NCBI RefSeq assembly: GCF_000317085.1 | Contig: NC_019702.1 | Location: 2,758,394 to 2,822,393 of the forward strand | Length of the DNA: 64,000 bases | Direction: 5' to 3' | Origin: Synechococcus sp. PCC 7502 | GTDB lineage: Bacteria; Cyanobacteriota; Cyanobacteriia; Pseudanabaenales; Pseudanabaenaceae | Part shown: piece by piece, positions 1-64,000 of the stretch | How positions within the stretch are numbered: the stretch's first letter is position 1 | How the letters are laid out: every line of letters begins with the position of its first letter | The notes under the pieces: model-generated | What the model was told of the DNA's origin: nothing | The model's input: the letters and a program-made list of their open reading frames with translations, nothing else | Databases searched by the model: none | Position numbers and translations under genes: made by a program

Positions 1-131
1 TCGGGCAAGTCATTAAAGCTAACTGCTAAACCAACTAAGGCACCTGCTAGGGCTGAACCACCTATTAACATCCCCCCTAGGCAGAGATTACCAAGGTTTC
101 TCGTGACTTGTTTAAATACTGCTGTTGCCAT
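1..131 (-). CDS. Class A penicillin-binding protein (PBP1A-like), N-terminal fragment cut by window edge
   Basis: The minus strand opens at an ATG (129-131) with an in-frame stop a few codons upstream, and the frame stays open to the left edge. The 43 visible residues are a short basic N-terminus, one hydrophobic Gly/Ala-rich membrane segment and then GLAVSFNDLP. That matches the membrane anchor and first periplasmic residues of cyanobacterial PBP1A transglycosylase/transpeptidases. The catalytic domains lie outside the window, so the call rests only on this anchor. It follows atpA on the same strand after 164 bp that include a probable terminator, so it is likely a separate transcription unit. 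Confidence 0.6.
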   Translation of the reverse strand, partial: MATAVFKQVTRNLGNLCLGGMLIGGSALAGALVGLAVSFNDLP

Positions 132-205
132 ATCTGCTGGGCTAAATTAACGCAAACATTACCCGTTCTGAGATTAAAGTTTAGCAAAGATTCTAAAAAT
201 CAAGT

Positions 206-246
206 TCTAAAAATTAAAGAGGTAGAGTATTAAGCCCCAACCTCTT
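206..246 (-). terminator. Probable terminator of the atp operon
   Basis: Read on the minus strand just after atpA, AAGAGGT (240-246 complement) pairs with ACCTCTT (217-223 complement). The loop is 16 nt and a T-rich tract follows. A 7 bp stem with this spacing is plausible but not strong. Confidence 0.45.
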
Positions 247-295
247 ATGAAAAATAAAACCAAAAATAAATCAGAAATAAACTAGTTAGACAGAA

Positions 296-1816
<1,521 letters not shown>

Positions 1817-1839
1817 TTACTCAATACTTTTATATTCAA

Positions 1840-2397
1840 CTAAATATTTGCCAATAAGCCAGTGGTTAAACGCCGAAGCTGTCCCCGAAGACTGGCATCA
1901 ATTACCTGCGAACCAACTTTAATAATTACCCCACCGATCAAATCTGGATTAAGCTTAATTGCCAGTTCAACACTCGCCGCTCCAGTTAATTCCAGAACTT
2001 TTTTGGTCAAAGCTTCCTTCTGAGGATCACTAAGTCCAACTGCCGTAGAAATCTCAGCTAATGCTATTCGGTTTTTTTTGCGTAATAGTTCCTGAAATTT
2101 CAAGCAAATTGGCTCTAGGAATAAAATGCGACGGCGTTCAACCAGTAGATTAAGAAAACTGGCTATAAAGGGATTAACCTGATTTGCAAATAGAGAATTT
2201 AGCAAATCCTTCTTCACACTTTCAGGGATTAGAGGTGCAAGCAGCAGTTTCTTAAAATCTTCTGATGCTTCTAGAGTATTTAGGATGACTTGAATATCAT
2301 TACCAAATGCCTCAACTAAGTTGTGTTCTTGTGCAACTGCCATTAAAGCATCGGCATAGGGTTCAACAATTGCCTGACTAAAAGAACCACTTTTCAT
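1840..2397 (-). CDS. atpH: ATP synthase F1 subunit delta
   Basis: 185 residues of the OSCP/delta family. It sits on top of F1 and joins it to the peripheral b/b' stalk. The conserved N-terminal helical domain (EPYADALMAVAQ) and the C-terminal block (NPDLIGGVIIKVGSQVIDASLRGQL) are both present. The start codon overlaps the stop of atpF by 4 nt, which suggests translational coupling. Gene symbols for delta vary (atpH or atpD). Confidence 0.96.
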   Translation of the reverse strand: MKSGSFSQAIVEPYADALMAVAQEHNLVEAFGNDIQVILNTLEASEDFKKLLLAPLIPESVKKDLLNSLFANQVNPFIASFLNLLVERRRILFLEPICLKFQELLRKKNRIALAEISTAVGLSDPQKEALTKKVLELTGAASVELAIKLNPDLIGGVIIKVGSQVIDASLRGQLRRLTTGLLANI

Positions 2398-2936
2398 CTC
2401 GCCCCTCCATTTACTAGAAGACTAATACTCCGATCCACAAGTTGTTGTTGAGTACTATCAGATAAGCCTTGATCAAAATAAGCTTTAACCTGTGCTAATG
2501 CTTTTTGTGCTACTTGCTGTCTCAGTTGAATAATTATGCGTTCCTGTTCTGAAGCTAATTCTTGAGATGCGGAAACTTTTAGTCGCTCAATATCACTGGC
2601 AATTGTTGCTAATATAGCTTCACTAGCTGCCTTGGCATCAATTTCTGCTTGTAATTTTAGGCGATCGCATTCCAATTTAACTTCTGCAAGTTTTTGCTGT
2701 TGTTCTTTTAATTGTTCTTCAGCTTTAAGCTTTCGTGTCTCTGCATCTTTGATTGCAGTTTCAATACTTTCGAGACGCTGGGACAAAATTTTACCCAAAA
2801 AGCCTCTACCGCTATAAACTAAAAGCCCCAAAATAATCACAATATTAATCAAATTAGTTTGAAAAATATCAGTGTTAATACCAAAACCAGAATGTTCTGC
2901 GATCTCAGTTGCAAATAAAAATAAGTTGTTAGTCAT
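2394..2936 (-). CDS. atpF: ATP synthase F0 subunit b
   Basis: 180 residues: one membrane helix near residues 28-45 (INIVIILGLLVY), then a long charged coiled coil rich in Glu, Lys, Gln and Ala that forms half of the peripheral stalk. It lies between the b' and delta genes, the normal cyanobacterial order, 8 bp downstream of the b' gene. Confidence 0.96.
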   Translation of the reverse strand: MTNNLFLFATEIAEHSGFGINTDIFQTNLINIVIILGLLVYSGRGFLGKILSQRLESIETAIKDAETRKLKAEEQLKEQQQKLAEVKLECDRLKLQAEIDAKAASEAILATIASDIERLKVSASQELASEQERIIIQLRQQVAQKALAQVKAYFDQGLSDSTQQQLVDRSISLLVNGGAR

Positions 2937-2944
2937 AATTTTCC

Positions 2945-3445
2945 TCAGCTATTCACCAGATTCCCAAGCAGTTTTTCCAAAATTTGGCGACTGAGAACAT
3001 CTACTTGGACATCTAAAGCAGCTATAGCTTCTGATCTCTGTTGTTCAATTTCAGCTTTTGCTGCGGCAACTTGGGCTTGAGACTCCGCTAAGGTAGCAGC
3101 GATCTGTTCGGCTCGAATTTTATTAGCATCACTTTGAGCAGCTAAAAGCAAGGCTTGAGATGATTTACGAGTTTCAGCTAATTCAGATTCATACTGTGCA
3201 GCTACTAATTTAGCCTTTTCTAATCGCTCCTTAGCTCCAGCAATATTCGTGCGCACATAATCATTTCGATCATCAATTGCTTTAGTTAAAGGCTTAAAGA
3301 AAATTTTATTTAAGACTGCCACTAGTATTAAAATTTGCGCAGCCATTATTGGCAAAGTCGCATCGAAGTCAAACAAGCCACCACTGGATTCTGCGGACTC
3401 AACCGCTAATAAAACCGTTAATAAAGGTGTTGAGTAAAGTGTCAT
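2945..3445 (-). CDS. atpG: ATP synthase F0 subunit b'
   Basis: 166 residues. The second, diverged b-type stalk subunit found in cyanobacteria and plastids, where b and b' form a heterodimer. The membrane helix LPIMAAQILILVAVLNKIFF is near residue 30 and is followed by an Ala/Glu/Gln-rich coiled coil. The start has a purine-rich upstream region and a 86 bp gap to atpE. Also named atpF' or atpX. Confidence 0.95.
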   Translation of the reverse strand: MTLYSTPLLTVLLAVESAESSGGLFDFDATLPIMAAQILILVAVLNKIFFKPLTKAIDDRNDYVRTNIAGAKERLEKAKLVAAQYESELAETRKSSQALLLAAQSDANKIRAEQIAATLAESQAQVAAAKAEIEQQRSEAIAALDVQVDVLSRQILEKLLGNLVNS

Positions 3446-3531
3446 GGGAGTTAGGTAGCAATTTAAGTATTTTCAGTAGGTAGCAACCCAGAGAAGTTTC
3501 CCCAGATTGCCATACCGATTAGACCGAAAAA

Positions 3532-3798
<267 letters not shown>

Positions 3799-3865
3799 TT
3801 AAGTGTAATTATGTGTTTCGATTGGCAATATATTGTTAGACTTCTTGTCTAACTAGTCAACTGAG

Positions 3866-4624
3866 CTAAGCATGCTCATGCTCTTCTTCACCATGTCCTT
3901 CCATGGCTTCACCAATGTAAGAAGCTGCCAGAGTTGAAAAAATCAGAGCTTGAATCCCACTGGTAAACAGCCCTAAAATCATCACAGGCAACGGCACAAA
4001 TAGTGGTACCAAAAGGACTAGAACCCCAACCACTAGTTCGTCTGCTAATATATTTCCAAAAAGACGGAAACTTAGGGAGAGAGGTTTTGTGAAATCTTCT
4101 AAAACCCACAGAGGAAGGAGTAAGGGAGATGATTGGACATATCTGGAGAAATATTCTAGTCCTCTGCGACTAAGTCCAGCATAAAAATAAGAAGCAGATA
4201 CAAGTAAAGCTAGGGCGACTGTAGTATTGATATCACTAGTAGGGGCAGCTAGCTCTCCACCAGGAAGTTCTATTAGCTTCCATGGTACCAGCGCTCCCAA
4301 CCAATTGGATACAAAAATGAATAGAAATAAACTACCCACAAAAGGCACCCAAGCTCGATACTCTTTTTCTCCAATCTGATCTTTTGCAATACCCTGTACA
4401 AATTCAAGTGCATATTCCATAAAGTTTTGAAACCCTACAGGAATAAGTTGGATATTGCTGGTAGCGATCGCCGAGGCTAAAACTAGTACACCAATTACGA
4501 TCCAACTAACGATTAGAACCTGTCCATGGACTTCTAAACTGCCAATCTGCCAGTAAAAGTGCTTTCCTACTTCTAGGGCAGCAAAATTAGTGAAGTGAGA
4601 GTATGACAATAGTTGATTTATCAT
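3866..4624 (-). CDS. atpB: ATP synthase F0 subunit a
   Basis: 252 residues with about five to six membrane helices. It supplies the half-channels for protons against the c-ring. The essential Arg is in [14 protein letters not shown] and the [18 protein letters not shown] block is near the C-terminus. The C-terminus is His/Glu-rich, as in other cyanobacterial a subunits. Confidence 0.97.
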
Positions 4625-4687
4625 ATTTAAATTTACTTACTTATACACGAGTAAGTCTACGCGAGTATTGATTATCTTTTAGGAGTG

Positions 4688-5179
4688 CTATTTTTGATTG
4701 GTATCAGATTTTGGCATAGGTAGTAAATCCTGAGTCAAAATTACTAATACTGCAGCTTTATAAGTTATAAATCCCAAAAAAATTGGCAAAATTTGTAACT
4801 GATGGAGCCGAGCAGCTAAGATAAACACGGCGATAAATACTCCAAAACGGGAATACCCCAGACGTTTTCTTGTCTTACCCAGCTCATCTACACTTTTCGC
4901 CAACATTTTTAAGTAAACCACACCAGTGCACGCGCCTAACAAATAATTTAGAGCGACACCTAAACCATAGAAGCCAACTACCGCCAAAAAGATGAAGCCT
5001 GCTAGGGCAAGAGTAATGATAAATAGCTTTAGCTTTAAGCTTTCATAATCATCTACGGAACTTGAAGACAAATTACTAGCAGCGATCGCCTTACTAGACT
5101 TTTTAAACTCTTTACTTTTGGCAGGAAGAACTTTCAAGGAATCAAAACGGTGAGAATTTCTTATTAGCAAGCATACCAT
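4688..5179 (-). CDS. atpI: ATP synthase-associated Atp1 (AtpI) protein
   Basis: 163 residues. A basic, Ser/Lys-rich N-terminus of about 45 residues is followed by four hydrophobic segments, including YGLGVALNYLLGACTGVVYL. This is the Atp1/AtpI family that precedes subunit a in F-type ATP synthase operons and is linked to c-ring assembly. It is the first gene of the operon; the promoter should lie in 5180-5430. The start at 5179 gives a long N-terminus and an internal start is possible. Confidence 0.85.
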   Translation of the reverse strand: MVCLLIRNSHRFDSLKVLPAKSKEFKKSSKAIAASNLSSSSVDDYESLKLKLFIITLALAGFIFLAVVGFYGLGVALNYLLGACTGVVYLKMLAKSVDELGKTRKRLGYSRFGVFIAVFILAARLHQLQILPIFLGFITYKAAVLVILTQDLLPMPKSDTNQK

Positions 5180-5430
5180 GCAGGGTGTAACACAATCTTT
5201 GAATTCAGTTATGAATCTTTATACAAACTTACTCCTTTCCTAGTGAAAGATTGTGGTCTGCGCTCCTATTCCCCCGTTAAGTTAGCTGTATCTTTACAGT
5301 AGCAAGGGAGTAGTTTAGTAACTTAAAGCCCGAAATTAAGATCACAAATATAAGACTCAGTATAAATTAAATACTTAAATACTAAAAATGCTAATATGAC
5401 CTAGAATTTTGCTGTAAATACCTTGCAACT
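5180..5430. promoter_or_regulatory. Divergent intergenic region upstream of the atp operon
   Basis: 251 bp between the divergent atpI (minus) and the exported protein at 5431 (plus). It must hold the atp promoter. It is AT-rich, and I could not choose a single sigma-70-like promoter pair with confidence. Confidence 0.4.
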
Positions 5431-5997
5431 ATGGTTAGACACCTCGGTACCAATTTAATTTTTGCGCTTATCATTTCTCTGGGAACAGTGGTTTCTAGTA
5501 AAGCTGTAGCTCAGCCTAAACCGAGCGATCCTAAACCTACTACTGGTATCAATACTTTAGATAGTAGTGTTTTTAGCTTTAATGGAGCTGATCGCCTTGT
5601 ATCTGATGCTTTGGATGCTGTGAGTAAGCAGAACTATGATTTGGCAGCCTCTAAGTTACAGGATGCTCGCCAAATTTATAACCAACTGTCTAATTTCTAT
5701 CAAGACCTTACAGGAATTTTCACTGGTTTAGATAATCGCATTGCGGATAGTCATCGCCAGAAGGCTTTACAAGCAGCACAACTTCGAGATAAATCCACCT
5801 ATCAATTAGCACTGGTTTATCGAGCTAAAAATCAACCAGAGTTAGCAATACCATTACTAATTCAACTGGTGCGTAGTCAGCAACCAACCCGAGACCTTGG
5901 CAAGCAAGCATATCAACAATTGTTTGAGCTAGGATTTGTGGATGAGGTTTTTCCTAAAGCTTCAGCATCCACAACTGCTCCAGCTAAGCCTAATTAA
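5431..5997 (+). CDS. Exported protein of unknown function with a TPR-like helical body
   Basis: 188 residues. The N-terminus is a signal peptide: basic start, hydrophobic core LIFALIISLGTVV, AxA-type site near KAVAQP. The mature part is helical and Gln/Ala/Tyr-rich, with two segments that read like tetratricopeptide helices (YDLAASKLQDARQIYNQL and STYQLALVYRAKNQPELAIPLL). It is probably a periplasmic or lumenal protein-protein contact module. I do not recognise a named family. It stands alone, divergent from the atp operon. Confidence 0.75.
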   Translation: MVRHLGTNLIFALIISLGTVVSSKAVAQPKPSDPKPTTGINTLDSSVFSFNGADRLVSDALDAVSKQNYDLAASKLQDARQIYNQLSNFYQDLTGIFTGLDNRIADSHRQKALQAAQLRDKSTYQLALVYRAKNQPELAIPLLIQLVRSQQPTRDLGKQAYQQLFELGFVDEVFPKASASTTAPAKPN

Positions 5998-6103
5998 GTT
6001 GGTTAATTAATTGGGCTAGTTTAGTTTTTGGGTATTTTTTGTAAGTTTGCTGTAGATAGTAAGGTGTGAGGGGAGAAATCTACAGCAAAGTTTTAATCTC
6101 CAA

Positions 6104-6334
6104 CTATAAAGCTCTACCTAAACACTCACCAGGTTGGCAATAGCCGCAGGTGGGAGAGGAAATTCTTTGACCGTCTTGATAGCCCATTAAATAGATAGTG
6201 TCCACCATTTTTGTGGTAAGATTCGTCAGGGCAAGGGCAATATAGGGGTCTAAAGGTTCAGTCATATCCATGTAGAGTTTTTCGATTGATCTTAGTAGTG
6301 CCTCAGGAGTTTTTATCGTAGTTTGATTGATCAT
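6104..6334 (-). CDS. Small conserved-looking protein with a Cys-rich tail, unknown function
   Basis: 76 residues. The body is helical (PEALLRSIEKLYMDMTEPLDPYI) and the C-terminus has CGYCQPGEC, a possible metal site with three cysteines. A good purine-rich site (GAGGAG) precedes the ATG. No family is recognised. The next 278 bp up to rbfA contain no gene that I can see. Confidence 0.65.
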   Translation of the reverse strand: MINQTTIKTPEALLRSIEKLYMDMTEPLDPYIALALTNLTTKMVDTIYLMGYQDGQRISSPTCGYCQPGECLGRAL

Positions 6335-6612
6335 TGGACTCTCCTCATTATTAGAATGGTTGACAAGTTGCGGACGTAGGAAAAACTAAAGCTAAATTGG
6401 TTTCCCTACATGATTACGGCAATCCTAATATACTAGAGTGATGACTAGTGGGGACTATGGCATCGTTAGACTAATGGATGACTGCTAGATGTAATCAGTA
6501 TAGCCCTACTATAGCCGTGAATTCTTAACAAATTGTGACTAGGGATACGATCGTTACCCAATTGTGCTAAGTGTGAGTTCACGATTACTGTTTAGATAGA
6601 TAACAATTTTTT

Positions 6613-7020
6613 ATGGCTACAAGTCGTAGAGTTGCCCGAGTGGCAGAGCTAATTAAGCGGGAGGTAAGCGTGATGCTACTCCAAGAAATTAAAGATGATC
6701 GCGTTGGCGCAGGCATGGTCAGCGTTACCGAAGTAAATGTATCGGGTGATTTGCAGCATACTAAAATTTTTGTCAGTATTTATGGTAGTGAAGAGGCAAA
6801 AGCTGAAACCATGGCAGGATTAACCGCTGCTACGGGATTTATTCGCCGAGAAATTGGACAAAGGTTGGCTTTACGTCGAACCCCTGAAGTGATTTTTCAA
6901 GAAGATCGCTCCTTTGAACGGGGTAGTAAAGTGCTATCACTTTTAAATCAACTCAGTCGAGAACGGGAACAAAAATCCATTAGCGAGATAGAAGAAGACG
7001 ATCATGATGCCACTGAATAG
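6613..7020 (+). CDS. rbfA: 30S ribosome-binding factor A
   Basis: 135 residues. RbfA is a KH-like protein needed for late 16S rRNA/30S maturation and cold adaptation. Recognisable blocks are [18 protein letters not shown], the [12 protein letters not shown] strand, [20 protein letters not shown] and the [14 protein letters not shown] tail. The stop overlaps the next gene's start by 17 nt. Confidence 0.95.
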
Positions 7021-8956
7021 CAAATTTGTCCCAGATCAGGTAAAACAAATATTGCTAGGCTTAGGTAATTTTTCGGGTCGTTATCGTAAGCAGGTGATTG
7101 CGACTGTGATTACTATTGCTACTGCCATTGGCGTTGTGGGAATGCGGGAATTCGGTGCCTGGCAGGCAGTTGAGCTTAAGGGGCTAGATTATTTATTTCT
7201 GCTCCGTCCACCTGAGCTTAAAGACGATCGCTTTGTGATTGTGGAAATTAGTGAGGATGATATTCAGCGGCAGAGTAAATGGCCCTGGTCTGATCAATTA
7301 TTTGCAGATTTAATTAACAGGATCAGTAATGCTAAAGCATCAGTCATTGTGATTGATAAATACCTAGATATTCCCATTAGTTCGGGACGTAAAAATCTAG
7401 TTCAGTCAATGAAAACAGCTAAAAACGTAGTCAACGTTACCTTCATTGAGCAGGCAAATAGAAGGGGGATAGAACTGGCTCAGGATTTAGCAGATGTTAG
7501 CTACGCAGGATTTGCCAATTTTGTCACTGATGCGGGTTTGGTAGCACGCAGAGCTTTATTAGCGGTGGACTATGATTCTTTGGCTTTACAGGCAGTTAAG
7601 TTATATTTACAAACCAAGTCTTTAGCAACCATTGATTTTGACCCCAAAAACCAGACTTTTGTGATTAAGAATAAGTCTCGGACGATCCCAATTCCCCGCT
7701 TACAAAAACACTATGGTGGCTATCATAATATTGATGCTAGTGGTTATCAAATTCTGTTGAATTATCGTGGTAAGGAAAGGTCTTTTACGCATATTTCGGC
7801 TGTTGATCTGTTGCAGGGTAAAATTGATCCCAAAATTCTGCGCGATCGCATTGTTTTAATTGGCGTAACTGCGGTGAGTGTCAAGGATAGTTATTCTACG
7901 CCCTATAGCACAGGGGAAGATACGGGGATCATGTATGGGGTAGAAGTTCATGCCAATATTATGAGCCAGCTATTATCTGCAGCTCTTGATGATCGCCCAT
8001 TTATTCAAGTCTGGAACCAAGGGTGGGAATCTCTATGGATTGCGGTATGGACATTGGCAGGTGGAGCTTTGGCAATTTATTCCCCTAAGGTGTTAAGGAA
8101 TTTAGGAATTTTAGTGGTATTGGCGGGCAGTTTAGGCATATTAGTGTATCTTGCTTTCATAAATGCTTTATGGATTCCTTTTTTCCCAGCGATCGCAGGC
8201 ATGATTTTAGCTAATACCTTAGTTGTTAGTTATGAATTTTCCTCAGAACAAGCGGATCGACAATTATTAATGGGAATTTTTTCCCGCCATGTGTCCAAGG
8301 AATTGGTGGAAATTATCTGGGATAAACGGGATTTATTTATCCATGAGGGTAGAATATCGGGACAGGAAGTATTTGTAACGGTTCTGTTTACGGATATGCG
8401 GAACTTTAGTACTGGGGCAGAGGCGCAAAAACCCGGAGAAACCTTAGATTGGCTCAATGAATATCTAGGAGCGATCGCTTCCGTAGTTTTAGAACACGGT
8501 GGGATGGTGGATAAATATATTGGCGATGCGGTTATGGCGGTATTTGGGGTACCTGTACCTCATATTTCTGAGGCAGAAAGGCTTAAGGACGCTCAAAATG
8601 CTGTGAGTGCGGCGATCGGGATTGCCAAAAAACTCACAGAATTAAATCAAACATGGATGCAAAGGGGTTTACCACCCACAGTTACGGGAATCGGCATCAA
8701 CACTGGCGTAGTCATTGCTGGCAGTTTAGGAAGTAAGGAACGTCTAGAATATTCTGTAATTGGCGATGTGGTTAACGTGGCTGCCCGTTTAGAAAGCTTA
8801 AATAAAGAAGTGGATGGTGGGGAGTACCATATTTTAATTAGTGAGGAGACATTGGCATGTTTAGAGGATAAATTTGTCACAGAGTTTGCGGGAAATATTG
8901 CCCTAAAAGGACGCACCTCAGAAACAGCAATTCATCGAGTTTTAGATCATGCTTAG
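7004..8956 (+). CDS. CHASE2-domain adenylate/guanylate cyclase
   Basis: 650 residues. After a first membrane helix (about 20-45) comes a CHASE2 extracytoplasmic sensor domain (about 55-310), then three hydrophobic helices (about 340-410) and a class III nucleotide cyclase domain (about 455-645). The metal-binding Asp are in TDMRNF and [11 protein letters not shown]. The [25 protein letters not shown] block is typical of cyclases. It should sense an external signal and make cAMP or cGMP. The start overlaps rbfA by 17 nt, so the two are probably co-transcribed. Confidence 0.93.
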
Positions 8957-8993
8957 GGCTTTAGATTAATATTTTTACAAAAATCCCAAAACT

Positions 8994-10613
8994 TTGTCCA
9001 ATCATAACTTCGACTCCGAGAAGCTTCTATTTGAACCCTGTAGCCCTGATCCCAATGCGATCGGGATTATCTATGCTTTTCCCAATACCTATACCGTTGG
9101 TATTACTAGCCTTGGTTATCAGTTTGTGTGGGCAGACTTGGCAACTAGACCCACCGTGGAAGTTAGTCGATGGTTTACGGATACCCATGAGCCTTTACCC
9201 CGATCGCCTGAACTTTTGGGATTTTCATTTTCGTGGGAGCTTGACTATGCCAATATTTTAGGGGCTTTAGAAAGTTTAAGTATTCCTATTAACCAAAGCG
9301 ATCGCAGTTCAAAACATCCCCTAGTATTTGCAGGTGGTGCAGTCCCTACAGCTAATCCCGAACCCTTTGCTGAGTGGTTTGATTTTTTACTGCTTGGCGA
9401 TGGTGAAGAACTGGTAGGAAATATGATTGCCCATTATCAACAGGTTCGATCTGCTCCCCGTCACGAAAAATTGCGATTGCTCAGTCAAGTTGCAGGAATT
9501 TATGTACCAAGTTTATATGAAGTTAAATATGCAGGAATTGATGGGGCGATCACTTCTATTCAACCCATAGCCCCAGACATCACCGCTACAATTACCAAAC
9601 AAACCCATAAAGGTAATACCCTTTCCGCTTCCACCGTAGTTACGGAAAAAGCCGCTTGGTCAAATATTTACATGGTGGAGGTTGCCCGTAGTTGTCCCGA
9701 AATGTGTAGATTTTGTCTTGCCAGCTATTTGACTTTGCCGTTTAGGACTCCCAGTGCTGAAGGTAGCTTAATTCCTGCCATTGAGCGCGGCTTAAAAGTG
9801 ACGAATAGATTAGGATTACTCGGTGCCTCTATTACCCAACATCCCGAATTTGAGACCTTACTCGACTATATTGCTCAGCCCCAGTTTGACTCAGTGCGCC
9901 TTAGTTTAGCATCGGTACGGACTAATACTTTATCCTTAAAACTCTGTCAAATCTTGAGTAGTCGAGATAGTCGTTCCGTGACGATCGCTGTGGAAAGTGG
10001 TTCCGAAAGATTGCGCCAAATTATTAACAAAAAACTCCATAACGAGGAAATTCAACAGGCTGCTGCCAATGCCCAAGCAGGAGGACTAAGTGCCTTAAAA
10101 CTCTACGGTATGGTGGGAGTACCCCAAGAAGAAGATGCAGACATCGATCAAACCATTGAGATGCTTTTAGCTGTGAAAAAAACTGCTCCTAAGCTTAAAA
10201 TTAGCTTTGGATGTAGTACCTTTGTCCCTAAATCCCATACACCGTGGCAATGGTTAGGAGTTGATGCTCACGGGGATAAAAAACTCAAGTACTTACAAAA
10301 ACATCTTGCGCCTAAAGGCATAGATTTTCGCCCTGAAAGTTATAAGGATTCAATTATTCAGGCTTTAATTTCCCGAGGCGATCGCCGTATTCAATCTGTA
10401 CTCAAACTAGCATACGAATATGCAGAACATAAAATCCCCAGTGACGGGATGTATAAACGTGCATTTAAGGAACTAAAAGGACAAATTCCGCCCTTAGAGT
10501 ATTATGTCTATGCTAATTGGACAACGGATACAATTTTACCTTGGCAGCATTTGCTCGGTGCTTTACCCGCAGGTACGTTAATTAAACATTTAGAATCTTC
10601 CTTGAATTTGTAA
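8994..10613 (+). CDS. B12-binding-domain radical SAM protein
   Basis: 539 residues from a TTG start; no ATG gives the conserved N-terminus. Residues 1-190 form a cobalamin-binding-like domain (AFPNTYTVGITSLGYQF, FAGGAVPTANPEPFAEW, LLGDGEE). The radical SAM domain follows with a canonical CxxxCxxC cluster motif in CPEMCRFC near residue 235. This resembles the TIGR03960-type family of uncharacterised enzymes, some of which are linked to tRNA modification or tetrapyrrole chemistry; the substrate is unknown. It is separated from the cyclase by 37 bp and is possibly in its operon. Confidence 0.88.
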   Translation: MSNHNFDSEKLLFEPCSPDPNAIGIIYAFPNTYTVGITSLGYQFVWADLATRPTVEVSRWFTDTHEPLPRSPELLGFSFSWELDYANILGALESLSIPINQSDRSSKHPLVFAGGAVPTANPEPFAEWFDFLLLGDGEELVGNMIAHYQQVRSAPRHEKLRLLSQVAGIYVPSLYEVKYAGIDGAITSIQPIAPDITATITKQTHKGNTLSASTVVTEKAAWSNIYMVEVARSCPEMCRFCLASYLTLPFRTPSAEGSLIPAIERGLKVTNRLGLLGASITQHPEFETLLDYIAQPQFDSVRLSLASVRTNTLSLKLCQILSSRDSRSVTIAVESGSERLRQIINKKLHNEEIQQAAANAQAGGLSALKLYGMVGVPQEEDADIDQTIEMLLAVKKTAPKLKISFGCSTFVPKSHTPWQWLGVDAHGDKKLKYLQKHLAPKGIDFRPESYKDSIIQALISRGDRRIQSVLKLAYEYAEHKIPSDGMYKRAFKELKGQIPPLEYYVYANWTTDTILPWQHLLGALPAGTLIKHLESSLNL

Positions 10614-10677
10614 GTGATACCTGAAATATTTAGGGCGATCGCTTATCTTAGAAATAGATAAAACCATAATTAATCCT

Positions 10678-11043
10678 ATGACTAACTCTCCCACCACCCT
10701 AACCTATTCGCTGGAAGAAGTTTTACAACGCTTTGAACAAAGAGTCGAGCGTCAATTTGCGGAAATTAATCAAAAGATGGACAGGCAATTTGCGGAAATT
10801 AATCAAAAACTTGAGGAGGTCAACCAAAGACTTAATAAGTTAGAAATTGGACAAGCAGAACTTACAGGTGAAATTAAAGCTTTAGAGGAAAGAGTGTCTG
10901 GAGAAATTAAAACCCTAGATCAAAAAATTTCAGGCATAGATAACCAAGAATTTATTAATCGTGGGGTTTTGGTAGCTTTAATTGTGACTTTGATTGGTGG
11001 TGCCGCAAAATTATTTGGATGGATGCCGAATACTTCTGTATAA
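10678..11043 (+). CDS. Coiled-coil protein with a C-terminal membrane anchor
   Basis: 121 residues. Residues 10-95 are a heptad-like coiled coil with a near-perfect internal duplication (QFAEINQKMD / QFAEINQKLE). The C-terminus has one hydrophobic helix (GVLVALIVTLIGGAAKLFGW). The function is unknown; proteins of this form are common in cyanobacteria. It ends 9 bp before recQ and may be co-transcribed with it. Confidence 0.8.
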   Translation: MTNSPTTLTYSLEEVLQRFEQRVERQFAEINQKMDRQFAEINQKLEEVNQRLNKLEIGQAELTGEIKALEERVSGEIKTLDQKISGIDNQEFINRGVLVALIVTLIGGAAKLFGWMPNTSV

Positions 11044-11052
11044 AAAAAACTC

Positions 11053-11985
11053 ATGGACTGGGATACAGTTCGCACTAAGTTTAAGCAGGTCTGGGGATAT
11101 GATGATTTTCGTCCACCCCAAGGAGAAGTAATTGCTAATTTACTTGCTCGCCAAGACAGTATGGTGATTTTAGCAACTGGTAGTGGTAAATCTATTTGCT
11201 TTCAATTACCTGCTCTACTCCAAAATGGACTAACTTTAGTAGTCTCGCCATTATTATCGCTGATTGAAGACCAAGTTAAAGATTTACAAAGTCGTAACCT
11301 TGCTGCTGCTGCCCTCCATAGCAGTTTATCCAGCCTGGAGCGCAAACAAGTATTTAAAAGAATCTCTAGCCTCAGACTTTTATATCTTTCCCCTGAAACC
11401 CTCTTAAGTAAACCAGTTTGGGAAAGACTTAGCGATCCAGATTTAGTAATTGTAGGCATGATGATTGATGAAGCTCACTGTTTGGGGCAGTGGGGAGATT
11501 CCTTTCGCCCAGACTATCGTCGCTTAGGAGTTGTACGTTCAGCTTTAATGACCCATAAACCTGCTAGTCATGGCAATATGGCGATCGCTGCATTTACCGC
11601 TACAGCCGATCCTAAAACGCAATCTGACCTTAAGTCTTGCCTAAAACTACATACACCTCAACTAATCCGCACCAGTCCCTATCGTTCTAATTTAAGCTTA
11701 AATGTGGCGATTGCATGGACAATGGCAGGCAGAAAGAGCCAAACCTTAAAATTTATTCAAGCTCACAAAGGACAATCTGGCTTAATTTATGTTCGCAGTC
11801 GCCGTGATACTGAAGAGTTAGCAGAATGGCTCAAGGGGCAATCTTTTCTGACTTCGGCATATCATGCAGGCTTACCCAGTTCGGAAAAACGAGAAATTGA
11901 ACGTAAATGGTTAGTTGGCGGCTACCCCTTTGTGATCGCAAGCTCCGCATTTGGGCTGGGAACTATCATACAATTGGAAGTGTAA
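11053..11985 (+). pseudogene. recQ: recQ 5' part, interrupted by the 47.7 kb element
   Basis: Encodes the first 303 residues of a RecQ-family 3'-5' DNA helicase: Walker A ATGSGKS (41-47), DEAH at 139-142, the FTATAD motif and the start of motif V (ASSAFGLG). After codon 303 the frame enters the element and stops within 8 codons. Motif VI, needed for ATP hydrolysis, lies 47.7 kb away at 59646-60160, so this fragment should be inactive as a helicase. Removing the element at the GGGAA core restores a 474-codon gene, so it is interrupted rather than degenerate. Confidence 0.95.
11958..11962 (+). other. attL core (GGGAA)
   Basis: This is the only stretch of identity between the two element ends. 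Serine recombinases exchange at a 2 bp crossover inside a short core, so a 5 bp shared core fits the enzyme encoded alongside. The exact crossover dinucleotide cannot be told from one integrated copy. Confidence 0.85.
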
Positions 11986-12011
11986 AATGGTTAATAAATT
12001 ATCAACAATTA

Positions 12012-13988
12012 ATGAGAATTTACGGCTGTACCAATCAAAGAGATTTAGTAGAACTACCTAATACACATCTTGAGAAAATTTACAACATTGTTTTACCTAA
12101 TTCTAGTTCTAATAAAAGAATAATTGGATATGCAAGATTAAGCAGTAGAGAACAGCATTTAGAGGGTTATTCACTAGAAGCTCAGATGATGAGATTGATC
12201 AATGCTGGTTGCAACGAAATCATATTTGATATTCAGAGTGGTCGCCAATATAAAGAGCGCGATCGCAAGGGCTTCCAAGAATTACTTAGATTAATAGAAC
12301 TTGGTCAAGTTGATGAGTTGGTTGTTGATCGGATTGATAGGTTAGGTCGATCTGTCCTGTCAATTAGGAAGGCGATCGATTTTCTTTCTGCAAAGGGGCA
12401 AAAGCTGCGATCGCTAAGAGAACAAATAGATACTGATACTGCCAGTGGTAAGTTAATGCTCAATATGCACGCTAGTCTTGCTGAATATTATTCTGATGCT
12501 TTGAGCGAAGCAGTGAAAAATGGACACCGTGGGATGAGAGAGCGCAATTCTGCATACTTTCCAATATTTGGGTACAAAGTTGAAAATCAAAAATATGTAC
12601 CCGACTATACGGAGGTTCTATGTCTAATAGATGGTCGGCAAACCTTAACTAAAGTAGATATTGCCAAGGACTTAATCAAAACTTATCTGGAATTTAGAAG
12701 TTTTCGAGCTGCCCGTATAGCGATCGCAAAAAAGTACGGAATTAATCACATTCCAGATACAGCTTGTGGCAGAGGTAGTAACCAGCAAGGGCGCGTAAAA
12801 ATGCCGATTACATCTGCTGGCTTTAGTAGTTGGCTAAATAATCCAATACTTCGGGGTCATACCTGCTATGGACGATCTGGTAAGCAACGAACTAGACACA
12901 GTTCTAAATGGGATATTCGAGTGAATACACATGAAGGCATTATGAGTGAATCAGAATATCAAGAAGTAAGCCAATTGCTCCAATGGAACGTCGATCATCA
13001 TGTTAGGCACAATGGGAAGACAAAGCCAATACACCCGCTATCTGGGTTAATTAAATGTGCAGAATGTGGTGGTACTCATCGGGTCTATTACACAATGGGA
13101 CGAGAGAAAGTCTATATGTATGGCTGTAGTAACTATGCTAACTATCGGTCATGTACTCAAAAGCAAGTAATTCAGTACAGACTAGTTGAGCCATTGGTAC
13201 TAAAAATATTATCTGAACGAGCAGTTAATCTCGCCCAACTTGCTAATACTGTTAACCCAGTACCAGAGATACCAAAGCTTCGGGAATTGCGATCGCAGTT
13301 ATTAGGATTAGAAAATCTTGGCAATAACCCTGCCCTTGAAGCTGCTAAGAGAGATTTACAACGCCAGATAGAGCTAATTCAATTTGAGCAAAAGTCCAAT
13401 GAATTAAATGCTAAGTCTGTTCACTCTCTGACTGCTGAAGTATTTGCTAATCCACTTTACTGGTCAACTTTGGATCAACAGAATAAGCAGGATATTTTTA
13501 GAGCATTGATCAAAGAAATTTTAGTTAGAGGTCAATATGTTCTAGGGGTAACTTTAAGAGATGGTCATGCTGTCCAATTTCCAGATTTGAAAGTACCAAA
13601 AGAATTGAAAGGTCACAAGATAGTAGTTGGCACTAAAGTTATAGTCTGCTCCCGTTGGGGCGATCGCAAAGAAGGCGAGGTAACTCAAATAACTTATCGC
13701 AGCAATACTGAAAGTACAAAGCGTTTAACCGTTAATTGCGAAAAAGAGACAATTTACTTTGATAGACGAACTGGTAGAGAAGTCCCACCATCTGGAAAGG
13801 TTGATAGGTATGTTGTAACAAGATGGATCGAAATTGAAACTAAAGATAAGCCAAGTATTCATTGTCCAGTTTGTAATAGCGATCGCCTCCGTAAGAATGG
13901 TCATAATCATGCTACTGGTAGGCAACAATTTGTTTGTAAGGATTGTTCTAAGCACTTCCTACTCAAACCTATTGATGAGAATGATTAA
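12012..13988 (+). CDS. Large serine recombinase (XisF-like) with a C-terminal InsA-type zinc ribbon
   Basis: 658 residues from the ATG at 12012; an upstream in-frame ATG would put the start inside recQ sequence. The resolvase domain has the nucleophile in YARLSS (Ser44) and VDRIDRLGRSV. A recombinase domain and a zinc ribbon (CAECGG ... CSNY ... C, about 348-380) follow, then a coiled coil. The C-terminus adds a small beta-rich segment and a second Cys4 ribbon (CPVCNSDRLRKNG ... CKDCSKHF, about 618-648) like the DNA-binding N-domain of IS1-type InsA. It is expected to catalyse excision/integration of this element at recQ. Its 3' end overlaps a convergent small gene by 20 bp. Confidence 0.93.
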   Translation: MRIYGCTNQRDLVELPNTHLEKIYNIVLPNSSSNKRIIGYARLSSREQHLEGYSLEAQMMRLINAGCNEIIFDIQSGRQYKERDRKGFQELLRLIELGQVDELVVDRIDRLGRSVLSIRKAIDFLSAKGQKLRSLREQIDTDTASGKLMLNMHASLAEYYSDALSEAVKNGHRGMRERNSAYFPIFGYKVENQKYVPDYTEVLCLIDGRQTLTKVDIAKDLIKTYLEFRSFRAARIAIAKKYGINHIPDTACGRGSNQQGRVKMPITSAGFSSWLNNPILRGHTCYGRSGKQRTRHSSKWDIRVNTHEGIMSESEYQEVSQLLQWNVDHHVRHNGKTKPIHPLSGLIKCAECGGTHRVYYTMGREKVYMYGCSNYANYRSCTQKQVIQYRLVEPLVLKILSERAVNLAQLANTVNPVPEIPKLRELRSQLLGLENLGNNPALEAAKRDLQRQIELIQFEQKSNELNAKSVHSLTAEVFANPLYWSTLDQQNKQDIFRALIKEILVRGQYVLGVTLRDGHAVQFPDLKVPKELKGHKIVVGTKVIVCSRWGDRKEGEVTQITYRSNTESTKRLTVNCEKETIYFDRRTGREVPPSGKVDRYVVTRWIEIETKDKPSIHCPVCNSDRLRKNGHNHATGRQQFVCKDCSKHFLLKPIDEND

Positions 13989-14127
13989 CCCTCTCTAAAA
14001 TTTCCTGCATCTGTTCAAGATTGCTGATCGACTCGTCAAAACTACACATAGACTCGACATTATCCAGAGTCTCTTCAACTAAGATTTTTAGATCAAGGTA
14101 ATCGGACTCAGTAAGCTTTATGGACAT
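13969..14127 (-). CDS. Small acidic helical protein, unknown
   Basis: 52 residues from the ATG at 14127. This ATG overlaps the stop of the pilin gene by 10 nt, so translation is probably coupled. The sequence is acidic and helical (LTESDYLDLKILVEETLDNV). A longer frame starting at 14181 exists but would lie wholly within the pilin tail. The gene is convergent with the recombinase. By position it could be a recombination-directionality factor, but nothing in the sequence shows this. Confidence 0.5.
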   Translation of the reverse strand: MSIKLTESDYLDLKILVEETLDNVESMCSFDESISNLEQMQEILERVNHSHQ

Positions 14128-14756
14128 TCTGTACCCTCCCCTTGCCTGACTGCTCCCAGCAAAGTGACTATGCTTGTACACCGCTTGAGATTGCCCTTGG
14201 TGATAGTTACTTGGCTCGGTACATTATTAGGATTTATAGTTCCTTGATAATTAATTGGGATAGCGATCGCACTGACGGTAACATCATCACTCAATGTCTG
14301 CCAAATTGGAGTATCACCACTGGTATAGACTGCATACTCAGCATTAATACCGTTCTGCCTAAATTCAACGATCTTCGTTACCTTATTCAGCTTTGCCTCT
14401 GACTTGGCTTGAGCTATAGCACTATAAACTTTGCCATTAGCTGACCTGACACTTTGATTATTTAGAAAGCCAATCCAACCGGGCGCAGCGATCGCACTCA
14501 AAATACCAATCATTGTCATGACTACCAATATTTCTAGCAAAGTATAACCACGGTCGCCCACATACTTAATGGCATCACCACAAGCCAAGTCGATTTGACC
14601 GATTAGAAAACTCTCCGCCGCCTCGATGTTTCCAAAGGTCTGCTCGGATCGATTGATCATTTTTGGCACAGCTTCAATGTAGCCAAAGAACTTACCCTCA
14701 GTGCCAGCAATCCAGTAAGTGTAACCACGATATTTAATTGGTTCTGTTGTGTTCAT
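14118..14756 (-). CDS. Prepilin-type (FimT/GspH-like) protein with an unusually long N-terminal leader domain
   Basis: 212 residues. A type IV prepilin cleavage/methylation segment, RGYTLLEILVVMTMIGILS, starts near residue 69, with Gly at -1 and Glu at +5. Normal leaders are 5-25 residues. Here about 69 residues precede the site and look like a folded domain (YRGYTYWIAGTEGKFFGYIE). The mature part resembles minor pseudopilins. The leader may come from fusion with one of the small element proteins. It is the most distal larger gene of the minus-strand operon. Confidence 0.75.
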   Translation of the reverse strand: MNTTEPIKYRGYTYWIAGTEGKFFGYIEAVPKMINRSEQTFGNIEAAESFLIGQIDLACGDAIKYVGDRGYTLLEILVVMTMIGILSAIAAPGWIGFLNNQSVRSANGKVYSAIAQAKSEAKLNKVTKIVEFRQNGINAEYAVYTSGDTPIWQTLSDDVTVSAIAIPINYQGTINPNNVPSQVTITKGNLKRCTSIVTLLGAVRQGEGTECP

Positions 14757-14766
14757 AGTTCTGACG

Positions 14767-15021
14767 TTATTTCACATTCTCTATTTCAATATTTATGAAT
14801 TCGTTAATGTATTCATCAACTTTAATAGCAAATTCTTCAGCATCTTCTCGGTTTTCAAACCTTGTACCCAGTGAAACTCCATGTCGAAAAAAATCTGTTT
14901 CCAAAGGACAAAAACGTATGTAATAAGGTTTATCTCCATCGCAATCCATATAAACTTCGCAATATTTTCTTACTATCTTTTCTGCTTCTTTCATATAATT
15001 TTTAAAATGGAATTTCATCAT
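14767..15021 (-). CDS. Small protein of unknown function
   Basis: 84 residues from the ATG at 15021 (a second ATG follows directly). Mixed charged sequence with MKEAEKIVRKYCEVYMD at the start and an acidic C-terminus. The start overlaps the end of the preceding gene by 20 nt. Its pattern (aromatic strand segment, then a helix with NREDAEEFAIKVDEYIN) loosely resembles the leader domain of the neighbouring pilin. No family recognised. Confidence 0.55.
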   Translation of the reverse strand: MMKFHFKNYMKEAEKIVRKYCEVYMDCDGDKPYYIRFCPLETDFFRHGVSLGTRFENREDAEEFAIKVDEYINEFINIEIENVK

Positions 15022-15187
15022 CAATAATTTGTGGCTTAGCTGGCTCCAACCAAACGAGCTTCGGACGGTGGTAGAAAGTAGTTAAATAACCTCCATACAT
15101 ATCGTCATAGCCGTGAGTTATTCCTAAGACGAGTTCAAATTTGTAACCAAGCCTAACTAAATCAACCCACTCAAAAATCTGAGTCAT
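15002..15187 (-). CDS. Small protein of unknown function
   Basis: 61 residues from the ATG at 15187, chosen because a GGGGG purine stretch lies 7 nt upstream. Rich in Tyr and Gly, with a Pro-rich tail (RPKLVWLEPAKPQ). It overlaps both neighbouring genes and is part of the coupled chain of short genes. Confidence 0.5.
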   Translation of the reverse strand: MTQIFEWVDLVRLGYKFELVLGITHGYDDMYGGYLTTFYHRPKLVWLEPAKPQIIDDEIPF

Positions 15188-15347
15188 ATTCAATCCCCCA
15201 GTAAATATTGATCATTGGCGATCGCAACAGGATCGCACGGTACCCAGCAAATCCAAATCTCCAATTACTTTCAACTCTGATCAATGCAATTGGTGATTGA
15301 AATATTATGTGTAGCCATTTTCCATTTCTTTTAATTGGTAATTTCAT
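15171..15347 (-). CDS. Small basic protein, unknown
   Basis: 58 residues. The ATG overlaps the stop of the preceding 38-residue ORF (ATGA) and has a strong Shine-Dalgarno GGAGAAGGAG just upstream. It begins MKLPIKRNGKWLHIIF and is rich in Arg and Ile. Its tail overlaps the next start. Confidence 0.5.
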   Translation of the reverse strand: MKLPIKRNGKWLHIIFQSPIALIRVESNWRFGFAGYRAILLRSPMINIYWGIEYDSDF

Positions 15348-15460
15348 CGTCTCCTTCTCCTTTGGTTTACATATCTCTCAATATCTGTATTTACAAACCA
15401 TGAGATCGCTACGATCATTAACATTGCCAGTATGTGAATCATGATTATTATCAAAATCAT
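15344..15460 (-). CDS. Tiny single-helix membrane peptide
   Basis: 38 residues. The first 22 are strongly hydrophobic (MILIIIMIHILAMLMIVAIS) and the last 6 are almost all Arg. The ATGA overlaps the preceding gene's stop. It could be a membrane-active micropeptide such as a holin- or toxin-like peptide, but this is only composition. Confidence 0.4.
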   Translation of the reverse strand: MILIIIMIHILAMLMIVAISWFVNTDIERYVNQRRRRR

Positions 15461-15696
15461 TTGCTTATTGCCATCTTGATATGTCTATATCCCCTGTCAT
15501 TAGTCGTTGGGTGGCATCGATGCCTGAAGGTATGAACATAATCCGATCCTTCAATCTTGCTACCCATGTACTGCCAAACTTCGCCATTGTTTAAACATTC
15601 ACTTTCACCCTCCAAATCAACTAAACGGCTCCAAATTATTTCCCACAGATTTGGCATTTCGATTTGATCTACCCAAAAACATTTAAGGTCTGTCAT
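15457..15696 (-). CDS. Small protein of unknown function
   Basis: 79 residues from the ATG at 15696, which has GGAGGAG six bases upstream and overlaps the preceding stop (ATGA). A GTG two codons upstream is less well placed. Acidic/aromatic N-terminus, MTDLKCFWVDQIEMPNLWEI, and a C-terminal segment with HRCHPTTNDRGYRHIK. Confidence 0.55.
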   Translation of the reverse strand: MTDLKCFWVDQIEMPNLWEIIWSRLVDLEGESECLNNGEVWQYMGSKIEGSDYVHTFRHRCHPTTNDRGYRHIKMAISK

Positions 15697-15845
15697 TTCC
15701 ACTCCTCCTCTAGATCATGTCGGACTAAATTAATACAGAAAATTTCAATCAAATCCATAATTTTGATAGCCATATCTACATTTTTGGCATTAATCCTGAT
15801 TAATATTTTGTTGCCATCTTGCTCTGCTTCAAGTCTATTTTTCAT
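15693..15845 (-). CDS. Small acidic protein, unknown
   Basis: 50 residues (MKNRLEAEQDGNKILIRIN...). Predicted strand-strand-helix with an acidic C-terminus whose codons double as the strong ribosome site of the next gene. The start overlaps the upstream tiny ORF (ATGA). Confidence 0.5.
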   Translation of the reverse strand: MKNRLEAEQDGNKILIRINAKNVDMAIKIMDLIEIFCINLVRHDLEEEWK

Positions 15846-15925
15846 ATCAATTTTTCCTCAATTAACTTAATTTCCCTAGCAATCCTCTCTAATTCATTCC
15901 TACGGGCGATCGCACCCATAACCAT
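15842..15925 (-). CDS. 27-residue ORF, a partial copy of the C-terminus of the 410-residue protein
   Basis: The peptide is MVMGAIARRNELERIAREIKLIEEKLI. The part AIARRNELERIxxEIKLIE repeats the last residues of the 16225-17457 product, and the DNA is also similar. It is either a translated remnant of a duplicated gene end or a non-coding duplication. Confidence 0.3.
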   Translation of the reverse strand: MVMGAIARRNELERIAREIKLIEEKLI

Positions 15926-15968
15926 CACAAAGCCAATCCGCCTTAGCCTTACAGTAAAAGCATTTCAT
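15900..15968 (-). CDS. 22-residue Cys-rich ORF
   Basis: MKCFYCKAKADWLCDGYGCD...: four cysteines in two pairs, enough for a small zinc knuckle. The ATGA overlaps the stop of the upstream 89-residue gene. Expression is unproven and support is only the coupling pattern and composition. Confidence 0.3.
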   Translation of the reverse strand: MKCFYCKAKADWLCDGYGCDRP

Positions 15969-16234
15969 AGTGGGTCGATTCCTATATCAATTGCTTTATC
16001 TAGCCATTGGTGAATATCTTCAACTGTGGCGATCGCCTCAACAGATTGCCTCAGATTTTCAAGTTCTTTGCTTTGCATCCAAACCGTGGCATTAACCCAA
16101 ATAGCAAAGTAACTTTTGAGTAAGCCTATATCTTTGCTACTTAGTTCTAGTCTGTTCACATAAGCGATGACTGCTGCTTCCAGATGACCGCTAGTTTCAT
16201 TTTTCCAATACAAAGGCTGGGTAATTATTTGCAT
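15965..16234 (-). CDS. Small helical protein, unknown
   Basis: 89 residues, mostly helical and Trp-containing (LLKSYFAIWVNATVWMQSKELENLRQSV). The start overlaps the stop of the 410-residue gene by 10 nt. No family recognised. Confidence 0.6.
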   Translation of the reverse strand: MQIITQPLYWKNETSGHLEAAVIAYVNRLELSSKDIGLLKSYFAIWVNATVWMQSKELENLRQSVEAIATVEDIHQWLDKAIDIGIDPL

Positions 16235-17457
16235 AAGCTCTTCTCAATTAATTTAATTTCCTTACCAATTCGCTCTAACTCATTCCTGCGGGCGATCGCC
16301 TCTCCTGCTCTCTTGACCTCCTTGCTGTTTTCTTCCCCTATGTACTGACGCTTTACCAGTCCACTCTCAGACTGAGCTAAACTACTTTGCCTTTTAGCTG
16401 GGAATATTGCCTTATTGCTCCGATAGTAAGCCTGACGGAATTTACGCTTAGAAACTTTGCCATACTCAATCCAAACTCCGCTTTGAGCAACAGGACCAGT
16501 CGCACGAATAAAATCAGCTTTACTTTGAAGGTCTGCTAAGCGATCGTATAGCTCAATCCAGTTAGAATCCTCCTGACTAATTTCACGTTCTAGGGGTAAC
16601 TTTTCAACTGCGCTCGATGCAGGAATTGAGATACTTAACTCTTCTAAGGGCGATCGCTGCACAGGCAGGCACAACAGTTCTTCCGAATAGGTATCGACTT
16701 CTAATTCTTCCAGGCGATCCTCTTTCGACTCCCACAGGCACCTCGTCCAGTCCATCGGGAAACCTAACAACTGCGCCATCGTCTGTGGACTCAAACATTG
16801 GGAATCTGCTAATAGCCCGTTGTTCTTGAACCATGTCTCGCACTTGGTCTGCCCAGCAGGTCGGCTTCTGCCCGTGGATTTCGAGGCATTCGGGGTAGGC
16901 AATGATAAAAACCCTTTCTCTACGGTGGGGGGCTTTAAGTGCGGCTGCGGAAATAGTCTGCCATTCTGCATCGTACCCGCTTTCGGAAAGTCCCCAAAGG
17001 ACTCTATCCATTCCTCTATTGAGTAACCGATGACTGAGTAATCCTGTGGGGTTTTCGATGATGATAAACCTTGGTCGGCACTCGTTGATGACTCTGAGTG
17101 CTTCAAACCAAAGTCCACTATGTTCGTGGTCAAGTCCTGTCCTTGTACCTGCGATACTTGTACCCGTGCATGGAAATCCAACGGTCGTAAGGTCGAAGTT
17201 TCCCCTAGAACATTGGTAAGTTCTGATGTCTTCGTGGATTGGTATATCTCGCCAGTGCGATCGCAGGACGGCTTGGGCATCGGGATCGATTTCGACAAAC
17301 TGCGTGGTTTTAATTCCACCAACTTGCTCGGCTGCGAGGGTAAAGCCTCCGATTCCTGAAAATAAGTCAAGGTGTCGCATTGTTCTAGGGGTAAAGATTT
17401 TTGGATCGCCCGGGGATTTTTGCCATGACCAGCTAATTGTTCTAGGGGATAGTTCAT
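16225..17457 (-). CDS. 410-residue methyltransferase-companion protein that overlaps the cytosine methyltransferase in another frame
   Basis: Residues 150-250 carry FPKAGTMQNGRLF, SLPTPNAS and QLLGFPMDWT, a pattern familiar from phage and cyanobacterial proteins found with C5-cytosine methyltransferases. The C-terminal 120 residues (LADLQSKADFIRATGPV, WIEYGKVSKRKFRQAYYRS) form a separate basic domain outside the overlap. The methyltransferase gene (16604-17380) lies wholly inside it on the same strand, two bases out of frame. Both frames carry meaningful motifs, so I annotate both. It starts 4 nt inside the HNH gene. Confidence 0.65.
   Translation of the reverse strand: MNYPLEQLAGHGKNPRAIQKSLPLEQCDTLTYFQESEALPSQPSKLVELKPRSLSKSIPMPKPSCDRTGEIYQSTKTSELTNVLGETSTLRPLDFHARVQVSQVQGQDLTTNIVDFGLKHSESSTSADQGLSSSKTPQDYSVIGYSIEEWIESFGDFPKAGTMQNGRLFPQPHLKPPTVEKGFLSLPTPNASKSTGRSRPAGQTKCETWFKNNGLLADSQCLSPQTMAQLLGFPMDWTRCLWESKEDRLEELEVDTYSEELLCLPVQRSPLEELSISIPASSAVEKLPLEREISQEDSNWIELYDRLADLQSKADFIRATGPVAQSGVWIEYGKVSKRKFRQAYYRSNKAIFPAKRQSSLAQSESGLVKRQYIGEENSKEVKRAGEAIARRNELERIGKEIKLIEKSLCK
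16604..17380 (-). CDS. C5-cytosine DNA methyltransferase
   Basis: 258 residues. Motif I DLFSGIGGFTLA (5-16), motif IV GFPC with catalytic Cys71, motif VI ENP (109-111), motif VIII-like HRRERVF and a motif X-like C-terminus RTVVPACAAIALRRV. All core motifs are there but the target-recognition region is short. No restriction enzyme partner is evident unless it is the adjacent HNH protein; an orphan protective or regulatory methylase is more likely. It is nested in the 410-residue ORF. Confidence 0.9.
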   Translation of the reverse strand: MRHLDLFSGIGGFTLAAEQVGGIKTTQFVEIDPDAQAVLRSHWRDIPIHEDIRTYQCSRGNFDLTTVGFPCTGTSIAGTRTGLDHEHSGLWFEALRVINECRPRFIIIENPTGLLSHRLLNRGMDRVLWGLSESGYDAEWQTISAAALKAPHRRERVFIIAYPECLEIHGQKPTCWADQVRDMVQEQRAISRFPMFESTDDGAVVRFPDGLDEVPVGVERGSPGRIRSRYLFGRTVVPACAAIALRRVKYLNSCIERS

Positions 17458-17816
17458 CGATCTACCTCCAGTCTTAGCTGACCTTCACGTTCTTTCTTAA
17501 GTCGCTTTTTCATTGCCATTTGCCCAACGTCATACCTGAGATGGCATGGTTTACATAATGCTCTTAAGTTCGAGCGATCGCAATTTTCAGGATGATGATC
17601 TAAATGAGCAACCGTTAAAGTAAATCGCTGGGGATGATCTATCGCCTCGGCAAACTCGGAACTCTGCATATCCCAGTCTGAGAAAAACTCTGCCCATGAT
17701 TCACCATTCCTACGGCATTGTTTACCGCATTCCTCGCATTTCCAGGCAACTGCTTGCTTAATCTCAGTTGCGATCGCCTTCCAGTCATCTGGGTATAGTT
17801 TTCGATTCATCGGCAT
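17454..17816 (-). CDS. HNH endonuclease-like protein
   Basis: 120 residues from the ATG at 17816, chosen because GGAGG lies 8 nt upstream. Zinc-binding CEECGKQC, the HNH core AHLDHHPENCDRSNLRALC and CKPCH are all present. A nicking/cutting enzyme of the HNH superfamily, next to the methyltransferase. It could be a restriction partner or a homing-type nuclease. Confidence 0.82.
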   Translation of the reverse strand: MPMNRKLYPDDWKAIATEIKQAVAWKCEECGKQCRRNGESWAEFFSDWDMQSSEFAEAIDHPQRFTLTVAHLDHHPENCDRSNLRALCKPCHLRYDVGQMAMKKRLKKEREGQLRLEVDR

Positions 17817-18667
17817 AGCAAGCTCCTCCACTCTGGGTGTTTTTCAAAAATCTGCTCTGCAAATTCATCAGGTAGTCTTGCCCTAGCAAATTCGTAATCT
17901 CGCATTTTTATTGCTGCTGAAATACTCTGCTCTAATCTCCAAATATCTTCAGCAATTAAATCTCTCGGCTTCGGCTTTGTTTTTTTGCTCTCCTCATAGA
18001 GCGATCGCCAATGATTTCGGTCTTTTTCTAGGCATTTAGCAGCGTAAGCATCGGCATTGGATATTTCTATCCCTTTTTGCTTTTCAACGGTCTTAATGAT
18101 GAATTTCTTGAGTTCTTTATCTGGATCGTCCTTGGTTTCTTGGGCGATCTCTTGATCGTTTTTGACTTCAACCTCATGATTTTTTAATTCAAAATTTTCA
18201 TTTTTCGATCTGATCTGATCAGTCTTATTAGTCTTAATAGTCTTAGAGTCTTCCGAATCCTCTCCTAGAGTGGCTTTAGAGGGTATCACTGTGCTTTTTT
18301 GATCAATCTCTGTGATCTTTTGATCCTTTTGCGTGATCTTTTGATCAATCGTGTGCTTTTTTGATCCAGAGTGTGACTTTTTGATCACACCTGTGCTTTT
18401 TTGATCACACTCTTTTTTTACCGTAACTACTACCGTGTCTAGTTGAAGGGTAATATAGCCTTCATTGCAAAGTGTCTTTAAAGCTCTACTGCACGTTGAT
18501 CTATTTATTTTTAATTCAGTTGCTAACTCGGTTACATTGATCCGCATCGTGCGATCGCCAAATGGATCGAGAGTTCTTAAGTGGTAAAGAACGACAATCT
18601 CAACAGGTTTAAGGTTTTGTCTCACTTCTGTCCACTCTTTATGTTCTAGGGGATAAAACTTACTCAT
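17807..18667 (-). CDS. Winged-helix DNA-binding protein (replication-initiator-like) containing iteron-like repeats
   Basis: 286 residues. The N-terminal 90 residues are a winged helix (VVLYHLRTLDPFGD, TELATELKINRSTCSRALKTLCNEGYI). The middle (about 85-130) is a low-complexity Lys/Gln/Thr linker made by six 20-21 bp DNA repeats. A charged helical C-terminus follows (about 180-286). N-terminal winged helix plus central DNA repeats is the plan of some phage and plasmid replication initiators (compare lambda O). The family is not identified. Confidence 0.7.
   Translation of the reverse strand: MSKFYPLEHKEWTEVRQNLKPVEIVVLYHLRTLDPFGDRTMRINVTELATELKINRSTCSRALKTLCNEGYITLQLDTVVVTVKKECDQKSTGVIKKSHSGSKKHTIDQKITQKDQKITEIDQKSTVIPSKATLGEDSEDSKTIKTNKTDQIRSKNENFELKNHEVEVKNDQEIAQETKDDPDKELKKFIIKTVEKQKGIEISNADAYAAKCLEKDRNHWRSLYEESKKTKPKPRDLIAEDIWRLEQSISAAIKMRDYEFARARLPDEFAEQIFEKHPEWRSLLCR
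18291..18420. repeat. Six iteron-like direct repeats inside the winged-helix gene
   Basis: TTTTGATC-centred units lie at GATC positions 18301, 18322, 18343, 18363, 18383 and 18403, so the period is 21, 21, 20, 20 and 20 bp, about two helical turns. Because 20 is not a multiple of 3, the same DNA is read in different frames (DQKST, VIKKS, GSKKH, DQKIT). This points to conservation of DNA rather than protein. Confidence 0.75.
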
Positions 18668-18896
18668 GCTCCTCCCCCTCCTCTTCTAGCTTGGAACTTT
18701 TACCCCAACACTCATTACAAAGCTCGTCGCCATAATGATCATCGCCACCAAAGCACCACGGCACTGAGCGATCGCATAGATCACAGATAAATTGCTTACC
18801 TTCACGGCAATATTCACAATCCTCGCTATATTGGCAATCAACCTTATTCGGTAAATTAGTAAAATAGCCTTGCTTGGCTAGGTAATCTTTTATCAT
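18660..18896 (-). CDS. Small Cys-rich zinc-binding protein
   Basis: 78 residues with eight or more cysteines (CQYSEDCEYC, CDLCDRSVPWC, CNEC) and an acidic C-terminus. Probably binds one or two zinc ions. Overlaps both neighbours (ATGA-type at its start). Function unknown. Confidence 0.6.
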   Translation of the reverse strand: MIKDYLAKQGYFTNLPNKVDCQYSEDCEYCREGKQFICDLCDRSVPWCFGGDDHYGDELCNECWGKSSKLEEEGEEHE

Positions 18897-19147
18897 GACA
18901 ACCTCCAGCCCGACAGAGTTGAATAAATCTGTCCTACTTCGAGCATCGTCACATGACGGCTTGGATCGGTAACTTCGATTTTTATAGAATCGCCTTTAAT
19001 TTCCCGAACAATTCCACTAATAAATGTCGAGCCGTTCTCGTTGTAAAATCCACCTATAATCTCACCACAGCCAACCTCGGTACCAACTAAATCACCGATA
19101 TTTGGCTTAAAATAGTCTTGTACTTCAAGTATCATTTCTAAGTTCAT
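18893..19147 (-). CDS. Small beta-rich protein, unknown
   Basis: 84 residues. PNIGDLVGTEVGCGEIIGGFY and FISGIVREIKGDSIKIEV suggest a small SH3-like or KOW-like beta barrel. First gene after a 50 bp gap that holds a hairpin, so probably the start of a sub-operon. Confidence 0.55.
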   Translation of the reverse strand: MNLEMILEVQDYFKPNIGDLVGTEVGCGEIIGGFYNENGSTFISGIVREIKGDSIKIEVTDPSRHVTMLEVGQIYSTLSGWRLS

Positions 19148-19170
19148 TCCTACAATTAATGGACAACACG

Positions 19171-19199
19171 CCCTCTACTGGTAATAGAGGGTTTTCTTT
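19171..19199 (+). terminator. Terminator-like hairpin, plus-strand orientation
   Basis: CCCTCTA (19171-19177) pairs with TAGAGGG (19185-19191), 7 nt loop, followed by TTTTCTTT. The U-tract is on the plus strand although all nearby genes to the left are on the minus strand. Confidence 0.55.
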
Positions 19200-19383
19200 A
19201 TGCAGCAATCTTTTCAGATGCTTTCAAGCTTTGTAATTCACCTTTAATCAACTGCTCAAAATCACTTTTTTTTACTGGACAACAATTACCCCTAGAACGT
19301 TGATAATTTGACCAGTACGCGATCGCCTTCTTCTCAGCTTCAATAAACTGCAAAGCACTATCTCTAAGCAACTTACTGATCAC
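19198..19383 (-). CDS. Small protein of unknown function
   Basis: 61 residues from a GTG start that overlaps the end of the RHH gene by 11 nt. Helical, with one CC pair (RGNCCPVKKSDF). Co-transcribed with the RHH protein. Confidence 0.5.
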   Translation of the reverse strand: MISKLLRDSALQFIEAEKKAIAYWSNYQRSRGNCCPVKKSDFEQLIKGELQSLKASEKIAA

Positions 19384-19540
19384 TTGCCTTACCTATTGGG
19401 TAAATAGATTTGTCGTTCAGACCACGACGTATCGCATCATTCAGCACTTCGCAAAATTCCCGTCCTTCAATTGCTGCACGAATTAGCACTGATCTTTTTA
19501 ATTCTGGCTCTAAGGCTGTAGTAGTCTTTTCTCTCTTCAT
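19373..19540 (-). CDS. Small ribbon-helix-helix (Arc/CopG-like) DNA-binding protein
   Basis: 55 residues: TTTALEPELKRSVLIRAAIE, then GREFCEVLNDAIRRGL, the strand-helix-helix pattern of RHH repressors. Starts at an ATG directly beside a pair of palindromes shared with the divergent XRE gene. It probably binds them to control copy or operon expression. Confidence 0.65.
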   Translation of the reverse strand: MKREKTTTALEPELKRSVLIRAAIEGREFCEVLNDAIRRGLNDKSIYPIGKASDQ

Positions 19541-19572
19541 AATAAACCTATTAATTCATAATAAACTTATTA
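19539..19572. promoter_or_regulatory. Twin palindromic operators between divergent RHH and XRE genes
   Basis: ATAATAAACCTATTA (19539-19553) and ATAATAAACTTATTA (19558-19572). Each contains the near-palindrome TAATAA-nn-TTATTA and they start 19 bp apart, nearly two turns. They touch the RHH start codon on one side and lie 8 bp from the XRE start on the other. Confidence 0.7.
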
Positions 19573-19580
19573 TAAAAGAA

Positions 19581-20021
19581 ATGACGTTACAACGTAAAGA
19601 AGTTATGCAACAATTTGTTTTATTTAAGCCAATGGATCGAGATTTCTGCGATCGCTTTTCATCAAAGGTTAGACAGCTTAGAGGCGATCAGTCTCAGTTA
19701 CAGTTTGCTAGATTGCTTGGCGTGACTCAACCGACTATTGCTGCGTGGGAAAATGGGAGTATTCCAAATCTTGAAAATATAGAAAAGTTAGCTGAACTTT
19801 ATGCTGTTAAGCCAGAGGAATTTATTGCCGAAATGTATGGTCGAGCGATTGTTACTGAAACTAAAGAGCCTATTGAAGATCAGATTAAGAAATTACCAGT
19901 TAAAAAACTCGCTAGTCTGCTAATGATGATTGCGGTTTTAATTGGGGGAATCGTGTCAATTGATAACAAAGATAGTGATTCTAATGAAAAAATAATTGAG
20001 AAGCAAGAAAATAGACGGTAG
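19581..20021 (+). CDS. XRE-family repressor with a C-terminal membrane helix
   Basis: 146 residues from the ATG at 19581; a longer frame from 19410 would cover the RHH gene. Helix-turn-helix QLQFARLLGVTQPTIAAWENG (about 40-60). The C-terminus has a hydrophobic helix (LASLLMMIAVLIGGIVSI) and a charged tail, so it may be membrane tethered. The position is that of a phage CI/Cro-type switch opposite the RHH gene. Confidence 0.8.
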   Translation: MTLQRKEVMQQFVLFKPMDRDFCDRFSSKVRQLRGDQSQLQFARLLGVTQPTIAAWENGSIPNLENIEKLAELYAVKPEEFIAEMYGRAIVTETKEPIEDQIKKLPVKKLASLLMMIAVLIGGIVSIDNKDSDSNEKIIEKQENRR

Positions 20022-20051
20022 TGACATACCTACCACTCTTTTAGAAAAGCA

Positions 20052-20363
20052 TTAAAGATCAAGCGTTTTGACAGTAAAACATTCCATCTTAAACTTGCAA
20101 TCCAAAGCTATCAACATGGCATTCATGCTATCTAAATTAGGAACAGAATCGCCTTTAAAATATCTCTGTAGTTGGGTAAATTTACTTCTTTGTTTTGCCC
20201 CAGTTACACGCTCGTATCCCCTTGCTAATTCGGCTAACCAGTTATCTCCCCATAGCTCGATCGCACGGCTTTTAATGCCATCTAGTTGCTTTTGAGTTAA
20301 TTGTTGGTAATCAAGTTGATCTAGCATTTCTATACAGTCTGATTTCTTTTCAGCTAACAGCAT
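20052..20363 (-). CDS. Small DNA-binding-like protein, unknown
   Basis: 103 residues. SKFTQLQRYFKGDSVPNLDSMNAMLIALD reads like a non-canonical helix-turn-helix. Convergent with the XRE gene and downstream of the Rad52-like gene by 10 bp, so likely in its operon. Confidence 0.55.
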   Translation of the reverse strand: MLLAEKKSDCIEMLDQLDYQQLTQKQLDGIKSRAIELWGDNWLAELARGYERVTGAKQRSKFTQLQRYFKGDSVPNLDSMNAMLIALDCKFKMECFTVKTLDL

Positions 20364-20373
20364 AATCTATCTC

Positions 20374-20814
20374 CTACATTTTTTGTTTTAATTTGTGCCA
20401 ACGCATATCGCCTTCTTTGCATAGATGCCTAATGACAAATTCTTGATCGTCCAGATAAGCACCTACGCCGAACGACTCAGCAGCATTTTTAAAAGCATCG
20501 GCGATCGCTCTCTCGATTGGAGTGCCACGGCTCATGTCATTACCCTTACTAGATAATTGTTGAATCTTGGCATTGCCCACAGCTTCCCTACTTATCCCAG
20601 CGATCGTTAATTTACATCGGACATAGCAATATTCATCTAGGTAATTTGGATCACTGTAACTCACTTGCCAATCTGGACAAGCTTGATGAAGGCGTGATCT
20701 GATTTTTTGCCAACGGATATAAACCCATTGCTTCCCACCTGGTAACTCTCTAATTTCATGATCTGCTGCTGGGAATGGCTGTTTTAATTTTTCGGTAATT
20801 TCCGTGATTGTCAT
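20374..20814 (-). CDS. Rad52/Rad22-like single-strand annealing protein
   Basis: 146 residues. The KLKQPFPAADHEIR opening, a YVRCKLTIAGISREAVG strand block and the signature TPIERAIADAFKNAAESFGVGAYL match the Rad52-type annealing fold used by phages and mobile elements. It should pair complementary single strands during recombination. No 5'-3' exonuclease is adjacent; xseA/xseB lie 5 kb away in the same element. Confidence 0.82.
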   Translation of the reverse strand: MTITEITEKLKQPFPAADHEIRELPGGKQWVYIRWQKIRSRLHQACPDWQVSYSDPNYLDEYCYVRCKLTIAGISREAVGNAKIQQLSSKGNDMSRGTPIERAIADAFKNAAESFGVGAYLDDQEFVIRHLCKEGDMRWHKLKQKM

Positions 20815-21009
20815 AATGTTCTAGGGGTAACTTATTCAGGTAAGGGCGGCTCTGCCGACCAATGCGAGCAAAGCGAGCCAGTAAATAAAGGCGGATTACG
20901 CCCCAAGAAAATAAAAGCGCATCAACTCATAAAAAATCAAACTGCGCTCCAAGATGCTTAGATGTCAAGGATTTACAGCTACCTTCGCTACACTGAAATC
21001 CTTGATGCT

Positions 21010-21258
21010 TTATTCACAATAATTGCCAATCAACTCACCATCAATTAAAGTCTCGGGGTTTATTTTGATCGCCTTTACTGCGACTGTCCCATAGACTTTG
21101 TGTCCAAATTGGTCGGTGTGCTTTTTAATAAATCTATCTCTAAAATCAATTGCCCTTTTCTCGGTATTGAATATGGCGATCGCCTTTACATCAATCCCAT
21201 AATTAAAAAATCGCTCTGCATAGACTAAATAACCTTTACTCGTAAAATGATTCAACAT
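21010..21258 (-). CDS. Small protein of unknown function
   Basis: 82 residues, mixed alpha/beta with YLVYAERFFNYGIDVKAIA and KVYGTVAVKAIKINPE. The 195 bp between it and the Rad52-like gene contain only short GCGAGC/GCGNAGCG-type repeats with AATAAA tracts. Confidence 0.55.
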   Translation of the reverse strand: MLNHFTSKGYLVYAERFFNYGIDVKAIAIFNTEKRAIDFRDRFIKKHTDQFGHKVYGTVAVKAIKINPETLIDGELIGNYCE

Positions 21259-21305
21259 AATTTATCCTCAATATTTAATAGGGTTAGTAACCTCCCCTAG
21301 AACGT

Positions 21306-21626
21306 TTAATATTCGCTGCTGTGCATGATGGTCATTACTCTACGGGTAAGACTCTCATTAGTTGGGTCTGGACTGGCATATATAAGATCGAGATCGTAAT
21401 AGTCAATCTTCCAGTCGTATTTATCCCCGTTAATTTCAATAATTCCGAAATCATGCTCACCGTATGGATCGTTATCCTCATTAAAATCATCAAAAGTAGC
21501 TACCTTTGTTAGAAGTTCATGTACATCTGTTGCCCTAGCTCCTGCGGTCAATAACCAATACTCGTTAGGTTCGGATTTACGGAAAGCATCATTTAACTGG
21601 GCAATTGTTTTAGTTTTAGTTTCCAT
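21306..21626 (-). CDS. DUF3768-family protein
   Basis: 106 residues. IAQLNDAFRK, FDDFNEDNDPYGEHDFG, WKIDYYDLDL and RRVMTIMHSSEY match the DUF3768 pattern found in mobile elements and phages. Biochemical role unknown. It abuts the Gp157 gene with no gap. Confidence 0.8.
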   Translation of the reverse strand: METKTKTIAQLNDAFRKSEPNEYWLLTAGARATDVHELLTKVATFDDFNEDNDPYGEHDFGIIEINGDKYDWKIDYYDLDLIYASPDPTNESLTRRVMTIMHSSEY

Positions 21627-22142
21627 TTATTTAATCCTCAAAGATTGTCCGCGATCGCCTAATCTGGCAAAGTCTAAAACCTCACCTTTATCTAAAGCCT
21701 GTCTAACTGCCACCCGATCAATCTCTCTATAAGTAAACTGCTCTGGCAATTCGGACGCTGGCACATCATCTAAAATCATTGGAGCTTTCCCGCCATTCTT
21801 AGCAAGGGTCAACCGATACCGATCTGTCTCGACGGTCTTGAGTTTGTGTGCCTCAAAAAACTTTTTCAGATTTGATTTGAGAGCTTTAACCTTATTTTCA
21901 TCAATCTGCGATCGGTTACTAAGTCTGTCAGATTCGGCTTTTCTAACATCTGCCCTAGCCTGTAACTCTTGGATCAATCCTGCATAGTTATCTAGTTTTT
22001 GGTCACGGTCTGCAATTGTGCTGTTAAAACTCTCTAGGTATCGGGCGATCGCTTCATCCTGAGCTTCGGGATTATCAATTAAATCCTCTAGCTGTTGCTC
22101 TAGGTCGATCAAATCTCTCGAAATTTCGATAAGTGTATTCAT
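21627..22142 (-). CDS. Siphovirus Gp157-family protein
   Basis: 171 residues from the ATG at 22142; the longer frame to 22172 only adds shadow sequence of the upstream gene. An N-terminal coiled coil (LIEISRDLIDLEQQLEDLI) is followed by KLDNYAGLIQELQARAD and the C-terminal beta part KAPMILDDVPASELPEQF. Gp157 proteins occur in phage recombination/replication modules; the mechanism is not settled. Confidence 0.82.
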   Translation of the reverse strand: MNTLIEISRDLIDLEQQLEDLIDNPEAQDEAIARYLESFNSTIADRDQKLDNYAGLIQELQARADVRKAESDRLSNRSQIDENKVKALKSNLKKFFEAHKLKTVETDRYRLTLAKNGGKAPMILDDVPASELPEQFTYREIDRVAVRQALDKGEVLDFARLGDRGQSLRIK

Positions 22143-22143
22143 T

Positions 22144-22281
22144 TTATTGGTTCCCATATCGTAAATAGTCATCCATAAACTCGTTTTCCTCTTCTTTTAG
22201 AAATGCTTCTTTCTCTTCATCATTTAGCTTTAAGCTTTCTAAATCTTCGATTTCGATCTCAAACTCATCAATTATCTGCAT
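22144..22281 (-). CDS. Small acidic protein, unknown
   Basis: 45 residues (MQIIDEFEIEIEDLESLKLN...), more than one third Asp/Glu. It ends directly before the Gp157 start, so is likely coupled. Highly acidic small proteins in mobile elements can be DNA mimics, but that is only a composition argument. Confidence 0.5.
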   Translation of the reverse strand: MQIIDEFEIEIEDLESLKLNDEEKEAFLKEEENEFMDDYLRYGNQ

Positions 22282-22307
22282 AATAGTTAAATCCTTAATT
22301 GGGTACT

Positions 22308-22350
22308 GCCCTAGCCGTGCTACTAAACTTGACTAGGGCTTTAATTTTTA
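22308..22350 (+). terminator. Terminator-like hairpin, plus-strand orientation
   Basis: GCCCTAG (22308-22314) pairs with CTAGGGC (22333-22339), 18 nt loop, then TTTAATTTTTA. As at 19171, the U-tract is on the strand opposite to the surrounding genes. Confidence 0.5.
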
Positions 22351-22935
22351 CTAGGCTGCGACTGGCTCAATTGGTACTAAAGCCTTCCTATCTGCTTCAG
22401 ACTCTCTACGCACTGGCAACATCTCACGGGTTCCGTTTGCATCTCCCAAGATTGGGTTATTTTGCATAAAACCGATGATCTCCTCTAGTTGCTTTTTCTC
22501 CTCTGCGGTCTTTCTAGGTCTCCAGTCAAACTTAACTGATTTGTATGGATCGCCTTTACCGTTTTGGTGACTCTGGAAAGAGATAATAAATATGCCCTCG
22601 GCTGGTTCACCAGATTCCATTAACTGGGTAATCTTTTGGTTAAATTGGCTTAAGCTTCTGGTCTTAATGTAAGACACACAAACTGTATTGCTTGGTAAGA
22701 TTTTGCAGCTAGGGGCAGGAATAAAAAATATCTGTAACCAGTCTGTGTCTCTGGTTTTGCCCAAGCTACCGAACATTTGCTTTACACCAATGATCGAGAT
22801 TTCCATTGAGTTACCTAGATATTCATCATCACTGATCGCTATCTGTCCAGCTTGGCAATTTAACCGTACTGAATAGGGTTGTTGTGGTAGAAAGATAGAG
22901 TCTTTGGGTTTGGTTCCGAATACTTGTAATGACAT
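22351..22935 (-). CDS. Probable DNA-metabolism protein of the recombination module, unknown
   Basis: 194 residues, mixed beta/alpha. QAGQIAISDDEYLGNSMEISIIG near residue 30 and KFDWRPRKTAEEKKQLEEIIGF toward the end. Its place before Gp157 and Rad52-like genes suggests a single-strand DNA binding or replication accessory role; the sequence alone does not show it. Confidence 0.55.
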   Translation of the reverse strand: MSLQVFGTKPKDSIFLPQQPYSVRLNCQAGQIAISDDEYLGNSMEISIIGVKQMFGSLGKTRDTDWLQIFFIPAPSCKILPSNTVCVSYIKTRSLSQFNQKITQLMESGEPAEGIFIISFQSHQNGKGDPYKSVKFDWRPRKTAEEKKQLEEIIGFMQNNPILGDANGTREMLPVRRESEADRKALVPIEPVAA

Positions 22936-23006
22936 AGTTTTAGATTTTCTTTATTGGGTTTACTACCTGAGCTTTTAGAGACATCACAGGCTTTGGTCAT
23001 TCAGAA

Positions 23007-23312
23007 TTAGAGATTATTAGCGATCTCTTCGATTACTCCGTCCATCTTGATAGCCTGACCTGTGGTACATCTGCCCCACCAAGTACCGTAATCATTTTCT
23101 AAGATTGGCTCTTTATGTTCTCTCAGCTTTTCCGCTAACCAGTTAGAGATCGACCACCATTCAAAGATTTCTCTATAATGGTCTGTTTCATCATCGTTAA
23201 GATTTTCGATGTCTTCGATAGAGAATAAAGAACTTTCAAAACACTTTTCGATTAGTGAACTTTGGCAGAGATAAATATCTTCTCTAACAATCCTTTCAGT
23301 CATTTCACACAT
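23007..23312 (-). CDS. Small acidic protein, unknown
   Basis: 101 residues, acidic, with SIEDIENLNDDETDHYREIFEWW. No family recognised. 11 bp downstream of the next gene, same transcript. Confidence 0.5.
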   Translation of the reverse strand: MCEMTERIVREDIYLCQSSLIEKCFESSLFSIEDIENLNDDETDHYREIFEWWSISNWLAEKLREHKEPILENDYGTWWGRCTTGQAIKMDGVIEEIANNL

Positions 23313-23323
23313 GGTTATTACCT

Positions 23324-23620
23324 CTAGGCTGCTAGGATTTGATCGAATATGTATTGATCCGCTTCATCCTCTGCGGTGTAATTTGGTTTGAGTTTGGCGA
23401 TCGCATTATCGAAACTATGACCATTAAAAACGTGTGGATTACTACCGCTAACTACTGGCATACATTCTTCAATCAGAGCATCTACAGCACCGTCAAACCA
23501 ATTTCTGTATGTGCCTTTTAATTTCTCTAAGTCGTGCATTTCGCCGTACTCTTCCCACATTTGCTGTCTGGCTTTGAATGCTGCCGATGTGATCGCTTGT
23601 TCTATTTTCTGTGTGTTCAT
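23324..23620 (-). CDS. Small protein of unknown function
   Basis: 98 residues, mainly helical (IEQAITSAAFKARQQMWEEYG). A sigma-70-like promoter lies about 95 bp upstream at 23714-23742. Confidence 0.5.
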   Translation of the reverse strand: MNTQKIEQAITSAAFKARQQMWEEYGEMHDLEKLKGTYRNWFDGAVDALIEECMPVVSGSNPHVFNGHSFDNAIAKLKPNYTAEDEADQYIFDQILAA

Positions 23621-23713
23621 GGTATTTATTGATTAAGTAAATTGGGTTTACTGCCTCTCTGACTCTGACCAGTCTTTGAGGCTCTTTTTTTTGCTCATTT
23701 CTGAACTGATTTA

Positions 23714-23742
23714 AGTATAGCAAATTGTACTATTAAAAGCAA
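23714..23742 (-). promoter_or_regulatory. Sigma-70-like promoter, copy 1 of a shared module
   Basis: Minus strand TTGCTT, 17 bp, TATACT. The spacer contains TTAATAGTACAA. The same promoter with nearly the same spacer is found at 24186-24214. Confidence 0.6.
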
Positions 23743-24161
23743 ACACTTTTAAGATAATCTTTAAGACTGCTATATCCAATCTGCGCTAAAACTGCGTAGC
23801 CGTGCTTACAGACTCCATGCCCAAAAAACTCGGTTTGATTTCGATAATCGTCACACTCACAGGCGATCGCATTCACCCCTAGAACAACCTTATAAACACT
23901 GTCCTTTGACTCATTTCTAACTGAATAACTGCAAGACTGATAAGCATTACGAGTTACTACAAGCCCTCTGGCTGCGGCTCTACGTTTATCTACAAAGTGC
24001 TGTTTAAATGCCTTTTTACTGATAAATGTCGGGCGTTTGCCACTGACCCAAACCCAGATAACCCAGCCAAATTCCTGTATCTTGACCGCTATGCGATCGC
24101 CTAAGCCTAATAACCGTCTGACTGCTGAAACTGAGTAAAGAATAGAAAACTTAGTAACCAT
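23733..24161 (-). CDS. SWIM zinc-finger protein
   Basis: 142 residues. The C-terminal CECDDYRNQTEFFGHGVCKHGYAVL is a CxCx(n)CxH SWIM finger, a DNA- or protein-binding zinc module. The N-terminal half is basic and aromatic. Single-gene unit under the 24186-24214 promoter; its stop overlaps the promoter of the following gene. Confidence 0.75.
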   Translation of the reverse strand: MVTKFSILYSVSAVRRLLGLGDRIAVKIQEFGWVIWVWVSGKRPTFISKKAFKQHFVDKRRAAARGLVVTRNAYQSCSYSVRNESKDSVYKVVLGVNAIACECDDYRNQTEFFGHGVCKHGYAVLAQIGYSSLKDYLKSVCF

Positions 24162-24185
24162 TTATTTAACCTCTAAACTAAGAAT

Positions 24186-24214
24186 AGTATAACATTTTGT
24201 ACTATTAAAAGCAA
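24186..24214 (-). promoter_or_regulatory. Sigma-70-like promoter, copy 2 of a shared module
   Basis: Minus strand TTGCTT, 17 bp, TATACT, upstream of the SWIM gene. Shared spacer core TTAATAGTACAA with the 23714 promoter, which suggests one regulator for both units. Confidence 0.6.
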
Positions 24215-24256
24215 ACAAACAATGATATAATAGAGAAAAGAAACGGAGACAAAAAG

Positions 24257-24538
24257 ATGAAAAGTTTACTACTGCCAACTGACCTGCAAGCTGCGATCGT
24301 GTGGACACAGAGAGAGAAAACCCGAACACTAATAGCCCTAGACCCGATGAAAGTAGCAGGAACAGAAACTGTAAAATGGCTGAAACAAAACGGAACCGCT
24401 AGGCGGCAAGGAACCCTAAAAAACTACTATGTGGTGGACTGGCAACCAAACGCTGACTGGATGACAAACGAACTAAAAAACTGGCAACTACCAAGCCAAG
24501 GCAGCCGCACCCCAAGCAACTATGTAAAATGGGACTAG
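24257..24538 (+). CDS. Small Trp-rich basic protein, unknown
   Basis: 93 residues with a good ribosome site (GGAG) nine bases upstream. Begins MKSLLLPTDLQAAIVW and has many Trp (WQPNADW, LKNWQLP, YVKW). A TATAAT at 24226-24231 may be its -10. Divergent from the SWIM gene. No family recognised. Confidence 0.6.
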   Translation: MKSLLLPTDLQAAIVWTQREKTRTLIALDPMKVAGTETVKWLKQNGTARRQGTLKNYYVVDWQPNADWMTNELKNWQLPSQGSRTPSNYVKWD

Positions 24539-25306
24539 ACCGCCCCGCCCCCCACAGGAGAGCCACAAGGACAGCCCAACTGAGAACCCCCTAGGGCTTG
24601 CCCCCCACAACACACACTCATACTCCGCACCACCGCACTACACATTAAACAAATTGAGCGCAGCGAATCAATATAGACGGGCGAAGCGGAACACACCCCA
24701 ACGTAGAGATGCACACCACAAAGCGGAATACAAAAAATCTTCAAAAAAGCACAACAATAAACCGCGCGGAACGACTGTGGAGCCAATAAAAAAACTGCCC
24801 CAAAAATAACCAGTGGAGCGAAGCGGAACCAAAATAAAACGGGGCATCAAAAGACATAAATTAAACAAAAGTGCTTTCTGCTCATGTAGCGACTGGTGTG
24901 CTATACTCTCCAATCCCGTGGAGCGTAGCCCAAAAATAAAAGCGCAGCAACAATAAAAAGCCTTCCCCGTGCCTAGTGGCGTTCGAGCGTAGAGACTTTT
25001 ATATTTAGATCAAGTTAAGCCAAATTTCTTTCAGAGCGATCGCAGTAACTCACCCCTAGAACATCAAATTCACTGGCAAATTTACGACTATTAATACTGG
25101 ACAGATAGCCATTTACTTTATTCCCATAGCGATCCCTTCGATACAGGATAGTCAAAATGCGCTCAATGTTTTCCCGTAGGGATGGTGCGCCAAATTAATA
25201 AAAGTAAGTCGGGCGAAGCTGGTCGCAGTCAATTGGTGGTTTTGATCGGATCAAATTGGCGGTTAAGTAAACAGAGAGATTTATTAGGCGATCGCAAACT
25301 GATTAT
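24539..25306. repeat. Gene-poor stretch with short GCGNAGCGnAAC-type repeats
   Basis: No convincing gene. The DNA is locally richer in C/G on one strand and holds several short related units such as GAGCGAAGCGGAAC, GAGCGCAGCGAAT, GCGAAGCGGAAC and GAGCGTAGCCC, often followed by AATAAAA. Similar units occur at 20860-20925 and 25560-25600. They look like small interspersed intergenic repeats. Open frames here on either strand are low-complexity shadows. Confidence 0.5.
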
Positions 25307-25480
25307 CTATCCCAAAATTTCAATGATGATAAAGTTCCACCGTGGATATTTTTTCCTGATGGCTGCTTCAACCTCTGACTCTGTGGGATTACTTTTAGTT
25401 ACTTGTACGGACGTAGTTGTTGTTGAGCTTGGGGTGCCACCTGTTGATGAGTATTTGATTCTTACACTTACTGATACCAT
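25307..25480 (-). CDS. Small Ser/Thr-rich protein, unknown
   Basis: 57 residues (MVSVSVRIKYSSTGGTPSST... then SEVEAAIRKKYPRWNFIIIEI). AGGAAAAG lies just upstream of the ATG. The strand-loop-helix-strand pattern looks like a real small fold, more so than the opposite-strand frame. Confidence 0.45.
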   Translation of the reverse strand: MVSVSVRIKYSSTGGTPSSTTTTSVQVTKSNPTESEVEAAIRKKYPRWNFIIIEILG

Positions 25481-25740
25481 TGACTTTTCCTAGATTGATT
25501 AGGCGATCGCATACTTATTAATATCCTATATCCTGATGCTTTTGAAATGATCGGCAGGTTTCCCCGTAGGGCTGCGGAACCAATAAATAAATTGAAGCGG
25601 AAGCAGTCGGCTGAATCAATGTTTTGAGAGAGACACTTTCTAGGGGTAACTTTTTCTAAGCGATACCTAATTCACACTAGAAATGTTTACAGTAGCGATC
25701 GCCTATAGAATGACTTTGAGACACTACCGTTAAATCAAAA

Positions 25741-26961
25741 ATGTCTAGGAATAATACTCAAATAAGTGTCACTGCCTTAACCCAAAAGATTACAAAGCTG
25801 CTCAGAGAAAGTATTGGTGAAGTTAGAGTATTAGGCGAGATTTCGGGGTATAAAGCTGCGTCCTCTGGGCATCGGTATTTCACACTCAAAGATGATGAGT
25901 CGCAAATAGACTGTGTACTCTGGGGTAGCAAGCAAATCTCCTTTATGCCTAGCGATGGGATGCGGGTAATTGTTACGGGTAAGCTGACGGTCTATGCCAC
26001 GAGGGGTAAATATCAGATTGATTGCCAATCTCTAATACCTGCTGGTCAAGGTGAGTTATATCTGGCTTTTGAGAGATTGAAACAGGATTTAGCTGATGGT
26101 GGATTTTTTGATCGCAAGCGTCCTATCCCAGCATTACCTTTGCATATCGGCATAGTCACTTCTCCCACAGGAGCAGCCATACAGGATATGTTATCTACTC
26201 TTAATAGGCGATCGCCACACTGTCAGATTTATCTATGTCCAGCTAGTGTGCAAGGGGAATATGCAGCCCAAGAAATTGCCAATGCTATCACCAGACTAAA
26301 TCAAGTTTTAGCGGGCTTTAATAATGCGGTGCTGATTGTGGGTCGGGGTGGTGGTTCTTTAGAAGATTTATGGGCGTTTAATACTTTACCCGTTGCCGAA
26401 GCTATTTATAATTCAGAAATTCCTATAATCTCCGCAGTTGGGCATGAGACAGATTTTACGATCGCTGATTTTGTTGCCGATGTCCGTGTCGCTACGCCAA
26501 CCGCCGCCGCCGAATTAGTAACTCAGAGCGATCGCAATACTTTACTCGGTTATATTCAAGCGGTTGAGCAAGAGTTAACTGAGAATATTCAAGCAGTCTT
26601 AGAGTCTAAGAAGCAAAAAATTGATCGCTTAATTAATAGCTATGGATTTCAGAAATTGGGCGATCGCTTGAAGAACTACAGTCAAAGGGTAGATGAAGCT
26701 GAGAATGCCTTAACCAAGCTGATAAATCGCAACTTAAAAACTGCCAGAACTAAATTAGATGCTCTTGAAGCTCATGGTAAATCTCTATATCCATTGTCTC
26801 CTCTGGGTAGGGGTTTTGCCTTATTACAAGATGGCAATCATATTATTTCTGCCAGTGAATCTTTGAGTGAGTTTGACCAGATAGCGATCGTCCGTAATAG
26901 CGAAGTTGCCCATGCTACGATCCAGACCGTAAAGCCCAAACTAACCTATGACCATGACTAG
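25741..26961 (+). CDS. xseA: Exodeoxyribonuclease VII large subunit
   Basis: 406 residues. N-terminal OB fold (VRVLGEISGYKAASSGHRYFTLKDDESQIDCVLW), catalytic core with TSPTGAAIQDML, GRGGGSLEDLWAFN and ISAVGHETDFTIADFVADVRVATPTAAAE, then a coiled coil. With XseB it degrades single-stranded DNA from both ends. Unusual as cargo; whether the host has another copy cannot be seen here. Confidence 0.95.
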   Translation: MSRNNTQISVTALTQKITKLLRESIGEVRVLGEISGYKAASSGHRYFTLKDDESQIDCVLWGSKQISFMPSDGMRVIVTGKLTVYATRGKYQIDCQSLIPAGQGELYLAFERLKQDLADGGFFDRKRPIPALPLHIGIVTSPTGAAIQDMLSTLNRRSPHCQIYLCPASVQGEYAAQEIANAITRLNQVLAGFNNAVLIVGRGGGSLEDLWAFNTLPVAEAIYNSEIPIISAVGHETDFTIADFVADVRVATPTAAAELVTQSDRNTLLGYIQAVEQELTENIQAVLESKKQKIDRLINSYGFQKLGDRLKNYSQRVDEAENALTKLINRNLKTARTKLDALEAHGKSLYPLSPLGRGFALLQDGNHIISASESLSEFDQIAIVRNSEVAHATIQTVKPKLTYDHD

Positions 26962-27139
26962 CTTTGAACAGCAGATTCAGCGATTAGAAATTATTGTAAA
27001 AACCTTAGATCGTGGTGATGAACCCATTGCAGTTTTACTGGAACTTTATGAAGAGGGTATGGGTTTAGCATGTAAATGCCGAGAGTATCTTGAGACTGCC
27101 GAGCAAAGGGTAACACTGATCAATCAAGAAAATGGCTGA
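26948..27139 (+). CDS. xseB: Exodeoxyribonuclease VII small subunit
   Basis: 63 residues: FEQQIQRLEIIVKTLDRGDEPI and LYEEGMGLACKCREYLETAEQRV are the two conserved helices. Overlaps xseA by 14 nt, so coupled and made in proportion. Confidence 0.92.
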   Translation: MTMTSFEQQIQRLEIIVKTLDRGDEPIAVLLELYEEGMGLACKCREYLETAEQRVTLINQENG

Positions 27140-27218
27140 AGAAGGTGAAACTATAAGGACTGGTCTAGTACCCTGTTGATTATGCGATCAAGCGAAACTA
27201 GGTAAATATCACCTCTTT

Positions 27219-27476
27219 TCATAGTTCAAGCCCTATGGGTTTCAAATCAAACCACTCTTGATCTTCATCGGTAATTGGAGCATCTGGGTCACATTGTTCT
27301 AACAATTCATCTAGGGAATAGCCAGATTTTAGTTGTGGTGTAACAATAATTTTTCCATCATCAACGGTAATTCCCACAATTGAACCAGCCTGAAGTTGCA
27401 ACATATCAAGGAAAGATGGCGGCACAGCCAACATAATTGATCCACCGACTTTGCGTAAACTTGTTCTGTACATCAT
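27219..27476 (-). CDS. AbrB/MazE-type antitoxin, no toxin partner visible
   Basis: 85 residues. The swapped-hairpin DNA-binding domain TSLRKVGGSIMLAVPPSFLDML is N-terminal and the acidic C-terminus (CDPDAPITDEDQEWFDL) would normally clasp a toxin. No MazF- or VapC-like gene is next to it, as xseB is convergent downstream. Either an orphan or a stand-alone regulator. Confidence 0.78.
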   Translation of the reverse strand: MMYRTSLRKVGGSIMLAVPPSFLDMLQLQAGSIVGITVDDGKIIVTPQLKSGYSLDELLEQCDPDAPITDEDQEWFDLKPIGLEL

Positions 27477-27703
27477 TTTTCCTTGTATAAAGCTATTTTT
27501 TATCAGAACCTTCTTATCGTAAGCAATCGCACTTTCTCTCTAGTTTCCGTAATAGCGGGTATTAAGAGATCGATATATATCAGCGTCCGTAACGATTGTA
27601 AGGAGTATTTAACCAAGCCTTATATTCTGGTAGCAACTGTCACTACAACCTACATATTTAGCTGATATAGTTTTTATAACACTTGATATGCCGACTCTTT
27701 ACC

Positions 27704-27934
27704 ATGCAGTTAAAGACTAGAAACTACGCAGACTTAATATCTGAGCTTCAGCAAAGGCTAGATTTAAATCAAGCTGAAATTGCTCAAAGAATTGGTACCA
27801 CTTGCCTATCTATTAGCCGTTGGAAAAATGGACATCATCATCCGTCTCCTATGGCGATCGCTTTGCTCAGACAAACTGTTTTAGATTTGGGCGATCGGGG
27901 GAAGGATTTACTAAAAGAGTATTTTTGTGGCTAA
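27704..27934 (+). CDS. XRE-family transcription regulator
   Basis: 76 residues from the ATG at 27704; the frame also opens at 27683 without a better start. HTH: LNQAEIAQRIGTTCLSISRWKNG. A single small HTH protein 200 bp from the distal end of the CRISPR array. Target unknown. Confidence 0.75.
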   Translation: MQLKTRNYADLISELQQRLDLNQAEIAQRIGTTCLSISRWKNGHHHPSPMAIALLRQTVLDLGDRGKDLLKEYFCG

Positions 27935-28127
27935 GGCTCAGTAAAGGGCTTTTTATTTTGGCGATCGTATATCCGATGATATTGATTCTAAGTAGGTGGG
28001 TCAAAGAAAAGTAAACACATTTTGATAGCAGCAAAACTAAAACCCATTGCGAGGCTTCGCCCTACGACCCTTTCCATTTTGGGAGTGTGCTAACGTCTAA
28101 TGCTCTAGGAGCGTGAGCAAACAGTGA

Positions 28128-31100
28128 GTTTCCAATCAATTAGGTTCCCTAGCGAGTAGGGAGACCGATGTTCTCACCGAAGTTGCGGAACACCTTTGAG
28201 TTTCCAATCAATTAGGTTCCCTAGCGAGTAGGGAGTCTAAGTAGTCAGCCATAGAGCCGCTTACACCACTAAGGTTTCCAATCAATTAGGTTCCCTAGCG
28301 AGTAGGGAGACAGCAGTAGGTTTATTATATAATCTTGTTCTACTTCGTTTCCAATCAATTAGGTTCCCTAGCGAGTAGGGAGGCTATTGGAACTGGCTGT
28401 CTTATAGAAGTAAGAAGTTGTTTCCAATCAATTAGGTTCCCTAGCGAGTAGGGAGAGTAGTTTTAATACTGTCCTTGCCGAGAATGAGTATGTGTTTCCA
28501 ATCAATTAGGTTCCCTAGCGAGTAGGGAGCGTCTGAAGAGGCACAAGGAAAAGTCTTTTATCAGAATGTTTCCAATCAATTAGGTTCCCTAGCGAGTAGG
28601 GAGCGAAACAATGAAGAATGTTAAACTTCTAGCGGCACAAGCCGGTTTCCAATCAATTAGGTTCCCTAGCGAGTAGGGAGCTGTAAGTCCCCATTCCTCT
28701 GCCTTTCATAAGGGCAGTTAGTTTCCAATCAATTAGGTTCCCTAGCGAGTAGGGAGCTTGTTTACACCCATGGAGTTAATGTTATGTCTAAATCTTTTAT
28801 GGGTTTCCAATCAATTAGGTTCCCTAGCGAGTAGGGAGCTATTGGAGTTAAGTAGAGATGTGTAATAGATAATAATTTAGTTTCCAATCAATTAGGTTCC
28901 CTAGCGAGTAGGGAGCGGTGATGATGAGCCACCTTCGGGTGAGGAGGGTGATCAAAGTTTCCAATCAATTAGGTTCCCTAGCGAGTAGGGAGAGAGTGCC
29001 TTTGCCTGTACCCATCTGGGCATGTACCGGGTTTCCAATCAATTAGGTTCCCTAGCGAGTAGGGAGCCGCCCACTTGATTGTTTATGATGACTTGATTAA
29101 ATCCCGTTTCCAATCAATTAGGTTCCCTAGCGAGTAGGGAGCGTGGTAGCTGAGCCTATTGCTGCTCCTAAACCAGCTAACGTTTCCAATCAATTAGGTT
29201 CCCTAGCGAGTAGGGAGGCGTCTCTGAACAACTCCCCAATAGAGGAATATTTCATGTTTCCAATCAATTAGGTTCCCTAGCGAGTAGGGAGTGAATTCAC
29301 GCATCCGAGTCAACCATGTCTGGGTAAGGGTTTGTTTCCAATCAATTAGGTTCCCTAGCGAGTAGGGAGCTCCTATCTTTCTTCTCCTTTGCAATCTAGG
29401 TTGGTCGTTTCCAATCAATTAGGTTCCCTAGCGAGTAGGGAGATGTTTATGCTTGGTTCAAGTATATAACAGAAGAGTTTAAGTTTCCAATCAATTAGGT
29501 TCCCTAGCGAGTAGGGAGTATAGGAACTTATCTTAGAAGTGTATTGTTATTAACAGTTTCCAATCAATTAGGTTCCCTAGCGAGTAGGGAGATTGGCTTG
29601 GATACATATTAGCTGATGGATGTATACAAAGTTTCCAATCAATTAGGTTCCCTAGCGAGTAGGGAGAAAGCGAAAGCGGTTTGGTCAGCCCCGACAAGCA
29701 AAAGGGAGTTTCCAATCAATTAGGTTCCCTAGCGAGTAGGGAGCGCCGGGGTCGTTCAGCACCTCGAACAGCAGGTTGTGGGTTTCCAATCAATTAGGTT
29801 CCCTAGCGAGTAGGGAGGAAAAAACTTGATGTTCAATTTCGTTCACAACTCGACAGTTTCCAATCAATTAGGTTCCCTAGCGAGTAGGGAGTTGCCAATC
29901 GTGTTCAACCACACGGTAGAGCTAACTCAGTTTCCAATCAATTAGGTTCCCTAGCGAGTAGGGAGACTTGTCTGCACTTCATTAGGATTGCTAGGATTGA
30001 GTGTTTCCAATCAATTAGGTTCCCTAGCGAGTAGGGAGTAGTTCAGGTGGGCAAACCATAATTAACGCAATCACAATGTTTCCAATCAATTAGGTTCCCT
30101 AGCGAGTAGGGAGGCAACATTGGGAACAACTGATCCAGTAACCTATCCTAGTTTCCAATCAATTAGGTTCCCTAGCGAGTAGGGAGCGAATCCGATATAT
30201 GGGAATCCCTCAATATTAATTAGAGTTTCCAATCAATTAGGTTCCCTAGCGAGTAGGGAGAACTTGGAATGTCAGTTTAGTAAATTGATTGAGAGATTGT
30301 TTCCAATCAATTAGGTTCCCTAGCGAGTAGGGAGTAAAAGTAGAAACAAAAGAAGGCGAAGGCTCAATATTGTTTCCAATCAATTAGGTTCCCTAGCGAG
30401 TAGGGAGTACGGCTTATTCCACTACGCCTTCATCGAGTTTAACTGTAAGCGGGTTTCCAATCAATTAGGTTCCCTAGCGAGTAGGGAGTTCGGCGGAGCA
30501 TCCGACTTCACCTTCACCCCTGACGGGAAGTTTCCAATCAATTAGGTTCCCTAGCGAGTAGGGAGCATGAACTATCCGATGATGACCATTGATGCATGCC
30601 TTTTCGAGGTTTCCAATCAATTAGGTTCCCTAGCGAGTAGGGAGATTTGCGAGAAAGTGAGCGCATAACTTTGCACGAAGAAGGTTTCCAATCAATTAGG
30701 TTCCCTAGCGAGTAGGGAGAGCATAAGCGGGTTAACTGCCTTCTGCACTCAATACAGGTTTCCAATCAATTAGGTTCCCTAGCGAGTAGGGAGACCAACT
30801 ACACAAAGGATTATTTCAGTAGTTCTTCTATTGTTTCCAATCAATTAGGTTCCCTAGCGAGTAGGGAGATGAACCGTGCTACCAAGCATGCAGATAAGCC
30901 TAATAAGTTTCCAATCAATTAGGTTCCCTAGCGAGTAGGGAGCATCATCTGTCATGTAATAGAACAGACGAGCCAAGTCAAGTTTCCAATCAATTAGGTT
31001 CCCTAGCGAGTAGGGAGCCTTAATGCCAAGTTAATTGGCTTAGCTACTCTTGTTGGTTTCCAATCAATTAGGTTCCCTAGCGAGTAGGGAGGCGGAGTTA

Positions 31101-32590
31101 CCTAAGTTTGGTATATGGTCTGGTAATGTTTCCAATCAATTAGGTTCCCTAGCGAGTAGGGAGGTATTGAGTCACCCTACCAGCCCTGCTTCTGGGCGGT
31201 TAAGGTTTCCAATCAATTAGGTTCCCTAGCGAGTAGGGAGGTGATAATTAATGAGTGATGAACCAATTGAGCTTCTGTTTCCAATCAATTAGGTTCCCTA
31301 GCGAGTAGGGAGTTAAAGCCAATGCAGTTAAGTCTGATTTAGGTAATTGGTTTCCAATCAATTAGGTTCCCTAGCGAGTAGGGAGCGTAACCGAAGCCAA
31401 GACCGCACCTAAAAATCAATATGTTTCCAATCAATTAGGTTCCCTAGCGAGTAGGGAGCCCTAAACCATCGCTTATAGCAAGTTTTACACTTTTTAAGTT
31501 TCCAATCAATTAGGTTCCCTAGCGAGTAGGGAGCTGCCGAAGGGGGCGATCTTGATGCTTGCCGTAATTGGATGTGGGGAAGTTTCCAATCAATTAGGTT
31601 CCCTAGCGAGTAGGGAGTGTGGAAATCTGAAAGGGTGCCATTTAGCAGATCACAGTTTCCAATCAATTAGGTTCCCTAGCGAGTAGGGAGATGATCGCGC
31701 CAGAGATCAGGGAGATTTCACAGTATCTTATGTTTCCAATCAATTAGGTTCCCTAGCGAGTAGGGAGAGAGCCTAGCCAAGTAATGTCGCCAGTTATCGG
31801 TAAGTTTCCAATCAATTAGGTTCCCTAGCGAGTAGGGAGAATACATTGGCATGCTGGTTGTTAGAGGTAAAGCTCCGTTTCCAATCAATTAGGTTCCCTA
31901 GCGAGTAGGGAGCTGTGGTGGTTCATGCAATGAGTTGACATATCTCACAGTTTCCAATCAATTAGGTTCCCTAGCGAGTAGGGAGATAAAGGCGCTAATC
32001 TTCTTGCTATCCTCGTCTTCCACAGTTTCCAATCAATTAGGTTCCCTAGCGAGTAGGGAGATAGCTCTAAGGTGATTGGTAAGACCTTTGAAACATTGGT
32101 TGGTTTCCAATCAATTAGGTTCCCTAGCGAGTAGGGAGTTCGAGAAATTTGATACCTTCTTCCATAATTCTCCAAACTAAGTTTCCAATCAATTAGGTTC
32201 CCTAGCGAGTAGGGAGTTTAATAGCTTTGAGTATCTTACGGATAGTCTTTCCGTTAGTTTCCAATCAATTAGGTTCCCTAGCGAGTAGGGAGATATAAGA
32301 CTCAACTTAGTTTCTCTTTTCGCATTGGTGTTTCCAATCAATTAGGTTCCCTAGCGAGTAGGGAGTTATATACCCATCGCCCCTGTATTAAGTTATCAGC
32401 TACAGTTTCCAATCAATTAGGTTCCCTAGCGAGTAGGGAGTATGTCAATTCCTTACATGAACCACCACAGTTGCTATCCGTTTCCAATCAATTAGGTTCC
32501 CTAGCGAGTAGGGAGCAAGGATGTGAACCAGCGGTTCAAAGTCCGCTTCATCATGTTTCCAATCAATTAGGTTCCCTAGCGAGTAGGGAG
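28128..32590 (-). CRISPR. CRISPR array, 60 identical 36-nt repeats, 59 spacers
   Basis: On the plus strand the repeat begins GTTTCCAATC and ends GAGTAGGGAG. On the minus strand it begins CTCCCTACTC, has a TCCCTA/TAGGGA hairpin and ends GATTGGAAAC, the usual 3' end giving an 8-nt TTGGAAAC tag, so crRNA should be read leftwards from a leader at 32591-32723. Average period 75 nt, spacers mostly 35-46 nt. I saw no mutated repeat at either end and no repeated spacer. The repeat resembles the CRISPR3 (type III-B) repeat of Synechocystis as I recall it. Confidence 0.98.
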
Positions 32591-32723
32591 CCCTTCCCAT
32601 TAAACCCCTCATCATGCCTAATGTCCAGAGGTGGTTTGCGAGTGATCTCATAAATCAAGAAAATTTAGATGGAAATCAAATTAATAAAATGACTGTAGGG
32701 ATTGCCATCACTTGTTTCGAGGA
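32591..32723 (-). promoter_or_regulatory. CRISPR leader
   Basis: 133 bp between cas2 and the first repeat in transcription order. AT-rich distal half, and TGAGATCACTCGCAAACCAC before the first repeat. It should hold the array promoter and the Cas1-Cas2 integration signal. No clear promoter pair can be chosen by eye. Confidence 0.65.
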
Positions 32724-33002
32724 TTAAATAACTGTAGATTGTGGTAACTCAGTTAACGGTGGCTCACCCCAAATTATAACTTGTCCAACGGTATGCTTAG
32801 AAATTGGGTAAAGTCTCATACTATCTTCAGCAATTTTTATTTTTTTAGGAAGACGTTTACATAATTCCTCAAATTTGGCATTGGATAAAACACATTCAAA
32901 TACGCTGTATTGAACCCGTTTGCCATATCCTTCTAGTAAATCTGAAACTTTCTTGCGACGCTTATCACAAGGAATATCATAGGTAATTACATAAAATAGC
33001 AT
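32724..33002 (-). CDS. cas2: CRISPR-associated endonuclease Cas2
   Basis: 92 residues. MLFYVITYDIPCDKRRKKVSDLLEGYGKRVQYSVFEC-type start with the conserved Asp after YDI, and YPISKHTVGQVIIWG at the end. Forms the spacer-integration complex with Cas1. Ends 133 bp from the array. Confidence 0.97.
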   Translation of the reverse strand: MLFYVITYDIPCDKRRKKVSDLLEGYGKRVQYSVFECVLSNAKFEELCKRLPKKIKIAEDSMRLYPISKHTVGQVIIWGEPPLTELPQSTVI

Positions 33003-33009
33003 AAATAAA

Positions 33010-33999
33010 TTATCGAATTAAATACGGTTTATAAGTCATAGTTGGCTCATATACACAGTTTTTATAAGCTCTAATTTGCTGAGTGAGGGTATCCCAACGG
33101 GGTTGTTCTCCTGAATCAGTTTGTAAAGATTGCTCCATCCTTTGAATAAAAGCCTTCAAATACTTTTTGCGTCCAGAATCATTAAGATAACATCCACCAT
33201 CACGATACTCAAAGTCGCTACCCAGATTAATTACACCACGATTTACCAAATAAAGAACTAGAGAATCCACAATAGGAGCACGAAATTCTTCGATTAAATC
33301 AGAAGCTAATGCTGCGTGTTTTTCTGAACTTTGATGTAAGCAAGCATGATAGGGATCAAGACCTTGTAACTCCACAAGAGCGAGTATGTGATTCCAAAGA
33401 ACTTGGTACCCAAAACTGAGCATAGCATTAACTGGATTCCCTGGTGGTCGGCGAGTTCTAGCACTAAATACAAACTCAGGATTATCTATACACTCACTAA
33501 AAGCTGAAAAATAAGCGGCGGCGGCGGCTCCTTCAATTCCCAGTAACTGGTCTGTAGTTTCGACTTGGAATGTGCGATCGCACAGGTAGTCTAAACTTTG
33601 AATAGTTGAGCATAAATGCTCCGAGGCTTTACGTCTATTTTGGCGTTGCAGGATCACACGACTATTTTTGATTTTTGCATTAACAATTTGTCTAGCAATT
33701 AATAGTCTTTCTAAAATTGATAGCTGTTGCTGGTAACGGGATAACTGTCGATAGCCTCTTTCAATGGCAATAACACGACCATAGCAATATCCCATCCGAG
33801 AAAGATAGGCAATCGGAATATCTCTTTGTAAGCAAGTGGTAATAACTTGAGTTGTAACCTGTGACTTGCCAAAGATCAGAATTTGCTCAAGTAGAGGAAT
33901 CTGTACCTTGTCTAAGATATTTTCCCCTTGCTTAATAATTATTTGCTCTTGTTTAAGAGAAATATAGCAACCCTGCTGTGAAATATATAGCGATCGCAT
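33010..33999 (-). CDS. cas1: CRISPR-associated integrase Cas1
   Basis: 329 residues. Predicted metal ligands Glu156 (GIEGAAAAAYF), His222 (CLHQSSEKH) and Asp234 (LASDLIEEFR). PPGNPVNAMLSFGYQVLWNH is a strong Cas1 block. 7 bp upstream of cas2. No reverse transcriptase fusion. Confidence 0.98.
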   Translation of the reverse strand: MRSLYISQQGCYISLKQEQIIIKQGENILDKVQIPLLEQILIFGKSQVTTQVITTCLQRDIPIAYLSRMGYCYGRVIAIERGYRQLSRYQQQLSILERLLIARQIVNAKIKNSRVILQRQNRRKASEHLCSTIQSLDYLCDRTFQVETTDQLLGIEGAAAAAYFSAFSECIDNPEFVFSARTRRPPGNPVNAMLSFGYQVLWNHILALVELQGLDPYHACLHQSSEKHAALASDLIEEFRAPIVDSLVLYLVNRGVINLGSDFEYRDGGCYLNDSGRKKYLKAFIQRMEQSLQTDSGEQPRWDTLTQQIRAYKNCVYEPTMTYKPYLIR

Positions 34000-34010
34000 A
34001 AGCCAAGAAA

Positions 34011-34286
34011 CTAACGATCAATATCTGAACGATCTCGACTTTTAGTAATATCCGTACTCTTACTACGAGGTAATAATTCTACCTGTTGATCTCGTTGTAG
34101 GTACATAATAAGGCGATCGCTTCCTACTAATAAACCATAGGTTGAAGCCATTACTAACGCAGTGTTAACAATAACAGCTAGTAAACCTAGAGGAGCGATC
34201 AGCAGAATTACAAGACTAATGATGCCATTTGCAACGGATACAGAGATATTACGGACTTGTGCTGTTTTAGAATTAAGGTAATACAT
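34011..34286 (-). CDS. Small two-helix membrane protein, Csx18-like
   Basis: 91 residues. VRNISVSVANGIISLVILLIAPLGLLAVIVNTALVMASTYG gives two membrane helices, then a basic cytoplasmic tail. It fits the small membrane protein Csx18 seen in cyanobacterial type III loci, and lies 11 bp before cas1. It may tie the CRISPR effector or adaptation proteins to the membrane; unproven. Confidence 0.6.
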   Translation of the reverse strand: MYYLNSKTAQVRNISVSVANGIISLVILLIAPLGLLAVIVNTALVMASTYGLLVGSDRLIMYLQRDQQVELLPRSKSTDITKSRDRSDIDR

Positions 34287-34314
34287 AATACATATCGCTA
34301 GGTAGAGTTAATAA

Positions 34315-34653
34315 CTAGGCTACGGCATATCCCGTATATTGTCTGAAGCTTGGCTCCTGAAATCCTAATACGATATCTGATTTAGGAATACCTGCCTCAA
34401 CTAATTCATTCGTAACGATAGATTCGGTTCCATCTCTTTGAACCCACACTAAACCATCAATAATTTCTATATGAATAAGGCAGCCATGAACGCACCGATG
34501 ATTTTTATCCCAGCCTACTGAAATAACTATGTACTCATCAGTTTTAGGGTCAAAAGCAGCTTTGTTTTTAGCGTTGACGTTAGCATAATTAACATCAATG
34601 TATCGATTCAAAACGTTGCAAATAATTTGACGGTAAGTTGCTAGTTTATCCAT
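34315..34653 (-). CDS. xisI: XisI family protein, without XisH
   Basis: 112 residues. YRQIICNVLNRYIDVNYANV, FDPKTDEYIVISVGWDK, IEIIDGLVWVQRDGTESIV and DIVLGFQEPSFRQYTGYAVA match XisI, named from the fdxN excision element of Anabaena, where XisH and XisI are needed with the recombinase XisF. Its usual partner XisH, a nuclease-like protein, is absent. It sits within the cas gene run. Confidence 0.9.
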   Translation of the reverse strand: MDKLATYRQIICNVLNRYIDVNYANVNAKNKAAFDPKTDEYIVISVGWDKNHRCVHGCLIHIEIIDGLVWVQRDGTESIVTNELVEAGIPKSDIVLGFQEPSFRQYTGYAVA

Positions 34654-34701
34654 TGCACAATTATCTCCTGATCAGAGTTAAAAATAATAAGATTGATAAA
34701 T

Positions 34702-35952
34702 TTACCCAATCAACTCCAAAACTGTTTTATTAAGTAAATCAAAAGAGGATTCATTTGGAAGAGTCAATAGCTTAACTAACTTTTTCATAATAGCAATTAC
34801 CCCCACCCCGTTATCAATCACAGAAACACCCTCAAACCGATGAACTCGACGATTGCGCTGTTCGCAGTATTCATTAAGCTTCTTGATATGTATAAGCACA
34901 TTTTTAAGTTCGGCATAATAATCTAAGATCCCGATTAAGTGAAATCTGTTAGGATACCCTTCTGGTGTTAAATCCCATCCTTTTACACGATAATCCTTTA
35001 ATAACTCCTGATAAGGTTTCCCCCCATCAACCATCTTCACCTTATGCCAAAAATCAACAGCTTCTTGCAAATTATTAGGTACGGAAATCCGTAGCTTTTT
35101 TACTAATAATAATGCTAAAAAACACTCCTGAAACTGTGAGATTAAAACTAAAAACTCTGAAAATTCTAGATTTTTATAACGAACTAAAGCATTAAAATAT
35201 AATTCTTTACAAATCGCATCTAACTTTCTCTGCCGAAGAGCAGCAATCTCTTGTAATAACTGCGGATTTATATCAATTTTTACTAGTTTAATATTAGAAA
35301 ATGCTCTATTAAAATCAAAAGCCATCCGACATCGCCCATACTCTAATAGGAGAATTGCATCATCACAATTTAAACAAGAAATTTTAAGAGATCTTAAGGC
35401 ACCTCCATAGTTGTAATCTTCCAGTTGTTTAACAATCACTCGCCGATCAAACTCTCTCCGCAAAACGGTCACATTAGTCTCAAAAATCCTCTCTTGTCCT
35501 TCCTTCATCTCATAGGGATTTCGCACTTGCAGAACCCGACCATTTTGAACATAACCCGATGCTTGTAACAAACTAAAAGCCGATTTCATAGCAGGCGTTC
35601 CAGATGAGGCATTAAATTCAATGCGATCGCCTAATTCCAAGCTTTTTTGAATAAATTCTAGCCCCTTTTTTGCCTCTTCTGCTGCCAATAACAAGTCAAT
35701 TGGATCATCAGACAAATCTTGACTTACTTTAATAAGCGATACACTTGTACTTAAAAGCCCTATTTCGGACTCAATCCAATCTTTGGTATCAATGGCACCT
35801 TGCTGGGTAGATTCGGTATAAAGTAGTACGACTTCTTTAATTTCACATCCATCTGCGACTAAGTAACGTAACAACGAAATAATAGACCCTTCGTTATTTC
35901 CCTTGGCAAAGGGGTCTTGCAAACCTACAAACGATAAAACAATACTAGCCAT
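34702..35952 (-). CDS. CARF-HEPN ribonuclease (Csm6/Csx1-type), first copy
   Basis: 416 residues. The N-terminal CARF-like domain has IVLSFVGLQDPF and GDRIEFNASSGTPAMKSAFSLLQ (ligand loop). The C-terminal HEPN domain has an Rx4H motif, RNRRVH, near residue 367. Expected to bind cyclic oligoadenylate made by Cas10 and cut RNA. It starts 2 bp after the second CARF-HEPN gene and shares little obvious sequence with it. Confidence 0.8.
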   Translation of the reverse strand: MASIVLSFVGLQDPFAKGNNEGSIISLLRYLVADGCEIKEVVLLYTESTQQGAIDTKDWIESEIGLLSTSVSLIKVSQDLSDDPIDLLLAAEEAKKGLEFIQKSLELGDRIEFNASSGTPAMKSAFSLLQASGYVQNGRVLQVRNPYEMKEGQERIFETNVTVLRREFDRRVIVKQLEDYNYGGALRSLKISCLNCDDAILLLEYGRCRMAFDFNRAFSNIKLVKIDINPQLLQEIAALRQRKLDAICKELYFNALVRYKNLEFSEFLVLISQFQECFLALLLVKKLRISVPNNLQEAVDFWHKVKMVDGGKPYQELLKDYRVKGWDLTPEGYPNRFHLIGILDYYAELKNVLIHIKKLNEYCEQRNRRVHRFEGVSVIDNGVGVIAIMKKLVKLLTLPNESSFDLLNKTVLELIG

Positions 35953-35954
35953 GA

Positions 35955-37454
35955 TTATATGGATGCTGGTTGATATTTAGCGATCGCTTTTTCTATATCT
36001 TGATGAATATTAGCCATTAAACTTGCCTGACCCAGAGAATCAAAAGTTTGCTCGGTAATAAAATTTAAGAAGCTGAGAATTTGATTTTCCCACTCAATTT
36101 GTCCTTGCACCTCCCAAAATTCCCAAAGCTGGGTTTCAGTCATACCCAGTAGTTGATGAAAAACTATATTTCTTCTATCAGTAATCTTCAATCCCTCTTT
36201 CCAAAACATTTTTAATTCTTTACAGTCAGTTTCGTAATTTTTACGGATGTTTCGGAAAAGTTTGCATAAAGAACTCAAATCCAATAATATTCCACTTTCT
36301 TTTTCGATTTTACATTTTAGTTTTGCTAAATCGTCCTTAGGGTCACCATTAGACTTAAACTTAGCAGTCTGAAAATAGTTTTTTTCATCCGTCAGTATTG
36401 AAGGCTGAAGCATAGGCTTGCCTTTTTCTTTGTGGATATGCCCCCTAAACTCTTGATCGCCCCATTTCGAGAAAATGCCTTCAAAAGTACGAAAGCTATG
36501 AAAGAAAGCTTCAACAATATTTTCCTGAGTAAGCCTGACTACCCCTAAATAGGCTGCTTCATATCCAGTCCACCACCATTGTTGCGATCGTTCTTGAGCC
36601 TTATCACCTAAAACATCTGCAAACTCTTGAAATTTAGAGTTATTCCAATACATTGCAGCTTCTAATAGTTTTTCAATATGTAGATTTTGAGAAAAATAAG
36701 GTTTAAGAATTGAATCTACAGCTTCATAGTCGAAACGCTTCAGAAGAGCTAAAGCCTCTTTTTGTCTTCGATCCCAAAGATAGTTAGCTCCTAGAGAAGG
36801 ATTTCCATAAAGTGATGCTTTGCCAGAGAGATTACGTTCCTTATCGATAGAGAAATCATAAAATATAGCATTTTCCGCAAATTGACTTAGAGCAGTAATT
36901 CTAGAAGCTTCAGAAGACTGTCCAACTCCCCCCTTAAGACAAAGGATAACGGGTAAATCTTCACTCAGTTTCGATGTGATGTAATTCCATATGCCCTTCC
37001 ACCATTGAAACATCTCCTCAAAGTTTGAAGGGTTGTATCCTTCATGCCCTTGTAAGATTACTTCTACAGGCACCTCAAAATACTTTTTAATCCACAGTTG
37101 GATAATTTTGGCAGAATAAAGTGTATCTTCTCCTCTAAAACTTACAGATTCCAATTGATCTGTACCGATCAAATAAATTTTTTCTAATTCTTTAGACTTA
37201 TCTTGAAGTAGCTGCCCTATGATTATTGGCTGAAGGCGATCGCTATATTCATCCCAAGATTCCAGAAAGAAGTTGGTTATTTCCCGCAAGGATGTATTTA
37301 CTTTCCCAACATCCTCTTGGACTAACATCCTATCAGTTTTGCTATTGCCTTCAGCTTGTTTGTCTCCAATATTTCGCCATTCTCCAGTAGATACCTGAAA
37401 TGCCAAATCTCGTGTGCCAATTGTTGCCACCAAAATTGATCTTTTGTTAGACAT
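35955..37454 (-). CDS. CARF-HEPN ribonuclease (Csm6/Csx1-type), second copy
   Basis: 499 residues. N-terminal ILVATIGTRDLAFQV and VILCLKGGVGQSSEASRITAL are CARF-like strands and loop. The C-terminal HEPN motif is DRRNIVFH near residue 426. It probably responds to cyclic oligoadenylate; a different ring size from its neighbour is possible given the divergence. Part of the cmr operon. Confidence 0.78.
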   Translation of the reverse strand: MSNKRSILVATIGTRDLAFQVSTGEWRNIGDKQAEGNSKTDRMLVQEDVGKVNTSLREITNFFLESWDEYSDRLQPIIIGQLLQDKSKELEKIYLIGTDQLESVSFRGEDTLYSAKIIQLWIKKYFEVPVEVILQGHEGYNPSNFEEMFQWWKGIWNYITSKLSEDLPVILCLKGGVGQSSEASRITALSQFAENAIFYDFSIDKERNLSGKASLYGNPSLGANYLWDRRQKEALALLKRFDYEAVDSILKPYFSQNLHIEKLLEAAMYWNNSKFQEFADVLGDKAQERSQQWWWTGYEAAYLGVVRLTQENIVEAFFHSFRTFEGIFSKWGDQEFRGHIHKEKGKPMLQPSILTDEKNYFQTAKFKSNGDPKDDLAKLKCKIEKESGILLDLSSLCKLFRNIRKNYETDCKELKMFWKEGLKITDRRNIVFHQLLGMTETQLWEFWEVQGQIEWENQILSFLNFITEQTFDSLGQASLMANIHQDIEKAIAKYQPASI

Positions 37455-37515
37455 GATTTCTAAATTCTTATTTGTTTGAAATATTTTTTATGTCTTGGCT
37501 GGGCGATCGCACTTT

Positions 37516-39444
37516 TTAAGTGAATGGAAAAATTTGAATTGCTCCTTTTAATTTACTAATAAATGCTTTGCGTGGGTCTTCGGTTGCTCCAAATACAGTA
37601 ACAACTTGATATTCACCTATACTAGCTATCCAGACTGGAGAAGGTTTTACTTCTTTACCTACAATGCCGCAGAGATTACCATCATAGGTTTCCTCACCAC
37701 GCCGATCTTTAACCTTTAACTGCTTACTATGCAAAACTGACAGCGCATAGGGCTTACCATAATCCTCATCACCCCCACACAGCACAATCTTACAATTTTT
37801 ATCCACTGCCTCACGCCAGTGATCGCCACTAATCGCAGTTGGTGCAGCTAGATTTCCTTTAGAATTGCTCAACTCTCTTAGTGCTTCGGAAAAATGCTTG
37901 ATCTTGGATTGATATAGCTTTTGTATATCTTTTAACTCATCAGGAAGATCCCAGAAAGCATCATCACTATCGATAAAGAATGTAGAACCACGATACCAGG
38001 GGGCACGTTCTCGAGTTTTTCGGGAGTAACAAGGTCTTCTTGCTCCTTGTCCGATTCCACCGAGGTTAAACATCAACCAAGTAAGACTCCTAAACAACTT
38101 TTCGACATTTTCGGGCTTTTGAGCGTTTGGTTCTGTCGAATGAGACAAGGTTAAAATACCAGCCTGTTCTCCACATTTATCATCCCTACCTTGAGTATTT
38201 GGACGTGGTTCTTTCTGTACCACAGCACCTTCTAAAATTCGTACTTGTACCCATCCACTACCCTGAATATCCAGAGATCCAAAAAGATTTCCTTCCCATT
38301 CATTAACTAGTTTTGCAGGAATAATCCCTAATGCAAAGGCACGAAACCAATAACGTAGCATTGACTTAAAAGCAATAGGGCGAACCTCAGCTTCAGCCTG
38401 ACCACGCATTTGATATTCATTACGGCGATCGTTCCATTGCCACTGTGTAAACTTCTGGCGACCATGAATAAGTTGACCTTCTAAGCCAAACTCAACTCTA
38501 AAAAACTCACGACTAGAGCGATCGCTTTCACCAGCCTTAAGCAAAGCCCCATATCCTGAATTAACCTGAGAACCGGCACCATTTATTAAGCCAGCCGTCA
38601 ACCAGCCCATCACCTTATCAATTAGTGCTTTTTTAGCATTATCACTCACTGTACTCGCTGCCCTAATGCCAATTAAAAAAATCGGCTCCTGCAAAGATAA
38701 AAATGGATTGGGATTAGGTTCATACTCTAGACAACCATCTTTCCACTTCCAAATATTATTTGCCATATCTACAGTCAAACCGCCCGACATATCATCACGA
38801 CTAGGGACAGGATAGGCATCCAGAAAAACTATCTTGCCCATACGATCGCTATCTTTGGCATCCAGAGAACCAAAATATTTCTCGACTTCCTTCTCATTAT
38901 TTAACTGACGAAATGCCTCAGCCCTTGCCACACCCCGCAAGGTACTTGAAGGAATATATGGCATCCCTAAAGCATCAAAAGCTGGTAACAAAATACTCTC
39001 GGGTCCGCGATGTCCGCCTACTCGAATTCGCCAAGGGCATTTCACTTGAAAATAGTTACCCTCTCCTGCAATCTTCTTAGTCCGTTCGGTCAATTTTGTT
39101 AAGCGTTTAGAATAGTCAGCTTTGTCTTCGGACAACTGTAAAATCTGGAGCTTTGTTCCGTCTTTGTTTCCTTGATCTAGCGATCGCATCCAGCGCAAAT
39201 ATTCAACAAAACTCGCCGAAGGATCAATTTTCTCAGGAGATCGTCCCATTAACCAAGGCGAAGGCTCTTGATTATTACCACCATTACCTCCACCGCCATG
39301 ATTTCCACCACCTTGATTGCCTCCTCCACCTCTAGCAGGTGCTGGAATTACTTTCTTTTGTGTCTTTGGTGTTTGAATAGCAGGATTAGGCTTTGTTGGG
39401 GCTGTAGTAGGTCTTTGAGGCGCGTTTGGTCTTGTAAATGCCAT
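37516..39444 (-). CDS. Cmr6-Cmr1 fusion protein
   Basis: 642 residues. A Pro/Gly-rich disordered N-terminus (GGGGNQGGGNHGGGGNGG, about 38-60). A Cmr6-like RAMP domain (about 65-305) has PYIPSSTLRGVARAEAF and GLINGAGSQVNSGYGAL. A Cmr1-like RAMP domain (about 320-640) has VRPIAFKSMLRYWFRAFALG, NLFGSLDIQGSG and GGIGQGARRPCYSRK. Both subunits sit at the 3'-guide end of the type III-B effector, so fusion is structurally sensible. Confidence 0.82.
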   Translation of the reverse strand: MAFTRPNAPQRPTTAPTKPNPAIQTPKTQKKVIPAPARGGGGNQGGGNHGGGGNGGNNQEPSPWLMGRSPEKIDPSASFVEYLRWMRSLDQGNKDGTKLQILQLSEDKADYSKRLTKLTERTKKIAGEGNYFQVKCPWRIRVGGHRGPESILLPAFDALGMPYIPSSTLRGVARAEAFRQLNNEKEVEKYFGSLDAKDSDRMGKIVFLDAYPVPSRDDMSGGLTVDMANNIWKWKDGCLEYEPNPNPFLSLQEPIFLIGIRAASTVSDNAKKALIDKVMGWLTAGLINGAGSQVNSGYGALLKAGESDRSSREFFRVEFGLEGQLIHGRQKFTQWQWNDRRNEYQMRGQAEAEVRPIAFKSMLRYWFRAFALGIIPAKLVNEWEGNLFGSLDIQGSGWVQVRILEGAVVQKEPRPNTQGRDDKCGEQAGILTLSHSTEPNAQKPENVEKLFRSLTWLMFNLGGIGQGARRPCYSRKTRERAPWYRGSTFFIDSDDAFWDLPDELKDIQKLYQSKIKHFSEALRELSNSKGNLAAPTAISGDHWREAVDKNCKIVLCGGDEDYGKPYALSVLHSKQLKVKDRRGEETYDGNLCGIVGKEVKPSPVWIASIGEYQVVTVFGATEDPRKAFISKLKGAIQIFPFT

Positions 39445-39480
39445 AGCTAGATTCTCCTGAAAAATTAAAATTAACTCTCT

Positions 39481-40125
39481 TTAAAAAATATCCTTGAGAG
39501 ATTGACGGAACTCTCTTAGCATCGAACTTGCCCCGATTGCAATCGCCCGACTCACAAGTTGCGGAATCAGAGTCTTAATTGCTAAATCTGGAAACAACAA
39601 ACTATCCTTAGACTCAACATACTGCCCTTCTCTTAGCAAAAAGATCTTTAAAGTATCATCGCTATAAACCCACACTTCAGGCACTGCGATCTCTTGATAG
39701 GCAGAAAGCAAAGTCTTAGAGGTTACATCAGACTCGATCGCCAAATCAGGGGGTGGAAAAATATCCACATCAATTCGTCCCTGACAATTTCGCACTGCCG
39801 CCGAATTAGCAATATAAAAACAAGTATCAGGCTCCAAGCCTGCCCTACACTGCCTTTGAAAAGTGGTTGAGCCAAAGTCTTCCCAATCTCTACCCTGAGC
39901 ATCCAAAATTGCCTTGACAATATCTCCAGCGATCCGATGGGGGCGTTCATGTCTTGATAATGGCGACATAATTTCTAAAGTACCTTGGTAGTATGCAATG
40001 CGGGTATGGCGATCTTCCCCTAACTCATTGAGAATATTTTCACAATCTCCCCAACTTAGAGAATGGATAGCGATCGTACTTCCATGTCGTAGGTCTATCG
40101 ATTTAATCGGAATAGTAACACTCAT
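39481..40125 (-). CDS. Uma2-family PD-(D/E)XK nuclease-like protein
   Basis: 214 residues. GTLEIMSPLSRHERPHRIAG, LEPDTCFYI and PPDLAIESDVTSKTLLSAYQEIAVPEVWVY are the Uma2 (DUF820) landmarks, with Asp and Glu in nuclease-like places. Uma2 genes are very common in cyanobacteria and poorly understood. It lies inside the cmr operon, 2 bp from cmr5, so it is co-transcribed with the effector. Confidence 0.85.
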   Translation of the reverse strand: MSVTIPIKSIDLRHGSTIAIHSLSWGDCENILNELGEDRHTRIAYYQGTLEIMSPLSRHERPHRIAGDIVKAILDAQGRDWEDFGSTTFQRQCRAGLEPDTCFYIANSAAVRNCQGRIDVDIFPPPDLAIESDVTSKTLLSAYQEIAVPEVWVYSDDTLKIFLLREGQYVESKDSLLFPDLAIKTLIPQLVSRAIAIGASSMLREFRQSLKDIF

Positions 40126-40127
40126 AA

Positions 40128-40520
40128 TTAGTCATCTCCAGATACATCATAGTAAATTGCTGTTGTCCAAAAGCTAAATTCTTGAGCGATCGCTAACCCC
40201 AGACCTGTTATGCCAAGATACTCATCTACTGTCAAGGCTTTCAATGTTGATAATCCTTGATTATTTGCCAAATTTTGCTTACCAGAGATATCTTCAAGAC
40301 ATCTAAAGAAAGCCTTAACAGACTGCTCTCGCCCGTCAGTTCCTAATGCTATTTCCTCAGCTTTTAAACGCATTAGTCCCCAAGTAGAAAGATAAGTGTA
40401 AAGTTCCTGTGCCTGACTTTTTTGCTTTTTAACAATCGGATCATTTTTATCTCTACCTCCTCTTAGGTTGACTAGGGAATCATAGACGGATGTCCCTAAT
40501 TTACGTGGATCGAATGTCAT
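40128..40520 (-). CDS. cmr5: Type III-B small subunit Cmr5 (Cas11)
   Basis: 130 residues, helical. AQELYTYLSTWGLMRLKAEE and AIAQEFSFWTTAIYYDVSGDD fit Cmr5, the inner filament subunit of the Cmr effector. Assigned from the helical pattern, length and place after cmr4. Confidence 0.8.
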   Translation of the reverse strand: MTFDPRKLGTSVYDSLVNLRGGRDKNDPIVKKQKSQAQELYTYLSTWGLMRLKAEEIALGTDGREQSVKAFFRCLEDISGKQNLANNQGLSTLKALTVDEYLGITGLGLAIAQEFSFWTTAIYYDVSGDD

Positions 40521-40532
40521 AATTACTCCTTT

Positions 40533-41320
40533 TTAGATAAATAGTTGAACAAAACCACGACCTAAGCTTTCTTGCCCACCAATCTGTAAAATGGAATCTT
40601 TTTTTAATAGTGTTTTGAAATCAGTTAAAGCTTTTTGACTACTGCCATTGGCTTGCGAGGTCACACCCCAAGGGAAGTACATCAGGGTGTCAGGGGGAAT
40701 TGCTTCTTCATAACGAAACCCACCATCAACAGTTTTGTCTTGATCAAGCTTGATTTTGACCTGTCGCCATAAGCTCATCTGAATTAGCGTGGCACAATGC
40801 TGATCGGGCAAAACCAAAACATTTTTCATTCCTTCAGACTCAGGATGATTGGTTGTGAACTTATCCCAATCCGTCCATTTTCGCAAGTCAGCAGCAGGTA
40901 AGATCGCATCCTTTAGATACACAGGAGCATTAGTGGACAAACTCGTGGAATAGGGATCGGGTACTTCTAATTTATCAGGATTGCCAGCAAATCTCAGCCA
41001 ACGCCGTAAGAGAAGAGGTGAACTTACCCAGACTACCCCATGACTTAATGAAGGTACAGGCAACCAAAGAATAGAACCATCACCAATCCAAATCGAACCT
41101 TGCTCAAGTTGGACTCCATCAGCTATTTCATTACCAAATAAAGCAAATTTTTTCTGTTGATCACTCTCACTCGATCTCAACCTACCCCGAATCGTACTAG
41201 AGGGTATGTAAGGTAAATTTGTATGAGACTCACGAGCGATTCCCAGCAGATTACCCTCTTGAGTTGTGCCTCCTGTATGAAGTGGGGCAATTAAGTATAA
41301 GTAAGTCAATTCCATAGTCA

Positions 41321-41321
<1 letters not shown>
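40533..41321 (-). CDS. cmr4: Type III-B backbone subunit Cmr4 (Cas7)
   Basis: 262 residues. LYLIAPLHTGGTTQEGNLLGIARESHTNLPYIPSSTIRGRLRS is the Cmr4 start and IGGQESLGRGFVQLFI its C-terminal glycine-rich RAMP loop. Cmr4 repeats along the guide and cuts target RNA every 6 nt. Stop and start overlap cmr3 by 1 nt. Confidence 0.92.
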
Positions 41322-45477
<4,156 letters not shown>

Positions 45478-45657
45478 AATTTTTATTCCTTACTGCAACC
45501 AAACACACTCTAACAGTAAAACATAATGATTTCTACTATTTCCTAATATTTTTATGTAGTTATTAATATTCTGTAAAAACTATATTTAGTAATATTTTAG
45601 GACTATAAAATATTTGTTCTTAAAATAATAACTTTTGTTTTTTGGTTATAATAAAAT
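45478..45657. promoter_or_regulatory. Divergent control region between cas10 and the WYL regulator
   Basis: 180 bp, about four fifths A/T. A perfect 9 bp inverted repeat AATATTTTA (45591-45599) / TAAAATATT (45606-45614) with a 6 bp spacer is a good operator candidate. TATAAT at 45647-45652 lies only about 5 bp before the WYL ATG, so if it is the -10 that message is nearly leaderless. Confidence 0.6.
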
Positions 45658-46830
45658 ATGCCAAAATTCTCTAAACCTCATTCTTATAGCGATCGCCAAG
45701 CATTTGAAAGATTAATGCTTTTGATTGCTACACTGATTAAGTATCCTGGTATTGGCAGTGCTGATTCGGTAGATAAATGTATGGAGGAAAGAGGAGAACA
45801 TGATTCTATTGCAATCGTAAAACGGAAGCTAGGTGAAATATCACAGAAATTTGGCATAGAGCTTGATTGTTCCATTCCTACAATTCGTAAGGATATGCTA
45901 ACTCTGCGAAACTATGGGATTCTAGAAAAACGAATGTACCGATGGGGTTACTATCTGGGAACTGGAGTGATGACAAAAGAAGAGTTAAGCGTTGCCCTTA
46001 ATGCCTTTGCTTCATTGGCAGAATATCAGCGATCGCCCAAGGTAATGAAAATATATGCGTCGTTAACAAAAAGATTACAAGGATTTAATTCTGAAGGTAA
46101 TAGTAAGTTTTTATATCCTGTTAGATCACAAATTAATAGAGCGATCGTGCATACAGACATTGAGGAAATGGTAAGTGATAGGCAATATAAAAATACTTTA
46201 TTTCATTCACTTGATACTGTAGAAATAGCTATTACAGAAGGGCAAGCAGTAGAAATAGATTGTTGCTCCGATCCTTATGAAGGGGAGCTAGGATTGATTA
46301 CAATTTATCCTTTGCAACTGATTTATCATGATATTGCTTGGTATTTACTATATGAAAAATGTGAGAATAATCACCTTGTAATAGCCCGTATTGATAGATT
46401 TACCGATCATTGCAGAATAATTAACTTTCAAACTCGCAGCATAGAAGTTCAAATACAAAACTTAGAGATAGCTCATAAGTTAATAAATAATGGATGGGGA
46501 CTATATCTAGGAAATCCCGTGGAACAAAAATTAGAGCGTGAACGCAAACTTAATTTTGAAGTTGTAAAAGTTCGCTTTTTTGCTCCAGTTATAAAATTTA
46601 TTGAAGAAGGACAAAAGCGGCATATTTCTCAGAAAATTAATTGTAAGGGTAAGCCCCAGTTTATTGATTATCAAGTTGATCTACCCTCTAGATCTTTTAG
46701 TGAGTTTAGCCGATGGGTAGGACGATTTATGGAGAATGCTGTTGTCCTATCACCTAATAATCTTGTGGAAAAACATAGAGAATCAGCTAAGAAGTTAAAT
46801 GAAATTTATAGCCTTTCTAGTACTCAGTAA
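45658..46830 (+). CDS. WYL-domain transcription regulator
   Basis: 390 residues. Winged-helix-like N-terminus (IPTIRKDMLTLRNYGILEKRM), then a WYL domain (IYPLQLIYHDIAWYLLYEKC, VIARIDRFTDH) and a C-terminal WCX-like part. WYL proteins often sense nucleic acids or nucleotides and repress CRISPR and other defence loci. Transcribed divergently from cas10 and probably controls it. Confidence 0.85.
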   Translation: MPKFSKPHSYSDRQAFERLMLLIATLIKYPGIGSADSVDKCMEERGEHDSIAIVKRKLGEISQKFGIELDCSIPTIRKDMLTLRNYGILEKRMYRWGYYLGTGVMTKEELSVALNAFASLAEYQRSPKVMKIYASLTKRLQGFNSEGNSKFLYPVRSQINRAIVHTDIEEMVSDRQYKNTLFHSLDTVEIAITEGQAVEIDCCSDPYEGELGLITIYPLQLIYHDIAWYLLYEKCENNHLVIARIDRFTDHCRIINFQTRSIEVQIQNLEIAHKLINNGWGLYLGNPVEQKLERERKLNFEVVKVRFFAPVIKFIEEGQKRHISQKINCKGKPQFIDYQVDLPSRSFSEFSRWVGRFMENAVVLSPNNLVEKHRESAKKLNEIYSLSSTQ

Positions 46831-46838
46831 TAATTTTA

Positions 46839-48698
46839 ATGCCCTCTCTAATCCCATCTCTCAATAGTTGCGTAGCTCGAATGACATCAGGCGAAAAGCG
46901 GCTTGCGGTGAGACTAGAACAAAAACTAGATGACGATTATCTAATCTGGTATGACGTACCTATTGGCAAAAAGCAACTGCACCCCGATTTCATCATTCTG
47001 CACCGATTGAGAGGCTTATTGGTACTAGAAGTTAAAGACTGGAAAATCGACACGATCAAAAATGTCACTAGAGCTAAATGGACGATCGCCGATCGCAATA
47101 CCAACGAACTTAAGCAAGTAGATAATCCCCTAGAACAAGCAAGAAAGTATGCCCTTCATGCTGTGAAATTACTTGAACGTGATGCCGAGCTAGTCCATCC
47201 TCTTAAAAATGCCTACGCTGGCAAGTGTATAGTTCCATATGGCTATGGTGTTGTGTTTACCAATATCTCAAGAGCAGTTTTTGATAAGCAAGGCTTAGGT
47301 GAAGTTATTGAGTCAAATTTGGTAATCTGCAAAGATGAAATGCTTGAAAGTGTTGATGAAGTGGAGTTTCAACAAAGACTATGGAATATGTTCCCGTACC
47401 ATTTCGATCGCACCCTAAGCCCGCATCAAGTTAATCGCATCCGTTGGCATATATTTCCAGATATTGCAATTCAGCCGTCGCTATTACCAGAGCCTGAAGA
47501 GGATGAAGAAGTCTTACCTGTAACAATTGCACCTGACCTGATTAAAATCATGGACTTGCAACAGGAGCAACTAGCACGAAGTTTGGGTACTGGACATCGG
47601 GTAATTCATGGAGTAGCTGGGTCTGGTAAAACATTGATTTTGCTCCATCGTTCTCAGTATTTAGCAGAGACGAGTAACAAACACATTTTGGTACTGTGCT
47701 ATAACATTTCCTTAGCCACAAAACTAAGACAGATACTCAGAGCCAAGGGTATCAATCAAAATATAGTTACAGTTCAGCATTTTCATCGCTGGTGTGCGGA
47801 AATGTTGCGACTGTACCAAGTACCTTTACCCGAGACCAAGCATCAAGGTAATGAATTTGTAAAGCAGTTGGTTAACCAAGTTGTTCTAGGGGTGGAGCAA
47901 AAGAAAATACCCAAAGGCAAATATGGTGCAGTGTTGCTAGATGAAGGGCATGATTTTCAACCGACTTGGTTCAATCTGATTGTGCAGATGGTTGATCCAG
48001 AAACTAATTCATTATTAGTGCTGTATGACGATGCTCAAAGTATTTATGAAAAGCGAGAACGGGGTAAATTTAGTTTTGCCAGTGTAGGCATACAAGCTAG
48101 GGGTAGGACAACCATCCTCAAGCTTAATTACCGCAATACTGAAGAGATTTTGAGCTTTGCCTATGAATTTGCTAAAAATATCATGCAGCCGACTGAAGAC
48201 AGTGAAGAAGATGCACCCGTTCTTATCAAGCCCGAATCTGTAGGCAGACATGGGGCAAAGCCGACATTTACCCGTTTGTCTAGTTTTTCAGCAGAGACAA
48301 GACATATATGCGATCGCATTAAGGACTATAGAAACAGAGGTATAGCATGGAATGATATTGGCATAATCTACCGTACTGACTTCATGGGGCGATCGCTTAG
48401 CCGTGCTTTGAAAAATGCTGATATACCTGTGGAATGGTTCAACGCAGATAGCCATAGTAAAAACTACCACCCCGAAGCACAAAGCGTGAAATTATTGACG
48501 ATGCACAGTAGCAAAGGTTTGGAGTTTCCAGTGGTGTTTATAGCAGGTATTGGATTTATGCCGATGCAGTCCCAGGCGATCGCTGACGAGACAAGATTGC
48601 TCTATGTTGCCATGACTAGAGCTACTGAATATTTGGAATTGACTTGCGATCGGGATTCGGTATTTGTAAATAAATTGGAGAAGGTGCTTCAGGGTTAG
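46839..48698 (+). CDS. NERD-domain UvrD/Rep-like helicase
   Basis: 619 residues. NERD nuclease-related domain (about 18-140: GKKQLHPDFIILHRLRGLLVLEVKDW), Walker A GVAGSGKT (about 260), Walker B LLDEGHDF, and the C-terminal SF1 motifs LLTMHSSKGLEFPVVFI and LLYVAMTRA. 8 bp after the WYL gene, so one operon. Nuclease plus helicase suggests a defence or DNA-processing enzyme. Contains two copies of the GTTCTAGGGG element motif. Confidence 0.85.
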   Translation: MPSLIPSLNSCVARMTSGEKRLAVRLEQKLDDDYLIWYDVPIGKKQLHPDFIILHRLRGLLVLEVKDWKIDTIKNVTRAKWTIADRNTNELKQVDNPLEQARKYALHAVKLLERDAELVHPLKNAYAGKCIVPYGYGVVFTNISRAVFDKQGLGEVIESNLVICKDEMLESVDEVEFQQRLWNMFPYHFDRTLSPHQVNRIRWHIFPDIAIQPSLLPEPEEDEEVLPVTIAPDLIKIMDLQQEQLARSLGTGHRVIHGVAGSGKTLILLHRSQYLAETSNKHILVLCYNISLATKLRQILRAKGINQNIVTVQHFHRWCAEMLRLYQVPLPETKHQGNEFVKQLVNQVVLGVEQKKIPKGKYGAVLLDEGHDFQPTWFNLIVQMVDPETNSLLVLYDDAQSIYEKRERGKFSFASVGIQARGRTTILKLNYRNTEEILSFAYEFAKNIMQPTEDSEEDAPVLIKPESVGRHGAKPTFTRLSSFSAETRHICDRIKDYRNRGIAWNDIGIIYRTDFMGRSLSRALKNADIPVEWFNADSHSKNYHPEAQSVKLLTMHSSKGLEFPVVFIAGIGFMPMQSQAIADETRLLYVAMTRATEYLELTCDRDSVFVNKLEKVLQG

Positions 48699-48883
48699 AT
48701 GGTCATGGAACATCGTGACTTTATGGTTTAGGCTTATCTGGAGAATGTAAAGGAGCGATCGCAAGCTACTAATTCAGTATTCCAAAAAACTCAAACTCCT
48801 TAAAGATGCGTCATTATGTTTTCACCTTAAACCGATTTGATAGAGATACTGTCTATATCTTTTTCTAACGCTTCAAAAGAAAT

Positions 48884-49788
48884 ATGCAAAGACAAATCTG
48901 TGGATTACTTTTGGGATGGCTCCTAACCGCTTCTGGGGCTAATGCCCAAACTGTTGAAAGGATGACATTCTTAGACGGAAGACAACGAACGTATCTAGTC
49001 CATGTACCACCGCAAGCAGCATTTGGGAAACGATTGCCTTTAGTGTTGGTATTCCACGGTGGGGGTGGAGACGCTAAAGGTATGGAACACCTCACTCATT
49101 TCAGCGATCTTGCCGATCGTAAAGGTTTTTATGTGGTTTATCCAAATGGTGTTAATCGGCACTGGCAGGATGGTCGTGATTTTTATAAAAACGGGGTAAA
49201 TGATATTGCCTTTGTCAATCAGATATTGGCAGAAGTAAGCAAATCTTACAGCTTGGACGATCGCTACATTTTTGCCACGGGAATTTCTAATGGTGGTATT
49301 TTTTCCCATTATGTTGGTGCCATGCTTTCTGATCGAATTGCAGCGATCGCTCCTGTAGTCGGAGGTATTAGCGAGCCTCTTGCAAAGCAATTTGCGCCAT
49401 CTTCGCCTATATCCGTTTTCATTTTACAAGGAACGGAAGATCCTCTGGTTCTCTATGAAGGGGAAATGTTGCAAAAACCAGAGGTAGAATTATCAGCACT
49501 GAGGCAACAATTAAGCTTTGGGTGCATCATAACAAGACCGATCGATTGCCAAAAACCACTCTATTGCCTGATGTAGCAAATGATGGTTGTCGCATCTGGG
49601 AATCGGTTTGGAATAATGGCAGTAACGGAACCTCTATAAAGCTATACCGTGTGGTAGGTGGAGGACATGCTTGGTTTGGTGGTCGTCAGTATCTCCCCGT
49701 TAGATTGATTGGCAGAACTTGTCATGATTTTGATGCCACCTCTGTGATTTGGGATTTTTTTCAAACCCACCCTAAGTCCAAGAAATAG
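48884..49788 (+). pseudogene. Secreted PHB-depolymerase/LpqC-type esterase, frameshifted
   Basis: Signal peptide (GLLLGWLLTASGANAQ), FHGGGGDAKGM oxyanion segment, nucleophile in GISNGG and C-terminal GGGHAWFGG. The frame breaks near 49516: up to LSFG in one frame, then HHNKTDRLPKT one base off. Adding one G to the GGG at about 49515 would give a continuous protein of about 301 residues. Recent mutation or sequencing error. The stop codon is the MITE junction (TA+G). Confidence 0.8.
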
Positions 49789-50006
49789 CTAACGTGAGTT
49801 CGGGTTAAAGATCGCTCTCTAATGCAAGTCTGTTATTAATCAATAGTTTTTAACCCCTAGTCCCCAACTTTGGGGGAACAAAATTAGTAGAACTCTTTTC
49901 AAAGTCCCCATTTATTGGGGGATTTAGGGGGCTAATTGATTACTGTTTGCTAGGATTAGCCTCACGTATGAGTTTCAAATTTTTCTTATCCCGAACTCAC
50001 GTTAGC
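49788..50006. mobile_element. 219 bp MITE-like element with terminal inverted repeats
   Basis: Left end GCTAACGTGAGTTCGGG (49788-49804), right end its exact inverse (to 50006). Flanked by TA on both sides (49786-49787 and 50007-50008), fitting a TA target duplication as with IS630/Tc1-type transposases. The inside has no gene but holds GGGGGA-rich inverted stretches. Confidence 0.8.
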
Positions 50007-50032
50007 TAGATAGTTTCACATCCCAAATGTTT

Positions 50033-50398
50033 TTAGCCCAAGCTATCATCCATCCAACCGCATGACTGACAATCATAATGAATGATCTTTACGTTCTGGG
50101 GGTAACTTCCGCCACAATTCGGGCAAACACCTGTAAAAAATGGATGGGTATTCAAAATTTCCCACTGTTGCGATCGCTCTAAAGTCGGCTCAAAATCTAC
50201 TGGATAAATAATTGGCATTCTGTATAGCTGCTCATCAATGAATGTAAAACCTATTGGACTCAACAATTCTTGAACCTCTGGGTCTAATAAAAAGTCTGGA
50301 CAGCGATTACCTTCTACTCCTGATGGATGAATAGCACAAACTAGATAGTTACTATGGGCATTGAATTTACAGCGATCGCACTGGGGAATTTTCTTCAT
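50033..50398 (-). CDS. Zinc-ribbon protein, unknown
   Basis: 121 residues. CDRCKFNAHSNYLVCAIHPSG at the start and CPNCGG ... YDCQSCGW at the end, two metal sites. A type of protein often seen in cyanobacteria. Function unknown. It has a one-mismatch copy of the element motif at 50093. Confidence 0.7.
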   Translation of the reverse strand: MKKIPQCDRCKFNAHSNYLVCAIHPSGVEGNRCPDFLLDPEVQELLSPIGFTFIDEQLYRMPIIYPVDFEPTLERSQQWEILNTHPFFTGVCPNCGGSYPQNVKIIHYDCQSCGWMDDSLG

Positions 50399-50555
50399 TG
50401 ATTTGAAATCTTTCTTAGATTCAATAGTCCAACCCTTATCAGCATAACTGTTACATTCTTTTCAGAAGGGGTTTTTAATGGGTCAGTTAAATTAAAGTCA
50501 TCGACATAAACGTAATATGGAATTTTAATGAGATCGGATAGCCTAGGAGTTCCTT

Positions 50556-51425
50556 ATGAAATTAAAAAAGTTTTTGCCATCATTATTTCGACCTACGTTT
50601 TTGAAAATCTTAACAATAGTTTTCCTAATATCACTTAGTTTAATGACCTCTTGGAGCTTTGCTAATGTTATCCAGAACGATACATCCTTCAACACCCCTA
50701 CCCTGCAAAAAGTAATTGCCAGTTCCCATCGTTCCATAGAAAATCGTGCCCGTGATCATGATCGTCATCCCCTTGAAACGCTAGAATTTTTTGGCGTAAG
50801 CTCTAATCAAACAGTAGTTGAGCTATGGAGCGGAGGAGGATGGTATACGGAAATTCTCGCTCCTTTTTTGCGCGATCGCGGAAAGCTTATAGTCACTAAT
50901 TTTGATCCAACTAAAAGCAAGCCCGCCAAAGCGTTTCAAGACAAATTGGCGGCTAGTCCTGACATTTTTGGCAAAGTGAAAGTTGTCACCATCGATCCAC
51001 CCCAAAGACTCAATCTTGCCCCAGATAATTCCGTTGACGTGGTTCTCACATTTCGTAATATCCACAACTGGATTATTAGTGGTTATGCCGACAAAGTTTA
51101 TACCGCAGCATTTCAGGCTCTGAAACCCAATGGTATTTTGGGAGTAGAAGAACATCGGGCAAAGCCAGGAACCAACTTACAAGAAAGTGCGAAGACGGGA
51201 TATATCGACGAGAATGCCGTTATTGCCGAGATTGAGAAAGTAGGTTTTAAGTTCATTAGCAAGTCAGAAATTAATGCTAACCCCAAAGATACGAAAGACT
51301 ATCCTGACGGAGTTTGGACTCTTCCACCTACATTAAGACTAGGAGAAAAAGATAAAGATCGCTATTTAGCCATTGGTGAAAGCGATCGCATGACCTTGAA
51401 ATTTATTAAACCCTCCTACAATTAA
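50556..51425 (+). CDS. Exported class I SAM-dependent methyltransferase
   Basis: 289 residues. Signal-anchor start (FLKILTIVFLISLSLMTSWSF). RARDHDRHPLETLEFFGV and VVELWSGGGWYTEILAPFL are the SAM-binding region of the predicted methyltransferases of COG4798. RBS AGGAG upstream. The substrate is unknown; export of a SAM enzyme is odd but usual for this family. Confidence 0.82.
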   Translation: MKLKKFLPSLFRPTFLKILTIVFLISLSLMTSWSFANVIQNDTSFNTPTLQKVIASSHRSIENRARDHDRHPLETLEFFGVSSNQTVVELWSGGGWYTEILAPFLRDRGKLIVTNFDPTKSKPAKAFQDKLAASPDIFGKVKVVTIDPPQRLNLAPDNSVDVVLTFRNIHNWIISGYADKVYTAAFQALKPNGILGVEEHRAKPGTNLQESAKTGYIDENAVIAEIEKVGFKFISKSEINANPKDTKDYPDGVWTLPPTLRLGEKDKDRYLAIGESDRMTLKFIKPSYN

Positions 51426-51588
51426 CTTGGATACTTTATCAATTGAGAGACGCTAAAAAATTTGTGATTTTCCGAACCATTTTGAGTGGAAAAGCAACAC
51501 TACTGGATCGATAGACTTTTTAGATTTTCACGATCACTTCACAATAATACCTACAGCCAGTAAGTTGAATTTCTCAGTTTCTTAGGCT

Positions 51589-52098
51589 TTAACCAGCGAT
51601 CGCATCCAATAAAGCAAAAGCCTTTTCCACAGACATTTCTAGCTCTGGCTGATGGTTAAGCATTCTCTGGGTAATTTTATTAACTACCAACTGATTAGTC
51701 CGCTCCAGAATACCTTGGTCAACTAATCTATTAGCGATCGCTTCCCCTAGAACATTAGGTAAATCTTCATAGCGATCAAGTGTATTAGCTGCTGGCTCTG
51801 ACTTAACTTGAGTCTCGTGCAGTTTGATTTTAGCCTCGCTTTGAGTTGGTAAATTTGTCCTGAGTGCGATCGCCTTCTCAGTTTTTACCCACTCTACTAA
51901 CTTTTTTAGTCCAGCTTCAGTCCAGCGAGTAGCATTTCCGTCCTTTTTCCAATCAACACCTTCAATTAGTTGACTAGCATTTTCAGACTTTATCCGCCTG
52001 ATATTGCCTTCATCACAGCCTAGAAGCTCTGCTAGTTCAGCATTTGAATATTCTATAGGTAGTTGGATCGTTTCCATGCTAACGCTCACTGTTATCAA
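51589..52098 (-). CDS. Probable DNA-binding protein, unknown
   Basis: 169 residues. YSNAELAELLGCDEGNIRRIKSE is an HTH-like start, followed by a wHTH-like WTEAGLKKLVEW and a helical tail. Perhaps an element regulator. It carries the element motif at 51744. Confidence 0.6.
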   Translation of the reverse strand: MITVSVSMETIQLPIEYSNAELAELLGCDEGNIRRIKSENASQLIEGVDWKKDGNATRWTEAGLKKLVEWVKTEKAIALRTNLPTQSEAKIKLHETQVKSEPAANTLDRYEDLPNVLGEAIANRLVDQGILERTNQLVVNKITQRMLNHQPELEMSVEKAFALLDAIAG

Positions 52099-52172
52099 TT
52101 TATGCTGATTATGTTAGCAGAACTGTTAGAAATGCCAAGGTATCGCAGATTAGACTAACACTCTCTGTTAGC

Positions 52173-52604
52173 TTAGTTTTCTGGGGGATGCCAACCAGCT
52201 TGTACCCAATAACTCCGAACCTCTAAAGCATCGAGATCATTGTCAAGCCTCAATGCTTTTACCGTAGCTCTTCCCGTTGCCGTCTTACCAACAATACGAA
52301 TACCGTCCTCTGACCAAGCAAAATGCTCAGACCAATCTTGGGTACGAGGGTTAAATAGTGCTACCACTTCATCTGTCACTGGATCGATCGCCTCAATCTT
52401 TCCCGCTTTATGACTATTGCAAATTGGGCAAGCTAACCATAAATTCGATTCTTCATTACTACCACCTTTAGAAATTGGGATGATATGTTCAATTTCCAGA
52501 CGTGCCATAACCAGTTTCTGAGGGCTAAGGCAATACCCACAGCGATGCTTAGCGATATTACGAATGTTTCGATCAAGCTCAACAGAGATATACGGACGAC
52601 TCAT
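52173..52604 (-). CDS. HNH endonuclease
   Basis: 143 residues. CGYCLSPQKLVMARLEIEHIIP and SNLWLACPICNSHKAG give the zinc and HNH catalytic residues. It overlaps by 4 nt with the following listed gene, and such a pair is common in cyanobacteria. Could act as a toxin-like or homing nuclease. Confidence 0.88.
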   Translation of the reverse strand: MSRPYISVELDRNIRNIAKHRCGYCLSPQKLVMARLEIEHIIPISKGGSNEESNLWLACPICNSHKAGKIEAIDPVTDEVVALFNPRTQDWSEHFAWSEDGIRIVGKTATGRATVKALRLDNDLDALEVRSYWVQAGWHPPEN

Positions 52605-52972
52605 GAAGCAACATTCAATGGAGGCATTAAGCCCCGTTTTACCGCAATATGGATAGCTTTTGCCTTTTGTACCGAGCCACGACGATAAACCTGCATTAAT
52701 TCATTTAGTTTGCTAATTTCCTGTGGGTTAAGTTGACCTTCATTATGCCGAGACTGTAGATCGCTAAATATTATTTGCTGCTCCTCATTCATTTGTAGAT
52801 CACAAAGAGCAAGTACTTGGTCATCGGGTAAAGAGTCAACTGGAATTTCATTAATAGTGCGATCAATCCATTCAATCAGCATTTCTTCAATACCTTTGTG
52901 ATTGAGCATAGCGATTTCCTTAACCTTTTTTACCAAGGGTTCGGGTAACTCTAGGGTAATGGATTCAGACAT
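52601..52972 (-). CDS. Partner of the HNH endonuclease, RHH-like N-terminus
   Basis: 123 residues. ITLELPEPLVKKVKEIAMLN resembles a ribbon-helix-helix start; the rest is helical. Four-nt overlap with the HNH gene, so coupled. Possibly an antitoxin-like or targeting partner. Confidence 0.65.
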   Translation of the reverse strand: MSESITLELPEPLVKKVKEIAMLNHKGIEEMLIEWIDRTINEIPVDSLPDDQVLALCDLQMNEEQQIIFSDLQSRHNEGQLNPQEISKLNELMQVYRRGSVQKAKAIHIAVKRGLMPPLNVAS

Positions 52973-53026
52973 ATCGCCTCCAGCATCGCAAAATATACTT
53001 ACAGTATAAAAGTATCTAATCCCATA

Positions 53027-53536
53027 CTATCTGTTACTCTTTCTAAAATCCCAAGGAAACTGATAATTTCCACCATCCCAGACCCCGACTTTATTAGCTT
53101 TAGCTCTATCTTCAGCTTGCCTAATTTGTTCACGATGCGGGCAACCTTGGGAGTATTGCTTGTACTCATAGGCGTAACCTTGCCTGACTACCTCGGCATT
53201 AATGAAAGTATTACCTAGAAATAATTCTGCTACTGTTCGCCCATAGCGATCGCTACCCGTTCGACTTACCTCTACCTTGCCACCCTTGAGAAGCTGCTTC
53301 ACTAAATCGGTTGCCTCCTTGCCGTATGGCTGCGCTGGTTTATTTCCATGCTTAATTTCGGGGGCATCAACACCGCAGAATCTCACTCTCTCGATAGTTC
53401 CACTGCAACTTACTTTGATCGTGTCTCCATCATTTACCTTGATGACATCACACGTTCTAGGGGTAGCTTGCACAGGAATAGCCAAGATTACCAATGCGAT
53501 ACTCAATGACAATGGGATAAATGCCAAATATTTCAT
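53027..53536 (-). CDS. Secreted thermonuclease (SNase family)
   Basis: 169 residues. Signal peptide (FIPLSLSIALVILAIPVQA). VIKVNDGDTIKV, RVRFCGVDAPEIKHG, QPYGKEA and DRYGRTVAELFL hold the catalytic Arg/Glu/Arg and calcium Asp. Degrades DNA/RNA outside the cytoplasm. It begins next to a terminator that belongs to the upstream operon. Confidence 0.92.
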   Translation of the reverse strand: MKYLAFIPLSLSIALVILAIPVQATPRTCDVIKVNDGDTIKVSCSGTIERVRFCGVDAPEIKHGNKPAQPYGKEATDLVKQLLKGGKVEVSRTGSDRYGRTVAELFLGNTFINAEVVRQGYAYEYKQYSQGCPHREQIRQAEDRAKANKVGVWDGGNYQFPWDFRKSNR

Positions 53537-53562
53537 AAAAAAACCCTAGTATAGACTAGGGC
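53537..53562 (-). terminator. Rho-independent terminator of the exported-paralogue operon
   Basis: On the minus strand CCCTAGT/ACTAGGG (53544-53561) with a 4 nt loop, followed by seven T. It sits between the last exported paralogue and the thermonuclease. Confidence 0.75.
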
Positions 53563-53584
53563 ATAAATTGCTAACTAATTGAGA

Positions 53585-54187
53585 TTACAGACCAAATTGC
53601 TGGGATGCTTCGTATGCCACGCCATTTGAGCAAAGAGGTGGGAATGAATCAGTAGTAGGCACAAAGTACAAGACATCATTTACTCTAAATCCAGCAGCAG
53701 GAGAGACTGGGAAAGTACTTGATGGTCTTAACGTCAAGGTTCCGCAAGCATCAGTGGTAATCTGTCTGGTTCTTGGGGTAATTACACCAACTTCAGCAGC
53801 ATAGTTAGGTGTTTGTCCTACCAATACAACTTGACCTCTAGGGGTCTTGAAATTGGCTGTAGCAGGAATGTCTAATAAACCATTTACACAACGAGGTATG
53901 GCACGAGTTTCTAGGGTATTAGGGTCAATAGTCGATCCACCAAGAACCACATAGCTAACTGTTTGATTACTAGAAGCAGGAGCAACGGTAATTAAGCCAC
54001 ATTGGTTAGCTAGTATGCGTCTGGTGACAGTTCCATCATTTAGCTGGACATTGTACTGAGTGCTTGGACTTAGACCAGAAACGTATGCCCTATTGGATGA
54101 GTCTTTAGTTACGGTAATTTCAGCATTAGCAGCAAGCGGGGCGATCGCTGAGAGTAGAGCCAAACTTAGAATTAGTTGATTTTTCAT
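53585..54187 (-). CDS. Exported protein, paralogue 3 of 3
   Basis: 200 residues with a signal peptide (MKNQLILSLALLSAIAPLAANA). Mature part is beta-rich and shares with the next two genes TVTRRILANQCGLITV, the PRCVNGLLDI block and the TRQITTDACGTL block. Shared Cys suggest a disulfide. Probably a cell-surface or periplasmic protein. No known family recognised. Confidence 0.7.
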   Translation of the reverse strand: MKNQLILSLALLSAIAPLAANAEITVTKDSSNRAYVSGLSPSTQYNVQLNDGTVTRRILANQCGLITVAPASSNQTVSYVVLGGSTIDPNTLETRAIPRCVNGLLDIPATANFKTPRGQVVLVGQTPNYAAEVGVITPRTRQITTDACGTLTLRPSSTFPVSPAAGFRVNDVLYFVPTTDSFPPLCSNGVAYEASQQFGL

Positions 54188-54227
54188 GGTTTTAGATAAG
54201 TAGATAAGTATGTCAGTAACTAGTTAA

Positions 54228-54848
54228 TTAACCACCAGCACCTTGGGGAATAAACTTGGGCAAGTAGAGAACATTTTGCTCACCAACCCTACGGCAGATA
54301 GGAGCAGCTTCGATATTTAGACCGATCACAGGTTGACCAACACCATTAACCCTGACTTGGTTGCCAATAGTAAAACTAGATGAGTTTGCGACTCTAACTA
54401 CACCACAGGCATTAGTAGTAAATTGTCTGGTTCTTTTCCCAGTTACTACTACGTCAATGGCTAAGTTTGGAGTTTGAGCAACTAAAACTACAGTGTTGGT
54501 TGTAGTTCGGAAGTTTCCCGTTGGGTTAATATCCAAAACTCCATTAGTACAAGTAGGAATAGTCCCAACTTCCAATGAACTTGGATCAACTGTCGCCCCA
54601 CCTTGAGGGGTAATGGAGGTTGGTAATTCAGTTGCAGCCAAGGGGCGCACAACCAGCAAGCCACACTCATTAGCCAATACTCTGCGAGTGACAGGAGTAT
54701 CTCCAAACTCAATCGTTAGTGGAGCTTTTGGAATACCAGTGCGGACATAGACCCTACCATCAGTATCTCTAGTCACCGTTTCAGCTATTGCAGACTGGCA
54801 AGTGATTCCTGACAGTACAACCAAACTTAGAATTATTTGATTTTTCAT
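54228..54848 (-). CDS. Exported protein, paralogue 2 of 3
   Basis: 206 residues, signal peptide ILSLVVLSGITCQSAIA. Shares TRRVLANECGLLVVRPLAATELP, PTCTNGVLDINPTG and PICRRVGEQNVLYLPK with paralogue 1. The close match of these blocks shows recent tandem duplication. Confidence 0.72.
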   Translation of the reverse strand: MKNQIILSLVVLSGITCQSAIAETVTRDTDGRVYVRTGIPKAPLTIEFGDTPVTRRVLANECGLLVVRPLAATELPTSITPQGGATVDPSSLEVGTIPTCTNGVLDINPTGNFRTTTNTVVLVAQTPNLAIDVVVTGKRTRQFTTNACGVVRVANSSSFTIGNQVRVNGVGQPVIGLNIEAAPICRRVGEQNVLYLPKFIPQGAGG

Positions 54849-54870
54849 CTTTTTACTTAGTTAGTTGAGA

Positions 54871-55503
54871 TTAGGTAACACCTTGCTGACCCGAATTGGT
54901 TTTAGGCAAGTACAAAATATTTTGTTCACCAACCCTGCGGCAGATAGGTGGAGCTTCGGTACTCAGTCCATTAACTAGCGTATCTGAACCACCTTGAACC
55001 TTCAAAACACCGCCTATATTGAAACTAGCTGAATTTACAACTCTGGCAACTCCACAGGCATTAGTAGTAAATTCTCTAGTTCTTTTACCAGTGATCGATA
55101 CATCAATCGCTAAGTTAGGCTGTGCACCAACAATAACCACACTATTATTTGTAGTTCGGAAGCTTCCCGTTGGAGTGATACTAAGGACTCCATTAGTACA
55201 AGTTGGGATAGCAGAAACTGGCAGTGAGTCAGGTAAAATCGATGGACTACCAGATGGCACAATAAGCTGTGGTAATTCAGTTGCAGTCAGTGGACGCACA
55301 ATCAACAAACCACATTCATTAGCCAATACTCGCCGAGTTACTGGACTGCTATTAAAATCTATGCTTACTGGAGTTCTTGGAGTTCCAGTCCTTACATAGA
55401 CTCTGCCATCTGGGTCTTTAGTTATCGTTTCAGCTATTGCAGATAGTGGAGCGATCGCCCCGAATATAGCTAGAGAAGAGAGAATTAAATTGAAAGCTTT
55501 CAT
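54871..55503 (-). CDS. Exported protein, paralogue 1 of 3
   Basis: 210 residues from the ATG at 55503 (MKAFNLILSSLAIFGAIAP), chosen for the signal peptide and AGGAAAGG upstream; the longer frame to 55548 lacks support. Same blocks: VTRRVLANECGLLIVRP, TREFTTNACGVARV, RRVGEQNILYLPK. Confidence 0.72.
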   Translation of the reverse strand: MKAFNLILSSLAIFGAIAPLSAIAETITKDPDGRVYVRTGTPRTPVSIDFNSSPVTRRVLANECGLLIVRPLTATELPQLIVPSGSPSILPDSLPVSAIPTCTNGVLSITPTGSFRTTNNSVVIVGAQPNLAIDVSITGKRTREFTTNACGVARVVNSASFNIGGVLKVQGGSDTLVNGLSTEAPPICRRVGEQNILYLPKTNSGQQGVT

Positions 55504-55561
55504 TTTTCCTTTCCTAGAATTAATATTAGTTCTAAGAAAGATCACCAATCTTAATATAAAG

Positions 55562-55591
55562 CCTCTATGACTAAATCACAGAGGTTTTTTT
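55562..55591 (+). terminator. Terminator-like hairpin, plus-strand orientation
   Basis: CCTCT (55562-55566) pairs with AGAGG (55580-55584), with a TGA/TCA inner stem, then seven T. Its direction is opposite to the exported-protein operon. Confidence 0.5.
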
Positions 55592-55623
55592 ATCTATCCT
55601 TTCCCCTAGAACGTGCGATACCT

Positions 55624-55788
55624 ATGCAATTACCAAATTGTCCTAAATGTGGGATTAATGAATTAAAAGTAGAGACACCAGATAATCACGGGGTAATTGC
55701 TGACTTTTCCTACTGGCAATGTCAGGCTTGCGGATGGTTTTCACCGATTTATTATTATCCACATGAACAGCCAGAACTTGAAGATTAA
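55624..55788 (+). CDS. Small zinc-ribbon protein
   Basis: 54 residues from the ATG at 55624 (MQLPNCPKCGINELKV), with a second pair CQACGW: a Cys4 ribbon. The frame is open to 55567 but that part overlaps the hairpin. Unusual plus-strand gene within a minus-strand cluster; its stop overlaps the next convergent gene by 4 bp. Confidence 0.55.
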   Translation: MQLPNCPKCGINELKVETPDNHGVIADFSYWQCQACGWFSPIYYYPHEQPELED

Positions 55789-56825
55789 CCTTCATCCCCT
55801 AGAACAATTCTTTTAATCTTGGCAGCTTGCGATCTCATGGCAGACTTTTGGCGAGTTACATCTAGTCTGGTCCGATCGAGTCCATTCTGAAGGGCAATAA
55901 AACTATTAGTATCACCCTCGCCCAAGCGGTAAGCTACTTCTATTAACTTAAAACGACTAGCTTCACGGTTAGCGATCGCCTCGGCAATATCAGCAGCTAC
56001 TTTAACTTGATCGAACTGGATCAGACTTTGAATAACAGAATCCTCTATCCTTGCTTTGACATCTAGCTTAGCCTTTTCGATTTCAGCTATCCGTAATTGC
56101 AAAGTGGCATTATTCTGAGCAGCAGTCTGGTCTTGTCTGGCATTACCTCCAAGATTAGTAATTACGCTACTAAGAGTGGTACCAAGTCCTAATACTGTAT
56201 TTGGCACTGCTAGGAATGGGACGAAAGGCTGTAACTGCGTAAAGATGTTACCTTGGGCTGCTTGGGCAATGGACTTAACATTAGCTTCATTCTGTTGGAT
56301 TTGTTGATCTAGTGCTTTTAGTGTTGGGCTATTAGCGATCGCTCTCTCGGTCAAAAGTTTTATACAAGCGGCTGATGAGTCAAGGCATGGTAAATCAGCT
56401 TTCAGCAATTCAAACTCACCTTGCTTATCCATTTTATCTGCTAATTCTCGTGGGGTAGATATATCTGGATCACTCTCTGTATCTGGATTCGCACCATCAT
56501 TTACCTTGATACCTTGCGGGATTTTACCAGTGGGCTGCAGTTTGCCAGGCGTAATTAATTTACCCGTTCTAGGGGTAGTAATTACTGGCTTAACTGAATT
56601 AGGTCTACTTACATTAGGAGCAGTTGGTGTACCGGGGGCTTTCCCCGTGGGGGTAGTAGCAGCTTCATCAACATCCTTACCATCGTCATAGCCTTGGTCT
56701 GTGTCGTCACTTTTTGGGGCTGGTTTTTGTTGGGCGATCGCTGCCTGAGTTAATTGCAAGCACGAGATCATACTGAAGCTTATTGTCAGACTGACCAGCA
56801 AGTTTAATCCTTTTAACGACTGCAT
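55785..56825 (-). CDS. TolC-like exported coiled-coil protein
   Basis: 346 residues. Signal peptide (LLVSLTISFSMISCLQLTQAA), a Pro/Thr-rich linker (about 40-125), then a helical region (about 160-345) with SPTLKALDQQIQQNEANVKSIAQ and FKLIEVAYRLGEGDTNSFIALQNGLDRTRLDV, like one half of an outer-membrane efflux (TolC) repeat. Only one half is present, so it may be a truncated or oligomeric form. Its 5' end overlaps the HlyD-like gene by 119 nt. Confidence 0.7.
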   Translation of the reverse strand: MQSLKGLNLLVSLTISFSMISCLQLTQAAIAQQKPAPKSDDTDQGYDDGKDVDEAATTPTGKAPGTPTAPNVSRPNSVKPVITTPRTGKLITPGKLQPTGKIPQGIKVNDGANPDTESDPDISTPRELADKMDKQGEFELLKADLPCLDSSAACIKLLTERAIANSPTLKALDQQIQQNEANVKSIAQAAQGNIFTQLQPFVPFLAVPNTVLGLGTTLSSVITNLGGNARQDQTAAQNNATLQLRIAEIEKAKLDVKARIEDSVIQSLIQFDQVKVAADIAEAIANREASRFKLIEVAYRLGEGDTNSFIALQNGLDRTRLDVTRQKSAMRSQAAKIKRIVLGDEG

Positions 56826-57744
56826 TATATGGACTCCTAACTGTAGTAAGTGTTTTTAACTGGGTTTCAACCTCTGCCATCTTGCCGTTGAGGGTAGCAA
56901 TTTGGAATGTACGCTCTTGCTCTTGTTTTTGGTATTCGGCAAGCGATCGCTGATATTGAGCCGCTATCTGATTTTGGTCTTGCTCAAACTTGGCAATAGT
57001 TTCAGAATAACGATATTCATCGTATGCCCTGCGGTCTTTAGCAGCTTGGTACTTACCCTCGGCAAGCTCTTGATCGGACTTAGCCTTATCTAAATCTGCT
57101 TGATATTCAATTAGTTTTTGCTGCTCATGGATTAGTACCGCTTGGGGTAAATCTCGCTCGTCAAAAGTTCCCAGTACATCGATCTTGCGCTGCTGAAGCT
57201 TTACTTTTTCCTCGGCTGCTTTGACCTTGAGGATTTGATTATTAATCGTAGCGATCTCTTCGGCATAGGTGATGCTAGGTAGTTTGATTGGTACTTTTAC
57301 TGGCTTTGGTGCGAGTGGGGGAATAGAGGCAATATTCAGACGAGCGATTGAGTTAGTTAGTGCAACTTTCTGAACGGTCAATCTATCTCTTTCCTTGTCA
57401 CGATCCGCTACTACCTGCTCCTTCTTCACCTCATCCCCTTGCTTTACCTTGAGGTCTTCGGGACTAGAAACATTTACAGTCAATTTTAATAATCTTGGGT
57501 CTGACGTTCTAGGGGTAACTATTTCTGGTTCGACTTCAACCACTGGCGGCGTAGATTCTTGGGCGATCGCTTTCTGCATATTGGCAACCGTGCTACCAAT
57601 GCCGAAACCACTGGCAACAATCGGCAATATTACCCATGCTGTCGCCAACCATTTACCAATACGGCTTGGCTGATACCGTTTAGCTATCTCCTGTTGTTCA
57701 GGCAATTCAAACCCCAGAGCTAATAACTGTTGATTATTCATCAC
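56707..57744 (-). CDS. HlyD-like membrane-fusion protein
   Basis: 345 residues. A single membrane helix near 30-55, a lipoyl-like strand (LKVKQGDEVKKEQVVAD), a long coiled-coil hairpin (about 130-290) and a second half-lipoyl part VRSPYNAVVKRIKLAGQ. This is the periplasmic adaptor layout of type I secretion and efflux systems. No ABC transporter or RND pump gene is next to it. Confidence 0.75.
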   Translation of the reverse strand: MMNNQQLLALGFELPEQQEIAKRYQPSRIGKWLATAWVILPIVASGFGIGSTVANMQKAIAQESTPPVVEVEPEIVTPRTSDPRLLKLTVNVSSPEDLKVKQGDEVKKEQVVADRDKERDRLTVQKVALTNSIARLNIASIPPLAPKPVKVPIKLPSITYAEEIATINNQILKVKAAEEKVKLQQRKIDVLGTFDERDLPQAVLIHEQQKLIEYQADLDKAKSDQELAEGKYQAAKDRRAYDEYRYSETIAKFEQDQNQIAAQYQRSLAEYQKQEQERTFQIATLNGKMAEVETQLKTLTTVRSPYNAVVKRIKLAGQSDNKLQYDLVLAINSGSDRPTKTSPKK

Positions 57745-58765
57745 TACGCACCTTTACGATTACACGACCTTGAGAAATAAACTGATCACCTAGTACTGGC
57801 AATAAATCCGACTTACGAGCATTAACCAGTTTGATTTGACCACCGAAAATTGAGATTGGGGCATACCGTTCTACTAATAGCGGTGCCTTTGCCTCATTTA
57901 AGTCATCGACAATTAAAGAACCAGTGACATAGGCATTATTTTGCAGTTGGTTTAGCCAATCGACACCCAATATATTTTCTAGCTCTACCTCTTTAGAAGC
58001 GATCGCCACAGGATCACCAAGTCGAGTCTCAACGCTAACTGGTTTAATTTGACTGGAAGGATCATTACCGATCTGATACAGCCTACGCTTACTATCTTCG
58101 GCAATTACTGAGTTCAAACCTCCTGAGCTAATCACCTTAAACTCTTCATCTACAGCTTGATTCGTGATGACATGATTACCTTTAACCTTAATGAAAACTT
58201 GCTGAGTTGAGCCATACCGCTTAAACATCTCACTTGCTGTACCAGCATCTCTAAAGAAGCTTCTAGCAAAATTCTCCGTAACTCCGCCATTGCTGATTAG
58301 ATTGCAACTGATTATTAGAATTGTGGTAGCGATCGCTAAAATCCAAAATTCAGCCGAGCTTCCTGCTCTGATCCGATTATTGGGATTCCCCGGTATTACC
58401 AATCTTTTCGTACTTGGATAAAAAGCACCCACACCAGCTTTAGTAAAAGTGTCGGCAAACCAGCCCATAAAAAAGCCTAAGTTAATAGCTGCCCACCATT
58501 GCCAATTTAGAAATACCAACATCGGAGCCGTGGCGATCGCTATGATTCCCGAAGCCATAAAACTATGACTAACTGACCTATGGGCATATTTAGTTTCGAG
58601 CCATGCTGCTAATGGATAAAATGCTCTGCCCGTAAATGATTTTGTCGTGTCAATGTCTGGAAGTTGTGAAGCTATAGCAGCTACCCCTAGAACAAGGGGA
58701 TTAGCCGTACCGATTGCTAAAGAAGTTGTACAAGCAGCGATCGCCGCATGGGTGACACTCATCAT
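57734..58765 (-). CDS. YdjM/LexA-bound-type membrane metal-dependent hydrolase
   Basis: 343 residues. The N-terminal 180 residues match the YdjM family (SQLPDIDTTKS, AHRSVSHSFM, GWFADTFTKAGV), with several membrane helices and conserved His/Asp. The C-terminal part (about 180-343) is a soluble domain not usual for the family. Overlaps the HlyD-like gene by 11 nt. Confidence 0.8.
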   Translation of the reverse strand: MMSVTHAAIAACTTSLAIGTANPLVLGVAAIASQLPDIDTTKSFTGRAFYPLAAWLETKYAHRSVSHSFMASGIIAIATAPMLVFLNWQWWAAINLGFFMGWFADTFTKAGVGAFYPSTKRLVIPGNPNNRIRAGSSAEFWILAIATTILIISCNLISNGGVTENFARSFFRDAGTASEMFKRYGSTQQVFIKVKGNHVITNQAVDEEFKVISSGGLNSVIAEDSKRRLYQIGNDPSSQIKPVSVETRLGDPVAIASKEVELENILGVDWLNQLQNNAYVTGSLIVDDLNEAKAPLLVERYAPISIFGGQIKLVNARKSDLLPVLGDQFISQGRVIVKVRSDE

Positions 58766-58770
58766 AGTTT

Positions 58771-59622
58771 TTAGCCTTTACTACCTAACTTTGTGGATTT
58801 TTTATTAATCTGCATGAAGAAGACTCTGAGCGTAATTGCAAGCACCGTAAAGATTCCACCGATGATATACAAGCTCTTATCGCCCAGCCCCAGCCCAATA
58901 AAGCGCAGGATTGCCACCAGTGACACAGCAGCTATCAAGAATGGAGTGCCATCGACATATTCCGTATGATCACCCGCTTCCCCATCACCTAAGCCCAGAA
59001 CCTCTTCCCGTACTGCCCTCTTAGCTAAGTAAGGATTACCCCCAGAACGTTCTTGAAGCTCTGCAAGTTTCGAGTTATCAACATTTACCCCAAGCTCCTG
59101 AGCTTCAGCAATCATCAGGCTTCTGAGTCTATCTGTTTGAATTGATTTCAACTCTGTGCGGGGCATCTTTAAAAAAATATCTCTCCTTGGGGGACGGGTA
59201 GCAAGCAGAAAAATTACACCGCCATCGGCGCAGATTTCTTCTAGCCAATATCTAAGGCTACTGGGGTATCGGTGGGCATTATCACAAATTAGGATCGGTC
59301 GTGGCTCAGTTAGTAAAACCTTTGCGATCGCATCCCGAAGTTGATCCGCAGTGAGTGGTATATCTTTCCCAACACTATTAACTCTGACAGTATCTACTCC
59401 AAGTTCCTCGGCAATAACTGTAAAAGTTTTCTTGGCACTGCCTCCGTAGTCAGCGATCGCTACGGTATATCCCCTAGAACGCAACTGATTCGCCACATTT
59501 TCGGCAAGGGTAGTCTTCCCCCCGCCATCATCCCCTAGAACAAGAATTGACTGCCCTTCTACTAGGGCTGATACTGCTCTTTGGGTGTCTTCGTGTCTCA
59601 GGTCTATATCCAGTTTGTGCAT
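58771..59622 (-). CDS. AAA ATPase (TniB/GspA-like) with two C-terminal membrane helices
   Basis: 283 residues. Walker A LGDDGGGKTT (30-38), Walker B PILICDNAHR, sensor-like LATRPPRR, then two hydrophobic helices (FLIAAVSLVAILRFIG and LYIIGGIFTVLAITLRVFF). The fold resembles TniB and GspA ATPases. Its ATG lies only 19 bp from attR, so its promoter probably lies outside the element or is formed on circularisation. Carries two perfect and one near copy of the element motif. Confidence 0.8.
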   Translation of the reverse strand: MHKLDIDLRHEDTQRAVSALVEGQSILVLGDDGGGKTTLAENVANQLRSRGYTVAIADYGGSAKKTFTVIAEELGVDTVRVNSVGKDIPLTADQLRDAIAKVLLTEPRPILICDNAHRYPSSLRYWLEEICADGGVIFLLATRPPRRDIFLKMPRTELKSIQTDRLRSLMIAEAQELGVNVDNSKLAELQERSGGNPYLAKRAVREEVLGLGDGEAGDHTEYVDGTPFLIAAVSLVAILRFIGLGLGDKSLYIIGGIFTVLAITLRVFFMQINKKSTKLGSKG

Positions 59623-59640
59623 CTATACGTTTGCTAGACA

Positions 59641-59645
59641 GGGAA
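59641..59645 (+). other. attR core (GGGAA)
   Basis: Right partner of the 11958-11962 core. Immediately beyond it the recQ frame resumes with INKSDVRW. Confidence 0.85.
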
Positions 59646-60160
59646 TTAATAAGTCGGACGTGCGCTGGCTCATCCACTATCAGTCACCTTTAACCCTCTC
59701 TGAGTATATCCAAGAAGTTGGTAGAGCAGGCAGAGATCAGAAACCCGCCCAAGCTTTAATGCTGGTAAGTGAACCATCGGGTATTTTAGATTCAAGCGAT
59801 CGCAATCGCCACGAATTTTTTTTACAAGAACAGCAGAAACTCCGCCGTAAAGCACAGATTATTATTCCCAAACTACCAACAAAGGGTAATTATGAAGAGG
59901 TAAGCAGAAAATTTGCTGATGCGGCGATCGCCCTTGGACTTCTTCACAGCCACGGCAAATTAATTTGGCATAATCCCTTTGAATATCAAATCCTCAACGC
60001 TAAATCGGAACTTCCTGATTATGACCGTACTGCCATCGATCAGATGCAGGCATATATTTCCACTAAAAGTTGTCGATGGTCTTTTCTAATGTCAGCATTT
60101 GGATTTAACCAAGAGGCAAAAGGATTAAGATGTGGAATCTGCGATCGCTGCCGATCATAA
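59646..60160 (+). pseudogene. recQ: recQ 3' part
   Basis: Encodes INKSDVRWLIHYQSPL, the arginine-finger motif YIQEVGRAGRDQ and the zinc-binding end with CGICDRC. No own start or ribosome site. No HRDC domain, so the joined gene is a short RecQ of 474 residues. All conserved residues remain intact, which argues that the gene is still functional when the element leaves. Confidence 0.93.
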
Positions 60161-60245
60161 CCTCACCAGAATCGTAGTAGTTTTTGCTACTCTGAGTTTT
60201 TATCTTTATACTTAAACCAGAAGTCGATCATCAAAATTTCTAATC

Positions 60246-60749
60246 ATGCCTCCACTCAACATTTATCTAATTCGTCATGGAATTGCTGTTGATCGCCATG
60301 AAAATATTGATGATTTTGAGCGATCGCTTACGCCCGAAGGTACTAAGAAAGTCCATGATATTGCCCATAAATTACATAAGTTAGGGCTTAAATTTGATCT
60401 ACTCCAAACTAGCCCCCTAATTCGAGCCAGACAAACCGCCGAAATTTTTGCCCAGACCTTTAATACCTCTTTAGAAATATCGGAACTTTTAGCTCCGGGT
60501 GACAACTTTAAAAATTGGCTACGTTGGCTACTTACTTGGCAAGAACAAGGACATACTTCCTTGGGCATAGTCGGACATGAACCAGACTTAAGTACATGGG
60601 CAGAGCTATTAGTATTTGGAGATGTACAAGGCTCGATAGTACTTAAAAAAGCTGGAATTATTGGCATCACTATTCCAGAGGCAGGTTTACCCATCGGTAA
60701 TAGTCTTTTATTTTTATTACTACCACCTAAATTATTAAGCAATCATTAA
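60246..60749 (+). CDS. sixA: Phosphohistidine phosphatase SixA
   Basis: 167 residues. Histidine phosphatase superfamily: catalytic RHG at 10-12 (YLIRHGIAVDRH) and the second His in GIVGHEPDLSTW. Dephosphorylates phospho-His proteins in phosphorelays. Confidence 0.9.
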   Translation: MPPLNIYLIRHGIAVDRHENIDDFERSLTPEGTKKVHDIAHKLHKLGLKFDLLQTSPLIRARQTAEIFAQTFNTSLEISELLAPGDNFKNWLRWLLTWQEQGHTSLGIVGHEPDLSTWAELLVFGDVQGSIVLKKAGIIGITIPEAGLPIGNSLLFLLLPPKLLSNH

Positions 60750-60875
60750 GCTAGTTTGATTCTTTAATGTGATTCTAAAGAAAAATCCCAAACCTAGGAC
60801 TAGGGCGAAAGATTGATCTATGGTTAAAGGTTAATTAAGACTATTTTTTTAACTTTTTTTAATCAAACCTATCCC

Positions 60876-62213
60876 ATGACAAAAAATTACTACATAATCG
60901 GGGCTGGAGTTGCTGGAATTACCGCTGCCGAATATCTAAGACAAAATGATTCCTCCTGTCAAATTACCGTAATCAATGGTGAATCCTATCCTTTCTATCG
61001 CCGTTTATCCCTTTCTAGTTATTTGCAAAGACAGACTACCTTAGAAAGTTTGATCGTCAAAAAGCCCGAAGATTATCAAGACTTGAAAATCTTCGTCTTA
61101 CAAGATCGAGTCACAGAATTAAAACCCACAGAAAAACTATTAATCATGGCAAGTGGAGCTACCTATGCTTACGATGGACTTATTATTGCCACGGGGGGTA
61201 GTGCTATTCGTCCGCCGATCGCTGGCATTGATCTAAAGGGAGTACGTCTTGGCTATTGGGACATTAAAGATACCCTTTGGTATGAGCAGCAAGCTAAAAC
61301 TGTTAAAAATGCTGTGGTGATTGGGGGTGGGGTTTTAGGCTTAGAATTAGCGGATAGCTTTAATAAGTTAGGATTAAATGTCACGATTGTCCAATTAGGC
61401 AACTACTTAGGAGAACCCTTAACCGATCTAAAGGCGGGAAAAATTGTGGGCGATCGCGTCCGTGCCAGTGGGGCTAGTTATCGTCTAGGAGTATCAGCAC
61501 AGGCTATTGTTGGCAATGATAACGGTGCCGTCAGGGCTGTAGTTACTAGTAAAGGAGAAGAAATTCCTGCGGATGTGGTGGGAGTCTGCATTGGTATCCG
61601 CCCAAATACACTTTGGTTAAAGGATTCTGGCATAGCCATAGAGCAAGGCTGTATTATTGTGGATGAATTTCTCAAAACAAATTTTGATCATACCTATGCG
61701 GCTGGAGATTGCACTCTGGTCAAATCAGCTAATTGGGTCGGCGATCGCCCTAATCGGACTTGGCAAGTTGCTACTAATCAAGGTATGGTTGCTGCTAATA
61801 ATCTTGCTAATAGTCTATTAGAGGCAGAAAATTTAGAGGCAAAAAAAACCTATCAAGAAGGCTTATTCTACAATGCTGGGGTGATTTATGACCTGCCCTA
61901 CACCATGCTGGGTAAATTTAATCCCGATCCTGATGATTCTAAGTATCAAACCTATACCTATGACACAGAGGGCGATCGCTTTGCTTACTTTAAGCTCACG
62001 GTATCCGATGGCAGATTGGTGGGAGCCATGTTAATAGGCAAACAAAGACGCACTAATATTCTGCGTAAAATTATTGAGGGTAATTATATTATTACTGGAC
62101 ATGAACTAGAACTTATGGATACTAAGTTTAAGCCCACAGGTTTACCTATAGCCGATATTGCGAGGGCTGGAGATGCGGATGTAGGGGCAAAACTTGCTGC
62201 CTATGCCAACTAA
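60876..62213 (+). CDS. FAD/NAD(P)-dependent oxidoreductase, NirB/rubredoxin-reductase-like
   Basis: 445 residues. N-terminal FAD Rossmann YYIIGAGVAGITAAEYL, NAD(P) Rossmann AVVIGGGVLGLELADSF (about 148) and FAD-site AAGDCTLV (about 275). The C-terminal 120 residues are an extra domain. Likely an electron-transfer reductase; the acceptor is unknown. Confidence 0.88.
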   Translation: MTKNYYIIGAGVAGITAAEYLRQNDSSCQITVINGESYPFYRRLSLSSYLQRQTTLESLIVKKPEDYQDLKIFVLQDRVTELKPTEKLLIMASGATYAYDGLIIATGGSAIRPPIAGIDLKGVRLGYWDIKDTLWYEQQAKTVKNAVVIGGGVLGLELADSFNKLGLNVTIVQLGNYLGEPLTDLKAGKIVGDRVRASGASYRLGVSAQAIVGNDNGAVRAVVTSKGEEIPADVVGVCIGIRPNTLWLKDSGIAIEQGCIIVDEFLKTNFDHTYAAGDCTLVKSANWVGDRPNRTWQVATNQGMVAANNLANSLLEAENLEAKKTYQEGLFYNAGVIYDLPYTMLGKFNPDPDDSKYQTYTYDTEGDRFAYFKLTVSDGRLVGAMLIGKQRRTNILRKIIEGNYIITGHELELMDTKFKPTGLPIADIARAGDADVGAKLAAYAN

Positions 62214-62297
62214 GCTTGTTGACTTTAATATTTAGCTGATCCCTAGCTGGTATATTGGGAAGTAACTTAGGAATAATCAACTTTTTAAAATCTAACC

Positions 62298-62588
62298 ATG
62301 ATCGATCGCTCTCAAGTTCAGCACATTGCCCGTTTAAGCAGATTACAATTAACTGAGACTGAAGAAATTGCTTTTACCACTCAGCTTGGGAATATTTTGA
62401 CCTACTTTGAGCAGTTAAATGAACTAGATGATCTACTTGTTGGAGTAGAACCAACCACAAGAGCGATCGCCACAGTAAATATCACTCGTCCCGATGACTC
62501 TAAACCCTATCCCGATAAAGAGGCTTTGTTAAACTGTGCGCCCGATCGCGATGATGAATTTTTTAAAGTTCCCCAAATTATGGGTTAG
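62298..62588 (+). CDS. gatC: Asp-tRNA(Asn)/Glu-tRNA(Gln) amidotransferase subunit C
   Basis: 96 residues. IDRSQVQHIARLSRLQLTE, FTTQLGNILTYFEQLNELD and the DEFFKVPQIMG end are all GatC marks. Required for GatCAB, which makes Gln-tRNA(Gln) and Asn-tRNA(Asn). Confidence 0.95.
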   Translation: MIDRSQVQHIARLSRLQLTETEEIAFTTQLGNILTYFEQLNELDDLLVGVEPTTRAIATVNITRPDDSKPYPDKEALLNCAPDRDDEFFKVPQIMG

Positions 62589-62627
62589 TGACAATTAGCA
62601 AACCTTTACGTACGGGTAAAACCTTTA

Positions 62628-64000
62628 TTAAATCGAAAAGGCGATCCTAAATCCACAGCGATCAAAGCGACTATCGGGAAAATAGCCATTCCGAAAAGCA
62701 GATCGACAATTACTAGGATTGGAGTTCCATGCTCCCCCCCGTAGCACACGACTGCGATTACCCGTACCACTACTATTAACTCCCTCCCAAGCACTGCCAT
62801 CGATGGGGGCATTACGATAGTGATCATGAGCCTCATCTTGGCACCACTCCCACACATTACCGTGCATATCAAACAGTCCAAAGGCATTGGGAGGAAACAC
62901 ATTCACCTCAGTGGTTTGCATACGGTACTTACTTTTGGGTGAGTTAGCATAGCTGACCTGTCCATTAAAGTTAGCAAAATCAGCCGTAATCACTTCGCCA
63001 AAGTAAAAAGGTGTGATTGTCCCCGCTCTACAGGCATATTCCCATTCCGCCTCACTGGGCAGACGATAGGGTTTACCCGTTACTTCCGCTAGCTTATGAC
63101 AAAAGTCCTGAGCATCATGCCAAGATACATTTTCTACGGGTAAGTTTGCTCCCTTAAAGCGAGATGGGTTATTGTCCATGACCATTTGCCACTGTGCCTG
63201 AGTCACTGGATACTTACCCAGAAAAAAGGTAGGGACATTCACTAGGTGCTGGGGAGTTTCATCCTTTGATTGTTCTTCCTCTGTAAGGGACGAACCCATG
63301 AGAAAGTTACCTTCGGGGATTTTAATCATCTCAATCAAGAGATCATCAACTGGGGCATCAATAAAATACTCAACTTGACAGGTACGCTTCTCAATCGTGA
63401 TATTGCTATCAGTAAGAATTTTACGAGAGAGTAAATTTACTTGCTTATTGCTAGGGACTTTAAGTCTAACCGTTTCAAATTTGAATTTTTTAAGCTTGAT
63501 CAAAAGGGACTTAGAACTTGGGATAGAGATCGCTTTAGAGCTATTTTTTTTGATAGTTTGTTGTCCACTATTTAAGTCTTTAATTACCTCTGTGGCGGAA
63601 GTATAGCGTTGTTTAACCGAAGCATGGATCATTTTATCTAAAACTTGGGCAAGGCGATCGCTAACTCCATCGGTGCGATGTCTCCAAACAAATCCTTCCG
63701 AAACATCAAATAAGTTATAGGGTTCCACCCCAGTCAAGAGGTAAATACAGGTTACACCTAGACTATAAATGTCACTGCTGAAGATAGCTTTACCCAAACT
63801 CTGCTCAGGGGAGGCATAACCAACGGTACCAATAGTAGTACCCACCTTAGCCAAACTGGTAGCCGTGGCAAACTTAGCCGCACCAAAATCAACTAATACA
63901 GGTTTACCATCAGACCTACGCCGAATAATATTATCGGGTTTAATATCACGGTGAATTACCTGAGCATCGTGCATAAACTGCAAAACTGGTAGCAGATCAT
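62628..64000 (-). CDS. Ser/Thr protein kinase fused to an FGE-sulfatase-type domain, N-terminus cut by the window edge
   Basis: The frame is open to the right edge (reads LLPVLQFMHDAQVIHRDIKPDN), so the kinase N-lobe lies outside. Catalytic HRDIKPDN, DFGAAK and GTVGYASPEQ are present. A linker of about 100 residues follows, then a formylglycine-generating-enzyme-like domain (EGNFLMGSS, LPSEAEWEYACRAG, MHGNVWEWCQD, RVLRGGAW, CGFRIAFS). Fusions of this type are common in cyanobacteria; the FGE-like part may be a binding rather than an enzymatic domain. Confidence 0.92.
   Translation of the reverse strand, partial: DLLPVLQFMHDAQVIHRDIKPDNIIRRRSDGKPVLVDFGAAKFATATSLAKVGTTIGTVGYASPEQSLGKAIFSSDIYSLGVTCIYLLTGVEPYNLFDVSEGFVWRHRTDGVSDRLAQVLDKMIHASVKQRYTSATEVIKDLNSGQQTIKKNSSKAISIPSSKSLLIKLKKFKFETVRLKVPSNKQVNLLSRKILTDSNITIEKRTCQVEYFIDAPVDDLLIEMIKIPEGNFLMGSSLTEEEQSKDETPQHLVNVPTFFLGKYPVTQAQWQMVMDNNPSRFKGANLPVENVSWHDAQDFCHKLAEVTGKPYRLPSEAEWEYACRAGTITPFYFGEVITADFANFNGQVSYANSPKSKYRMQTTEVNVFPPNAFGLFDMHGNVWEWCQDEAHDHYRNAPIDGSAWEGVNSSGTGNRSRVLRGGAWNSNPSNCRSAFRNGYFPDSRFDRCGFRIAFSI

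Follow-up and report, generated by a model that had tools for sequence, protein, structure and literature searches.

The recQ gene of Synechococcus sp. PCC 7502 is split within the window analyzed herein, namely the whole 64,000-nucleotide stretch, and the question raised by this locus is whether the intervening DNA acts as a reversible switch of the helicase gene or uses the gene as an attachment site. An interruption element in a DNA helicase gene of this strain was reported by Hilton, Meeks, and Zehr (2016; PMC4874684), whose Table 1 has, among the non-heterocyst-forming cyanobacteria, an entry of one element for recQ (reference Pse6802_0098). By our own reading of the accessible part of that article, the table row and the statement on the helicase gene refer to the same element. 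The PCC 7502 recQ element has thus already been known since the 2016 survey, which answers the remark in the original prediction that its author knew of no such element. In the accessible parts of two other reports, recQ appeared as a pseudogene copy (PMC2900214) and as a transformation-associated gene (PMC11472951), and not as the target of an element. What is added here, as judged by sequence comparison, is the occurrence of related recombinases at the same recQ codons elsewhere, a backbone shared between the PCC 7502 and Nodosilinea elements, and relatives in comM/yifB.

Boundaries of the insertion and state of the host gene

The unit inserted in recQ was 47,683 bp in length, with the break at window positions 11958/59641 and GGGAA on either side. 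The 5' part of recQ (11053..11962, plus strand) comprises codons 1-301 and the first two bases of codon 302 together with the left core GGGAA (attL, 11958..11962, plus strand), and continues as a truncated 310-aa frame to position 11985. The 3' part (59641..60160, plus strand) begins with the right core (attR, 59641..59645, plus strand) and extends from the third base of codon 302 through the stop. As had been predicted, fusion of the flanks via GGGAA yielded a frame of 1425 nt (474 codons plus stop), in which the sole stop was terminal and the junction read GLGINKSDVRW; the same motif was present at the break position in all 16 intact relatives aligned. Short direct repeats flank a split coding gene that is whole once joined, as in interruption elements. 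The break corresponds to codons 302-304, a region that we take to be RecQ motif V. Contrary to the earlier claim that all RecQ motifs remain intact on both sides, this motif becomes complete only when the halves are joined, and RecQ cut at this point should, from its sequence, be inactive in the sequenced state.

The comparison with a sister strain called for in the original prediction was provided by G006, a genome of the same genus carrying an intact collinear recQ. Its contig matched the window from 9004 to 11960 and then straight from 59642 to 60151, so that the alignment with the intact gene stopped and resumed within the left and right cores, respectively. These exact bounds, together with the empty sister site, demonstrated that the insertion is not due to chance. 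The sequence around the core showed weak dyad symmetry (attB, 10/22; attP, 11/22; background P about 0.04 and 0.01, respectively, before allowing for several centres) which was not used as evidence. In a scan of the window, neither tRNA nor tmRNA genes were identified, and no Rfam family reached the gathering threshold.

No second RecQ was found in a search of the PCC 7502 genome, and for this reason the strain offers a clean test case. Among 38 genomes of the order, 36 gave a match for the 3' part of recQ; the remaining two are 76% and 77% complete. In the alignment with the 16 intact relatives, residue 307 of the PCC 7502 protein was S, and P in the family. Accumulation of disabling mutations in the recQ halves of related strains had been named as part of what would refute the predicted switch. 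No decay was seen in either half in PCC 7502 by comparison with relatives, and the Nodosilinea halves were likewise free of decay; a count of private changes in G161 was left out, as it was inflated by absent N-terminal residues. The undecayed halves in these two genomes fit a recent insertion and a regular restoration equally well.

Recombinase and gene content of the element

The large serine recombinase predicted just inside the left end was indeed present (12012..13988, plus strand), reading inwards, with Resolvase, Recombinase, and zinc-ribbon domains and a C-terminal zinc-binding extension. Its start codon is uncertain, and the frame from 12108 was used for protein searches. Against the NCBIfam XisF model NF041201 (equivalog, cut-off 375), the protein scored 413.7 bits, and a xis recombinase accordingly lies near one end of the element, as in known interruption elements. 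The proposed likeness to the nif, fdxN, and hupL elements hence has a basis in homology in addition to the shared design. As a lone query, the recombinase retrieved no relative from genome_contigs or viral_contigs; an alignment of five recombinases retrieved 12 loci from genome_contigs and two weak loci (26% and 24%) from viral_contigs. Phage records contained only distant recombinases (284 records), the best 15 of the 284 all being below 27% identity.

Many of the genes following the recombinase are encoded on the minus strand. These include the N-terminal part of a C5 cytosine methyltransferase (16604..17380), which overlaps an ORF in another frame (16225-17457), an HNH endonuclease (17454..17831) with a homologue in the Nodosilinea recQ element, a winged-helix protein with weak likeness to DnaD-type helicase loaders (17807..18667), a Rad52/Erf-like single-strand annealing protein (20374..20814), and two unnamed proteins (22351-22935 and 23733-24161, within 22351..24161) that are 58% and 55% identical to counterparts in the Nodosilinea recQ element. 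On the plus strand, xseA (25741..26961) encodes the exonuclease VII large subunit and was the only copy in the genome found to be both open and full length. A CRISPR array of 60 repeats of 36 nt (28128..32590, no strand assigned), whose spacers matched no locus collected in the analysis, is followed on the minus strand by cas2 and cas1 (32724..33999), an XisI-family gene (34315..34653), two genes for CARF-HEPN (Csm6/Csx1-like) proteins (34702..37454), and type III-B effector genes, listed as cmr6-like, Uma2 protein, cmr5, cmr4, cmr3, and cas10 (37516..45477). The XisI-family protein (PF08869, E = 8.1e-41) could point to a regulated system of the fdxN type; no XisH was recognised next to it or elsewhere in the Pfam scan, which covered 40 ORFs of the window. 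A WYL-type regulator, with Pfam scores slightly below the cut-offs, and a NERD-UvrD helicase, a candidate defence protein, occupy 45658..48698 on the plus strand. Toward the right end, all on the minus strand, are a nuclease homologue with three related unnamed proteins (53027..55548), which have homologues in the Nodosilinea element, an end module of a weakly OEP-like protein, an unnamed protein, and a YdjM membrane protein (55785..58765), and an AAA ATPase directly inside the end (58771..59622).

The same 40 ORFs contained no relaxase or type IV secretion genes, and the unit therefore does not qualify as an integrative conjugative element. Capsid, portal, terminase, and tail genes were likewise not found among them with Pfam, the additional PHROGs scan covering 10 proteins. 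Replication and transfer functions of the element are inferred from weak similarities and are regarded as putative.

Related elements in recQ, comM/yifB, and plasmids

The relatives of the element were drawn from samples of cyanobacterial genomes. Three further genomes, those of Nodosilinea sp. FACHB-131, Pantanalinema sp. GBBB05, and Leptolyngbyaceae MO_188.B28, contained an XisF-type recombinase adjoining a recQ gene with its break at these same codons. In Nodosilinea, both recQ halves lay on a single contig, 75.1 kb apart, with a shared core CATGGG and an open in-frame join; Pantanalinema carried recQ 3-304 followed by the recombinase, and in MO_188.B28 recQ 302-473 lay about 30 bp from it. 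The recombinases of Nodosilinea and MO_188.B28 passed the XisF cut-off of 375, and that of Pantanalinema scored slightly below it (363.4). The recQ parts were still open, both in Nodosilinea and Pantanalinema and the 3' part in MO_188.B28, and so was the recombinase frame of Nodosilinea. Nine stretches were examined (from six short-frame recQ rows plus two or three others), and G107 alone was an insertion at the recQ site. G044, G068, and G105 were frame changes, the matches of G061 and G193 began only at residues 120 and 42, respectively, the gene of G176 was cut by a contig end, and G139 matched throughout; these seven were left out of the count.

Comparison of the PCC 7502 and Nodosilinea elements, which are oppositely oriented in recQ, revealed Nodosilinea homologues for 15 of the 54 PCC 7502 element ORFs (≥80 aa) in the same order save one swap; the Nodosilinea element also contained a ParA-type ATPase. 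In a first tree, the four recQ recombinase rows (G000, G107, and the two of G248) fell in a supported clade with G340 and G099. In a larger tree (G389 added, without G205), G000 and G107 sat on long branches with no resolved placement, and a single origin of recQ targeting is not claimed.

Related elements were also found to interrupt comM/yifB, mostly at one place. Five loci (G013, G012, G011, G260, and G272) carried an XisF-type recombinase and the AAA/YdjM module at opposite ends, and the frame entering the recombinase end belonged to the YifB family in the four scanned (G013, G011, G260, and G272) and also in G099 and G350. Automatic flank joins were used solely for the identity of the end neighbours and not for core definition; in PCC 7502, GGGAA was outscored by one residue by a chance join at TTTG, and the G248 output lacked a true join, its recQ flanks having been attributed to the other ends. 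Relatives of the AAA ATPase occurred in 61 of 388 genomes of the class and on plasmids, and no match was obtained against phage records. YdjM adjoined the AAA gene in 29 of 30 AAA loci, and the AAA/YdjM end module was present on plasmids too. Two observations sit uneasily with the integrative-element explanation given below: recQ adjoined only 2 of the 30 AAA loci (G000 and G248), and in G045, where both end modules were present, the interrupted gene was not recognised.

Interpretation and comparison with known systems

The precise insertion, the uninterrupted site in G006, the recombinase family, the three further recQ genes, and the comM/yifB relatives together support the reading, which we consider probable, that the unit is a plasmid-like integrative element with its attachment site in recQ, belonging to a cyanobacterial family of such elements. 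Members of the family would be bounded by a serine recombinase of the XisF type and, at the opposite end, by the AAA-ATPase/YdjM module, and the cargo of the PCC 7502 member includes xseA along with the type III-B CRISPR system and further genes of defence type. XisF would recombine a circle-borne attP with the recQ site by crossover inside GGGAA, probably at GG, and recombination of attL with attR by XisF and an accessory factor could restore recQ. The prediction of a site-specific element that could in principle excise and restore the gene exactly is supported by the join, the empty site, and the XisF family, and excision is plausible from these sequence features. Most likely, recQ was hit owing to a recombinase preference for a conserved part of an ATPase gene, rather than through a host programme that switches RecQ.

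Such a programme, in which XisF would under some condition excise the element, RecQ would be made, and the circle would be kept or reinserted, with recQ as a DNA-level switch, accords with the exact restoration, the XisF-family recombinase and the XisI-family gene, the single RecQ found in the genome, and the undecayed halves in two lineages. PCC 7502 is, however, unicellular and not shown to differentiate, according to the Discussion of Hilton et al. (PMC4874684, accessible part), and XisH was not recognised among the scanned ORFs. In addition, loss of the excised circle would cost ExoVII, as the only open full-length xseA lies in the element, related elements occupy other genes, and the presence of their end module on plasmids argues against a purpose-built switch; we thus regard regulated excision as unlikely. 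A fixed element with RecQ permanently lost and too little time for decay would agree with the interrupted state of the assembly and the intact sister genome, but is made very unlikely by the recombinase frame and recQ halves still open in PCC 7502 and Nodosilinea and by the open recQ parts of the other two genomes. As for an artefact of assembly or rearrangement with no mobile element, nothing was found in its favor, and the exact core at both ends, the collinear empty site, and a homologous element that breaks the same codons on a single contig in a different genus leave it a negligible chance.

The 2016 table entry becomes part of a recurrent pattern, since four cyanobacterial lineages have recQ split at identical codons next to an XisF-type recombinase, and the recQ and comM/yifB sites provide serine integrases that have received little study with naturally occurring attachment sites. 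This raises the question of whether, in non-heterocystous cyanobacteria, an interrupted gene is ever restored by its element. It is conceivable, albeit distinctly improbable as a whole, that a family of plasmid-like XisF elements has recQ motif V as a common attachment site, with targeting gained at least twice and in opposite orientations, and that the integrated PCC 7502 element removes the sole RecQ and supplies the sole intact ExoVII large subunit in a reversibly controlled trade.

Relative to the entry of Hilton et al. (2016), the anatomy, cargo, sister site, and relatives of the element are supplied here and are absent from the accessible part of that article (PMC4874684). The element resembles SP-beta/spsM and skin/sigK of Bacillus and Clostridium in lying inside a coding gene that excision restores; excision in those systems is reported to be under developmental control, whereas the PCC 7502 element is known from its sequence. 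With the fdxN element, it shares the recombinase family (NF041201), exact gene restoration, and an internal XisI-family gene. The fdxN element, in contrast, interrupts another host gene in heterocyst-forming hosts, and the PCC 7502 element is set apart from it by the lack of a recognised XisH, the C-terminal zinc-binding extension of its recombinase, its plasmid-like backbone, and its CRISPR cargo.

The recQ interruption and the state of its two parts

In the genome of Synechococcus sp. PCC 7502 (G000; 3,583,735 bases, three contigs), of which C3:2758394–2822393 forms the window, the 5′ part of recQ extended from 11053 to the core at 11958–11962, and the gene resumed at 59641. Since GGGAA was common to both junctions and removal of the 47,683 bp unit with one GGGAA copy from the sequence gave an open recQ of 1425 nt (474 codons), the originally predicted split with exact in-frame restoration was borne out. 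The sister-strain comparison proposed with that prediction was in agreement: the contig of G006, from the same genus, aligned with 9004–11960 and then directly with 59642–60151 (80% identity), its recQ being uninterrupted and collinear across the junctions.

The recQ 3′ part was matched in 36 of the 38 genomes of the order (E ≤ 1e-15). It was separate from the 5′ part, in a short frame, in PCC 7502 and in G020, a same-family genome of another genus, and in G035 the 3′ frame was shorter and lay at a contig edge. RecQ matches in PCC 7502 numbered three: besides the two halves, a frame of 528 aa matched weakly; the second, longer RecQ present in many relatives, including G006, was not found in this genome. 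As separate observations, the recQ of G033:C2 (L034) spanned 593 aligned columns where the query had 471 residues, apparently owing to about 120 residues inserted in frame, and the recQ matches in seven same-family genomes (L009, L010, L011, L015, L016, L020, and L024) read through a single TAA that may be a premature stop close to the C-terminus.

Decay of the recQ halves had been regarded in the original prediction as an argument against it. Between PCC 7502 and G006, dN/dS values for the 5′ part, the 3′ part, and an intact neighbour gene were 0.075, 0.089, and 0.084 by NG86, and 0.071, 0.077, and 0.056 by YN00. At positions where 80% or more of 15 outgroup sequences agreed, these being drawn from 28 intact recQ sequences, PCC 7502 alone differed at 3 (5′ part) and 4 (3′ part) sites, G006 alone at 5 and 2, and both at 20 and 12. 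The corresponding recQ parts of Nodosilinea sp. FACHB-131 (G248), likewise interrupted, gave dN/dS values of 0.028 and 0.102 against the intact relative G173 and 0.038 and 0.117 against G161, while the two intact genes gave 0.030 and 0.093 against each other. No sign of decay was thus recognized in the halves of either PCC 7502 or Nodosilinea; this undecayed state is equally consistent with the element having inserted recently and with the gene being restored repeatedly.

Interruptions of recQ in other cyanobacteria

XisF-type recombinases were detected at E ≤ 1e-60 in 17 of the 388 genomes of the class, PCC 7502 included; the family of Pantanalinema sp. GBBB05 (G107, a MAG) had them in 1 of 42 genomes and that of Nodosilinea in 7 of 63. 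In two partly overlapping sets of recombinase loci, recQ adjoined the recombinase at two of 22 (G107 and G248) and at four of 21, the latter from three genomes (G107, G248, and Leptolyngbyaceae MO_188.B28, G389, a MAG). The Nodosilinea halves lay on the same contig and strand (C35:78612–77704 and 2595–2068), 75,109 bp apart, with the core CATGGG at both and an in-frame open join AFAMGISKSNTRW. In Pantanalinema, recQ 3–304 lay on C73 with the recombinase after it, recQ 308–473 was located on C14, and in MO_188.B28, of which the 3′ part was examined, an open recQ 302–473 lay about 30 bp from the recombinase. Since GGG is common to both complete cases, PCC 7502 and Nodosilinea, we infer that the XisF-type crossover in recQ would occur at GG.

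A second kind of insertion was found in G020, whose recQ (L031, G020:C14:48000–63724) is split by 9.7 kb about 25 bp beyond the PCC 7502 break, the flanks abutting at DTR|WVLH. This insertion carries two tyrosine recombinases and a small DUF6262 gene, a layout that we take to be Tn554-like. Two tyrosine recombinases also lay upstream of the recQ 3′ part on Pantanalinema C14 (L083), and the right ends in both genomes read CTATAGATAAC; the Pantanalinema recQ may therefore hold two insertions. Given these insertions besides the XisF-type elements, two unrelated recombination systems thus hit recQ motif V.

Shared backbone, cargo, and relatives in comM/yifB

Fifteen of the 54 ORFs (≥ 80 aa) of the PCC 7502 element have matches in the Nodosilinea element, and between the recombinase and AAA ends they are arranged alike except for one swap. 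The recombinase adjoins the 5′ part of recQ and shares its direction of transcription in PCC 7502 and Pantanalinema; in Nodosilinea and MO_188.B28 it adjoins the 3′ part and is transcribed against recQ. Recombinase trees gave no decision between one and several origins of recQ targeting. One end of the Nodosilinea element was also observed to carry XisF-type recombinase genes as a tandem pair sharing 57% identity (L098:2635–5514), and the element has these together with an apparently complete recA (L100:14817–15905) and a gene for RNase H (L100:8231–8734).

The left third of the PCC 7502 element encodes a cytosine methyltransferase part and HNH nuclease, DnaD-like, Rad52/Erf-like, and Gp157-like proteins. 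Methyltransferase profiles matched two overlapping frames (16225–17457 and 16604–17380), which suggested a frameshifted gene. The middle contains xseA, a 60-repeat CRISPR array, cas1-cas2, type III-B effector genes accompanied by two CARF-HEPN proteins, a WYL-type regulator, and a NERD-UvrD helicase, and the right end a nuclease homologue, three related unnamed proteins, an OEP-like protein, YdjM, and an AAA ATPase. The element xseA (25741–26961) has an open frame of 406 codons and satisfies the xseA model. A second copy on the same contig (G000:C3:2922616–2923002) covers residues 2–128 only and then stops, and a third (G000:C1:21155–22345) is interrupted by five stops. Sequence around the element copy also matched, in pieces, the surroundings of the truncated C3 copy. 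As the element holds the only intact xseA found in this genome, loss of the circle after excision would leave no visible intact copy. In G006 (85% complete), xseA was seen as a 40-residue fragment only.

The AAA protein of the right end was matched in 61 of the 388 class genomes (E ≤ 1e-25). Among the 30 loci fetched, YdjM adjoined it in 29 and recQ in two (PCC 7502 and Nodosilinea). Elements bounded by the recombinase and the AAA/YdjM module were found in G013, G012 (across two contigs), G011, G260, and G272. The frame entering the recombinase end belonged to the YifB family (comM; TIGR00368) in G013, G011, G260, G272, G099, and G350, the model cut-off being exceeded in five of the six frames scanned; the break fell at profile position 302–304 of 499 in five (five genomes; L038, L068, L069, L075, and L077) and at 343 in G011. 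Comparison by eye placed comM-like sequence also beyond the AAA side in G013, G012, and G011, and in G045, which has both end modules, no interrupted gene was identified at the locus. In plasmid records, YdjM was matched in 75 and the AAA protein in 44, the two being adjacent on several cyanobacterial plasmids. Because the module occurs on plasmids, we read the PCC 7502 element as a plasmid-like integrative element.

Relation to known excision elements

The large serine recombinase (12108–13988, the frame searched) possesses Resolvase, Recombinase, and zinc-ribbon domains and reached 413.7 bits with the XisF equivalog model, above the cut-off of 375; its best three matches in the plasmid collection were annotated xisF (29–32% identity). 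About 140 extra C-terminal residues include an IS1-type zinc-binding domain, and on Trichormus variabilis plasmid B a separate ORF directly after xisF contains a stretch with weak similarity to this extension (E 1e-4). An XisI-family gene (34315–34653) has cas1 on one side and a CARF-HEPN gene from the type III system on the other, and no XisH was recognized next to it.

The literature searched gave no account of repeated insertion in recQ, of a backbone common to such elements, of their opposite orientations, of relatives in comM/yifB, or of the xseA situation, and no further paper joining recQ with an interruption element or with PCC 7502 was found beyond the survey of xis elements by Hilton et al. 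(2016; PMC4874684). Table 1 of that survey gives recQ with one element in non-heterocyst-forming cyanobacteria, and its text describes an interrupted DNA helicase gene in Synechococcus sp. PCC 7502 with a xis gene at the beginning in the same direction; a recQ-interrupting element of this kind, of which the original prediction knew no example, had hence been reported before. Its Discussion notes the PCC 7502 element as lacking a transposase, and states that in such unicellular strains, for which differentiation has not been shown, excision would have to be followed by reintegration. A regulated RecQ switch would be a possible but less probable reading, and the element class and, by strain match, the PCC 7502 recQ element itself are already known.

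Follow-up and report, generated by a model that had tools for sequence, protein, structure and literature searches.

A gene for XisI without a partner XisH lies inside a type III-B cas operon in the window analysed here, a stretch of 64,000 nucleotides from Synechococcus sp. PCC 7502, and the operon itself is carried by an element with an XisF-type recombinase. The genes xisH and xisI are reported to be required for excision of the fdxN element, and xisF, xisH, and xisI act together in Nostoc 7120 (PMC4874684). A preliminary description of the window had proposed that the lone XisI either links CRISPR activity to excision control or is an immunity/antitoxin module left after the loss of XisH. 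The question addressed here is which of these readings, if either, fits the gene.

The orphan xisI gene and its operon

The xisI gene was found exactly where it had been placed, at 34315–34653 on the minus strand. It encodes a protein of 112 residues that belongs to the XisI family (PF08869), which it matches over its full length (positions 1–110 of 110) with 139.3 bits against a curated cut-off of 25, and it keeps every column that is invariant among 12 relatives. Its best matches are 58–63% identical and come mostly from XisH–XisI pairs of other families. In the XisI tree, it falls within a clade (support 99/97) of six paired and four unpaired copies. Its nearest paired relative is L005. No orthologue was found at the same location, and no XisI relatives were found in the phage collection or in one scan of viral contigs. 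The host genome contains two XisI genes. The second adjoins an intact XisH (contig C3, 2,050,490–2,051,226) and is 39% identical to the window XisI; the XisH beside it is from a different clade.

The operon is encoded on the minus strand in the order cas10, cmr3, cmr4, cmr5, Uma2, cmr6/cmr1-like, two CARF-HEPN genes, xisI, csx18, cas1, and cas2, followed by the CRISPR array. The effector genes, including the Uma2 insertion, occupy 37516–45477. One CARF-HEPN gene lies at 35955–37454 (PDLC01795, 432 bits), and the other, which is Csx1/Csm6-like, lies at 34702–35952 (PDLC01806, 591.6 bits), with a C-terminus that is not visibly truncated in comparison with seven homologues. On the other side of xisI are csx18 (34011–34286; PDLC01382, 106.7 bits), cas1 (33010–33999; PF01867, 306.7 bits), and cas2 (32724–33002; PF09827, 82.8 bits). 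The array (28128–32590) comprises 60 perfect repeats and 59 spacers. The position of xisI between a CARF-HEPN gene and cas1 was thus correctly described, with the small csx18, unnamed at the time, also in between. The xisI gene is co-directional with its neighbours and separated from them by 48 nt on the CARF-HEPN side and 28 nt on the csx18 side.

The Uma2-family gene (39481–40125) lies within the effector part, and Uma2 genes are also present in the related operons L036 and L091. Comparison of the spacers with the other loci examined gave only 16-nt matches, which are not meaningful, and one scan of a genome-contig collection revealed no relatives of the CARF-HEPN protein.

An XisF-type element interrupting a helicase gene

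The preliminary description had placed XisI and an XisF-like recombinase in a single element, and the ends of this element could be located. A recQ-type helicase gene is split into a 5′ part (11053–11962, plus strand) and a 3′ part (59641–60151, plus strand), with a GGGAA core at both ends of the interruption, and joining the two parts at GGGAA gives an ORF of 474 residues that aligns without gaps and with 86% identity to an intact homologue from a genome of the same genus. The element (11958–59645) spans 47,683 bp between the two cores and contains the cas operon, the array, xseA, and XisI. The large serine recombinase (12012–13988, plus strand) is located just inside the left end. It carries the PF00239, PF07508, and PF13408 domains and scores 413.3 bits on the NCBIfam XisF equivalog model (NF041201), above its cut-off of 375; its ORF opens at 11907 within the recQ part, although the likely start is 12012. 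An annotated cyanobacterial XisF shares about 31% identity with it, and one scan of a genome-contig collection yielded no relatives.

Like the fdxN element of Nostoc sp. PCC 7120, which carries xisF, xisH, and xisI, this element possesses an XisF-family recombinase, interrupts a gene at a short direct core that flanks it as a repeat, and has XisI inside. There are also differences: the target is a recQ-type helicase, the recombinase shows the 31% identity to an annotated XisF given above, a CRISPR-Cas locus is carried, and, of the two excision factors, XisI is present whereas XisH is reduced to a stump.

The recombinase has an extra C-terminal zinc-finger-like domain (residues 653–685 of the 693-residue ORF) that resembles the N-terminus of IS1-type transposases. 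The xseA gene (25741–26961), which encodes the large subunit of exonuclease VII and is normally a core gene, also lies inside the element. A possible division of the recombinase and the CRISPR locus between separate elements, with xseA between them, was abandoned once the 3′ half of the helicase gene was found at 59641–60151.

The XisH stump upstream of XisI

As had been noted, no intact XisH adjoins xisI. The 48 nt from the CARF-HEPN stop codon to the XisI ATG, however, read INLIIFNSDQEIIVQWIN* in an overlapping frame and belong to the last 18 codons of an XisH gene (34645–34698, minus strand), an assignment based on the frame, the relatives, and a C-terminal profile. The stop codon of this stump overlaps the xisI start, as the XisH stop codon does in complete XisH–XisI pairs, so the overlap geometry of a pair is preserved. 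The XisH of L005 ends in VLKLFTFNPDQEVITRWIA*, and CTGATCAGGAG is identical to the stump at the DNA level. On a profile built from 48 XisH C-termini, the stump scores 31.1 bits. In the null set, from which loci holding a real XisH had been removed, each context was spliced to this XisI start as a control for the overlap; the best of 17,046 other ATG contexts reached 13.4 bits, and none of them reached 15. The stump has no ATG of its own, although an ORF of 22 residues could begin at a TTG close to its 5′ end, and it contains a Shine-Dalgarno-like AGGAG upstream of the XisI ATG.

The stump fused to the XisI start shows that an XisH–XisI cassette inserted at this site, either whole or already trimmed as it arrived, and that its XisH has since gone. 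The window XisI is the remnant of that cassette. Compared with the pairs of L005–L007 (PF08869/PF08814), it is likewise a full-length XisI whose start is overlapped by an XisH stop codon, with 59–63% identity, but its XisH is cut to the last ~18 codons and it sits in a cas operon.

Asymmetric occurrence of XisI and XisH

XisI and XisH were counted in 25 cyanobacterial genomes, a set selected for low contig number and a moderate number of XisI rather than at random, and pairing was scored by HMM matches within 150 bp. Of 117 intact XisI genes, 62 adjoin an intact XisH, 25 adjoin a broken or partial XisH (a count that includes the fragment at G135:C7:176509-176679), and 30 have no XisH match; 55 of 117 thus occur without an intact XisH. 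Conversely, 61 of the 64 intact XisH genes adjoin an intact XisI and three adjoin a partial or stop-bearing XisI match, leaving none (0/64) without an adjacent XisI. A split of 55 to 3 departs strongly from equality (binomial p about 2e-13), with the proviso that loci of related genomes are not fully independent. This is the pattern of toxin–antitoxin occurrence, in which the toxin-like gene is never alone and the antitoxin may be.

When pairing is mapped onto a tree of 85 XisI, 27 changes are needed to account for the unpaired copies, at least 19 of which are forced by supported forks, and these copies do not cluster. XisI orphans thus arose many times. Among 30 further XisI scored as unpaired, 15 retain an XisH tail of about 7 to 28 codons that scores at least 10 bits.

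Other arrangements were also seen. In L244, an intact XisI is preceded by an XisH that has lost its middle, so that the first 14 residues run directly into the C-terminal tail (MSAKDLFHQAVLIA..IKSVKQEVVLWKE). On two cyanobacterial plasmids (L051, 5363–6330; L052, 4363–5330), XisI overlaps by 4 bp a non-XisH gene of 213 residues, which is annotated as an N-6 DNA methylase or as hypothetical and may be an alternative partner.

Cyanobacteria carry abundant XisHI at a distance from both CRISPR loci and XisF recombinases, at a density of roughly one XisI per Mb, and many partial XisI and XisH copies accompany the intact ones. A multitude of XisH–XisI pairs elsewhere had been named in advance as grounds for refuting the earlier interpretation; it was found in the phylum at large but not in the host, which has one other pair.

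Relation of XisI to CRISPR-Cas and to excision

XisI might have been recruited and retained as a type III-B ancillary factor, for instance one that regulates the CARF-HEPN effector or Cas1–Csx18. This would agree with an intact, co-directional gene that is separated from its neighbours by 48 and 28 nt and probably shares a transcript with them. Such a factor should recur with cas genes across lineages. However, no XisI or XisH homologue was found within about 1.5 kb of csx18 at any of 29 other Csx18–cas1 loci, and none of seven related CARF operons contains an intact XisI; in L035, L037, and L038, related CARF operons show the order CARF-csx18-cas1-cas2 without it. One homologous type III-B operon from another family (L091, 8312–9413) does hold an XisI between cmr6 and the homologous CARF gene, which it adjoins. 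A Uma2 gene cuts this copy in two, and IWI is present in each of the flanking pieces at the break; it is an independent, dead arrival at another operon position. Three XisI genes are found no more than 5 kb from a cas1 gene, where 0.47 are expected, but the window case, which prompted the question, is among the three. The two others each lie on the far side of cas2, about 3.8 kb from cas1, and one of them is a normal XisH–XisI pair on a plasmid. In addition, the stump shows that XisI arrived as part of an XisHI cassette. A recurrent cas-operon role was accordingly dropped, and recruitment as an ancillary factor is considered unlikely. It is very unlikely that XisI was co-opted as a stand-alone immunity or regulatory protein, with cas transcription supplying it so as to block incoming XisH-bearing elements or to tune excision of the element.

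Control of excision in the manner of the fdxN element, perhaps with XisH supplied by the pair at 2.05 Mb, would draw on the presence of XisI and an XisF-family recombinase in one bounded 47.7-kb element and on the joint action of the three genes described for Nostoc 7120. The element’s own XisH, however, is a stump without an ATG, and the remaining host XisH is from a different clade, its XisI being the one with 39% identity. Moreover, when about 10 kb on each side of XisF-like recombinases was surveyed, a span shorter than the longest elements, XisHI was found in only 1 of 22 regions. This is close to the chance expectation of ~0.5, because XisI occurs roughly once per Mb. XisHI is thus not enriched in such regions, a general co-occurrence with XisF was discarded, and a part for this XisI in excision seems highly doubtful. 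Together with its absence from all 29 other Csx18–cas1 loci and the abundance of XisHI elsewhere, these results leave the suggested link between CRISPR activity and excision control unsupported. The gene could also be functionless, a decaying copy that inserted recently, was cut back by a deletion, and still awaits inactivation, in keeping with the many partial copies in cyanobacterial genomes and with the dead XisI of L091. Yet, the window ORF is full length, with all invariant columns and a putative ribosome-binding site retained, and no known relative shares more than 63% identity with it, so that the copy is not obviously recent. Simple decay is therefore judged improbable.

A candidate toxin–antitoxin-like pair

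The orphan XisI is what is left of an XisH–XisI cassette in which XisH is probably harmful alone and XisI its antitoxin, immunity, or control partner, now probably a passenger with the cas genes. The cassette entered the type III-B operon at the junction of CARF-HEPN and csx18, and all of xisH except the last ~18 codons was lost. XisH may be a nuclease-like toxin or a restriction-type partner, and XisI an antitoxin, an immunity protein, or a control subunit. XisH has been used as a known PD-(D/E)XK member (PMC1189080), and structures exist separately for XisH (2INB and 2OKF) and XisI (3D7Q, 2NLV, 2NVM, and 2NWV). If XisH is harmful without XisI, it could be freely deleted while XisI persists, and XisI would stay because the XisH tail carries its putative ribosome-binding site and because XisI is harmless. 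The xisI gene probably shares a transcript with the cas genes, and its product may protect against an incoming XisH of the same clade. A role of the window XisI in CRISPR immunity or in element excision is not established.

The frequent occurrence of XisI without XisH, and the near absence of XisH alone, supports an antitoxin- or immunity-like role for XisI and points to a toxin–antitoxin-like pair more than to an excision switch driven by CRISPR. Of the two earlier proposals, the module left after XisH loss is therefore the one that holds up, through the stump fused to the XisI start and the large excess of XisI-only over XisH-only loci in the 25 genomes. As in type II toxin–antitoxin modules with orphan antitoxins, the antitoxin-like partner occurs alone, the toxin-like one never does, and the genes are small and overlapping. 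Unlike in those modules, the toxin-like gene comes first and XisH is PD-(D/E)XK-like. A comparable case is the xisH–xisI pair in the hox region of Lyngbya majuscula, a non-heterocystous cyanobacterium, where XisHI also stands beside unrelated genes and is co-transcribed with hoxW, but there the pair is complete and the context is hydrogenase (PMC2674450). Some observations stand against the favoured explanation: a plain toxin–antitoxin reading does not explain the role in fdxN excision, and the dead XisI of L091 and the window copy make two matches in eight operons, which leaves some room for recruitment.

For the element, a complete type III-B CRISPR-Cas locus is carried on an excisable XisF-type element, so that a cell in which it excised would regain the helicase but lose the immunity. 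XisI alone should not be taken as a marker of excision or of a CRISPR linkage. For the family, the asymmetry and the repeated deletions of XisH that spare the tail holding the ribosome-binding site give a testable reading, in which XisHI is a toxin–antitoxin-like or restriction-like pair and its requirement in fdxN excision could be a derived use.

Follow-up and report, generated by a model that had tools for sequence, protein, structure and literature searches.

The window analyzed here is a stretch of 64,000 nucleotides from Synechococcus sp. PCC 7502 (contig NC_019702.1), and the gene cluster under study occupies the right-hand end of a 47,683 bp (47.7-kb) element that is inserted in recQ. 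All seven minus-strand open reading frames of a preliminary description, made from the letters of the sequence, were confirmed together with the gene overlaps claimed there, which amount to 11 bp between the genes of a YdjM-type hydrolase and an HlyD-like adaptor and to 119 bp between the adaptor gene and that of a TolC-like protein. The gene of an AAA ATPase is spaced 5 bp from the YdjM gene, and three genes for exported four-Cys proteins (SEC1, SEC2, and SEC3) are separated by 22 bp and 40 bp, respectively. An eighth member, missed in that first description, encodes an exported staphylococcal-type thermonuclease (SNase) and follows SEC3 after 48 bp; relatives have it as a member of the gene set too. 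The gap between the TolC-like gene and SEC1 measures 236 bp and holds a plus-strand open reading frame of 73 aa ahead of the exported genes, so that SEC1 to SEC3 may form a second, separate transcription unit.

Proteins encoded by the cluster

The AAA ATPase (positions 58771-59622, minus strand, 283 aa) matches Pfam AAA_22 (4e-13) and has two C-terminal hydrophobic segments, near residues 228-246 and 251-269, and a conserved tail, RFIGLGxGxxxLYxxGG. Its earlier description as a membrane-anchored, GspA-like ATPase stands as far as the ATPase domain and the two segments are concerned, while no GspA-type PG-binding domain is among the best 25 of 45 Pfam matches, and AAA_22 is the one domain assigned. 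The two membrane segments also leave no space for a PG-binding domain, and the GspA/ExeA architecture does not apply to this protein.

The adjacent gene (57734-58765, minus strand) encodes a YdjM-type inner-membrane hydrolase of 343 aa with the extra domain that had been proposed. PF04307 (1e-21; 77.7 bits against a cut-off of 29) covers residues 1-152, and about 190 residues lie beyond it. The N-terminal hydrolase domain keeps the conserved His/Asp residues of the YdjM family, with H6, D37, D39, H62, H67, D105, and E139 invariant in the alignment of relatives. Unlike that family, the window type adds a C-terminal β domain (residues ~168-343, pLDDT of the model 85), linked by operon or fusion to the adaptor; residues 168-252 of the model are similar to the barrel at the C-terminus of TrmB (84 aligned, Z = 10.8). 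The resemblance of the N-terminal domain to zinc-dependent phospholipase C (Z = 4.7) is too weak and was not taken as evidence of activity.

The HlyD-like adaptor (56707-57744, minus strand, 345 aa) was assigned from an alignment of 18 relatives, in which a signal or transmembrane segment is followed by two half-lipoyl motifs that flank a long coiled coil. The protein thus remains a putative adaptor, and its Pfam scores are weak: Biotin_lipoyl_2 is matched in 4 of the 18 relatives, and the window protein has no lipoyl match at threshold. The match to DevB is weak, and the profile comparison with the corresponding part of a Thermus fusion protein reaches a probability of 95, but over 36 columns only. 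In Stanieria, Microcystis, and Gloeocapsopsis, the HlyD part is preceded by an HTH-like domain, which has no significant Pfam or NCBIfam match and was left uncounted, also because an internal start could separate it from the HlyD part.

The TolC-like protein (55785-56825, minus strand, 346 aa), which has a signal-like N-terminus, had been read as one half of a TolC, and it does contain a single OEP repeat in place of the two of type I/RND TolC. PF02321 is matched just over its curated cut-off (1.4e-4), at profile positions 90-185 only; of 18 relatives, 8 match OEP, the best of them at 2.8e-8. The half-TolC of Thermus has one complete OEP repeat (1-187 of 187). The cyanobacterial profile has no real match to the half-TolC of Thermus or of the gammaproteobacteria, whose own assignment is based on OEP in the former and on inspection in the latter.

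SEC1 (54871-55548, 225 aa), SEC2 (54228-54848, 206 aa), and SEC3 (53585-54187, 200 aa), all on the minus strand, are exported Cys-containing paralogues, as first noted, with signal-like N-termini and four common Cys, none of which varies in 11 relatives. All three are placed by the family alignment; hmmsearch finds SEC1 family members in the modules of relatives. The AlphaFold model of SEC2 is all-β (pLDDT 84.7) and has no clear match in the PDB (best Z 6.2); adhesin and pilin folds rank low, within noise, and were not adopted. SEC genes adjoin the TolC gene in many loci, and some long SEC relatives carry F5/8 lectin-like domains and a Pro/Thr-rich linker. These observations would suit an AAA-driven tripartite exporter that places SEC proteins on the surface for attachment and passes no DNA, and protein and drug export is the best-known role of the HlyD and TolC families. 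We consider this reading rather unlikely, however, because the SEC N-termini are ordinary and signal-like, about half of the loci and Thermus have the module without SEC, and the commonest extra part of the module is a DNA-translocase ATPase.

The SNase (53027-53536, minus strand, 169 aa) is a member of PF00565 (5.9e-30) and has the DGDT, RFCGVDAPE, and DRYGR motifs, and its profile match is the SNc+LTD nuclease listed in PADLOC. An exported nuclease with its catalytic motifs raises the alternative of an exclusion or anti-competitor device, in which module and nuclease together block incoming plasmid, transforming, or phage DNA at the envelope and so protect the element from displacement. DNases on integrative elements are known to block transformation, the plasmids that bear the module also carry restriction and abortive systems, and the HerA-type ATPase of relatives resembles defence ATPases. 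A lone nuclease would nevertheless suffice for that purpose, which leaves the HlyD-like adaptor, the half-TolC, HerA, and the surface proteins in one operon unexplained. Moreover, although relatives in both cyanobacteria and Thermus have an SNase gene beside the module, it is missing near many module copies, and the SNase of one locus (L105) has no DGDT, and the exclusion device is on this evidence unlikely.

The element and its plasmid relatives

The attR claimed next to the cluster is borne out by a shared core, GGGAA, at 59641-59645 and, at the left element end, at 11958-11962, both within recQ. The 5′ part of recQ (11053-11957, plus strand) is 82% identical (window 10939-11957) and the 3′ part (59641-60160, plus strand, with RecQ_Zn_bind) 80% identical (window 59660-60151) to the locus of a congener, in which recQ is uninterrupted; joining the two flanks (attB) restores the reading frame. 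A large serine recombinase is encoded by the open reading frame at 11907-13988 (plus strand; Resolvase 1.8e-30, Recombinase, Zn_ribbon_recom), with its true start within the frame, past the core. Since these domains, a short common core, and a restored target gene occur together, the recombinase is evidently what inserted the element into recQ, and the cluster does sit in a mobile element, as had been thought.

The backbone of the element comprises, all on the minus strand, a DNA cytosine methyltransferase (16604-17380; homologues 7e-73 in L131, 9e-51 in L148, and 5e-45 on pAQ5, the last annotated as a DNA cytosine methyltransferase), a winged-HTH protein (17807-18667; homologues on L130 and L147), a Rad52-like annealing protein (20374-20814; PF04098 8e-11; homologues on L130, L147, and L148), and a siphovirus Gp157-like protein (21627-22172; PF05565 1.5e-37; plasmid homologue 4e-32 in L148), whose gene is colinear with a Picosynechococcus plasmid. 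With the two element ends joined, backbone and module follow the same order as in free cryptic Picosynechococcus plasmids of the pAQ5 kind, and from this colinearity it is best described as an integrated relative of those plasmids. Unlike them, it adds the serine recombinase, the att sites, a CRISPR-like locus, and the three SEC genes; the CRISPR-like locus thus shares the element with the module. A phage origin of the module was rejected: neither phage records nor viral contigs contain a match to it, and the Gp157-like and Rad52-like genes of this element are found on plasmids as well. A solitary GspH/FimT-like pseudopilin (14118-14756, minus strand; N_methyl 3e-6, GspH 7e-8) is of uncertain connection to the module.

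Conserved order and the HerA-type ATPase

The order AAA, YdjM, HerA (where present), HlyD, and TolC, then SEC and SNase, is widely kept on many cyanobacterial plasmids. In 20 loci sampled from 292 cyanobacterial genomes, HlyD stands beside YdjM in all 20, AAA in 18, and HerA and TolC in 17 each; across the 292 genomes, all 18 that are positive for TolC and all 18 that are positive for HerA are also positive for YdjM (Fisher p = 2e-22 in both cases). On three Thermus plasmids, a YdjM-HlyD fusion of 545-549 aa lies beside AAA and half-TolC genes (SNase in two of the three), and a related set occurs in some gammaproteobacteria. In Synechocystis PCC 6803 the module lies on pSYSX, which has a second YdjM/AAA copy, and in Picosynechococcus PCC 7002 it lies on pAQ5. 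It was found on 75 plasmid records, 69 of them typed as non-mobilizable, a figure that is weak evidence as it comes without a base rate for cyanobacterial plasmids; CyRepA1 was discarded as a source of such a rate because its matches mix enterobacteria with cyanobacteria. The set is conserved and plasmid-borne, and no published description of it was found in the open-access literature searched.

Neither an ABC exporter nor an RND pump occurs among the cluster ORFs or in the annotated operons of relatives, in line with the pump-less arrangement first reported, and homologues do not occur only separately. These findings also bear on the idea that the cluster is a degenerate or auxiliary fragment of an ordinary efflux pump, without any function in its own right. 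The weak Pfam scores of the HlyD and TolC parts would fit a remnant, but the order is conserved across deep divergence, no locus examined has a pump gene, and a well-supported clade without HerA keeps every other part, so that a remnant is highly improbable.

In most cyanobacterial versions, YdjM and HlyD are separated by the gene of a HerA/T4CP-like DNA-translocase ATPase. This ATPase matches TrwB_AAD_bind (3e-7) and exceeds the gathering thresholds of DUF87 and HerA_C, and its best NCBIfam matches are CedD (2e-12), HerA, CedB, and VirB4-like models, all under the equivalog cut-offs; in Stanieria it has an inserted GIY-YIG nuclease domain. The window module belongs to the HerA-less clade (support 99/96), in which all other parts are retained. 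Searches with one HerA protein and with the HerA profile found no hidden copy in the cluster or elsewhere in the genome. The sets examined in Thermus and the gammaproteobacteria likewise have no HerA, and the DNA pump therefore lies outside the core of the module.

The likeness of HerA to mad8 (2e-21) and DndH (5e-21), the carriage on defence-rich plasmids, and the CRISPR-like locus could also be taken to indicate an envelope-based anti-phage system. Such a role seems improbable, as PADLOC matches only AAA and SNase among the window module proteins, its library holds no known defence counterpart of the envelope parts, HerA is absent in the window, and the module was not found in phages or viral contigs.

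A candidate route across the envelope

Taken together, the cluster would be the part for the envelope in a plasmid lineage turned integrative element. It is quite possibly, though short of probably, a transenvelope machine, with DNA export or cell contact as its likeliest task. The transenvelope reading of the preliminary description is supported by the pump-less set, the mobile carriage, and the conserved order; transfer, exclusion, and contact are candidate functions, and the window copy itself lacks HerA. The HerA/TrwB-like DNA-translocase ATPase in the operon of most cyanobacterial versions speaks for DNA passage, and the lectin-like domains of long SEC relatives speak for surface contact; DNA export is weakened by the HerA-less window version and by the closeness of HerA to defence ATPases. 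In the proposed assembly, the AAA ATPase and YdjM would be seated in the inner membrane, the periplasmic C-terminal domain of YdjM would grip the HlyD-like hairpin, and the hairpin would contact a half-TolC oligomer at the outer membrane, with SEC proteins sent to the surface and the nuclease exported too. The module would then let plasmid DNA leave the donor, or keep cells joined during handover, without a T4SS. HerA would push the DNA in most cyanobacterial versions, and the window version would depend on its own AAA ATPase, on an ATPase of the host, or on the pull of the recipient, whose natural-competence pili might draw in the DNA. Expression may also be coupled to excision, as the AAA start codon lies within attR, 19 bp from the crossover.

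Among the closest parallels is the transjugation of Thermus ICETh1 (TdtA), which also proceeds without a classical T4SS from an integrative element with a nuclease in the set, driven by a hexameric FtsK-family ATPase and using the competence of the recipient (PMC5365140, PMC7767461). The operon described there comprises TdtA, a restriction-methylation enzyme, NurA, and a methylase, with AAA-YdjM-HlyD-TolC undescribed (PMC5365140, PMC7767461). Unlike ICETh1, the window cluster has no HerA or FtsK-like gene, which most cyanobacterial relatives do have. Among the cluster ORFs, Pfam matched neither NurA nor a restriction-methylation enzyme. Tripartite efflux and type I secretion systems (HlyD/AcrA, TolC) similarly have an adaptor hairpin and an OEP-family outer part across the periplasm, but the module has no ABC, RND, or MFS pump, one OEP repeat, and an AAA ATPase with a YdjM hydrolase as its inner-membrane parts. 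Conjugative systems are known in cyanobacteria (PMC3158045), and the HerA-like ATPase of relatives recalls T4SS and coupling proteins (VirB4, TraD/TrwB) in its match to TrwB_AAD_bind and, weakly, to VirB4-like models. In contrast to a T4SS, the envelope parts are HlyD- and TolC-like, no VirB4-sized ATPase or VirB core protein was seen, no relaxase was found among the element ORFs scanned or annotated on five whole module plasmids, and no oriT was identified. The best NCBIfam match, CedD, is an ATPase by which genomes lacking virB4 exchange DNA (PMC11868833); the Ced system of Sulfolobales (CedB, CedD) is, however, archaeal and single-membrane, and its remaining parts are unrelated to the module.

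One published result counts against DNA export, since pSYSX of Synechocystis PCC 6803 bears the module: transfer in that strain was judged to be natural transformation alone, in work that covered small plasmids and a chromosomal marker but neither pSYSX nor the release of DNA by the donor (PMC10667661). More specifically, and held more tentatively still, AAA, YdjM, HlyD, and half-TolC, with HerA as an option, may form an undescribed relaxase- and T4SS-independent machine for DNA export and cell contact, which cyanobacteria, Thermus, and some gammaproteobacteria would have on "non-mobilizable" plasmids. Plasmids typed as non-mobilizable spread nonetheless, and a common transenvelope module would make their movement, or the exclusion of rivals, directly testable in laboratory strains. 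Such a module would also be a transenvelope assembly whose base in the inner membrane differs from those of ABC, RND, or type IV systems.

The gene cluster and its products

All seven minus-strand genes (53585-59622) called in the preliminary description are found at those positions. In Pfam, the AAA protein matches AAA_22 (4e-13), the YdjM protein matches YdjM (1e-21) and the TolC-like protein matches OEP (1.4e-4, over half the profile), while no family scores above its cut-off for the HlyD-like protein and the three exported four-cysteine proteins (SEC1-SEC3). The AAA, YdjM, HlyD and TolC genes overlap or are tightly packed, and 236 bp separate TolC from the SEC genes, a gap that contains a plus-strand ORF of 73 aa with two CxxC pairs (55567-55788). 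The gene for an exported thermonuclease (SNase; 53027-53536, minus strand; Pfam 5.9e-30) follows 48 bp after the SEC genes; the original bounds held for the seven genes but left out SNase, which is part of the set in relatives.

Three Thermus plasmids encode YdjM and the HlyD-like part as a single protein of 545-549 aa; its neighbours are AAA, a half of the TolC family and, on two of these plasmids, SNase. In the known family the HlyD part lies in the periplasm, so the fusion suggests that the C-terminal domain of YdjM is also periplasmic, beside the HlyD hairpin. Many HlyD-like relatives have lipoprotein-like N-termini. In the YdjM model (pLDDT 85), a hydrolase domain is accompanied by a beta domain made of two parts; the stretch from residue 168 to 252 is similar to the barrel at the C-terminus of TrmB (Z 10.8, rmsd 2.2-2.4, 84 aligned), a likeness of the predicted fold that does not tell the function of YdjM.

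The four cysteines are invariant among SEC proteins, and the SEC model is all-beta (pLDDT 84.7) with no clear match in the PDB. Long SEC relatives at two other loci (L106 and L108) carry extra F5/8 type C domains (E 5e-14 and 5e-18) together with a linker rich in Pro, Thr and Ser, which suggests that they bind surface sugars. The SNase of the Nodosilinea module (L105:15679-16200) has lost its DGDT motif (DGSNF) and may be inactive.

Spread of the module and its optional ATPase

A tblastn search with YdjM matched 75 plasmid records, 47 of them with at least 80% of the protein covered, from cyanobacteria, Thermus, Nitrosococcus, Allochromatium, Methylobacter and others; 69 of the 75 are typed non-mobilizable. 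With profiles built from the loci, AAA, YdjM, HerA (a HerA/T4CP-like DNA-translocase ATPase), HlyD, TolC, SEC and SNase are seen in conserved order on many contigs. Among 292 cyanobacterial genomes, YdjM is matched in 27, and the 18 genomes with the TolC-like protein and the 18 with HerA (E < 1e-10) all lie within these 27 (p=2e-22 each, overstated since related genomes are not independent, although the direction is plain). Twenty loci from these genomes, picked by YdjM and some truncated at contig ends, contain HlyD in 20, AAA in 18, HerA in 17 and TolC in 17 cases. This is a real, widely conserved plasmid module, and no description of it appears in the literature searched.

The Synechococcaceae metagenome bin SM2_3_2 has six near-copies of YdjM (L118, L119, L121-L124), several with AAA; HlyD, TolC and HerA are absent from the contigs seen. 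On pALVIN01 (L040:9287-10174), the gene after YdjM encodes a protein with a CHAP domain that may be a wall hydrolase.

HerA, of ~360 aa, is encoded between YdjM and HlyD in most cyanobacterial versions, with 52-70% identity across five seed sequences. It matches TrwB_AAD_bind, DUF87 and HerA_C, all above curated cut-offs, and the NCBIfam models CedD, HerA, CedB and VirB4-like, every one below its equivalog cut-off. The Stanieria protein has an inserted GIY-YIG domain (1.1e-7), and that of Gloeocapsa an insert at the same place. The closest PADLOC models to HerA are mad8 and DndH. No HerA was found in the window genome, whose YdjM falls in one clade (99/96) with six loci from Leptolyngbya-like cyanobacteria that also lack HerA. 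Over the whole YdjM tree, HerA must have been gained or lost at least three or four times, with absence scored contig by contig, so that short contigs can give false absence.

A probable plasmid relative integrated in recQ

The recQ gene is split in the window, its 5′ part ending at 11957 and its 3′ part starting at 59641, and a congener has an intact recQ aligning to 10939-11957 and 59660-60151. GGGAA is common to both element ends (11958, 59641); joining the flanks yields GYPFVIASSAFGLGINKSDVRWLIHYQ in frame, and the element is therefore an insertion of 47,683 bp. A large serine recombinase (Resolvase 1.8e-30, Recombinase and Zn ribbon domains) lies just inside the left end. The crossover is 19 bp from the AAA start codon. 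In the integrated state the AAA promoter would need to lie within recQ, while in the circular form the left end of the element is upstream of AAA. We infer that excision may control the module.

When the element is drawn as a circle and followed along its minus strand, the order is Gp157, a Rad52-like protein, a winged HTH, a methyltransferase, a pseudopilin, attP, and then AAA, YdjM, HlyD, TolC, SEC, SNase and the gene at 50033-50398. A Picosynechococcus PCC 7003 plasmid (L148) has the same order of Gp157, DUF1071/Rad52-like, methyltransferase, AAA, YdjM, HlyD, TolC, SNase and 50033 homologue, and the winged-HTH gene has a matching place in pAQ5 (L130) and L147. The best interpretation is that the element is a relative of these Picosynechococcus plasmids in integrated form.

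The solitary GspH/FimT-like pseudopilin (14118-14756) has ~68 residues ahead of its prepilin motif; a single prepilin-type gene is also present on the module plasmids pNWAT01 (L133:37921-38442) and pTbrSNM4-1c (L169:8063-8542) and absent from others. Two same-strand ORFs in different frames (16225-17457 and 16604-17380) overlap across the methyltransferase gene, and several plasmid loci contain homologues of both; this may reflect gene overlap, a frameshift or a side effect of conserved DNA. The element also holds intact xseA and xseB (25741-27139), and elsewhere in the genome xseA occurs only broken (C1:21155-22345, several stops, 76-87% identity; fragment C3:2922616-2923002), so this may be the only working copy. 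The cargo at 29203-46830, named from sequence, includes a CRISPR-like repeat array, Cas1/Cas2-like genes, a type III effector-like gene set and a WYL-like regulator.

Possible function

The gene set does not qualify as type I secretion or as RND efflux, and it lacks the pump known from the transjugation operon. As regards type IV secretion, no relaxase turned up among the element ORFs scanned, and most cyanobacterial relatives have the T4CP-like HerA. Secretion of protein by the module is a minor possibility and exclusion about as unlikely; a role in defence is quite improbable, and a decayed pump is very improbable indeed.

Thermus transjugation shows that the task can be divided between a pump in the donor and the competence system of the recipient (PMC5365140, PMC7767461). 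For small plasmids and a chromosomal marker in PCC 6803, transfer required recipient pilA1, pilQ, comEA and comEC, and DNase cut it by one to two orders of magnitude or eliminated it; the authors consider this natural transformation only (PMC10667661). These data, which concern replicons other than pSYSX, are compatible with plain or assisted DNA release.

We tentatively favor a DNA export or contact machine, a reading we hold at somewhat less than even confidence, because it joins the conduit, the optional DNA-translocase ATPase, nuclease parts, surface binders and plasmid carriage. The HerA-less version in the window is its weakest step. The transenvelope conduit would export DNA or hand it over between cells, with the DNA-translocase ATPase as an optional part.
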